The notes under the pieces are model-generated. The model did not search any database. It had not been told where the DNA came from and worked only from the letters and a program-made list of their open reading frames with translations. This document shows, in pieces, positions 1 through 30,979 of a stretch of DNA of 30,979 nucleotides (positions within the stretch are counted from its first letter, which is position 1; each line of letters opens with the position of its first letter). The position numbers and the translations under genes were made by a program. Origin of the DNA: a virus; IMG/VR virus record IMGVR_UViG_3300048026_000084, positions 1-30,979 of that record, one strand, 5' to 3'.

Positions 1-28
1 AAAAAAAAGGTGCTATTTCTAACACCCT
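1..28 (-). terminator. Strong intrinsic terminator at end of the small-gene string
   Basis: On the minus strand GGTGTTA-GAAA-TAGCACC forms a 7-bp stem (one G-U pair) closed by a GAAA tetraloop, followed by a run of eight T (nine in the right-hand copy). It lies just after the stop of the 37-aa zinc-ribbon gene. On the circle it comes immediately before the promoter of the tail chaperone gene, so it separates the last transcript from the first. Confidence 0.85.
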
Positions 29-127
29 TTTTCCAACAAAACAAACTAAATTACTAATCTAAATATTCACACTCACTACTGCAATAACCTTTCTTATATA
101 TAGGTCTTTCACATTCAATACATTTGT
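1..127. repeat. Terminal direct repeat (assembly overlap), left copy
   Basis: Bases 1-127 are identical to 30853-30979. The length of exactly 127 matches a common maximum assembler k-mer, so this most likely marks closure of a circular or circularly permuted genome of 30,852 bp and is not a biological terminal repeat. It contains a terminator and the 3' part of a small zinc-ribbon gene. Confidence 0.95.
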
Positions 128-167
128 ATTGTGGCATATCGTCTGGTGTTTCTGTATAGTAGTTCAT
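54..167 (-). CDS. Small zinc-ribbon-like protein, 37 aa
   Basis: ATG at 167 overlaps the TGA of the upstream gene (ATGA), which implies translational coupling; the gene stops at TAG 54-56. The protein has two cysteine pairs, KCIEC near residue 16 and a CSSEC arrangement near residue 29, the spacing of a minimal zinc ribbon. It is the last gene before the strong terminator. Part of it lies inside the 127-bp overlap. Two other mini-proteins with paired CxxC motifs occur at 1691-1792 and 9480-9602. Function unknown; nucleic-acid or protein binding is only a guess. Confidence 0.6.
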   Translation of the reverse strand: MNYYTETPDDMPQYKCIECERPIYKKGYCSSECEYLD

Positions 168-439
168 AAATTATAAGCCTTCATTTCTTCTTTAATTAAT
201 TCCAAATCGTAAAGGGCTTCATTTCTTTGTTCCCTATAATCGCTATTAGCCATTTTACAAGCTGTTAAATCGTTTTGTAATCCTGCAACATAAATAGAGT
301 TGTCTATAAATAGTTGTTGGAATTGTAATAGCTCTTTGTTGTTTGGTTTAGCTTTAACCCACTTGTTAATTAGTTCGCCAAGTATTATAGCATTACTGGT
401 ATATTCTAAATCTTGAAGGTTCTGCATTTTGTTTCTCAT
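164..439 (-). CDS. Hypothetical protein, 91 aa, predicted helical
   Basis: I do not recognise a family. The sequence is rich in charged and amide residues, looks helical throughout and has no membrane segment. It contains an ELINKWVKAKPNNKEL stretch near residues 22-37 and ends in acidic and basic heptad-like residues, compatible with a short coiled coil. Its ATG overlaps the stop of the upstream membrane-protein gene by 4 nt (ATGA), and its own TGA overlaps the next start in the same way. It therefore sits in a translationally coupled chain of four small genes. Real coding is supported by this tight packing; function is unknown. Confidence 0.65.
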   Translation of the reverse strand: MRNKMQNLQDLEYTSNAIILGELINKWVKAKPNNKELLQFQQLFIDNSIYVAGLQNDLTACKMANSDYREQRNEALYDLELIKEEMKAYNL

Positions 440-609
440 ACTGTTCTTTCTAACAAATGTAAGAAAAAAAACAAAGCCACATAAAATATTGCCCAGCCTA
501 TAGCTGCATAACCTGCTATCTTTAAAAATGATTCTTTGTTTTCTTTTGGAGATATTTTCTTTGCAATGTAATATCTACGCTGTCCGTTTACTTCGTAATA
601 ATGTTTCAT
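436..609 (-). CDS. Small membrane protein, 57 aa
   Basis: The start at 609 (MKHYYEV) is chosen because it overlaps the preceding TGA as ATGA; a longer reading from 648 would run far into the neighbour. The N-terminal 30 residues are basic and tyrosine-rich. A single hydrophobic segment (about residues 35-52, YAAIGWAIFYVALFFFLHL) predicts one transmembrane helix with a short C-terminal tail. It is the second of two consecutive small membrane proteins. No family recognised. Such genes in phage accessory strings often act on the host envelope, but nothing here proves that. Confidence 0.6.
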   Translation of the reverse strand: MKHYYEVNGQRRYYIAKKISPKENKESFLKIAGYAAIGWAIFYVALFFFLHLLERTV

Positions 610-740
610 ACTAATTTTAGTGTTAAAGAAATTATACCTGCAGTCCAAGCTATTAAAAGTAATATGCCTATGATTTTCATTGAGTCATTTTCTTTTTTTG
701 GACTTCTACCTTGATTACTTCTATATTGTCTTTTTTTCAT
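606..740 (-). CDS. Small single-pass membrane protein, 44 aa
   Basis: Reading from ATG 740 gives MKKRQYRSNQGRSPKKEND followed by a hydrophobic segment (about residues 22-40, KIIGILLLIAWTAGIISL). The strongly positive N-terminus predicts N-in topology. It ends in TGA, overlapping the next ATG by 4 nt, and starts 1 nt after the stop of the upstream 53-aa gene. Packing and a coherent membrane topology support it as a real gene; function unknown. Confidence 0.55.
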   Translation of the reverse strand: MKKRQYRSNQGRSPKKENDSMKIIGILLLIAWTAGIISLTLKLV

Positions 741-741
741 A

Positions 742-903
742 TTATGAATGTTGATATCTGAAATTACAGATGTTTTTATAAGATTTTACAACCCACTCTT
801 TCTGATAGGGTTTTAAGTTTTCTGTAGTCAATAACATTTTTAATGTTGATTCTACGTCTATTAGTTTTGAGTTGTCTTCGAATGTTAATTTATTTATTGC
901 CAT
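742..903 (-). CDS. Hypothetical protein, 53 aa
   Basis: ATG at 903 is preceded on the minus strand by the A-rich leader AAAAACAAAACAAA shared with two neighbouring genes, which strongly supports this start. The protein (MAINKLTFEDNSKLIDVEST...) is soluble, helical and contains KPYQKEWVVKSYKNI near residues 31-45. No family recognised. It ends 1 nt before the start of the 44-aa membrane protein gene. Confidence 0.6.
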   Translation of the reverse strand: MAINKLTFEDNSKLIDVESTLKMLLTTENLKPYQKEWVVKSYKNICNFRYQHS

Positions 904-920
904 TTGTTTTGTTTTTAGAA
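904..920 (-). promoter_or_regulatory. A-rich translation leader, copy 1
   Basis: The minus strand reads TCTAAAAACAAAACAA directly before ATG 903. The same AAAAACAAAACAAA block precedes the ATGs at 1106 and 1379. Bacteroidota lack strong Shine-Dalgarno use and favour A-rich leaders, so this is probably a ribosome-recruiting element duplicated with the small genes. Confidence 0.6.
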
Positions 921-1106
921 TAAATATATTTCTTCTTCTTTAAAATCGTAATTTATTTTATCAAAACCCCTACTCAAAAGAGTATCGTGTTTAGCAGAAC
1001 AAATATATCTTCTTTTTCCTGAAATACCTGTAACAATATCTTCTACTTTCCAAGTAGTCAAATTATTGTGTATTTTTGATTTTACTGTTGAATTTATTTT
1101 TATCAT
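915..1106 (-). CDS. Hypothetical protein, 63 aa
   Basis: A small soluble protein (MIKINSTVKSKIHNN...) whose pattern suggests a small beta-barrel, with basic residues in the middle (GKRRYICSAKHD, about residues 30-41) and an acidic, aromatic C-terminus (EEEIYLF). It starts directly after the shared A-rich leader and follows the terminator at 1121-1143. Its last codons overlap the leader of the next gene. No family recognised. Confidence 0.6.
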   Translation of the reverse strand: MIKINSTVKSKIHNNLTTWKVEDIVTGISGKRRYICSAKHDTLLSRGFDKINYDFKEEEIYLF

Positions 1107-1120
1107 TTTGTTTTGTTTTT
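1107..1120 (-). promoter_or_regulatory. A-rich translation leader, copy 2
   Basis: The minus strand reads AAAAACAAAACAAA just before ATG 1106 and is the second copy of the shared leader. It lies immediately after the T-run of the terminator at 1121-1143. Confidence 0.6.
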
Positions 1121-1143
1121 AAAAAGGGAGCTTTTACACTCCC
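1121..1143 (-). terminator. Intrinsic terminator after the 75-aa gene
   Basis: On the minus strand GGGAG-TGTAAAAG-CTCCC is followed by TTTTT. It lies just past the stop of the 1152-1379 gene. Because no clear promoter follows, partial read-through to the next small genes is likely. Confidence 0.75.
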
Positions 1144-1151
1144 TGTTGTTA

Positions 1152-1379
1152 TTAATTAAACCATTGACCTTGAGCATCAATTTTTTCTAATTTTTGAACT
1201 GACATTGCTTGTATGCCCATTTCTCTTAAATGATCTCTTGCATCTCTAGCTCTAAGAATGTTTTCTAATACAACTATTAATGATTCTCTTTTTTTACCAA
1301 CTGCAACACTAATTAAAAATGTGTTACTAAATGTTTCGGTTTCTTCTAACCATTCTTGATGTTTTTCTAATCTATTCAT
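1152..1379 (-). CDS. Hypothetical protein, 75 aa
   Basis: A soluble alpha/beta protein. The N-terminus is acidic and helical (MNRLEKHQEWLEETETF). The middle ISVAVGKKRESLIVVLENILRARDARDHLR reads as a strand followed by a helix, and the end is VQKLEKIDAQGQWFN. No family recognised. It has its own host-type promoter (1424-1455), the third copy of the A-rich leader and a terminator directly after it, so it is transcribed at least partly as a single-gene unit. That arrangement is typical of an early phage gene acting on the host, but the role is unknown. Confidence 0.65.
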   Translation of the reverse strand: MNRLEKHQEWLEETETFSNTFLISVAVGKKRESLIVVLENILRARDARDHLREMGIQAMSVQKLEKIDAQGQWFN

Positions 1380-1398
1380 CTTTTGTTTTGTTTTTAAA
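1380..1398 (-). promoter_or_regulatory. A-rich translation leader, copy 3
   Basis: The minus strand reads TTTAAAAACAAAACAAAAG before ATG 1379, the third copy of the leader shared with the genes starting at 903 and 1106. Confidence 0.6.
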
Positions 1399-1423
1399 TA
1401 ACTGCTTCATTGCAATTATACAG

Positions 1424-1455
1424 CTAATATATAACTATTTATTTAATTAACAAAA
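1424..1455 (-). promoter_or_regulatory. Bacteroidota-type promoter for the 75-aa gene
   Basis: On the minus strand TTTTG (1451-1455) is followed by exactly 19 nt and then TATATTAG (1424-1431). This matches the Bacteroidota sigma-A consensus TTTG-N19-TAnnTTTG at all but one position. The expected transcript start near 1417 gives a leader of about 38 nt to ATG 1379. Confidence 0.6.
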
Positions 1456-1471
1456 TATTTAATAACTTATT

Positions 1472-1648
1472 TTATACCCAGCCTTTGTCATCAGCTTTAT
1501 AGAACACACCATCTTTATATGTAATCCACACATTTATTTTGTATAAGTTCCATAATGTTTTACTATATCTCCTCGAATCAGGTTCGAATATCAACATAAA
1601 CGTATGTTCTTTTTCTGCTGTTTCAATTTGTTCTTTTGTTAACTTCAT
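1472..1648 (-). CDS. Hypothetical protein, 58 aa
   Basis: ATG 1648 (MKLTKEQIETAEKEHTF) is preferred over an upstream TTG at 1675. The protein has an acidic N-terminal helix, then a basic and aromatic half with RRYSKTLWNLYKINVW and a GVFYKADDKGWV end, resembling a small alpha+beta fold. It follows the 33-aa zinc ribbon in the terminase transcript and precedes the promoter at 1424-1455. No family recognised. Confidence 0.6.
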   Translation of the reverse strand: MKLTKEQIETAEKEHTFMLIFEPDSRRYSKTLWNLYKINVWITYKDGVFYKADDKGWV

Positions 1649-1690
1649 ATATGCAATATACAAAATAAATAACAAACCTGTTAATAAAGT

Positions 1691-1792
1691 TTATTCAAAC
1701 TCTAATATATCGCACTTGCTACAGTAGTAGTAGTCTTTATTGTCTTTACCTGAATATATAGTCATTGTCTGTTTACATTTTTTACATTCCAT
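1691..1792 (-). CDS. Zinc-ribbon mini-protein, 33 aa
   Basis: Its ATG overlaps the terminase stop codon as TAATG (1 nt shared), so it is translationally coupled to terminase. The sequence starts MECKKCKQTMTIYSG, followed by YYYCSKCDILEFE at the end. The two CxxC pairs are about 18 residues apart, the layout of a rubredoxin-like or treble-clef zinc ribbon. Position next to terminase could mean a packaging accessory role, but the same layout recurs at 9480-9602 next to NinG. Confidence 0.7.
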   Translation of the reverse strand: MECKKCKQTMTIYSGKDNKDYYYCSKCDILEFE

Positions 1793-2994
1793 TATTGTAT
1801 ATAGTATTTGCCCCTGTTAGGATTTTGTAGCTGGTAACTTACTGCATATCTAATTGCATCTAAACAATGATTCCATTTGTCTATTGGTGTTTTAGATTTC
1901 TTCTCAAGCCAACTGTAGTTGTTAAGTTCTTTTATTAAATTAATACTTTGTTCGTCTACTATTAAATCATAGTCCTGTAATAATGATATTCCATAAGTAA
2001 TAGAACCAGCTCCTTTAATTGAAGCTACTATATTACATTTCTGTTTTAATTCATAGATTAATCTTTTTTCTGCAGAATCGCCTACTATTAGATTGTCTAC
2101 TGCGTGTTTCATATTTAAACGTGCTATTTCGCTTGTTGTTAGTTTAGGCAAGTAAAAACATTCTTTTAAATAAATAATCTTATTAGCAGTATCTATATTA
2201 GTTTCTATTAATGTGTTTGGGTCATTCATTCCAAAGTCTTGACCAAAAACGCTTATACCTACTTTTTTAAATTCTCCTATTGACCAGTTGGTAAATATTA
2301 CGCCTTCTGCTTTATTTAACCAGCCACCAAGCATTTGATGTTTATACTTTTGTGGTCTACGTTTCTTTATGTTGTCTATTTGGTTTATATAACTTTCTGA
2401 TAGGTTTTCAAGATTGTCTAAATAAGTTGTATGTATATAGGTAACATTATCTTTTGAAGTGTTTACACTTTCTTGCACTCCTTTATCTTCAAAGAATCTT
2501 TTATATATCCAATGTTCTTTAGTTGTAGGATTTAAAATTAGTATTACTCTATTTTGTTTGCCTTGTTGTCTTACTGATAAATCAATCTTGTCAAATGTAT
2601 CTTCATTAGTAAGTTCTTCTGCTTCATCTAATACAAAGGTTGTAACGCCTTGTAATGACTTTAGATTAGCCGTTTGGTCTCCACTTGATGTTTTGATACC
2701 CTTGAATATTATCTTGCTCCCAGAACGCTTATTTCTTATTTCATCTTTTGTGATATGAAAGTCATCAAACTTTTTAAGCAGTTCGAGCTTCTCAATAAAT
2801 TCAGGAATAATAGAAATATAAGTAGAAGATAAAGTGTAACGAGTAAACAGAATAGTATGCCCAGCTTCATAAGTTAAAAGAACTAATAGAAGGTTTATAG
2901 AAAATGATTTAGCAGAACCACGCCCTCCTGTTACTATAAAGTACCTCCCATCTGATTCAGCAATAGGAGAATACTTTTTGTTTATTTCAATCAC
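1792..2994 (-). CDS. terL: Terminase large subunit (packaging ATPase and nuclease)
   Basis: 400 aa, full length for the PBSX/Terminase_3 type. The N-terminal ATPase carries the Walker A motif GGRGSAKS at residues 23-30, Walker B FVLDEAEEL at 120-128 and a coupling motif near LILNPTTKEHW (152-162). The C-terminal RNase H-like nuclease shows acidic residues at D253 (FGQDFGMNDPN), D306 (VGDSAEK) and D379 (WNHCLDAIRYAV). It drives DNA into proheads at the portal and cuts the concatemer. It starts 4 nt inside the terminase small-subunit gene and is coupled to a zinc ribbon at its end. TerL type is often used to predict packaging strategy; here a tree would be needed, but the permuted assembly fits headful packaging. 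Confidence 0.95.
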   Translation of the reverse strand: MIEINKKYSPIAESDGRYFIVTGGRGSAKSFSINLLLVLLTYEAGHTILFTRYTLSSTYISIIPEFIEKLELLKKFDDFHITKDEIRNKRSGSKIIFKGIKTSSGDQTANLKSLQGVTTFVLDEAEELTNEDTFDKIDLSVRQQGKQNRVILILNPTTKEHWIYKRFFEDKGVQESVNTSKDNVTYIHTTYLDNLENLSESYINQIDNIKKRRPQKYKHQMLGGWLNKAEGVIFTNWSIGEFKKVGISVFGQDFGMNDPNTLIETNIDTANKIIYLKECFYLPKLTTSEIARLNMKHAVDNLIVGDSAEKRLIYELKQKCNIVASIKGAGSITYGISLLQDYDLIVDEQSINLIKELNNYSWLEKKSKTPIDKWNHCLDAIRYAVSYQLQNPNRGKYYIQ

Positions 2995-3257
2995 TTAAAT
3001 TTAATTAAGTCTTTAAAGTTTATGTTAAAGCCATCACTTGATGATATGTCTACTGATTCTTTAGGTTTGCCATATCTATATCCAAAGTATAAGTTCATAG
3101 CTCTTGAATCTCCTTTTAGTATTTGTTTACCTAAAGTTTTAATTACTTCATCATTGTCTATTAAGGCATCAAGTTTTTCAATTAGCTTTAATTCATCTGC
3201 TTTTTTAGGTCTACCTGCACCTTCTCTTGCCCCTCCATTGTTTTTACGATTATCCAT
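2991..3257 (-). CDS. terS: Probable terminase small subunit
   Basis: 88 aa. The N-terminus NNGGAREGAGRPKK (residues 6-19) is the basic AT-hook-like signature seen at the start of many phage small terminases and related DNA-binding proteins. A helical middle (KLIEKLDALIDNDEVIKTLGKQILKGD) and a YFGYRYGKPKES segment follow. It overlaps the large subunit start by 4 nt, so context supports a DNA-recognition partner for TerL. The same frame is open further upstream to a TAG near 3325 without an ATG, so a slightly longer protein from a rare start cannot be excluded. Confidence 0.75.
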   Translation of the reverse strand: MDNRKNNGGAREGAGRPKKADELKLIEKLDALIDNDEVIKTLGKQILKGDSRAMNLYFGYRYGKPKESVDISSSDGFNINFKDLIKFK

Positions 3258-3267
3258 AATATGTTTT

Positions 3268-3402
3268 TTAAATTGTTCTAAAGCGTCTTTGCTTATTCCA
3301 TTTAATACTCCTACAATCTCCTAATATATTTAATCTTGAAACCTTATTATTAAAGTTGTTTCTTTCTTCATTAAGTTGACTGTTTCCATTTTTAGAATCC
3401 AT
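3268..3402 (-). CDS. Possible small gene upstream of terminase, 44 aa
   Basis: ATG 3402 opens a 44-codon frame (MDSKNGNSQLNEERNN...) that stops 10 nt before the terminase small-subunit ATG. It is polar, Asn-rich at the start and basic at the end (KWNKQRRFRT). It is the first ATG after a phage-type promoter motif at 3433-3442. No family recognised. It may be a true leader gene, or the terS frame, open across half of this stretch, may be the functional one. Confidence 0.35.
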   Translation of the reverse strand: MDSKNGNSQLNEERNNFNNKVSRLNILGDCRSIKWNKQRRFRTI

Positions 3403-3432
3403 ATTGAAATATTATTGTTTATTCAATCTATA

Positions 3433-3461
3433 TATATAACGTAATTTTTAGCTTAATTTAT
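3433..3461 (-). promoter_or_regulatory. Phage late-promoter motif, site E (terminase)
   Basis: The minus-strand core ACGTTATATA occupies 3433-3442, identical to four other sites. The upstream element is the weakest of the five (ATAAAT at 3456-3461, 13 nt away). It sits in the gap after the 3458-3793 gene and before the terminase genes; the distance to the next ATG is 30 nt, longer than at the other sites. Confidence 0.55.
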
Positions 3462-3793
3462 TCAGTTCCAGATATTATATCTTTTTTTGGTCTGTCTTGT
3501 AGAATACTAAAGCCTAATAGTAAATAGTTAATAGCATCTGCATATCTACTTTCTATTGGTTCTGCTTGATGCATAGTAGGGTCTCCTGCGTGTGCAAGTA
3601 TTGCTTGTATGTGTTTATTGAAGAATACTGCCCATACTTCCATAGGTTCTATGCCTATAAACTTTGCAGAACATTTAAAGTTATGTAGAATGTCTATATT
3701 CTTTTGTGTGTATTCAGGTTGTTTAGCATTCATTATTTGTTGACAAATGTCTAATAGATATTTTTTTGTTTCTTCAAATTCTTGTTTAGTCAT
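3458..3793 (-). CDS. Conserved phage protein, DUF1599-like, 111 aa
   Basis: An all-helical protein. The order is an N-terminal helix (FEETKKYLLDICQQIMNAK), a PEYTQKNIDILHNFKCSAKFIGI segment, a VWAVFFNKHIQAILAH helix and an ESRYADAINYLLLGFSIL helix (about residues 80-97). This resembles small phage proteins related to DUF1599 (nucleotide-modification-associated domain 1), where a DxxNY-type helix is characteristic; ADAINY fits. A role in nucleotide metabolism is inference only. It overlaps the upstream coiled-coil gene by 8 nt and ends at the terminase promoter. Confidence 0.6.
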   Translation of the reverse strand: MTKQEFEETKKYLLDICQQIMNAKQPEYTQKNIDILHNFKCSAKFIGIEPMEVWAVFFNKHIQAILAHAGDPTMHQAEPIESRYADAINYLLLGFSILQDRPKKDIISGTE

Positions 3794-3992
3794 AATTCAG
3801 TATTGCTTTTTTTATGTATTCGTATATCTCTAATTGATTAATAGCATTGTTAAATTGTAATTCTACTATTTCAAATTCAATGTTATTGTCTTTTTCAATG
3901 TCATCTTCTAATTCTTTTATCAATCGTTTTTGTTCCCATATTTTTGATTGCACTTTTAGTAGTGCTTTATCTTTTAGTTTATTCTCCTGCAT
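3786..3992 (-). CDS. Small coiled-coil protein, 68 aa
   Basis: Almost entirely helical and highly charged. KVQSKIWEQKRLIKELEDDIEKDNN has heptad-like hydrophobic spacing and the second half is FEIVELQFNNAINQLEIYEYIKKAIL. There are no catalytic motifs. It overlaps the DnaA-like gene by 14 nt and the next gene by 8 nt, so it is coupled to both. It may be a partner of the DnaA-domain protein, by position only. Confidence 0.6.
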   Translation of the reverse strand: MQENKLKDKALLKVQSKIWEQKRLIKELEDDIEKDNNIEFEIVELQFNNAINQLEIYEYIKKAILNYD

Positions 3993-4530
3993 AAGCTGTT
4001 GTGCTATCTCTATATTGCCATTCCCATCCTTTTATAAGTAATTCTATTCTTGTTAATGCTTCTCCTTCTAAATGTTTAGGTATTTGATTTACTAACTTAT
4101 ATAATGGTGTTTCGTTTTTTAATCTATTTATTTCTTCTTCAAGTTCTTTACATTTTACTTCTAAATAGTTTTCTCTATTTATTCCTTTTAGATTCATACT
4201 TGTTTTAAGTACAATCATTTCTTCTATTTCTTGAATCTTTTTATTTGTTGATTTGTATATCTCATAGTTTTTAAATGAATGCATTACTGTTGCGTGATTA
4301 ATAGGTGTTCCTGAATCCTCAAAGTATCTTGCTATTTCAGTCCAGCCCATATTTACTTTTTCTCTTAATATATAGAAGAACAATCCTCGCATTTCTACTA
4401 CTTCTCTTTTTCTTGTTTTTTCAAATATGTTTATTCCTGATAGCTGTATTACTTTTTGAGCTATTTCATTTTGTACTGACCAATCATTGTAAACAATTAA
4501 TTCATTAGCCCATTCGTTTTCTTTATTCAT
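3979..4530 (-). CDS. DnaA domain IV-like DNA-binding protein
   Basis: 183 aa. Residues 38-92 resemble the C-terminal DNA-binding domain of the initiator DnaA: the helix KTRKREVVEMRGLFFYILRE, then MGWTEIARYF, then PINHATVMHSFKNYE, which matches the DnaA signature DHTTVxHA. DnaA's AAA+ ATPase is absent. A coiled-coil stretch (about residues 110-140, VKCKELEEEINRLKNE) follows and may dimerise it. It could bind DnaA boxes at the phage origin, or recruit or mimic host DnaA. It is flanked by the 5'-3' exonuclease gene (8-nt overlap) and a coiled-coil gene. Fold assignment is good; biological role is inferred. Confidence 0.8.
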   Translation of the reverse strand: MNKENEWANELIVYNDWSVQNEIAQKVIQLSGINIFEKTRKREVVEMRGLFFYILREKVNMGWTEIARYFEDSGTPINHATVMHSFKNYEIYKSTNKKIQEIEEMIVLKTSMNLKGINRENYLEVKCKELEEEINRLKNETPLYKLVNQIPKHLEGEALTRIELLIKGWEWQYRDSTTAYAGE

Positions 4531-5236
4531 TTCTTAATTTTAAAAGTTTATAACATTCTGCGTATTTCTGTCTTGCTTTGCCTTTGTATTGTTCTTTAAA
4601 TAGTTCGTATAGTTTTTTTGTGTATTGATATTTGGTTTTACAATTTGCATAATACTTTTTTGCAAATGCTTTTCCTCGTCCCCGAAAGTAATTTACATTG
4701 TCAGCCACATCCCCGACTATCATTTGTTCATAGAAGTTATATAATGCTTCTTCTTCACTTATGTCTAATACTACTCTATGTTTATAGTGATAGTTATACA
4801 TTAAACAAGGAAATTGTTTGTAGTCCTTGTCAATGCTTACAATCATTACATTATCCCTTCCAAATTCATTTGATAGTGTTTGCCAATATTTAGCTACTAA
4901 ATCGTCTGTTTCTAATCCATATACAAATTTGCTTTCAAAAGTATCTTTAACGTATTGGTGCATATCGTGAAGAAGTGGAGGTAATTCTTGCTTCTTTCTG
5001 TTTGCTTTATATACTGGTGTTAGTATTTTTCTAAAGTTTCCTTTGCTTCCGTTAAATGTAATTACTTTTTCTATTTCGTAATCTTCTTCTAAATCGTTTA
5101 CAATCTTCATATATTGTTCATCGAATTTAGCAATAGAATCTTCTATGTCTCTATAGTAAGGGTCTTGGTTTTCTTCGTCTTTTGTTCTGTAGCAACTTGC
5201 GAAGATTAAGCTGTCTGCGTCTATGAGTAATATCAT
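4523..5236 (-). CDS. 5'-3' exonuclease / flap endonuclease family protein
   Basis: 237 aa. Acidic metal-binding motifs of the FEN/T5-exonuclease superfamily are visible in order: LLIDADSL (residues 3-10), ETDDLVAKYW (109-118), SIDKDYKQFP (134-143) and GDVADNVNYFRGRGKAFAKK (175-194), which holds a GDxxDN motif followed by a helix-hairpin-helix. It would remove RNA primers or resect 5' ends during replication. There is no polymerase gene nearby, so host polymerase is presumably used. A host-type promoter (5241-5272) lies so close to the ATG that its transcript would be almost leaderless. Confidence 0.85.
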   Translation of the reverse strand: MILLIDADSLIFASCYRTKDEENQDPYYRDIEDSIAKFDEQYMKIVNDLEEDYEIEKVITFNGSKGNFRKILTPVYKANRKKQELPPLLHDMHQYVKDTFESKFVYGLETDDLVAKYWQTLSNEFGRDNVMIVSIDKDYKQFPCLMYNYHYKHRVVLDISEEEALYNFYEQMIVGDVADNVNYFRGRGKAFAKKYYANCKTKYQYTKKLYELFKEQYKGKARQKYAECYKLLKLRNE

Positions 5237-5240
5237 TCTA

Positions 5241-5272
5241 TAAAACTAAACAAAATTGGTTTATAAACAAAA
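5241..5272 (-). promoter_or_regulatory. Bacteroidota-type promoter for the exonuclease gene
   Basis: On the minus strand TTTTG (5268-5272), a 19-nt spacer, then TAGTTTTA (5241-5248), 7 of 8 matches to TAnnTTTG. The -7 element ends 4 nt before ATG 5236, whose LLIDADSL motif fixes the start, so the mRNA would have little or no leader. Confidence 0.5.
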
Positions 5273-5283
5273 TGTTTAATAAT

Positions 5284-5706
5284 CTAATTTAGATTTATTC
5301 TTGTGGCTTCGTTTTCCTTGAGTAAATAAACAGGTTTAAGTAATCTTTTTTTAGTCCATAGTGTAGTATCAGGGCAATACATATCTACTGGTTCTGGAAG
5401 TTCTAATGCATTTAACCAGTATAGATAGTTACCTTTAGGGTCGTTAACGAAATATAGCTTTACTACTTTTTTATCCATTTTCATTAATGCATCATATTTA
5501 TATTTTTCTAACATTTTTTCTTCATAGTATTTGTTTCTAAATTTCATTTCAATAACACAAGGATTTCCTTTAGGTGTAAATCCACAAGCATCATAATGCT
5601 TAAAACCATCTCCAGTCCATTCTAAATTCCAGCCATCCATATTCAAAAAGGCAACTAATACTTTTTCAAACTTTTTTATTGTTTCAATTCCCATTGTTCC
5701 AAACAA
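5284..5706 (-). CDS. PD-(D/E)XK nuclease-fold protein, 140 aa
   Basis: The stretch HYDACGFTPKGNPCVIEMKFR (around residues 38-58) contains D...E-x-K, the catalytic core of the PD-(D/E)XK nuclease fold, preceded by a helix (ETIKKFEKVLVAFLNM) with FLNMDGWNLEWTGDG. The C-terminal half carries aromatic strands (VVKLYFVNDPKGNYLYW). The size fits a small restriction-like or VRR/resolvase-like nuclease. It lies between replication genes, so a recombination or end-processing role is plausible. Met5 at 5694 is an alternative start with less overlap with the upstream gene. Confidence 0.6.
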   Translation of the reverse strand: MFGTMGIETIKKFEKVLVAFLNMDGWNLEWTGDGFKHYDACGFTPKGNPCVIEMKFRNKYYEEKMLEKYKYDALMKMDKKVVKLYFVNDPKGNYLYWLNALELPEPVDMYCPDTTLWTKKRLLKPVYLLKENEATRINLN

Positions 5707-5893
5707 TATTTAATTCAGTAATCCATTTATTTATTAGTTTGGGATTACAGGTACAAGGTTCGAAGTATTTATGATCGTAATAGGTTGCGTGGAACTTACA
5801 TACCATTTTAAATTCTTCACGACTAATGGTTGATTTTTTTGAAAGCCTAAATTTTTCCCAGTCTTTGAAATCATATTTATTAAATTTTACCAT
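5684..5893 (-). CDS. Conserved small phage protein, 69 aa
   Basis: Contains EEFKMVCKFHATYYDHKYFEPCTCNPKLINKW (about residues 26-57) with C32, C47 and C49 and two His between them, a possible metal site. I recall similar KFHAxYYxHKYYEPCTC proteins in Bacteroidota phages, always unannotated. The start at 5893 overlaps the stop of the upstream 48-aa gene, and the pair appears to be co-translated. Function unknown. Confidence 0.65.
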   Translation of the reverse strand: MVKFNKYDFKDWEKFRLSKKSTISREEFKMVCKFHATYYDHKYFEPCTCNPKLINKWITELNIVWNNGN

Positions 5894-6033
5894 CTTTTAA
5901 TTTTTATTTCATTCCAGTCTTTACGTCTTTTGTCGCAATTACATTCAGTTCCCATATAGTTGTGATATTTGTCTACAAGCCATTTGATGCCTGTATATTT
6001 TGTAATGTAGAATATTAAGTCTCCTAATTTCAT
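5887..6033 (-). CDS. Conserved small protein, 48 aa
   Basis: MKLGDLIFYITKYTGIKWL at the N-terminus is followed by a CNCDKRRKDWNEIKIKRW tail with a CxC pair. This layout (GDxIxxITxYTGIKxxV, then a CxCDxRK segment) recurs in flavobacterial phages as an unnamed protein, as I remember it. It starts as ATGA with the upstream gene and overlaps the next start, so it is firmly embedded in the operon. Function unknown. Confidence 0.7.
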   Translation of the reverse strand: MKLGDLIFYITKYTGIKWLVDKYHNYMGTECNCDKRRKDWNEIKIKRW

Positions 6034-6536
6034 AATAATTCTTTTATATTATTTAATTGATTGTTTTTAATAAAATAACCATTTGTTTTTAATTTAAAAT
6101 TTGTTCCATTATTTCTTTTTCTTAAAGTACCTTTTTTTAAAAATTCTGATTTTTGTAATAATTCATCTTTTGTAACCCAACCACATATTTCTAAAACATT
6201 GTTTTTTTTGTTCAATGAATTAAATATATATATTTCGCAATCAAATTTATCTTGAAAGGCTATCAAATGGTGTACATATTCATCCTTCATAAATACATTT
6301 CTACCCATAGTTTTTACATCAACTTTTTTATTCTTATACAAAAAATCAAATCCTCCATCAAATCCATTAGTAAATTTATGTTTTACATTAAATACTTCTT
6401 TAGTCAAAACTTCTCCTAATAAACCTACTAATTGGTTTTCTTTATTTCCATTAGCAGAATGTCTATTGCCCATATTATTATTTTGCAAATAATTCCAACA
6501 TTTTAATTTAAGTTCTTCTGTAATGTCTAATGTCAT
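6030..6536 (-). CDS. Putative PD-(D/E)XK endonuclease-like protein, 168 aa
   Basis: GLLGEVLTKEVF (about residues 39-50) followed by FDGGFDFLYKNKKVDVKTMGR (about 59-79) gives the E...D...D-x-K arrangement of PD-(D/E)XK nucleases. The rest is basic and asparagine-rich (KKGTLRKRNNGTNFK), as in DNA-binding proteins. It begins 4 nt inside the sigma-factor gene, so the two are co-expressed. It might be a resolvase, a homing-type nuclease or a host-DNA-degrading enzyme; the sequence does not decide. Confidence 0.6.
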   Translation of the reverse strand: MTLDITEELKLKCWNYLQNNNMGNRHSANGNKENQLVGLLGEVLTKEVFNVKHKFTNGFDGGFDFLYKNKKVDVKTMGRNVFMKDEYVHHLIAFQDKFDCEIYIFNSLNKKNNVLEICGWVTKDELLQKSEFLKKGTLRKRNNGTNFKLKTNGYFIKNNQLNNIKELL

Positions 6537-7012
6537 AATAATTTTTTTAGTTTCTCTTTTACTTTTTTATAAGTATTATAAAGTGAGTAGTAAGGTATGC
6601 CAGACTTTCTTGATAGTTGTGCAATACTTTCTCCACCTTCTATGATCTCAAATATCTTTTTATCATACCAATACATATTGTTTAGTTCGTTTTGTATTGT
6701 AGCATAGACTTCTTCATAATTAGCTGCATCAAAGTCTGCTAAAAAATCCCTCATATTGTCTATAGATAACGTATTGACTTTAGCCTCTTTGCGTTTTAAA
6801 TCAAGGAACAAAGATTTTAATGTCTTAAAAATATAGTAATAATTATAGTCATCTCCAAAATCAATATCTAATCCTTTGTTTATTCTTTTTTGAATTTTGA
6901 TATACATTTCTTGTGTAATATCTTCTGCTGTTTCTTTGTTACAGCCAAAGGAGCAAACAATGTCAATCCATACTTGATGCTTTTTATAGATGTCCGATAA
7001 GTAGTTTTTCAT
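6533..7012 (-). CDS. Phage-encoded sigma-70 family factor (ECF-like)
   Basis: 159 aa, the size of ECF-type sigma factors. Residues 25-45 (NKETAEDITQEMYIKIQKR) match the region 2 signature AEDxxQExF. Residues 58-76 (YYYIFKTLKSLFLDLKRK) correspond to the region 2.3-2.4 helix that melts and reads the -10 element. Residues 117-158 (DKKIFEIIEGGESIAQLSR..., YYSLYNTYKKVKEKLKKL) form a region 4 helix-turn-helix. It would redirect host RNA polymerase to phage promoters. The conserved ACGTTATATA sites are the obvious candidate targets. It lies directly after the RepA-like ATPase gene in the replication operon. Confidence 0.75.
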   Translation of the reverse strand: MKNYLSDIYKKHQVWIDIVCSFGCNKETAEDITQEMYIKIQKRINKGLDIDFGDDYNYYYIFKTLKSLFLDLKRKEAKVNTLSIDNMRDFLADFDAANYEEVYATIQNELNNMYWYDKKIFEIIEGGESIAQLSRKSGIPYYSLYNTYKKVKEKLKKLL

Positions 7013-7015
7013 AAT

Positions 7016-7864
7016 TTAGTTTTCCAAAGGGTCATATAAATCCCCTACGATTTCAGGTAGTCCTATTTCATTTACCTTAAAACTAAATGTCTCAAACGCA
7101 TAACCCCTGCTTCTTTTGCACTTTACGGTTATCCATTCTTTATTAACTGTATTTGCTTCTAATTGTATTTGTGTTTCTGCTTTTTTTTCAAGAAATGAAC
7201 CTAAATGTCCTGTAGGTTTATCACTTCCAAAGTTAGAATGTATCACGCACATAATATGTACATTGTATTTAGCTGACCATTCCATAAGTCTTTGCACACA
7301 AGCATTTGATTCTTCTATGTTGTTAACGTCTGCACATAAATCTGCAATACCATCTACAATAAGTAAACCAGCTTTTTCAGCTTTATGTTCTAAACAATAA
7401 TCAATAAAGTCAATTCTATCTTTATAACCTATTCTTCTTAATCCATAAGTTAAATAGCCATCAGATGTTCCTGCCATTTCTGCTACTCTTTTAAATACTT
7501 TTTGGCAATGCCATTTGCCCATTTCAGTATCTATGTGGATTAACTCTTTGCCTTCTCTATGCCCTTTTAAATCTCCTCCAAAATGATTTTGGTCAGATAA
7601 ATAAACAGAAGCAAGTAATGATATAAAGAATGTCTTTTTAGTCTTCGGAGGTGCTTGTACAAAGCTAAAGTTTCCATAAGTTCCTATTGGTATAGGTAAA
7701 AGCATATCTTTATTTTTTCCTTTTATTAATGTTTCTCCAAGCGATATGGCTACAGGAGGATATTCTAATTTTTCATTTATATCTATAGTACAATCTTCTT
7801 CAATAGATTGCATAATAAGATATTGTTCTGTTTGTTGTTCGTCCAGTCGTAATTGCATTTGCAT
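7016..7864 (-). CDS. RepA-like AAA (RecA-fold) ATPase, probable replicative helicase
   Basis: 282 aa. A RecA-like core with the P-loop APPKTKKT at residues 71-78 in place of GxxxxGKT, HIDTEMGKWHC (110-120), Walker B GLLIVDGIADL (166-176), and a sensor strand VHIMCVIHSNF (202-212). This matches the AAA_25/RepA-like or Sak4-like phage ATPases that serve as hexameric helicases or recombination ATPases. The Ala and Lys replacing the usual P-loop glycines are unusual, although KKT retains the phosphate-binding Lys and Thr. It is preceded by a terminator after SSB, with an AT-rich TATATTTA box just before the ATG. Confidence 0.8.
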   Translation of the reverse strand: MQMQLRLDEQQTEQYLIMQSIEEDCTIDINEKLEYPPVAISLGETLIKGKNKDMLLPIPIGTYGNFSFVQAPPKTKKTFFISLLASVYLSDQNHFGGDLKGHREGKELIHIDTEMGKWHCQKVFKRVAEMAGTSDGYLTYGLRRIGYKDRIDFIDYCLEHKAEKAGLLIVDGIADLCADVNNIEESNACVQRLMEWSAKYNVHIMCVIHSNFGSDKPTGHLGSFLEKKAETQIQLEANTVNKEWITVKCKRSRGYAFETFSFKVNEIGLPEIVGDLYDPLEN

Positions 7865-7872
7865 AAATATAT

Positions 7873-7897
7873 AAAAAAAAGGGGTGTGTTAGACCCC
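7873..7897 (-). terminator. Intrinsic terminator after SSB
   Basis: On the minus strand GGGGT-CTAACAC-ACCCC is followed by TTTTTTTT. It lies between the SSB stop and the helicase start, so helicase expression needs read-through or its own promoter. Confidence 0.8.
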
Positions 7898-7924
7898 TCT
7901 TAAAAAATAAATGTTTTTTAGTTC

Positions 7925-8218
7925 TTAAAATGGTAGGTCGTTAGATACTGGAGCAGTTGTGTTTGCTCCTTCTCTTTCTGCTAACTTAATAATGTCGTTA
8001 GTCCATACTACTTTACCATTTCCAAGATAGTTCTTTTGTGCTTTAGCTAATCTTTCTTCTTTTGTTTGTGAATCCATAATAGCTACGTTGTTTCCGTATC
8101 TTGTTTCATCATTTAAAGATATTGTTAAGTTGTAATATACAGCTCCGTCTTTACCTTTGATGAATTTTTCTTTAGGTAGTTTATCTACTCTAATACTTGC
8201 ATTGATAATTGCACTCAT
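7925..8218 (-). CDS. ssb: Single-stranded DNA-binding protein
   Basis: 97 aa, short for SSB. OB-fold-like strands are visible: INASIRVDKLPKEKFIKGK, VYYNLTISLNDETRYGNNVAI, KVVWTNDIIKL. The C-terminal tip SNDLPF reproduces the acidic-Pro-Phe tail by which SSBs bind partner proteins. It would coat ssDNA during replication and recombination and interact with the neighbouring annealing-type protein and NinG. It is followed by a strong terminator. Confidence 0.75.
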   Translation of the reverse strand: MSAIINASIRVDKLPKEKFIKGKDGAVYYNLTISLNDETRYGNNVAIMDSQTKEERLAKAQKNYLGNGKVVWTNDIIKLAEREGANTTAPVSNDLPF

Positions 8219-8230
8219 AATTTATTGATT

Positions 8231-8386
8231 TTAATTAATGTTTTCTTTTGTAATCCATTTGCCTTGTAGGTCAATAACTGTATAATTGTGTTCAGTTAAA
8301 AGTTCTATAGCTTTATTTATTTCTTTTGCTTTTTGCCTATAATGGTCAAATATTTGGTTTTCAAATGCGTTATGTTCTTTATACAT
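8231..8386 (-). CDS. Hypothetical protein, 51 aa
   Basis: ATG 8386 overlaps the end of the annealing-protein gene by 8 nt. The product is a helix (MYKEHNAFENQIFDHYRQKAKEINKAIELL) and a short beta-hairpin-like end (HNYTVIDLQGKWITKENIN). It lies between the annealing-type protein and SSB, so a recombination accessory is possible. No family recognised. Confidence 0.55.
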   Translation of the reverse strand: MYKEHNAFENQIFDHYRQKAKEINKAIELLTEHNYTVIDLQGKWITKENIN

Positions 8387-8807
8387 CTTTCTTAATTTTA
8401 GTTATTAATTCTTTTTTTGTAGTTTTCTTTTTAAATGATTCAGATTCATCTTCTGACATTACACCCAGTTCGTAAAACCCTGATAGTTTTAATACACCCC
8501 TTGACATTGCACGTTTTTCTGCCATTTCAGCTACATACCAAGAATTAGTAGAACCATCTTTAAAACCTGCTCCTTTTAATGCACTTCCAAATGTTTCTAT
8601 TTTGGAATCTCCTTTAGTTGCAATAGCTTTAAATACTGCAAAGTTAGGTTCGCACTTTACTACATCATAAGTAATGTTAATTTGTGCTTTAGCTTGTATT
8701 GCATCTATACCTGCACGAGTTATAATTGTGTAGTGTTGATGTTTAAAAAAGTGATTAGGATTTAATTCGTACTTCTCGTAAAGTTCTTTTAATTTTTCTT
8801 TGTTCAT
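8379..8807 (-). CDS. Putative recombination/annealing protein, 142 aa
   Basis: The region IITRAGIDAIQAKAQINITYDVV (about residues 28-50), a beta strand FAVFKAIATKGDSKIETFGSA and the helix YVAEMAEKRAMSRGVLKLSGFYELG (about 90-114) resemble the core of Rad52-like/DUF1071-type single-strand annealing proteins, in which a MAEKRAxxRxxL helix is characteristic. The C-terminus is acidic then Lys-rich. Position next to SSB and close to NinG supports recombination. The family assignment is from memory and not certain. Confidence 0.55.
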   Translation of the reverse strand: MNKEKLKELYEKYELNPNHFFKHQHYTIITRAGIDAIQAKAQINITYDVVKCEPNFAVFKAIATKGDSKIETFGSALKGAGFKDGSTNSWYVAEMAEKRAMSRGVLKLSGFYELGVMSEDESESFKKKTTKKELITKIKKDV

Positions 8808-8989
8808 AATGTTATTCTGTTTTTTTGTGAAACTTCCAATTTAGCATTTAGCATTTCATTTTCTTGATTACTAAAGTCTAATTGTTTTTTTAAGTCTTTG
8901 ATTTCTTCTTCTTTGTCTTTAATAAAGTTTTGATAGAAACCAACTTGAACGTAATGTTCGTGATAGGAAATTGTTCTTTCTGTTGTCAT
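8804..8989 (-). CDS. Small coiled-coil protein, 61 aa
   Basis: The N-terminal TISYHEHYVQVGFYQNFI is followed by a near-perfect heptad stretch KDKEEEIKDLKKQLDFSNQENEMLNAKLEVSQ (about residues 26-57), a strong coiled coil. It overlaps the annealing-protein start by 4 nt (ATGA) and is the first gene after the terminator at 9038-9068. Function unknown; it may dimerise or hold a partner in the recombination module. Confidence 0.6.
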   Translation of the reverse strand: MTTERTISYHEHYVQVGFYQNFIKDKEEEIKDLKKQLDFSNQENEMLNAKLEVSQKNRITL

Positions 8990-9037
8990 ATTTATTGTAT
9001 TTGTGAAATATAAATATAAACAATTTATTTAATAAAT

Positions 9038-9068
9038 AAAAAAAAGGAGCTAATTTAATTAACCCCCT
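9038..9068 (-). terminator. Probable terminator after NinG
   Basis: On the minus strand GGGGG-TTAATTAAATTAG-CTCC is followed by a run of eight T. The stem is short and includes a G-U pair, so it is weaker than the others. It lies in the 122-bp gap between NinG and the 61-aa gene. Confidence 0.5.
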
Positions 9069-9112
9069 TTCTTGACAAAGACAAATGTAACAGAACTATA
9101 TAAATATAAAAA

Positions 9113-9502
9113 TTAGTTTAAGTCCTTTATTAACAAGTTATATTTAGTTATTAACTTCTCAATTTCTAGTGTAGAAAATTTAGTTATTTGTTTTGCTTTA
9201 TAGTAAAGTGATTCAGAACACCCAGCTCCATATTCTAAATCAAGATTTTTACCAAAAATAAACTGTTCTCCATACTTAAAAACATTACATCCTGCACATT
9301 GTACTTGGCAATTTATTTCATCCCATCTTGTTGAATAATGTCTGCGACTTTGAAAATGACCACATTGAAGTCTTTTATAATGGTCTTTTTTGCCACAAGT
9401 AAAACATTGAGCTATTTCGTTTTTAGCATATCTTTGTCTTATATATAAACTAAATACTTTGTCAAGTTTTTTAATTAGTTTACTTCTGGTTAATTTTTTC
9501 AT
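9113..9502 (-). CDS. ninG: NinG/Rap recombination nuclease
   Basis: 129 aa from ATG 9502 (MKKLTRSKLIKKLDKVF). I prefer this start to an ATG at 9550 because it leaves only a 23-nt overlap with the zinc-ribbon gene and begins where family similarity begins. Signature features: the helix KKLDKVFSLYIRQRYA, a zinc-binding AQCFTCGKK pair (residues 33, 36), LQCGHFQSRRHYSTRWDEIN (46-64) and CQVQCAGCNVFKYGEQ (65-80). In lambda, NinG (Rap) is an HNH-like nuclease for branched DNA that promotes RecA-independent recombination. Here it is adjacent to annealing and SSB genes, as in lambda-like modules. Confidence 0.85.
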   Translation of the reverse strand: MKKLTRSKLIKKLDKVFSLYIRQRYAKNEIAQCFTCGKKDHYKRLQCGHFQSRRHYSTRWDEINCQVQCAGCNVFKYGEQFIFGKNLDLEYGAGCSESLYYKAKQITKFSTLEIEKLITKYNLLIKDLN

Positions 9503-9602
9503 TTGTAGGCATAACGTAATTGCATTTTTTACATAGGTAGAAAAAACCATTTTGATTACTACCTAAATATAACATTTTAATTTTACACTTAATACATTTC
9601 AT
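9480..9602 (-). CDS. Zinc-ribbon mini-protein, 40 aa
   Basis: Reading from ATG 9602 gives MKCIKCKIKMLYLGSNQNGF then FYLCKKCNYVMPTNEKINQK. The two CxxC pairs (residues 3/6 and 24/27) are close to the layout of the terminase-linked mini-protein at 1691-1792. The stop overlaps the NinG coding start by 23 nt, suggesting coupling. It is the first gene after the polypurine mirror repeat and a putative promoter. Confidence 0.65.
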   Translation of the reverse strand: MKCIKCKIKMLYLGSNQNGFFYLCKKCNYVMPTNEKINQK

Positions 9603-9609
9603 AATAACT

Positions 9610-9655
9610 AAAAAGAAAGAAAAAGAAAAAGGACAAAAAGAAAAAGAAAGAAAAA
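9610..9655. repeat. Perfect homopurine mirror repeat (possible triplex/H-DNA)
   Basis: The plus strand 9610-9630 reads A5-G-A3-G-A5-G-A5 and 9635-9655 reads A5-G-A5-G-A3-G-A5, its exact mirror image, separated by GGAC (9631-9634). Both 21-nt arms are pure purine. Such mirror repeats can fold into intramolecular triplexes under supercoiling. Confidence 0.85.
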
Positions 9656-9740
9656 AGCCTACAAAAAAGAAATAATTTAATTACCTGTTCCAAGCACCTT
9701 CCATCTTTATTAGGTTGTGCAAGTTTTGCTATAAGCTAAA

Positions 9741-9748
9741 CAAATATA
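9741..9748 (-). promoter_or_regulatory. Possible host-type -7 element before zinc ribbon/NinG
   Basis: The minus strand TATATTTG matches TAnnTTTG exactly. No good TTTG lies at the expected -33 distance (the holin stop codon is there). A transcript would start near 9735 and carry a leader of about 130 nt, including the polypyrimidine tract. Confidence 0.4.
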
Positions 9749-9765
9749 TAAAAATTTATTAAACT

Positions 9766-10173
9766 TTACTTTCTCATTATTTTAGCTGTTTTTTCTATAC
9801 CTCTTGATGTGAAATAAAACCCTAAACTCATTATAACTATTTGACCAAGCAAATCTACATATTGATTAGCTATATTAAATTCTCCTATGTTTCCGTCTGT
9901 AACTGCAAATAAAGTATATAGAACTAAAGAAAATATAGTTAGCAAAGGTCGTATGTTTTTACTTAACCAACTATCGGAAGCCATATCGTTAGCGTGTCTT
10001 GACGTTATTTCTTTTTCTAAATCAAGTTCTGCTTTAATAAATATCTGTTCCATCTCTTTTTCAAATTGAGCTTTTTCAACTTTACTAAAAGTATGTGTGT
10101 CTATTATGCCAGATATTTTTTCTGCTATATTACCTCCTGCTCCTCCAAATAATTTTGCTAAAATATTTTTCAT
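9766..10173 (-). CDS. Holin of the 3TM superfamily
   Basis: 135 aa. A Gly-rich N-terminus (LAKLFGGAGGNIAEKISG) is followed by an amphipathic acidic helix (about residues 30-60), then the conserved HANDMASDSWLSKNIRPLL junction (60-78) with the Arg-Pro pair, and hydrophobic helices at about 76-92 and 106-123 ending GFYFTSRGIEKTAKIM. This matches the Holin_3TMs type described for gene-transfer-agent release. It would permeabilise the inner membrane to release or activate the M15 endolysin. It overlaps the 45-aa membrane gene by 44 nt and is the last gene of the lysis cassette. Confidence 0.75.
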   Translation of the reverse strand: MKNILAKLFGGAGGNIAEKISGIIDTHTFSKVEKAQFEKEMEQIFIKAELDLEKEITSRHANDMASDSWLSKNIRPLLTIFSLVLYTLFAVTDGNIGEFNIANQYVDLLGQIVIMSLGFYFTSRGIEKTAKIMRK

Positions 10174-10267
10174 AACTTATTTTTAATATAATTAGTGTTA
10201 TTATTATTGTAAAAATGTTTAGATGACTTTCGCCACATAAACCAAAAAGATGTTTTATAAATTCCAT
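10130..10267 (-). CDS. Small membrane protein of the lysis cassette, 45 aa
   Basis: ATG 10267 lies 2 nt after the stop of the thioredoxin-like gene. MEFIKHLFGLCGESHLNIF is followed by a hydrophobic helix TIIITLIILKI (about residues 20-30) and a basic end KIIWRSRR. The FIKHLFGLCGESH start is one I recall recurring in Bacteroidota phages next to holins. It runs 44 nt into the holin gene in another frame. It could be a second holin or antiholin; unproven. Confidence 0.6.
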   Translation of the reverse strand: MEFIKHLFGLCGESHLNIFTIIITLIILKISYEKYFSKIIWRSRR

Positions 10268-10269
10268 AA

Positions 10270-10590
10270 TTATTCTTTTGATATAATGTTAACTATTTCT
10301 TGTATTTGTTGTTTTGTAGCTTGTATTTTAAATGATAGATCAGCTACATACTGCATTCTAACTTTACCATTTTTATCTATTATAGCAATTACTGGAACTG
10401 CTGTTATGTTTTTTCTTATGTCTGCAGGTTGGTCTTTTAAATAACTAAATTTGATTACAGCGTTTTTTATGCTTGATAAATCATAATTGTTTTTATAATT
10501 CCATTTTGCATTAATTTGTAAAACAGTTGTTTCTTGTGCATTTAACGAACACACCAATAATACAAAAAGAACATATAGTAAATGTTTCAT
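10270..10590 (-). CDS. Secreted thioredoxin-fold-like protein, 106 aa
   Basis: MKHLLYVLFVLLVCSLNAQE is a clear signal peptide with likely cleavage after LNA (residue 18). The mature part reads as a truncated thioredoxin fold: VLQINAKWNYKNNYDL, AVIKFSYLKDQPADIRKNI, then TAVPVIAIIDKNGKVR (residues 63-78), whose P66 is in the place of the thioredoxin cis-proline. The CxxC active site is absent, so it cannot be a normal disulfide oxidoreductase. It sits between a spanin-like gene (4-nt overlap) and small membrane and holin genes, suggesting a periplasmic role in lysis or in superinfection control. Confidence 0.6.
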   Translation of the reverse strand: MKHLLYVLFVLLVCSLNAQETTVLQINAKWNYKNNYDLSSIKNAVIKFSYLKDQPADIRKNITAVPVIAIIDKNGKVRMQYVADLSFKIQATKQQIQEIVNIISKE

Positions 10591-10895
10591 CTTCTAAATA
10601 CTTTAATTTCTAAATCTCTAATTGATTCTTTATTTTCTTGTATATCCTCTTTTAAATTTTTTGTGAGGTTATCTATTTGAATTACATTAGAACGTATTAA
10701 TTCATCTTTAAGCTGAAACTCCATACGCTGTACAAATTCATCTCCACTAAAGGAATCTATTTTGTTTTGTAAATCAGATATTTCTCCTTGTAAAGTAAAC
10801 CACATACTCGCAAGTGATATTGTTCCTGCTATTATAATACCAATAGTTTTTAAATCTAATTGTACGTTTGTATCTTCACTAATCTTTGTTGCCAT
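10587..10895 (-). CDS. Membrane-anchored coiled-coil protein (spanin-like)
   Basis: 102 aa. One transmembrane helix (about residues 16-35, IGIIIAGTISLASMWFTL), preceded by a short polar N-terminus and followed by a long coiled coil (GEISDLQNKIDSFSG..., QIDNLTKNLKEDIQENKESIRDLEIKVFRR). An N-in anchor with a periplasmic coiled coil is the architecture of an inner-membrane spanin, and it lies in the lysis cassette. It could also be a holin-associated protein. No outer-membrane spanin lipoprotein is evident. Confidence 0.55.
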   Translation of the reverse strand: MATKISEDTNVQLDLKTIGIIIAGTISLASMWFTLQGEISDLQNKIDSFSGDEFVQRMEFQLKDELIRSNVIQIDNLTKNLKEDIQENKESIRDLEIKVFRR

Positions 10896-11333
10896 TTATT
10901 TTTTGTCTATTTGTTTTAATTTACTTATTGCCCAATTAACACCAGCAGAACCTCCCCAAGCATCCCACATTAACCCTCCACATCCTTCTGTATATGGAAC
11001 GTCTTTATGTTGTTGATGTCTCTTAAACGAAGCCATACGAGCTATTGTGTCTCTTGTTATGTTTTTACCATCTGCAAGTTGTCTTGCTCTTGTCCATCCT
11101 ACTTGTGTTCCACAACTACTTCCATTTTTTTCTTTAAACGCTATTGCTCTTTTTGCATTACTTCTTGCACCTTTAGGATAATCATTATAAGATTCTAATT
11201 CTACAGAACCTTTAAAAGATTTATAACAAATAGCTACAGCTTGTTTTTCAGGATGGTACTTCATTAATTGAGGTACGCATCGCATCATATAGTCTTTTTG
11301 TTTTTCTCCTTGTTTCTTTTTAGGTATGGGCAT
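10896..11333 (-). CDS. Phage structural-module protein, 145 aa, unknown function
   Basis: ATG 11333 (MPIPKKKQGEKQKDYMMRCV) is chosen over a TTG at 11360. Two modules: residues 1-40 (PKKKQGEKQKDYMMRC, HPEKQAVAICYKSF) and 52-140, with KRAIAFKEKNGSSCGTQVGW, TRARQLADGKNITRDTIARM, ASFKRHQQH and GGLMWDAWGGSAGVNWAISK. Both are modules I know from phage head-protein C-termini, often fused to XkdF-like proteases; here they form a free-standing gene beside lysis genes. The junction carries GSVELESYND (42-51), like the VEL motif in the protease and portal. Function unknown. Confidence 0.6.
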   Translation of the reverse strand: MPIPKKKQGEKQKDYMMRCVPQLMKYHPEKQAVAICYKSFKGSVELESYNDYPKGARSNAKRAIAFKEKNGSSCGTQVGWTRARQLADGKNITRDTIARMASFKRHQQHKDVPYTEGCGGLMWDAWGGSAGVNWAISKLKQIDKK

Positions 11334-11481
11334 CGTTATAAAATTTAAAGTGTAATACAATAAAAATTAAATATATATTCAATTCATCAAAATTTGTTTC
11401 TTCATCTTTTGGCAAATAACTAAAACCAATTAATATGCCAAGAGCAAACCTTTCAATAAAAGCAAATTCTACACGCTTCAT
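11320..11481 (-). CDS. Small conserved protein, 53 aa
   Basis: ATG 11481 overlaps the endolysin stop as ATGA. MKRVEFAFIERFALGILIGF then SYLPKDEETNFDELNIYLIF gives an amphipathic or weakly membrane-associated protein. I recall the MKRxEFxxIxRFAxG start from small proteins in marine phages. It overlaps the next gene by 14 nt. Function unknown; it belongs to the lysis cassette by position. Confidence 0.6.
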   Translation of the reverse strand: MKRVEFAFIERFALGILIGFSYLPKDEETNFDELNIYLIFIVLHFKFYNDAHT

Positions 11482-11951
11482 TTACAACTTTTACATTCTC
11501 CTGTATAAGTATAGTATCTGCCTTTGCGTTTTATTTCTAAAACTTGTTTTCTGTTTTTCTTTTTACTCCAACTAACGTGAATCCATTTTGGTTCGCCATC
11601 TTCATTAGGATATTCGTTTATTAATATATCAAAGTCTAAATGGTCTTTTATGTAGTGTAGCATTTCTAAATTAGTTTTGCCACCTAAAGAATCTAAATCT
11701 ATAGCTAAACCCTCTTTATGAGCTGATGAAATAGCACCACCAATTCTTGAATTAAGTTCTTCTGACCTATAAAAACTATTAATTCTTATAGGATGGTCGA
11801 CCCATTCTCTTAATGGCTGGAATATTTTTTCAGCAATTAGTTCCATATTCTCAATATGTTCTTTTTTAGGCTTGTTTGATATGCCTAAACGCTTTGCTGT
11901 TTCGGAATGTACTGCTTCCTTATAGCTTATGTTTTCGCTTATTTTCTTCAT
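11478..11951 (-). CDS. Endolysin, peptidase M15 family
   Basis: 157 aa. The zinc-peptidase M15 (M15_3, VanY/Ply-like) core is visible: RINSFYRSEELNSRIGGAIS (residues 57-76), SAHKEGLAIDLD (76-87) with zinc ligands H78 and D85, and KWIHVSW (122-128) with H125 as the third ligand. It would cleave peptide cross-links or stems of peptidoglycan. There is no signal peptide, so release needs the holin. The C-terminus ends in a GECKSCK cysteine pair. It overlaps the small membrane gene upstream by 32 nt. Confidence 0.85.
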   Translation of the reverse strand: MKKISENISYKEAVHSETAKRLGISNKPKKEHIENMELIAEKIFQPLREWVDHPIRINSFYRSEELNSRIGGAISSAHKEGLAIDLDSLGGKTNLEMLHYIKDHLDFDILINEYPNEDGEPKWIHVSWSKKKNRKQVLEIKRKGRYYTYTGECKSCK

Positions 11952-12090
11952 ACATTAAATACCATTTGTGAGTTGTGTACAAGATAGTAACTGTAAGTAG
12001 TATGATTTTTAATACCATATCTATATTTGTAAAACTTAACGTAAACGCTGATAAATTCATTACATACAATTTCATATCTTGAAAACTCAT
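11920..12090 (-). CDS. Small membrane protein upstream of endolysin, 56 aa
   Basis: The start overlaps the stop of the upstream coiled-coil gene as TAATG. MSFQDMKLYVMNLSAFTLSF, then NIDMVLKIILLTVTILYTTH (residues 22-41) forms one transmembrane helix, with a basic tail KWYLMYEENKRKHKL. The NLSAFTLSFTN segment recurs in Bacteroidota phage small proteins beside endolysins, as I recall. It may be a pinholin or holin partner. Confidence 0.6.
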   Translation of the reverse strand: MSFQDMKLYVMNLSAFTLSFTNIDMVLKIILLTVTILYTTHKWYLMYEENKRKHKL

Positions 12091-12323
12091 TATTCTTTTT
12101 CTTTTATTTCTTCATATGACCCATCTTTTAGGTCTATGTTAATCTTGCCATAAGATTCTTCTAATTTCTTTTTAGCTTCTTCTTGTTTAGAAATTTCTTC
12201 AGCGTACATATGGTTTAAGCTATGGATTTGTGTACTTAACAATCCAATATCGTGCTTAATAGCATTTAGTTTGCCTTGTAATTCTTGTAAATCTTTTAAT
12301 TCTTCTTTTGTAATTTTTGACAT
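12090..12323 (-). CDS. Small coiled-coil protein, 77 aa
   Basis: MSKITKEELKDLQELQGKLN starts a continuous helix, with LLSTQIHSLNHMYAEEISKQ and EEAKKKLEESYGKINIDLKD, ending in an acidic GSYEEIKEKE. This arrangement (helical coil ending in a YGxIxIxLxDGSY beta segment) is familiar from Bacteroidota phages, always unnamed. It lies between the tail fibre and the lysis genes. Function unknown. Confidence 0.65.
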   Translation of the reverse strand: MSKITKEELKDLQELQGKLNAIKHDIGLLSTQIHSLNHMYAEEISKQEEAKKKLEESYGKINIDLKDGSYEEIKEKE

Positions 12324-12355
12324 TTTATTAATTTTATGATTAAGATATAAATATA

Positions 12356-15300
12356 CTAATTTTTACATTTACATTCTTGTTTCAATTTGTCTACTTCTGC
12401 TTTTAGCTCTTGTATTGACTTAACTAATAATGGAACAATTTTAGAATAATCAACACCTTGCATTTCTTTACCATCTTTTTCTCCATTTACTGCTTTTGGT
12501 AAAACTTCTTGCAGTTCGTGAGCCATAACTCCAAAATCACTAACACCAGATTTTTTTAATTTATATTTATAAACAGGTATTTTAGAAACCATATCTAAAC
12601 CTGCAAAGTCTTGTAAATCTTCTTTTAGCCTATAATCAGAAGCAGATAGATATTGTGTAGTATTAGATGAACCATTAACTACAATTTGACCACAATAATT
12701 TCGTGATGCATCTCTAAAGACAATAGCACCAACATTTGTGTTTGCATCACTACCTGTACTAATATCAACTACATTTCCAGAATTTCCAGATGGTGCTTTT
12801 ATTTCTAACCTATTAGCTAATGTTGGATTATCATCTCCAATTCCTACAACCCCCCCACTTGTAATACGCATTTTTTCTGTAGCAGGAGTATTATCTACAT
12901 TTCCATTTGGTGTATTAGTCCAAAAACTTAAAGCTGTTGGAGAATTTCTTGCTGAACCATTTTCATTTACAATAGCTATTCTACCTGCATCAATAACACC
13001 TTGAGCATTAGAATTATCAAGTGTAGAAAATCCTAAATATCCATTAGAATTTTGTCCTGATACTAAAGAAGTTCTAACTGATACTAATTGTAATATAGAA
13101 TTATAACTATTATTAGTCATTTTATCAGAAAAGAATGTAGCTGTTGTAGGCTCAACTTTTGAGGTAGCTAAATTATAAGGGGGTTGTGTTGCAACTGTAA
13201 ATTTACTATTAACAATGTCTACAACACTACCTGTAGCAGAATAATTAATTCCAACATTTCCAGAACTATTTATACGCATTCTTTCTGCGTTATTACTGTA
13301 AAATGTTAAATTATTTCCAATGCTACCAATACCTTGAAGTGAATAAGTTGTGGTATTATCCATTATAGATAAATACGCAGTGCCATCCGTTGATTGAAAT
13401 TTTGCTACCTCATTAGCAGTTCCACTATCAACAAATAATCTACCTGTATTAACATCTCCTGCAAAAGTTGCGTTTCCTGAACTGTTTATTGTTAATCTTA
13501 ATGTATCAGAAGTATATAACTTAATTTCTTTTGCTTCTTGATTATTAATTAAAAAATCTCCATCTGAATCAATACCCATAACAGTTCCATCACTTGCTGT
13601 TGTTCCTGTTGTTCCATTTGTAAATTGTTGATAAACTGGTGTTGAAGCTGTTGAATTAGATAAACCTAATCTCATATTAGGAGTACCTCCGATTCCTACA
13701 TTTCCTGAACTATCTATACGCATTCTTTCTGTATTGTTAGTACCTGCTGCTGTACCTGCTGTTCTAAAAGATAAATGATTAGTAGCACCACTACTTGATG
13801 TGGTCTCATAAGAAATTGATGCTTTTACACCTGCTCCTGCTCCTGATGCGTCAGCAGAATAAAAATTAATTGCTCCATATTTATCTCCTGTTGACCAACT
13901 TGAATTATTAGTTGTACTTCCTAAAGTTATTATTGAAGTGTTTTTAACACCTTCTAAATTTAAAAGTGTATCAGGCGAATCAGTCCCAATTCCTACATTC
14001 CCTGAACCATTAACTATAAATGCAGTTCCTGCTGAATTATCAACTTGCAATATACCTGTTGTACTTGAAGCTGCATTAGTATTTTTAACGTGTAATCCTA
14101 TTTGATTAAATTCTCCTTGTTCAATATATGCTCCTTTAGTTGCTGCAGAAAAAGGTGCTAATACATCTAATTTAGCACTTGGCGTTACTCCTATTCCTAC
14201 ATCTCCTGCAAAAGTTGCACCTCCTGTATGTGTAAAGGTTATTTTAGGTGTTGTATTTGCATTATGATAAAAATTCAATAATGTACTTGCCCCTCCTGTT
14301 GCACCTATGTCCCAATAACTTGATGCACCACTATTTTCTATTACTCTTAAAGCTGAAAATAAATTTGGAGATACAATGGTTGTAAATGCGTTTAATGATG
14401 CTGCTGCTGTCGTACCAGTACCTACTAATATTTTTCCTGCAAAAGTTGCGTTTTGTGATGTGTCTAAAGTTAAAGCTAAAGTATTATTAGTTAAAAATGC
14501 TAAATTATTATTAGTTGTTGTTCTAATACTATTTTGGTCAACACTTAATGTTTGTGTTGAAGTTTGTAAAAGTAATGTTGCATCTCCAGAAGCAGGGTCG
14601 ACTGTTATTGTATTCCCTGTTACATTAACATCTCCTGTAAAAGTTGCGTCGCCAGAAGTAATTAAACCTCCTGTAATATCTAATTGTGCTTGAGGATTAG
14701 TATTACCACCAAGTCCTATATAACCATTAGAAGTTTTAGCAAATAAAACTGTACTTCCAGTTTGAAAATTATTATCAAAAGATTGAAAAAAGAATCCACC
14801 AAAAGAACCCTTTGCTTCCATTCTCCAGTTGCTATTTGTATTATCAGTATCTTCAAAATCAAGTATTGGTGTTGAATCTGAAATTGTTATGTCATCTCCA
14901 AAAGTAGATTTTCCTGTAACATCTAAAGTTCCTGCAACTAAAGTATTTCCACTTGTAGCATTTACTGTAAACTTATTTGTGTTTATTGCTAAATCGCCTG
15001 TAAAAGCAGTATTTCCACTTGAAGAAGCTACTGTAAATTTATTTGTATTTACTGCAAAGTTTCCTGTTGAACTTAAATTAGTATTTGTTGTTAATGAACC
15101 ATCTACTGTTATTGCGCTACCTGATTCAGAAACTATTGAATCTGCTATTACACTTGTTGATGACCATTTAGTTAAGTTTCCTGTTGTTCCTGTTCCGTCT
15201 ACTTGGCTATGGTCTAATTTAGTCCATTGATTGTTTGCACCTGCTATAACCCAGTCTCCGACTGTCCAGTTAGAAACACCATTTAAACTTGTAGTACCTC

Positions 15301-16864
15301 CTACACTTACAACGTAATAATGTCCTTGCGTTATAAAAGGGCTATTATCTATTGTATAGGCTTCTCCACTTAACATTATGTCAGCATCTAAAGAAAGTGT
15401 TGTATCGCTATCTACGTTTGAAACTAATGCAGTTTGACCATCTACTTGGTTAACTACTTTGTCTCCTACTGTTACTGTACTTGTGAAAGAAGCAGAACTA
15501 TCTACTAACTTGTTTGCACTTGTTGAAGTTGTTGTTCCGTTTGCAGCTTCTCCACCACCATCGCTTAATACTGGCGAATTAGTATCTGCATCCCAAGAAC
15601 CTATAAATCTTAAACCACCTGCTAATCCGTTTACTTGTGATTGTAATTTTCCAAACCCTTCAACTATTGTATCTGTAGCTAAAACAGAACTTGCAGAAGG
15701 CGAAGTTAATCCTGTTAATACTTTGCCTGTTACTGAATTGTTATCTAAAGTTACTGCACCACTTACATTATTAGTTCCGTCTACACTTGAAATAGTACCT
15801 GTTGCTTGACCTGTTAAAGATAAATCTCTTGCAGTTTGCCATTTCGTAGCTGTATCTGCGTTTCCTGTAAGGTCTCCAGTTACATCTCCTTGTACATTTC
15901 CTGTAACATTGCCTACTAAATTTGTTGAAATAGAACTTGGTAAACCTATTTGTATTTCTTGACCTGAACCAGATGTTTCAATTTCATTAGTTGTTCCTAC
16001 TACACTTAAAGTTTCAGAATTTAAAACTACTGCACCACTACCTGAATCTGTTATAAAATCTAAATCACTTGCATTGTTTAAACCTTTTACATAAGCAGTT
16101 GTCGCTACTTTTGTGGAATCATCACTTGAAGATTGTGTTGTAGCTACAGAACCATTTGGCAATGTAACCCCTGCACTTGGAAATTGTAAACTTAATCCTT
16201 GACCAGAAGCAGAAGATTCTATTTGATTTGCAGTTCCTGTTACTGCGAATGTTTGTGTGTTTAAATTAACATCGCCTGTTCCACTATCTCCAGAAAAATC
16301 TAAATCACTTGCAGCGTCTAAAGTGTCTACATAAGAAGTTGTAGCTATTTTTGTAGAATTATCTCCTGCTGTTTGTGTAATAGCATTTGAATTGTTAGGT
16401 AAATTAACACCTGTAGAATCTAAAGAAAATGTTATTGATTGACCAGAAGCTACTGTTGTTATTTCGTTTGTAGTTCCTCCTATTGCAAATATTTGTGAAT
16501 CTAAATCTATTTGACCAGAACCTGTATCGCCTGTAAAATCTAAATCCTCAATAGTAATTTGAGCAGCAACATAATCAATTATTGCAGCTGTAGTAGGAAT
16601 TGTTGTATCGTTATCATTATTACTTATACCATCTGCAGCATCTACAAATTTACTTATTGTAATGTTTTCTCCTGTATCTTTTAAAGAACCAAATTCAAGT
16701 ATTGCAGTAACTTTAAAATCTCCTGCTGTATTCATAAATATTCCACTTGCTAATCCTGTACCATCTGTAAGTTCTTTTAATGATGCAGTTAAGGCAGCAT
16801 TATCAATAGTTTTGATTAGCCCTGAATAAGTATCTGATATTCTTGTGTTAAATAGACTTGCCAT
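12356..16864 (-). CDS. Tail fibre/spike with S74 intramolecular chaperone
   Basis: 1502 aa, the longest gene. The N-terminus (1-106) attaches to the tail. Residues 107-312 are 80-residue tandem repeats with DLDF, GTTNEI and STKxATTxYV blocks. The middle (about 560-1380) repeats SGNTxFTGD, NVGIG, ERMRIDSSGN blocks typical of beta-helical trimeric fibres. The C-terminus (1409-1502) is a peptidase S74/endosialidase chaperone: S1409-D1410 in SASDYRLKEDL is the expected self-cleavage dyad, followed by PVYKYKLKKSG, DFGVMAHELQEVLP and a C-terminal coiled coil. The chaperone trimerises the fibre then cuts itself off. It should set host specificity. Confidence 0.9.
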   Translation of the reverse strand: MASLFNTRISDTYSGLIKTIDNAALTASLKELTDGTGLASGIFMNTAGDFKVTAILEFGSLKDTGENITISKFVDAADGISNNDNDTTIPTTAAIIDYVAAQITIEDLDFTGDTGSGQIDLDSQIFAIGGTTNEITTVASGQSITFSLDSTGVNLPNNSNAITQTAGDNSTKIATTSYVDTLDAASDLDFSGDSGTGDVNLNTQTFAVTGTANQIESSASGQGLSLQFPSAGVTLPNGSVATTQSSSDDSTKVATTAYVKGLNNASDLDFITDSGSGAVVLNSETLSVVGTTNEIETSGSGQEIQIGLPSSISTNLVGNVTGNVQGDVTGDLTGNADTATKWQTARDLSLTGQATGTISSVDGTNNVSGAVTLDNNSVTGKVLTGLTSPSASSVLATDTIVEGFGKLQSQVNGLAGGLRFIGSWDADTNSPVLSDGGGEAANGTTTSTSANKLVDSSASFTSTVTVGDKVVNQVDGQTALVSNVDSDTTLSLDADIMLSGEAYTIDNSPFITQGHYYVVSVGGTTSLNGVSNWTVGDWVIAGANNQWTKLDHSQVDGTGTTGNLTKWSSTSVIADSIVSESGSAITVDGSLTTNTNLSSTGNFAVNTNKFTVASSSGNTAFTGDLAINTNKFTVNATSGNTLVAGTLDVTGKSTFGDDITISDSTPILDFEDTDNTNSNWRMEAKGSFGGFFFQSFDNNFQTGSTVLFAKTSNGYIGLGGNTNPQAQLDITGGLITSGDATFTGDVNVTGNTITVDPASGDATLLLQTSTQTLSVDQNSIRTTTNNNLAFLTNNTLALTLDTSQNATFAGKILVGTGTTAAASLNAFTTIVSPNLFSALRVIENSGASSYWDIGATGGASTLLNFYHNANTTPKITFTHTGGATFAGDVGIGVTPSAKLDVLAPFSAATKGAYIEQGEFNQIGLHVKNTNAASSTTGILQVDNSAGTAFIVNGSGNVGIGTDSPDTLLNLEGVKNTSIITLGSTTNNSSWSTGDKYGAINFYSADASGAGAGVKASISYETTSSSGATNHLSFRTAGTAAGTNNTERMRIDSSGNVGIGGTPNMRLGLSNSTASTPVYQQFTNGTTGTTASDGTVMGIDSDGDFLINNQEAKEIKLYTSDTLRLTINSSGNATFAGDVNTGRLFVDSGTANEVAKFQSTDGTAYLSIMDNTTTYSLQGIGSIGNNLTFYSNNAERMRINSSGNVGINYSATGSVVDIVNSKFTVATQPPYNLATSKVEPTTATFFSDKMTNNSYNSILQLVSVRTSLVSGQNSNGYLGFSTLDNSNAQGVIDAGRIAIVNENGSARNSPTALSFWTNTPNGNVDNTPATEKMRITSGGVVGIGDDNPTLANRLEIKAPSGNSGNVVDISTGSDANTNVGAIVFRDASRNYCGQIVVNGSSNTTQYLSASDYRLKEDLQDFAGLDMVSKIPVYKYKLKKSGVSDFGVMAHELQEVLPKAVNGEKDGKEMQGVDYSKIVPLLVKSIQELKAEVDKLKQECKCKN
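15929..16546 (-). repeat. 80-residue tandem repeats in the tail fibre
   Basis: Three units begin at DLDF (residues 107, 187, 267), exactly 80 residues (240 bp) apart; the third is shorter. Each carries GSG/GTG, a T-N-x-I-E/T segment, ASGQ or GSGQ and, in the first two, an N-S-T-K-x-A-T-T-x-Y-V end. DNA identity is lower than protein similarity, so the duplication is old. Confidence 0.8.
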
Positions 16865-16940
16865 ATTTTTTATTTTTTTCTTGTTTCTTTAAAAACGTTT
16901 TTAGTTTTTCTATATTCTTTTGTTTTGGTTTATATCTCAT
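16848..16940 (-). CDS. Possible lysine-rich mini-protein, 30 aa
   Basis: ATG 16940 overlaps the stop of the connector gene as ATGA. The product MRYKPKQKNIEKLKTFLKKQ followed by EKNKKYGKSI is very basic and helical. It runs 17 nt into the tail fibre gene. Its value may be mainly to carry ribosomes to the fibre start (translational coupling). The coding evidence is position and bias only. Confidence 0.4.
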   Translation of the reverse strand: MRYKPKQKNIEKLKTFLKKQEKNKKYGKSI

Positions 16941-17449
16941 AATACCCAGCCATTAAATAAAGCGTCATAATCTGGATATATATCGTCATTTGTATTACTT
17001 GTATATTCAGGATAATCTGATTGGTTAAATGACATAAAATCTATGAAACGTCTTGAGTAATATTCCATAAATTCTCGTGCTTTGTCAACTAAATAATCTA
17101 CTTCATTTTTACTTACTGTTTCGCTTGTTTCTGACCTATGCTTAAACACACCACCATTTTTAATAGAATAAGCTGCAAAAGGAATATAATATACTTGTGC
17201 TGCCCAAATTAACATTGGCTGTAAATGTGTGTTAAGTAATGTTTTGTATTTAGCGTTAGCTACGTCATCAATTTCGCCATTAGCTATTAATGTTGATATT
17301 TTATTATATAAATCTGTTCCTGTATAGTTTTGTATATCTATTTCTTGAGCTACTTTAATAAACTGTATAAATTTATCAGTATCTACATTCCCATCTAAAA
17401 TGGAATTTCTTACAAGGTCAGTTCTATTTATAAATAATGCTGTTGCCAT
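16937..17449 (-). CDS. Probable head-tail connector/adaptor protein, 170 aa
   Basis: Sequence features: LVRNSILDGNVDTDKFIQFI (residues 12-31), AQEIDIQNYTGTDLYNKIS (34-52), LQPMLIWAAQVYYIPFAAY, GGVFKHRSETSETVSKNEVD and a tail FNQSDYPEYTSNTNDDIYPD. This is a helical family (DUF6712-like, from memory) found beside portals in Bacteroidota phages, with the size and helix content of gp6-like adaptors. It directly follows the portal gene (6-nt gap), which supports a neck role. Function inferred. Confidence 0.65.
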   Translation of the reverse strand: MATALFINRTDLVRNSILDGNVDTDKFIQFIKVAQEIDIQNYTGTDLYNKISTLIANGEIDDVANAKYKTLLNTHLQPMLIWAAQVYYIPFAAYSIKNGGVFKHRSETSETVSKNEVDYLVDKAREFMEYYSRRFIDFMSFNQSDYPEYTSNTNDDIYPDYDALFNGWVL

Positions 17450-17455
17450 AATTTT

Positions 17456-19495
17456 CTATTTTGGGTATGCTCCTCTATTAGGCATATTAATTGGTGCTAT
17501 TTCTGATTGTTTAGTTCCTCTTGGATTTTTAATATACGTTTTAGGTATTGTTCTTGTTTTCTTGTAATCGATTAAATCTTTAGAAGGTTTTGTATTTTTC
17601 TTTAAACGATATAGTTGACGCATCCATTTATGTCTACAATATATCCCACCTTTGAATTTAAATAAATCATAAGGTTTTTTGTTATGTCCTAATTCTCTAT
17701 TCACACCATCTCTTGACGCTTTATCAATATCTTCAAGTCTATATACAATTCCACTTTTAGATAAACGCATCATATTCTCGCAAAAATCTCTTGTAGAATT
17801 ACTTGGTTTTTTAGAACCTACTGCATATTTATATCTAATTTTATAATTTTTAGAATCTAAATAACTAAAGCCATCTGGTTTAGCACTTATTTCGTCTTTT
17901 AGTTGTTGGAATAAACTCTTTTTTTCATCAATACAAATGTTAGCCCAGTCTTCATCGCTTATTTCAGAACCTTCTTGTAATTCATCTACAAGTTCCCATT
18001 CTTCATTTATTACTTCTCCTTTTAAGTTTTCTAAAATAACATCTCCAAGTTCACTTGACATTTTAATAGGAATACAATTAGGTACTAAACGACCACCTTT
18101 TACTTTCATTCCGTATTGTTCGTAACCAGTTTCACAAGGTTTCTTTAAATCTATTTCATCGTGTGATTCACAAGGCATATACCATACTTTATCTCCTTCT
18201 TTGTGTTCGTGATGACCAGAACATCCCATTTTTTTTGCTTGTTCTTCTGCTTCTTCTTTAGTTTCGTAAACTTCGTAACCGTCTACTTCTTTTAATTCAA
18301 CAGACATTTTAACTCCTGTTTCTTCTTCTATATCTTCATCACTTTGTACACTTCTATCAACATCTGTAAATTCTAATGGCTGTAACGTAATAAAGTATAG
18401 GTTTAAGGCAATATTATTGTAAGCAAGTATAGTATCAAAGCAATCTATTAAAAGTTCCTGAAATGGTCTTATAACAGTATTATCCATAAGTAAGGAAGCA
18501 GTTTTTATTTCATCTGCATTATTTCCTAATCCTGTATTGTCTTTTATACCTAATAACATAGGACTAACAACTCTATGGGCTACTAATACTTTACTTTGTG
18601 ATTCATCACTTAAAAATTGATATTGGTTATGTGCATCACTTAATTGAACTGGTGTTATTTCAGCTTGTGCGTCTTTGTTGTCGTTGAAACTTAAAATAAA
18701 TTTACCTGCATTAGAACTACCTGAAAACTTTTGTGCTATTCTTGCTTCTATAAGTTCTCTTTCTTGTGGATTAGGTGTTCCGTTGTTAAAGTTAATTAAC
18801 ATTGAAGGACTTAAACCATTCATTATGTTGTTTAGGTGGTAATTAGAAATTTCTTCTTCTAATTCAGCATATTGAATACCTCCTTGATAATCTACAGGTG
18901 CGTAATAATAAAAACCAGACTTGTAAGGTTTTATGTAATATATTTCTATATTTTCTTTTGACATCCCATAAGCTGGTATTCTTAACGGCTTGTCGCTTGG
19001 TTTTAATTTAGCCCAGTCTTTGAAATAATAGTAAGCAGGTATATCTCCATCTTCATTACATTTTTCTGCTCTTAATGTTTCTACTGGTATGTGTTCTATT
19101 TGTGCAATCTTATTTCTGTCTTTAGAATAAATTATTTGCATAGCACATTGACCCATAAGTTTAAGGTCATAACTTAATTTTCTAACTACATCTTTTTTTA
19201 GAAGCGTAATCATTTCAGCGTATTGTTCTGGCTTTCTATTTGAATCTGTAGCTCCTAAACCTTTCCCATAAATTTGTTGGCTAATACCATTAATACAAGC
19301 GTTGTTTGTAGGACTTCCATTGTATCTGTCTATTAAAAATTGAAAGTAATTATTGTCATCGCCATAAGCTATCCAATCTTGATTAGGTACTTCAACAATT
19401 TCTGGACTTGTATAAGTACTTAAATTTACAAAACTTACTTCTGATTTAGACCCTCTAACAAATTGACCTAAACTATTTCTTTTTCTTTTTTTCAT
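17456..19495 (-). CDS. Portal protein with modular C-terminal extension
   Basis: 679 aa, far longer than a usual portal of 400-500. Residues 1-385 resemble PBSX-type portals: WIAYGDDNNYFQFLIDRYNG (41-60), HIPVETLRAEK (135-145), LSPSMLINFNNGTPNPQERE (228-247), VLVAHRVVSPMLLGI (303-317) and a FQELLIDCFDTIL helix. Residues 395-679 are non-portal modules: MGCSGHHEHKEG...VWYMPCESH (423-445), CETGYEQYGMKVKGGRLVPN (454-473), an acidic EWELVDELQEGSEISDEDW (499-517) and RDFCENMMRLSKSG...GGIYCRHKWMRQLY (569-629). These occur in other phages attached to head proteases. The portal forms the dodecameric DNA gate; the role of the extension is unknown. Confidence 0.85.
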   Translation of the reverse strand: MKKRKRNSLGQFVRGSKSEVSFVNLSTYTSPEIVEVPNQDWIAYGDDNNYFQFLIDRYNGSPTNNACINGISQQIYGKGLGATDSNRKPEQYAEMITLLKKDVVRKLSYDLKLMGQCAMQIIYSKDRNKIAQIEHIPVETLRAEKCNEDGDIPAYYYFKDWAKLKPSDKPLRIPAYGMSKENIEIYYIKPYKSGFYYYAPVDYQGGIQYAELEEEISNYHLNNIMNGLSPSMLINFNNGTPNPQERELIEARIAQKFSGSSNAGKFILSFNDNKDAQAEITPVQLSDAHNQYQFLSDESQSKVLVAHRVVSPMLLGIKDNTGLGNNADEIKTASLLMDNTVIRPFQELLIDCFDTILAYNNIALNLYFITLQPLEFTDVDRSVQSDEDIEEETGVKMSVELKEVDGYEVYETKEEAEEQAKKMGCSGHHEHKEGDKVWYMPCESHDEIDLKKPCETGYEQYGMKVKGGRLVPNCIPIKMSSELGDVILENLKGEVINEEWELVDELQEGSEISDEDWANICIDEKKSLFQQLKDEISAKPDGFSYLDSKNYKIRYKYAVGSKKPSNSTRDFCENMMRLSKSGIVYRLEDIDKASRDGVNRELGHNKKPYDLFKFKGGIYCRHKWMRQLYRLKKNTKPSKDLIDYKKTRTIPKTYIKNPRGTKQSEIAPINMPNRGAYPK

Positions 19496-19920
19496 ATTAC
19501 AATGTAATCATTATTATAAGAATTGTCTGTTATGTATTGACCTTGATTTATGTCATAATATAAATTATCCATTTGGTCTATTTCTTGGTCTGTACAGAAA
19601 ATCCTGTCTTTAAATATATCTACAATGTTTGTTGTATCTACATTCCAAAATTCATTATATAATTCCCAAAGAAAATAATTAGTATTCCAAAAGTTTGGGT
19701 CTGTATATAATTCTAAATCGTAAAAATGACCTTCAACAAGTACAGGACTAAACGCTTGTGAAAATGTTAAATAATTTCCAGATGTTATAGCTCCTGTAAC
19801 TTCATATATTTGTTTGACGTTTGTACTATCGTCTCTTATAGATAAAGTAAATTCGCTTCCGTAAACTCTTGGAATTACCTTAAAGTCTTGAGCCGATGTA
19901 ATAGTCTTTAATACAATCAT
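19492..19920 (-). CDS. Conserved virion-module protein, 142 aa
   Basis: All-beta N-terminal half (DFKVIPRVYGSEFTLSIRDD, YEVTGAITSGNYLTFSQAF) resembling an immunoglobulin-like or beta-sandwich domain, followed by an aromatic LYTDPNFWNTNYFLWELYNE and an acidic, tyrosine-rich end (DQMDNLYYDINQGQYITDNS). Many marine flavobacterial phages carry similar genes next to portals. It starts right after a phage-type promoter (19925-19953) and a terminator, and overlaps the portal start by 4 nt, so it heads the portal transcript. Function unknown. Confidence 0.6.
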   Translation of the reverse strand: MIVLKTITSAQDFKVIPRVYGSEFTLSIRDDSTNVKQIYEVTGAITSGNYLTFSQAFSPVLVEGHFYDLELYTDPNFWNTNYFLWELYNEFWNVDTTNIVDIFKDRIFCTDQEIDQMDNLYYDINQGQYITDNSYNNDYIVI

Positions 19921-19924
19921 TTTA

Positions 19925-19953
19925 TATATAACGTAATAAATAACTTATTTTGT
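19925..19953 (-). promoter_or_regulatory. Phage late-promoter motif, site D (portal operon)
   Basis: The minus-strand core ACGTTATATA is at 19925-19934; 13 nt upstream lies ACAAAA (19948-19953). The core ends 4 nt before ATG 19920. It directly follows the terminator at 19968-19994, the expected terminator-promoter order. Confidence 0.7.
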
Positions 19954-19967
19954 GAAAACATTAATGC

Positions 19968-19994
19968 AAAAAAAAAGCACCCCAAAGGATGCTC
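19968..19994 (-). terminator. Intrinsic terminator after the tail tube gene
   Basis: On the minus strand AGCATCC-TTTG-GGGTGCT forms a 7-bp stem (one G-U), followed by nine T. It lies 22 nt past the tail tube stop and just before promoter site D. Confidence 0.85.
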
Positions 19995-20015
19995 TTAATT
20001 TAATATCAATAAATA

Positions 20016-20543
20016 TTAGTTAACTGGTATTTGTTCTGCATCAGCAGTAATTAATCCTGAATCTAAAAAGTAAGGAGCTAATTCTTCTTGACCTTCCATT
20101 ACTAAAGTGAATCCTGATAAATCTCCTGCAGCAGCTCCAGTAACTACTGTTCCTGAAACAAACTCCATTCCGTTTTCAAGTCCACATAAGAATTGATTTC
20201 CATAATAATCTTCAACACAAACATAAGGTCTTGCAACTGCAATCTGTTGTAATTCTGCTTGAGTTTTAGCATCAAGGAATGTTAGTGTTAAATTTAATGT
20301 TTGTGTATAAAAAGTAGTTCCATTTTCTCTTGAACTTGTTACAGTAGTTTCAAGTGAAGAATTTCCTTTTACGTCAAATTGATACCAGTTAGGCTGTGTT
20401 CCTGCAATAGTTGTTACTTGCTTTGTAGTCGAATCTACAGTAACGCCAGTAATACCACCGAAGTCTCCAAACCAAACTGTTTTTATGCCACCGAAGGCAC
20501 TTTTACAAGGTAATTTTCTCCCTGTGTTTAATGTACAAGCCAT
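20016..20543 (-). CDS. Probable major tail (tube) protein
   Basis: 175 aa. MACTLNTGRKLPCKSAFGGI, VWFGDFGGITGVTVDSTTKQ, WYQFDVKGNSSLETTVTSSR, ENGTTFYTQTLNLTLTFLDA, RPYVCVEDYYGNQFLCGLEN and AAAGDLSGFTLVMEGQEE define a mostly beta protein widespread in Bacteroidota phages. A tube-like fold (strands plus one helix, KTQAELQQIAV) and its own terminator on both sides suggest high expression, as for a major structural subunit. Homologues are usually labelled structural or tail protein; the tube assignment is my inference. It follows the capsid gene. Confidence 0.6.
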   Translation of the reverse strand: MACTLNTGRKLPCKSAFGGIKTVWFGDFGGITGVTVDSTTKQVTTIAGTQPNWYQFDVKGNSSLETTVTSSRENGTTFYTQTLNLTLTFLDAKTQAELQQIAVARPYVCVEDYYGNQFLCGLENGMEFVSGTVVTGAAAGDLSGFTLVMEGQEELAPYFLDSGLITADAEQIPVN

Positions 20544-20562
20544 AGTTTATATTTTATTTTAT

Positions 20563-20597
20563 AAAAAAAGGGTAAGTAAGCATATACCCACCTACCC
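20563..20597 (-). terminator. Intrinsic terminator after the capsid gene
   Basis: On the minus strand GGGTAGGTGG-GTATATGC-TTACTTACCC pairs over 10 bp with three G-U pairs, followed by seven T. It lies between the capsid stop and tail tube start and may lower read-through to set the capsid:tube ratio. Confidence 0.75.
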
Positions 20598-20621
20598 TTT
20601 ATTTTTGGTTAATTTAATTTA

Positions 20622-21590
20622 TTAAGAATAAAGTACTATTTCAGACCCTATTCCGTACTGTACTCCAGCAGTAAATCTCATAATTACTCTTACGTTTTTA
20701 CTTCCGTCAATGTCAGCCATATCAATTAGCTTAACAAGGTTGTAATCAGACATTAAGCCTGTTCCAAAGAATAAGTTAGATTTTTGTGCAGCCATTGCAT
20801 AATTGTTTGGTAAACCATTAGCAACAAAGATTTTTACACCATCAATAGAAAGATTTTCTCCTCCTGCATACCATAGTGTACCTCTATTGTCAATTCCATT
20901 TGCACCTACAGAACCTACATTTTCAGTTCCTGCAACGTTAGTTATAGCAGCATATCCACCTAAAGCTCTTACATATGCTTTAGCAATGTTTTGTGAAACG
21001 TAAATGTGTAAATCGTCTTTACCATATAATGTGCTTGGAATAGCATCTACAATTTTTCCAAGTTCAGCAATAACATTTCCTGAATTAACTCCACCACCTA
21101 CAGCAGCAACGTCAATTACGTCTGCATCAGCAGTAGCTAAAGTTGTGAATCCGTCAAATTCTCCAGCTTGTGCGCCACCAAGATTTCCTTGCCAGATATT
21201 GCTTTCAGTATTAGCAGATACTTGTTCTGCAACGTGAGCAATTAAAAAACTTGAAAAATCAGGAGGTAAATTATCAAAAGCTGAATAGCCCATAGATACT
21301 GCACCCCAATCTGACTCAAATGGTGTTTTACATAATTCAAGGTTAACTTGAAATTCTGTTGGCTGTATGATTCTTTCAGTAAGTGTAACAGACCCAGCAG
21401 ATGTGAAGTCACAAGAGTCATCTGTAATTAAACCAGAAGTAACTACTTTTTTCATAACTTCTTTAAACTTGATGTTTGGCTTAATTTCGACAGCACCCTG
21501 ACTTAATGTGTTACCACTCAATAGAGCAGCAGCGATGTACTTACCTGCAAATTCTCCAGCATAAGTAGTAGTAATAGTTGGTTGTGGCAT
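20622..21590 (-). CDS. Major capsid protein (HK97-fold expected)
   Basis: 322 aa. Landmarks: MPQPTITTTYAGEFAGKYIA, an N-arm with KPNIKFKEVMKKVVTSGLIT, DFTSAGSVTLTERIIQPTEF, QVNLELCKTPFESDWGAVSM (the E-loop/P-domain region), a long helix FSSFLIAHVAEQVSANTESN, and an A-domain with DLHIYVSQNIAKAYVRALGG and GLPNNYAMAAQKSNLFFGTG. The end IMRFTAGVQYGIGSEIVLYS is typical of the P-domain strand. The gene follows scaffold by 11 nt and is followed by its own terminator, as expected for the most abundant virion protein. Confidence 0.85.
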   Translation of the reverse strand: MPQPTITTTYAGEFAGKYIAAALLSGNTLSQGAVEIKPNIKFKEVMKKVVTSGLITDDSCDFTSAGSVTLTERIIQPTEFQVNLELCKTPFESDWGAVSMGYSAFDNLPPDFSSFLIAHVAEQVSANTESNIWQGNLGGAQAGEFDGFTTLATADADVIDVAAVGGGVNSGNVIAELGKIVDAIPSTLYGKDDLHIYVSQNIAKAYVRALGGYAAITNVAGTENVGSVGANGIDNRGTLWYAGGENLSIDGVKIFVANGLPNNYAMAAQKSNLFFGTGLMSDYNLVKLIDMADIDGSKNVRVIMRFTAGVQYGIGSEIVLYS

Positions 21591-21601
21591 AATTTTTTAT
21601 T

Positions 21602-22267
21602 TTATTTATTTAATTGATTTAATATATAGTCCATTGTAGAAGGGCGTCTGTTAGGAGCAATTCTAAAATTTTCCTTTTTTGCATTTCCAGCTTCTGGATT
21701 ATGCTTGATTGGAGCAGCAGCAGGTTGTGATAATTCTTCCTTTAATTGCTCGTTTACTTCTTCGTTAAATTCTTCTTTAATTGTTCTGGATTTAGGTTGT
21801 CTTGAAACTTCTTCTTCCATTTCAACTTCTTTTTCTTCTTCCATATTGCTTTCTCCTACTTTAGATTTAAGGTCAGCAATGGCATCTTCAAGATTTTTAA
21901 TTCTTTTTTCCATACCAGCCCAGTCTTCTACGTCAGCTTCTTCTTCCATTTCTTCTTCCTTGTCTTTGTACTCTAAATCTTCAGTTTCATCTTTAGATTC
22001 TTCTTCCTTTTGTGGAACTTCGTCAGATACTTCTCTAACGTCATCAATAATTCCTTCTTCTGCAACAACTACAAGTCTACCATCTTCAAGTAGGTATTCT
22101 CCTACTGGCATAGCAACTTTTTCGTCATCTGTAAGAATGAATATCTCTTTACCTTTTTCAAACGATTCTGCTTCTACACGAGTGCCGTTCTCAAGTTTTT
22201 GTTCTTCAAGTTTAACTTCTATATTTAGAAGGGTCTTGATTTGGTTTAACATTTCAGTTGATTTCAT
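21602..22267 (-). CDS. Acidic scaffold-like protein, 221 aa
   Basis: N-terminal 1-75 contain MLNQIKTLLNIEVKLEEQKL and a beta-rich part (GKEIFILTDDEKVAMPVGEY, LLEDGRLVVVAEEGIIDDVR). Then comes a strongly acidic segment (QKEEESKDETEDLEYKDKEE, EMEEEADVEDW), a coiled coil (MEKRIKNLEDAIADLKSKVG) and a basic C-terminus (HNPEAGNAKKENFRIAPNRR) ending in a short helix MDYILNQLN. Acidic coiled-coil plus basic C-terminal capsid-binding helix immediately before the capsid gene is the layout of a scaffolding protein. Homologues carry EDGRxxxVxxG-like segments in Bacteroidota phages. It has its own promoter (site C). Confidence 0.7.
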   Translation of the reverse strand: MKSTEMLNQIKTLLNIEVKLEEQKLENGTRVEAESFEKGKEIFILTDDEKVAMPVGEYLLEDGRLVVVAEEGIIDDVREVSDEVPQKEEESKDETEDLEYKDKEEEMEEEADVEDWAGMEKRIKNLEDAIADLKSKVGESNMEEEKEVEMEEEVSRQPKSRTIKEEFNEEVNEQLKEELSQPAAAPIKHNPEAGNAKKENFRIAPNRRPSTMDYILNQLNK

Positions 22268-22274
22268 AATTATA

Positions 22275-22303
22275 TATATAACGTGGTTAATTAATTTTTT
22301 TGC
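22275..22303 (-). promoter_or_regulatory. Phage late-promoter motif, site C (scaffold/capsid)
   Basis: The minus-strand core ACGTTATATA is at 22275-22284, with GCAAAA (22298-22303) 13 nt upstream. The core ends 7 nt before the scaffold ATG (22267). Further upstream it shares ACAATAT and AATGCAAAA with site B. Confidence 0.7.
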
Positions 22304-22307
22304 ATTT

Positions 22308-22457
22308 TCATATTGTTCTTGATATAACTCCTATGCCTTGCGCCCATAAAGAACCATCACAACATTTTCTTGAATAAGTATTTTTGTCTTTACATAAACA
22401 AGCACGTCTTGAACTTTTAGGACTCGAATGACTTGGGAAAAATGTTTTTTTAGGCAT
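22308..22457 (-). CDS. Cysteine-rich small conserved protein, 49 aa
   Basis: Reading from ATG 22457 gives MPKKTFFPSHSSPKSSRRAC, then LCKDKNTYSRKCCDGSLWAQ and GIGVISRTI. The block CLCKDxxTYSxKCCDGSLxAQGIG is one I recognise as recurring in head-gene neighbourhoods of Bacteroidota phages. Four cysteines (20, 22, 32, 33) could bind metal. It lies between the coiled-coil gene and promoter C. Function unknown, but the block's recurrence makes the gene real. Confidence 0.7.
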   Translation of the reverse strand: MPKKTFFPSHSSPKSSRRACLCKDKNTYSRKCCDGSLWAQGIGVISRTI

Positions 22458-22890
22458 CTATAATTTTAAATTTTCTTATAAGTTCTTTGACTATTTTTTC
22501 AAATTGTCTTACACTAAATTCTCCTCCAACTACTGCATCTTCTAAATCTTCAAGCACAGGGTCGTTTGATATACCTAATTCTTTATATGCTGATTCTAAT
22601 TTTTTTAATAACCTATTACCTTCCTTTACTTGTTTATCAAATCTTGGTATAGCTCTTTCAATAGTATCTATAGGAGGAGAACTTCTCCTAACTCTTGTAA
22701 TTTCTTTTTCTAAATTGTCTATTAATTTTATAGTTTGAGCAGCTTCTTTTTCTGATTTTTTTCTTAAATCTTCTATTTTTCTTAATTCTTTAATTATGCT
22801 TTTTGCATCATCTACTAAAGCAAGTTCAACTTTTTCTGATTTTAATTCAGTTTGAATCATACTGAATATTTTGTTTATATGCTTACTCAT
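22450..22890 (-). CDS. Coiled-coil head-module protein, 146 aa
   Basis: Mostly helical: ELRKIEDLRKKSEKEAAQTI, KLIDNLEKEITRVRRSSPPI, QVKEGNRLLKKLESAYKELG and FEKIVKELIRKFKIIDA. KVELALVDD (residues 20-28) matches KVELANVKE in the protease gene just upstream, and the downstream parts of both are similar in style (long helices). It may be a second scaffold, a protease partner or a split-off C-terminal module of the protease. No family recognised. Confidence 0.6.
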   Translation of the reverse strand: MSKHINKIFSMIQTELKSEKVELALVDDAKSIIKELRKIEDLRKKSEKEAAQTIKLIDNLEKEITRVRRSSPPIDTIERAIPRFDKQVKEGNRLLKKLESAYKELGISNDPVLEDLEDAVVGGEFSVRQFEKIVKELIRKFKIIDA

Positions 22891-22892
22891 AG

Positions 22893-23750
22893 TTATATTA
22901 TTTTTGCTGATTTTGCTTCGCTGTTTACTTTGTAATACAAATCATTAATTTCATTTAATCCTTTTACATCAGAATACTTTAAACCTATTTTAACTACTGC
23001 AGCTTTAAATTGATTTAACCATTTTACAGTTTTTAAAATTTCTGGTTTAGTTTCATTTTTAAAAGATTCAAAATCTCTAATCCCTTTTTGTATTTGTTTT
23101 AATTTAGCTTCGTATTTAGGAATTTCTTTAACATTAGCCAATTCTACTTTTTCGCCTTTAACGATTTTTTCTATTTCACTTAATAATAAGTCTGCTTGTT
23201 TTTCTGACATATCTTCTTTAATTGATTCTTTTGGTCGTTCCATTTTATCTGCAAAGTAGCCTTCTATTGAAAACCCTTTTACTTTACCTGTTTTTACATA
23301 GTCATTCCAGACTTCATCATTGTTGACTTTTACAGCTCCCATCCAAGTACCTACTGGTACATTCATACCATACTTTCTGGACTTGTCGTGTACTTCATCT
23401 TCAACAAGCCAAGATTCTACTAAACTTAAACCACTTAATGAATGTTGGTGTTCTAATGTAGAATTGTTTTGATTGCCTTTTGTCAAATACATTTGGGATG
23501 CTTTCAATACCGTATCTTTAGAGAAGTATATATAATATTCATCTTCTCCATTATTTCGATATATAGGCTTGTTTGGTATTAATAAAGCTCCCATTAATAT
23601 CTTTTTTTCTTTATCTATTTCTGCAAGTTTAATTTCATTACTTTTTAAAGCAACAAAATCTTCTTCTATGGCAGGATTTTCAACTATGGATATTGCTTCG
23701 ATTCCAGAAGCATCTTGATTTTCGTCAAGTATCAATTCGACTATCTTCAT
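22893..23750 (-). CDS. XkdF-like prohead serine protease
   Basis: 285 aa. The N-terminus ELILDENQDASGIEAISIVE then NPAIEEDFVAL is the XkdF (PBSX) signature. KKILMGALLIPNKPIYR (49-65), YYIYFSKDTVLKASQMYL (72-89), STLEHQHSLSGLSLVESWLV (97-116; candidate catalytic H101 or H103), VPVGTWMGAVKVNNDEVW and GKVKGFSIEGYF (155-166; candidate nucleophile S161) complete the protease domain. Residues 200-285 are a helical module starting GEKVELANVKEI. It would cleave scaffold and capsid precursors during maturation. The scaffold and capsid genes follow two genes downstream. Confidence 0.8.
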   Translation of the reverse strand: MKIVELILDENQDASGIEAISIVENPAIEEDFVALKSNEIKLAEIDKEKKILMGALLIPNKPIYRNNGEDEYYIYFSKDTVLKASQMYLTKGNQNNSTLEHQHSLSGLSLVESWLVEDEVHDKSRKYGMNVPVGTWMGAVKVNNDEVWNDYVKTGKVKGFSIEGYFADKMERPKESIKEDMSEKQADLLLSEIEKIVKGEKVELANVKEIPKYEAKLKQIQKGIRDFESFKNETKPEILKTVKWLNQFKAAVVKIGLKYSDVKGLNEINDLYYKVNSEAKSAKII

Positions 23751-23754
23751 ATTT

Positions 23755-23783
23755 TATATAACGTTATTAATTAAAAATTTTGC
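23755..23783 (-). promoter_or_regulatory. Phage late-promoter motif, site B (protease)
   Basis: The minus-strand core ACGTTATATA is at 23755-23764, with GCAAAA (23778-23783) 13 nt upstream. The core ends 4 nt before ATG 23750. It fills the 35-bp gap after the tape measure gene. Confidence 0.7.
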
Positions 23784-23785
23784 AT

Positions 23786-25537
23786 TTATATTGTTGCTCC
23801 TTCTACAATATTTCTTTCAAGCCCTTGTGCAGTTGTTACATCGTTACTTACAACGTATGCTCTAACAGGTTCACTTGCTTGACTTCCTATTGCGTCTGCT
23901 AACTGACTTGTTTCTCCTTGACCTACTACATTGAAAGCTGGTGGTGCAGATGGTGTTGGGGGAATTGCTGACCCTCCTCCTACCGATGCTCCTGCTGGTG
24001 GCGTTGGTTCTGGTGTTGATGTTATTGTTTTTACGTTTGCAATACCTCCTGCAATAACTGCTGCTGCACCTATAAATCCAAATATACCTCCTTGAGCTAA
24101 TGCCTTGTTTGCACCTGCATAAGTATCTCTAATGGCTTGTACTATTGCTATAGCTTTACCAAACTTTGAGTTTTTACCAACAATAGTAGCCATATCGGTT
24201 AACGCTTGTGTAGTTAAATCCTTTTTAGATTTATTTAAGTCTTTTTCTATTTGTACTTGTGTATTTGCGTTTTCTTGTTGGTATGCTAATAGTTCATTGT
24301 TAGCATCTTCATAGGCTTGTGTTCCTTGTTTGTATTGGTCTCTTTTTTCTGTTAGTCTTTTAGATTCTATTTCGCTTTCTTTTTGTGCAATATCTAATTG
24401 AGCCTGTAATCTTAAATAATCATTCTCTATTTGTTCAGCAGTAAAATCTGATTGTGCTTTATTTCTTTCTGCTTCTGCATCACTTATAGATTGGTTTAAT
24501 TCTTTTTGTTCCCTATCTAATGCTAAATCATTTGCTTTTTGTTCTGACCTAAATCCTGCAACTTGTGCTTGTACTGCTAATAGTTCGTTTTGTGCTTCTA
24601 TTAATGCTATTTGGTTTTCATCATTTCCATTCTTGTCAAATTGTGCTTGAGCTGCTGCAAGGATAGCATTTGCGTTAGCTAACATTGCTTTTTCTTGCTC
24701 GTCTAATACTGCATTTAATTCATCGTTTGCTTTCTTTCTTTCAGCTATTGTGTTTCTTTCTTCATCCCTTACTTGTCTTAATCTTTCTGCTTGTAAATCA
24801 TATTTTTCAATTAAACCTTGATTAGCTACTGCTGCAAGTTCTGCTGTTTTAGCAAGATTAATATTTTCTGTTGCAGCTTTAATAGTTTCTTTTACATAGT
24901 TAGAAGTAGCTGTTACTACATTATCTACTGCTTCTACTGTTTTATTAAATGAATCATCAACACCTGTAACAACGTCTACTAATTCTTTACCTGCATTTTT
25001 AGCTGCATCCATTGCACCTGCAAAATCCCCTTTAAATACCTTAACTACTGCTTCTGCTAAAAAACCTAATGTATCTATTGAAGATTGTATTCTTTCTATA
25101 ATATTGTTTTTAATTGCTACACCAAAATCAATTATACTTTGTACAGGGTCATCAAAAATAGCTTTAAAGAATCCTGTAATTGTACTTGTATTAGATAATA
25201 TAAAATCAAAAAAATCATTAAAGGCTAATGATAATGTTTCAAATGTGATTGAAAAAAAGTCTGCTACCTTTTGATTTTCATTTAGAACTTCTGTAAACTT
25301 TGCAAAGGCAGCAACTATAAGACCAATACCTACTGCTTTTAAAGCACTACCGATTTTTCTTACACCACCAGCAGTATCTTTAGAAGCTTCTTCAACTTCT
25401 TTCATACCTTTAGCAGTATCTTTATTACTTTTTGTAACCTCTTTATTTAGATTAGATATTCCTTTTGATAAATCGTCTAAATTTTTTGATGCTTTTGCAC
25501 TTTCTATCTCTAATTGAACTTCTATTTTTTGTGCCAT
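23786..25537 (-). CDS. Tape measure protein
   Basis: 583 aa. The N-terminal helix KASKNLDDLSKGISNLNKEV is followed by hydrophobic segments at about 60-85 (ALKAVGIGLIVAAFAKF) and 95-120. Long helical, Gln/Glu/Ala-rich stretches cover 210-440 (QLDIAQKESEIESKRLTEKR). A second hydrophobic Gly-Ala segment (GGIFGFIGAAAVIAGGIANV) lies near 475-500, then a Pro/Gly-rich linker with TPEPTPPAGASVGGG. This is the usual tape measure design; at about 1.5 angstrom per residue it predicts a short tail of roughly 85-90 nm. It is preceded by a 48-aa gene (16-nt overlap). Confidence 0.8.
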   Translation of the reverse strand: MAQKIEVQLEIESAKASKNLDDLSKGISNLNKEVTKSNKDTAKGMKEVEEASKDTAGGVRKIGSALKAVGIGLIVAAFAKFTEVLNENQKVADFFSITFETLSLAFNDFFDFILSNTSTITGFFKAIFDDPVQSIIDFGVAIKNNIIERIQSSIDTLGFLAEAVVKVFKGDFAGAMDAAKNAGKELVDVVTGVDDSFNKTVEAVDNVVTATSNYVKETIKAATENINLAKTAELAAVANQGLIEKYDLQAERLRQVRDEERNTIAERKKANDELNAVLDEQEKAMLANANAILAAAQAQFDKNGNDENQIALIEAQNELLAVQAQVAGFRSEQKANDLALDREQKELNQSISDAEAERNKAQSDFTAEQIENDYLRLQAQLDIAQKESEIESKRLTEKRDQYKQGTQAYEDANNELLAYQQENANTQVQIEKDLNKSKKDLTTQALTDMATIVGKNSKFGKAIAIVQAIRDTYAGANKALAQGGIFGFIGAAAVIAGGIANVKTITSTPEPTPPAGASVGGGSAIPPTPSAPPAFNVVGQGETSQLADAIGSQASEPVRAYVVSNDVTTAQGLERNIVEGATI

Positions 25538-25668
25538 TTTATTTCTCTTTTAATTTGTTTAAACCCTTCTTTAAAGGTTTCAGCTAATTTATATTTGCCT
25601 TGTGCAATTCTTATTGTTTCTGTTTCTCCGTCTACTATTTTTAATAATTCTAATATATTTTTTATCAT
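25522..25668 (-). CDS. Small basic protein before tape measure, 48 aa
   Basis: ATG 25668 lies 4 nt after the tail-tip gene stop. MIKNILELLKIVDGETETIR is followed by IAQGKYKLAETFKEGFKQIK and REIKWHKK: an amphipathic helix, then a basic helix. It overlaps the tape measure start by 16 nt in another frame. Location immediately before the tape measure gene suggests a tail-assembly accessory, but no family is recognised. Confidence 0.55.
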   Translation of the reverse strand: MIKNILELLKIVDGETETIRIAQGKYKLAETFKEGFKQIKREIKWHKK

Positions 25669-25672
25669 AATT

Positions 25673-28084
25673 TTAAGGTTGACCACATAATATGTTTGTT
25701 ATAACTCCAGATGAATTTACTGTCATAGTCATTAGATATGAGCTGTCTGTACATCGTGTTGTTGTTTCGCTTGAACCTACTTGATAATATGTATCTGCTG
25801 TAAGCGTTGTTGTTAATGCTTGGTTTGTATATATTACATCTCCTACTTCTAAATTTTGTGCAGCTCCAATTTGGCTTTCATAATAATAATTAGAATAATT
25901 AGGATATGTTTGATATACATCTGTCAAAACTCTAAAGTTTCCAGATACATTTCCAATGTAATTATTGTTAAGTAATTCCATATTACTTTCGCCTGTTATT
26001 AAATTAGTAGTTAAGTTGTTTATGTTATAACTTTGATTATTAATAACTACCCTATCATTCATATTAAGATTGTAAATAATCTTTAAAGGCAAATATGCTT
26101 TTAATTTTGTTAATCTTCTTTTACTATTAAATATGTCTTGTATGTATTCTAAATAATTTTCTTCAAATAATGTTCCTGTAAAATTTGTGTCTAAAGTATA
26201 TTCGTTTATTTCTAAATAAAAATTAAGGTTTTTTGTACTTGTTGTAGGGTCTATACTTAAACTATTGCTTGGTATATAATAAGAAGTTAATTTACTATGA
26301 GTTCCTGACAAGTCATCTTGGAATGATATAGGTGTTGTTCCTGTACCTGTTTGTCTTATAGGATAAAATATTAAAGGTTTACCAAAGTAAGGTTCGTAAT
26401 TATCGTCTACAAAATAACCATATTGTATAGTTGTTTCATTATTAGGCGCAGATAATGTAGTGTCTGCATTTACTAATCTTTCATATTGTAAATGTTCAAA
26501 AGGTATTGTTACTTTATAAATAGGATTTGGTGCGTCAAAGTTATTGCCTACTGTTGCATTTCCAGTAAAACCTTCCGAACCCCATACTTTATTTTGTAAC
26601 TGTTGATATTGTAAAGCAAGTAATGTTCCTGTTCCTTCATAAGAAAAATTAATTTCTCTATATGGTAAAGCTACATTAACTTGATTTGTTTTTGTATCTA
26701 CATATTCGCTTATATCATAACTTGTTCCTGCTGAATAAAAGTCATCTAACTTTTGTACTTTAATTTTGCCAAAGTCAGCATCTTGTCTATTACTTACATA
26801 GAAAGCTGTTAAATTAAACATCTTAAATATAGCTGTTAGAAAATCTATAATTTTCATATCAGGTATTTGTTCTGTAATTATAAATTCAACATCAGCTTCT
26901 GCATCAAACGTACCTGTATCATAAGTTTCAGAACCCCATACACTTCCATCTGCAAAACCTGCTAATTCCCATTCTATTTTAGAAAATTGTATGTTAGCTG
27001 ATACTCTTATTATTATATTATAAACAGCAGCATCCATAAAACCAATATCGGCAGGGTCATAAGTATTGTCTCCTGTTTGTTGTGTTAATGAAGCCCACAC
27101 AGTACCGTTACGATTAATAATAACATCGTAAGGTTCAGATGAAGTAGTTTCTATTGTAAGTTGTTGTAATACATTAGGCAAATATCCTGAATTAATTATT
27201 AAACCAGAACCATCCACTACTGTTGTTTTACTACCTGCACCAGAAGAAGGAAATCCTGTAACTAATGTTGGGAATGTAGTAACTTGAGTAGCAGGTTCTA
27301 CTAAACCTTTTTTTCTATGTAACCACATATGTAGGTTATAAAATTCAGCATTACTTGTACTAAAAAAGTCATCTGTAAAAACTAACGAAGGGTAACTTGC
27401 AGTAATAGCTTCTATAATTTCATAAAGTCTAATAGCATATTTTAAATCCTCCCAGTAAACACCATTTGAATTAGTACCCCCTCCTTGATGCCAATATAAA
27501 TTACCATTGTTAGTTCCGTGTGTTTGTGAATTGTAATATAATCTTGAAAAATTTTCAGGTGGTTCTCCGTGACTTGCTCCTGCTGTTATTAAAGGACATA
27601 ATATAGCATTAGTTGTGTTTTGTAATTTTGCTTTTATATTAGTTGCATCATAGGTTAAATTGAATTGGTTTAAATCACTTAACACCCCTAATTTATCTTC
27701 TTTTAATATATCTTTTATGTTAACTGTTTCTCCAAAGAATGTAATACGATATGCGTATGGTTTATTTAATTTTAAGTCAACACCATCAAGTCTAATATAA
27801 CCTTGCTTAAAAGCTACGTTATTAAGTTCTATATTTGCATCTACTTTACTTCTTGCATCAAAAGCACTAAAGCGTAAATTGTTTGGGTTTACGTTATTAA
27901 AGTTATAATAATGTTTAAAAATTTGATTGTTAGTTTTAGAAGCAGGTACTGTAAACGTTTGAGTAAATTCTGTAAATATTTTTGCAGGGTCTTTAATGTT
28001 TTGGATGGACTGATTAAACGAAACTTGTTCGTCTTTAAATAAATCAATTCTTTCATTACTAATATATAGTTGAAGTTTCTGCAT
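25673..28084 (-). CDS. Tail-tip/baseplate protein, 803 aa
   Basis: Starts MQKLQLYISNERIDLFKDEQ, then FTEFTQTFTVPASKTNNQIF and KHYYNFNNVNPNN. This N-terminal domain (a beta-rich module with KIFTEFTQxFTVPASKTNNxIFKHYYN) is a hallmark of Bacteroidota phage tail proteins, as I recall. Residues 100-600 are beta-rich with Ig-like strands; 640-745 (FEENYLEYIQDIFNSKRRLT, YLPLKIIYNLNMNDRVVINN, YNINNLTTNLITGESNMELL) resemble a baseplate hub end. A short C-terminal beta domain with two Cys follows. It sits between the 331-aa tail protein and the tape measure, so a tip or hub role is likely. Confidence 0.65.
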   Translation of the reverse strand: MQKLQLYISNERIDLFKDEQVSFNQSIQNIKDPAKIFTEFTQTFTVPASKTNNQIFKHYYNFNNVNPNNLRFSAFDARSKVDANIELNNVAFKQGYIRLDGVDLKLNKPYAYRITFFGETVNIKDILKEDKLGVLSDLNQFNLTYDATNIKAKLQNTTNAILCPLITAGASHGEPPENFSRLYYNSQTHGTNNGNLYWHQGGGTNSNGVYWEDLKYAIRLYEIIEAITASYPSLVFTDDFFSTSNAEFYNLHMWLHRKKGLVEPATQVTTFPTLVTGFPSSGAGSKTTVVDGSGLIINSGYLPNVLQQLTIETTSSEPYDVIINRNGTVWASLTQQTGDNTYDPADIGFMDAAVYNIIIRVSANIQFSKIEWELAGFADGSVWGSETYDTGTFDAEADVEFIITEQIPDMKIIDFLTAIFKMFNLTAFYVSNRQDADFGKIKVQKLDDFYSAGTSYDISEYVDTKTNQVNVALPYREINFSYEGTGTLLALQYQQLQNKVWGSEGFTGNATVGNNFDAPNPIYKVTIPFEHLQYERLVNADTTLSAPNNETTIQYGYFVDDNYEPYFGKPLIFYPIRQTGTGTTPISFQDDLSGTHSKLTSYYIPSNSLSIDPTTSTKNLNFYLEINEYTLDTNFTGTLFEENYLEYIQDIFNSKRRLTKLKAYLPLKIIYNLNMNDRVVINNQSYNINNLTTNLITGESNMELLNNNYIGNVSGNFRVLTDVYQTYPNYSNYYYESQIGAAQNLEVGDVIYTNQALTTTLTADTYYQVGSSETTTRCTDSSYLMTMTVNSSGVITNILCGQP

Positions 28085-29079
28085 TATCTAATGTTGTTTA
28101 TGTAATCAAATGACATATCAAAATCAAATGTGTAATCTATTAACCTTTCATTTAATGATGTTTTTTGTATCATACTATTTTTCTTTACATTGACAGGAAC
28201 ATATTGTGTTGAATTTGGATTAGTAGGGTCTTGTCTTGTAAGCCAAACTTGCTCCGACAATAGTAATTGCTCAAACCATTGATTAGCCCATTCAGGATAA
28301 TATCCACTACTTAATGTTATACTTGTGTTTGCAACTGTATTATAATCTTGTTTAGTATGTACATAAGGGCTATAAACTCCTGCTGTATTTAAAACAACTC
28401 TTTGAAATTGCTCTTGTTTTTTTGTTGTTGTGTTTACTGATTTTAAAAAGAACCATAAGTCTTGTAATGCACCAAACTTATTTACAAATGTAATTTTATG
28501 TCCATCTCCATATTTAGTACAATCAATTCTATTTATATTCATTTTAATCCCAGCAGGACTTCCTACAATATCTAAAGCTGTAGCCCCATAACTTTGATAG
28601 CCCATAGTCTCGTTGGCAATTATATAAGGAACAGAACCTGATGTATTGTTAGGTACATAAATATAGTATTCATCATTTATTCCTGTATGGTCAGGGTCTC
28701 CACTTATAAGCCAAGTAGGTCTTGAGCCAAAAGGTACTGTTGGATTTGAGCCTTCTGTAAAAGTTCCATAACCATCATAACCTATATCAGTTATTGTTGA
28801 TGTTGTTAAAGCTGTTCCACTACCGTCTGTTGATGCGTGTGATGTTAAAGTAGATATAATAGCTAAAGTTTCAGCAGTATAAGAACCATCATAAGTTACG
28901 TTTATAAAATCCCTACATAGTTCTGCTATTTCCCAAAGCATATTTGCTCCTGCTGTTGCTCTTTTTACCAAAGTATATTCTATTGTTCCATCAATACTAA
29001 TAGTTATTTTAGCAGAATTAGCTCCTGTACCTGCTGCTGCGTATTTATATTGTGGACTTCTTAATGCTATTGCTGCCAT
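28084..29079 (-). CDS. Distal tail protein candidate, 331 aa
   Basis: MAAIALRSPQYKYAAAGTGA then KITISIDGTIEYTLVKRATA and ANMLWEIAELCRDFINVTYD form an N-terminal beta domain. HKITFVNKFGALQDLWFFLK (about 203-222) and SLNERLIDYTFDFDMSFDYI (about 308-327) are recurring landmarks in Bacteroidota phage tail genes. It overlaps the tail-tip gene by 1 nt. Likely a distal tail or tip-connecting protein given the order (completion, distal tail, tip, tape measure). No enzyme motif is visible. Confidence 0.55.
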   Translation of the reverse strand: MAAIALRSPQYKYAAAGTGANSAKITISIDGTIEYTLVKRATAGANMLWEIAELCRDFINVTYDGSYTAETLAIISTLTSHASTDGSGTALTTSTITDIGYDGYGTFTEGSNPTVPFGSRPTWLISGDPDHTGINDEYYIYVPNNTSGSVPYIIANETMGYQSYGATALDIVGSPAGIKMNINRIDCTKYGDGHKITFVNKFGALQDLWFFLKSVNTTTKKQEQFQRVVLNTAGVYSPYVHTKQDYNTVANTSITLSSGYYPEWANQWFEQLLLSEQVWLTRQDPTNPNSTQYVPVNVKKNSMIQKTSLNERLIDYTFDFDMSFDYINNIR

Positions 29080-29082
29080 TGT

Positions 29083-29616
29083 TTATTTTTTTGTTCCTAA
29101 TATTATTCCTTTTTCTATATCTAATACAAAGTCTTTTACTAATTCTTCTGGCAGTCTTTTAAATGCTGCTTCAAATGGTTTAGTAAAAAAGTATGTAGGT
29201 TTAAACCCTTGTGCGTATATACTTCTTTGTAATACAAATGCCATACTCTTATAACTTCCTTTTGCAAATTGACCTTTTTTGTCTCTAAATCTTATGTTCT
29301 TTTTTTGCGCCCATTCCCTTAAAGGTTGCATTGGTGGCATTTTCTGTTTGTAACTAAACTTACTACTTGGGGCTTTTTGTTTACCTCCTTTTATTAAACT
29401 TGGATTTGCACCCTTAACACCTTCGTCTTGAAACATACCATAATCTTCCATATAGAAGTCAAGTATAAATCCTTTTTGTTCTTCGTCTAATGTGTATCTT
29501 ATTGAATCGTATAAAGCACCACCACCTTGATTTCCTTTTGTTAGGTTTGACTTTGATTGTTGAACAACATATTTACCAAAATTATTTAGGGCTTTATTTA
29601 TATTCTCAAAATTCAT
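29083..29616 (-). CDS. HK97 gp10-like neck/tail completion protein
   Basis: 177 aa, very basic. INKALNNFGKYVVQQSKSNL (6-25), LYDSIRYTLDEEQKGFILDF (35-54), YMEDYGMFQDEGVKGANPSL (55-74) and PLREWAQKKNIRFRDKKGQF are characteristic of the HK97 gp10 / minor tail completion family: a helix, a beta sheet with a DYGxFQDxGVxG turn, then a basic C-half. It starts on the last base of the upstream tail-terminator-like gene. It probably joins head and tail at the neck. Confidence 0.65.
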   Translation of the reverse strand: MNFENINKALNNFGKYVVQQSKSNLTKGNQGGGALYDSIRYTLDEEQKGFILDFYMEDYGMFQDEGVKGANPSLIKGGKQKAPSSKFSYKQKMPPMQPLREWAQKKNIRFRDKKGQFAKGSYKSMAFVLQRSIYAQGFKPTYFFTKPFEAAFKRLPEELVKDFVLDIEKGIILGTKK

Positions 29617-30086
29617 TAACAGATTCTTATGTCGTTATAAATTACTATATCCATTGTTGCAGTCCATCCTGCTAATTGGTTTTCAAACCTATCGTAAAAT
29701 GGTTCACAATTTACAGGACTATCAAGCTGATACATATCTTGATGTAGTGTTCCCATTCTTAAAACCTGAATTACTTTATTTAATACTGCGAGTTGTGTGT
29801 TTAGAATATCTTGTTCATTGTTGTTTCCTATAAACCTATCTTCTGTTAGTTGTTTAGATTGGTCTACTATATCCATTGCCAAGATGCTTATGTTAAAATT
29901 AAGCGTTTGTTCTTCTTGTGTTACGTTGTTTACTATAATGTGAGCAAGGGGAAATATGTCTTGCTTGTTTAAATTAACATCGTATATGTCTCCTGTTGTT
30001 ACTGTGTTGCAGTTTACGTCTGCAAGTAATTGTGCTTTTATAGTTTCAGTTAATTGGTAAAACCCTCTTATTCCTTGTTGGCTCAT
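29616..30086 (-). CDS. Tail terminator-like protein, 156 aa
   Basis: MSQQGIRGFYQLTETIKAQL, then NTVTTGDIYDVNLNKQDIFP, LAHIIVNNVTQEEQTLNFNI, SILAMDIVDQSK and NEQDILNTQLAVLNKVIQVL, ending in ENQLAGWTATMDIVIYNDIR. This alternation (helix, beta strands, helix, strands) and the LAGWxxxxDIxIxND end match tail-terminator/tail-tube-completion proteins. Its ATG overlaps the frameshifted chaperone stop as ATGA. It lies directly before the gp10-like gene, the usual order. Confidence 0.6.
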   Translation of the reverse strand: MSQQGIRGFYQLTETIKAQLLADVNCNTVTTGDIYDVNLNKQDIFPLAHIIVNNVTQEEQTLNFNISILAMDIVDQSKQLTEDRFIGNNNEQDILNTQLAVLNKVIQVLRMGTLHQDMYQLDSPVNCEPFYDRFENQLAGWTATMDIVIYNDIRIC

Positions 30087-30816
30087 TTAAATTTACTTTT
30101 TATTTGTTTCGATTCTAATTCGTTTTTGTCTTTCATAAATGCTAACATCATTAAACATTGATGCATATTTAGTTTAGTGATATTTTCAAATCTTGTAATA
30201 TCTCCTCCAGCGAGTCCGTAAAGGCTTGAATACCATCCCCATTTCTTTGCAAATCCAGCACGTCCAGTAGTTGTTTCTCCTCCTTGTTCTCCAAATAATT
30301 CATCATAGTTTTCGACAATTCTATCCCTAAACGATAAAAAAAAATAATAGAACCAAATACAGCATCCATTGGCATCTGTAGTAGATGGTCTTTTGTTTCT
30401 ACATTATAATCTTCTATAAGGTATTTATCGCCTAACTTTTGTTTAATAGGTCTGTATAGTACATTCATTGCTGTATGTATGTTTTCCCAGTCTCCCATAT
30501 AGGTATCAAGGTCAATGTATTCTCCTAATGTAATTTCATCTAAATCAGGAACAAACCCATATTCAACACCACCTAAATAGAAACTTTTAACCAAGTCTGG
30601 TTTTTCTTCAAACATATTAGATATTAAATTAGCAATACGATTTGCGTCTGATAGTTTAATGTTTAAAGCATCTTGAGGTTTAACCCTACAAAATATTTCA
30701 ATCATTTTGGTTTGTATGAAGTTATTGTCTTTGCTGTCTTGTACTTTTAAGAACTTTTGATATTGCTTTAATGTAATCTCATTAAGTTCAGTAGGCACGT
30801 TTATATTAGCTTTCAT
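30083..30816 (-). CDS. Tail assembly chaperone G-T fusion via -1 frameshift, 244 aa
   Basis: Shares residues 1-160 with the G product, then shifts -1 at T9 (30336-30344) and reads LSFRDRIVENYDELFGEQGG, ETTTGRAGFAKKWGWYSSLY, GLAGGDITRFENITKLNMHQ, CLMMLAFMKDKNELESKQIK, SKFK to TGA 30083. That 84-codon frame is open, has no ATG near its beginning, and contains the KWGWYSxLYxLAGGDITxxE pattern of T-domain extensions. In lambda-like phages G and G-T act on the tape measure protein and recruit tail tube subunits. The stop overlaps the next ATG. Confidence 0.75.
30169..30816 (-). CDS. Tail assembly chaperone G (unshifted product), 215 aa
   Basis: An all-helical protein: INVPTELNEITLKQYQKFLK (5-24), QDALNIKLSDANRIANLISN, DEITLGEYIDLDTYMGDWEN (93-112) and HTAMNVLYRPIKQKLGDKYL (114-133). 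The C-terminus LGIELSKTMMNYLENKEEKQ through SLEEILQDLKISLN is coding-like in this frame as well, so both frames are used over about 150 nt. It follows promoter site A and the terminator of the previous transcript, making it the first gene of the tail transcript. The G-like function is inferred from the frameshift architecture and the downstream tail genes. Confidence 0.75.
   Translation of the reverse strand: MKANINVPTELNEITLKQYQKFLKVQDSKDNNFIQTKMIEIFCRVKPQDALNIKLSDANRIANLISNMFEEKPDLVKSFYLGGVEYGFVPDLDEITLGEYIDLDTYMGDWENIHTAMNVLYRPIKQKLGDKYLIEDYNVETKDHLLQMPMDAVFGSIIFFYRLGIELSKTMMNYLENKEEKQLLDVLDLQRNGDGIQAFTDSLEEILQDLKISLN
30336..30344 (-). promoter_or_regulatory. Slippery sequence for -1 frameshifting
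   Basis: Nine T on the minus strand (in frame AT-T TTT TTT TAT) satisfy X-XXY-YYZ with tRNA-Phe slippage at codons 159-160. The downstream -1 frame is open for 84 codons. Confidence 0.7.
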
Positions 30817-30819
30817 ACT

Positions 30820-30848
30820 TATATAACGTAATTAAAGTAGGATTTTAG
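30820..30848 (-). promoter_or_regulatory. Phage late-promoter motif, site A (tail operon)
   Basis: The minus-strand core ACGTTATATA is at 30820-30829, with CTAAAA (30843-30848) 13 nt upstream. The core ends 3 nt before ATG 30816. It lies just downstream (in transcription) of the strong terminator. Confidence 0.7.
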
Positions 30849-30852
30849 TATA

Positions 30853-30979
30853 AAAAAAAAGGTGCTATTTCTAACACCCTTTTTCCAACAAAACAAACTA
30901 AATTACTAATCTAAATATTCACACTCACTACTGCAATAACCTTTCTTATATATAGGTCTTTCACATTCAATACATTTGT
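30853..30979. repeat. Terminal direct repeat (assembly overlap), right copy
   Basis: Identical to bases 1-127. It includes the second copy of the strong terminator (hairpin 30861-30878, T9 at 30852-30860 on the minus strand) and part of the zinc-ribbon gene, which is truncated here by the window end. Confidence 0.95.

Follow-up and report, generated by a model that had tools for sequence, protein, structure and literature searches.

Five copies of a two-part motif before the late genes of an environmental phage: probable promoters for a phage-encoded ECF-like sigma factor

Genome layout and the five motif copies

The window analysed here, one strand of the viral record IMGVR_UViG_3300048026_000084 (positions 1–30,979; 30,979 nt), ends in a 127-nt direct terminal repeat and thus looks like a complete circular assembly of about 30.85 kb, as do four relatives with terminal repeats of 127 nt (G006 and G025), 123 nt (G008) and 118 nt (G020). 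Five motif sites, numbered P1 to P5 along the minus strand, precede the virion and terminase genes. P1 leads into the gene of a 215-aa protein (30169–30816) and then head-tail and tail genes, P2 into a gene for an S78_2/XkdF-like protease (22893–23750), P3 into a scaffold-like gene named by its position (21602–22267) and then the capsid candidate (20622–21590), P4 into a gene for a 142-aa protein (19492–19920) and then the portal gene (17456–19495), and P5 into a 44-aa ORF followed by the TerS-like (2991–3257) and TerL (1792–2994) genes. The early block of the window, from about 9.0 to 3.5 kb, holds recombination-like genes, an AAA ATPase gene, a sigma-like gene and a gene for a DnaA-like HTH protein, and has no late-type motif site. 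The 1502-aa protein encoded at 12356–16864, in which short DLDFSGDSG-like motifs recur close to the N-terminus, is probably structural, for example a fibre, and at 742–1379 three small genes share AAAACAAAACAA directly before the ATG, an A-rich, Kozak-like initiation context.

The earlier note, made from the letters of the window, had described five minus-strand copies of ACGTTATATA, four of them 3–7 nt before an ATG and four with an (A/G/C)(C/T)AAAA box exactly 13 nt upstream. All of this holds on recount, with no copy on the plus strand (Table 1); P5 is the odd site in both respects. The two sites that it placed directly after terminators are P1 and P4, if its letters run in transcription order, and since both lie directly 3' of a hairpin and T run, each opens a new transcription unit. 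Between 0.05 and 0.09 exact copies of ACGTTATATA are expected by chance per strand, so that five or more have a probability of about 5e-8; corrected for all 10-mers, the significance is about 0.05, and the window count alone is therefore only suggestive. All five copies are intergenic in a genome of which 6.6% is intergenic (chance about 1e-6). The inner genes of each late operon in the window lack the motif, and nothing else is conserved in the space from motif to ATG. A conserved leader, GATTGAATAAACAATAA, follows P5 ahead of the terminase genes (3393–3432, minus strand) and is found in relatives too.

Table 1 Features of the window discussed in the text
Feature	Position	Strand	Remark
P1 −35-like box CTAAAA	30843–30848	−	13 nt from core
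P1 −10-like core ACGTTATATA	30820–30829	−	ATG 3 nt downstream
Terminator-like hairpin and T run just upstream of P1	30853–30879	−	inside the 127-nt terminal repeat, also at 1–27
P2 −35-like box GCAAAA	23778–23783	−	13 nt upstream of core
P2 core ACGTTATATA	23755–23764	−	ATG 4 nt downstream
P3 −35-like box GCAAAA	22298–22303	−	13 nt upstream of core
P3 core ACGTTATATA	22275–22284	−	ATG 7 nt downstream
Terminator-like hairpin and T run upstream of P4	19968–19992	−	from sequence
P4 −35-like box ACAAAA	19948–19953	−	13 nt upstream of core
P4 core ACGTTATATA	19925–19934	−	ATG 4 nt downstream
P5 −35-like box ATAAAT (weaker)	3456–3461	−	13 nt upstream of core
P5 core ACGTTATATA	3433–3442	−	ATG of 44-aa ORF 30 nt beyond core; leadered
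Gap before the sigma-containing early operon, with TACATTTG (host sigmaA-like −7 box)	8990–9112	−	candidate early promoter, weak
159-aa ECF-like sigma (sigma2 and sigma4)	6533–7012	−	proposed specificity subunit for P1–P5; profiles, predicted fold

The gaps of the early block look different. In relatives they contain host-type TATATTTG boxes, several of them 17–30 nt before a gene; those of the window, TATATTTG at 9748 and TACATTTG at 9089, are weaker candidates. Judged by these boxes, a Bacteroidota sigmaA promoter probably serves the phage early genes. The phage appears to be one of marine flavobacteria; a host among the Flavobacteriaceae is suggested by the same TATATTTG early boxes together with the P12024 relatives described below. 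A conserved unit also precedes the early operon, at 8990–9112 on the minus strand of the window and near positions 3697 in G010, 10052 in G018, 3647 in G015 and 4804 in G036; it consists of a TATATTTG-type box, GTTCTGTT and a hairpin with a T run, followed in several relatives by a TATATTTG-like box. This unit looks like a short RNA or an attenuator; an Rfam search of the window returned no match.

The sigma-like protein and its association with the motif

The product of the sigma-like gene is short and comprises only sigma2 and sigma4, the domain content of an ECF sigma factor, with the sigma2 motifs DIxQEMY and FLDLKRK and a C-terminal HTH. It falls below curated HMM cut-offs (Pfam Sigma70_r2, 15.9 bits against 24; TIGR02937, 21.8 against 42.9), weak Sigma70_r2 matches occur in 19 of 23 family members, and the general sigma70-ECF model reaches an E value of 5e-7 in the best family member. 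The AlphaFold model is all-helical (pLDDT 82, pTM 0.58), and its top Foldseek matches in the PDB are all ECF sigmas (SigE, AlgU, SigL, SigH and SigW) at a probability of about 1.0. The best PDB match has an E value of 1.1e-3 and a TM score of about 0.4, with none below 1e-3, probably because the domain orientation differs. Foldseek against viral models recovered the P12024S protein, and hhalign links the window sigma to P12024L gp35 with 96% probability. Searches of phage records by tblastn, with either the window sigma or P12024L gp35, gave no match or Nonlabens phages only, so the link is visible to profiles and beyond the reach of single-sequence search. A search of bacterial genomes with the window sigma returned no relative and therefore no host or prophage clue. 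Taking profiles and predicted fold together, we regard the 6533–7012 protein as a divergent ECF-type sigma and not a textbook member.

Motif and gene occur together. A DNA-pattern scan of viral contigs for AAAA-N13-ACGTTATATA yielded 21 contigs of at least 15 kb, which we tested with the sigma profile: the sigma gene was present in 8 of the 11 contigs with at least two motif copies and in none of the ten with one (Fisher p = 8e-4). Of the three multi-copy contigs without it, two are fragments of 16–18 kb, and some fragments have the motif with no sigma gene detected.

Relatives were collected by a protein search with the window sigma, which returned 80 viral loci at 55–100% identity. Across these loci, ACGTTATATA occurs 73 times on the strand of the sigma gene and never on the reverse strand, and 84 of 84 copies in 25 contigs are likewise on the sigma strand. 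By position weight matrix (PWM), near-complete relatives typically have five sites, before the p215/tail, protease, scaffold/capsid, p142/portal and terminase genes; genomes of the close group have 5–7 forward and no reverse sites above threshold, the most divergent genomes have fewer, and G023 has one weak reverse match. The scan of relatives that the earlier note had proposed thus finds the motif on one strand, between genes and in a conserved place ahead of late operons, and the random scatter inside genes that would have spoken against a promoter is absent.

A logo of 58 distinct sites, picked solely by the 10-mer and left unfiltered, has AAAA at a fixed spacing (95, 91, 97 and 71%) and TA at core positions +12/+13 (83 and 95%), also where no ATG follows. 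The TA falls at the expected start point of an ECF promoter, which is often the position of the ATG. We relied on this logo since the one built for leader lengths in the window group had been prefiltered for A at −35. One relative, G002 (37.4 kb; loci L089 and L090), has seven motif copies, among which the p215-type and the terminase-type promoter each appear twice; a chimeric contig or a partial duplication may account for this.

Re-spelled −10 boxes and start-codon placement

In phages with 60–66% capsid identity, the sigma gene is still recognised but diverged (profile E values of 9e-20 to 2e-32 in ten of the contigs tested, with G047 and G054 closer), and ACGTTATATA is absent. Neither P12024 nor the AT-only group described below has a site by the window PWM. 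Unsupervised k-mer counting upstream of genes yielded other spellings instead, at corresponding positions and with similar spacing: CGTTATCA in G053, G055, G057 and G058 (17 forward, 0 reverse; AAAACA upstream), and CGTTAATA with AAAACAAA in P12024L/S, G060 and G061. Intermediate spellings, ACGTAATA or CGTTATA, occur in G047 and G054. In G049, G050 and G056 and in G052 and G059, AATTTTTAAA or ATTAATA replaces CGTT, at two to four sites each and none in reverse; these AT-rich motifs are less certain, and at orthologous places the group retains ACAA[AT] and a spacing of about 13 nt. Of all the observations, this change of spelling among relatives speaks most strongly for the promoter reading.

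The sigma tree splits the same groups as the −10 spelling. At positions 71 and 74 (region 2.4, the ECF DxxR stretch), 25 of the 26 CGTT-group sigmas shown have D/R and one has D/L, and all six AT-only sigmas have Q/N. Sigma and −10 box thus appear from sequence to have diverged in parallel while the A-box and spacing stayed similar. This covariation is confounded by shared descent, and the loss of CGTT was probably one evolutionary event, so that the D71/R74 link is a lead and not proof. In two AT-only phages, G050 (L355 and L356) and G052 (L359 and L360), TerL is about 69% identical to that of the window despite their sigma and −10 type, against about 30% in their sister phages; their packaging genes were probably exchanged.

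The start codon usually lies at a set distance from the −10 box. Counted from the C of CGTT as far as the first base of the ATG, this spacing amounts to exactly 12 nt in 15 of the 17 CGTTATCA sites and in 12 of the 15 CGTTAATA sites. Of the 142 sites in the window group, 103 have a spacing of 12, 13 or 16 nt, which is largely the same for a given gene. Protein N-termini are conserved starting at the motif-proximal ATG. In ordinary ECF geometry, transcription starts about 12–13 nt after the C of the CGT box, which predicts a leader of 0–4 nt for most late mRNAs; P5 of the window group would have one of about 25–30 nt. The near-leaderless transcripts foreseen in the earlier note thus gain support from fixed distances in the sequence. 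In mapped Bacteroidota most mRNAs have a leader (PMC9723704, PMC6847099, PMC7366714): leaderless ones make up 5.5% of the examined mRNAs in F. psychrophilum (PMC9723704), and in B. thetaiotaomicron about 4% of 5' UTRs are shorter than 10 nt.

Interpretation and known systems

Several pieces of evidence suggest that the five motifs act as late promoters specific to the phage, very probably read by host core RNA polymerase with the phage ECF-like sigma: (i) The motif keeps to one strand and to the gaps between genes, recurs ahead of late operons in relatives and accompanies the sigma gene. (ii) The CGTT in the −10 position, noted early on as reminiscent of ECF promoters, has a counterpart in Flavobacterium ECF promoters with a CGT −10 box (PMC9723704). 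(iii) The 6533–7012 product, already put forward as the partner of host core polymerase, resembles ECF sigmas in its predicted fold, co-occurs with the motif and has diverged where the −10 box shifts. The late sites have the CGT −10 of ECF boxes at about ECF-like spacing, with AAAA or ACAA and not AAC at −35. The promoter would consist of the −35-like (A/G/C)(C/T)AAAA, 14 nt and then CGTTATATA. Early genes, including that of the sigma, would first be made from host sigmaA-type promoters, after which host core polymerase would bind with the sigma and turn to the virion and terminase genes. In four of the five cases the ATG would sit at the expected transcription start, giving mRNAs translated with no leader or nearly none. 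Besides the points given above on profile cut-offs, fold matches, shared descent and motif-bearing fragments, two further ones weigh against this reading: host ECF sigmas also use CGT, and P5 is leadered with a weak −35.

The strongest alternative, which we consider unlikely, is that the sites are promoters read by a host ECF sigma, or by sigmaA with a phage activator, the phage sigma-like protein being otherwise employed. Several ECF sigmas are present in flavobacteria, where one class of motifs includes the CGT −10 (PMC9723704); against a host ECF sigma, motif and phage sigma co-occur and change together between groups with orthologous late genes. A host sigmaA promoter at the late sites was rejected, as a TAnnTTTG −7 box overlaps none of the five, in line with the mismatch reported at the outset. 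An operator bound by a phage activator, repressor or antiterminator, in place of a core promoter, seems very improbable: the motif is indeed a short conserved intergenic site ahead of operons, but its two boxes keep a fixed distance, its orientation is strict and TA stands at the expected start, and the start codons at fixed distance occupy the space that a separate promoter would need, where nothing else is conserved. We give slightly less weight still to the idea that the motif acts in the mRNA, as a signal for translation initiation. Bacteroidota initiate without Shine-Dalgarno sequences and with A-rich upstream bases, an upstream A raises initiation in Flavobacterium johnsoniae (PMC6847099), and the motif adjoins the ATG; however, P5 keeps it about 30 nt from the ATG, inner operon genes do without it, the A-box 13 nt farther up is conserved and two sites directly follow terminators. 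A chance repeat or assembly artefact, for which the corrected window significance might speak, is the least credible reading of all, and chance is ruled out by the strand count in the 80 related loci and the recurrence of the same five genes in relatives.

Under the reading as phage-specific late promoters, the comparison spells out a concrete code of sigma and promoter for a group of environmental phages that is widespread and whose transcription is, as far as we found, unstudied; a literature search of openly available journal papers returned no description of the motif or of P12024 promoters. If the late mRNAs do start at the AUG, virion proteins would be translated in a way seldom seen in mapped hosts. 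We give about even odds to a broader proposal, that the lineage has a hard-wired leaderless late programme in which sigma and −10 box were repeatedly re-specified while the A-box and spacing were kept, with D71/R74 to Q/N going with the loss of CGTT. The parallel changes in −10 box and sigma2 residues make such ECF-like promoter re-specification testable by residue swaps, and re-specified pairs could give orthogonal promoters for Bacteroidota.

Cultured relatives exist in the Nonlabens phages P12024L and P12024S (Inhavirus; NC_018272 and NC_018271; TerL 57%), a pair that can serve as a test system for the code. Like the window they encode a 159-aa protein with Sigma-70 region 2 (gp35 and gp33, respectively), and their late genes have CGTTAATA with AAAACAAA upstream and the ATG 12 nt from the C. 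They differ in the spelling of the −10 and of the A-box, and P12024L has about seven sites. Among host promoters, those of Flavobacterium psychrophilum SM6 (sigma ECF) share the CGT −10 box but serve a host regulon, type IX secretion (PMC9723704), whereas the Bacteroidota sigmaA promoter (TTTG / TAnnTTTG) is unmatched by the late sites. With its middle and late promoters, Thermus phage P23-45 likewise moves host RNA polymerase from one promoter class to another, but there an extended −10 is read by host sigmaA with the phage modifier gp39 and no phage sigma (PMC7403470).

Phages phiEco32 and 7-11 encode ECF sigmas with their own promoters (PMC4331800), and the phiEco32 sigma is reported, in work cited in PMC7881722, to bind E. 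coli RNA polymerase. The consensus sequences of these middle/late promoters are TAATGTATA and TGATGTTATA, respectively (PMC4331800, PMC5333181), with an extended −10 and no recognisable −35 (PMC5333181). The window phage resembles them in its ECF-like sigma, in the proposed phage-specific promoters before structural genes and in the proposed use of host promoters for early genes. It differs in its −10, CGTTATATA, with an A-box at fixed spacing in place of the TAATGTATA/TGATGT consensus without a −35, in start codons on the expected start site and in its probable Bacteroidota hosts. Thus, a phage ECF sigma with its own promoters is already known; the new elements would be the two-part promoter, the built-in leaderlessness, the Bacteroidota hosts and the clade-by-clade re-specification of the −10 box.
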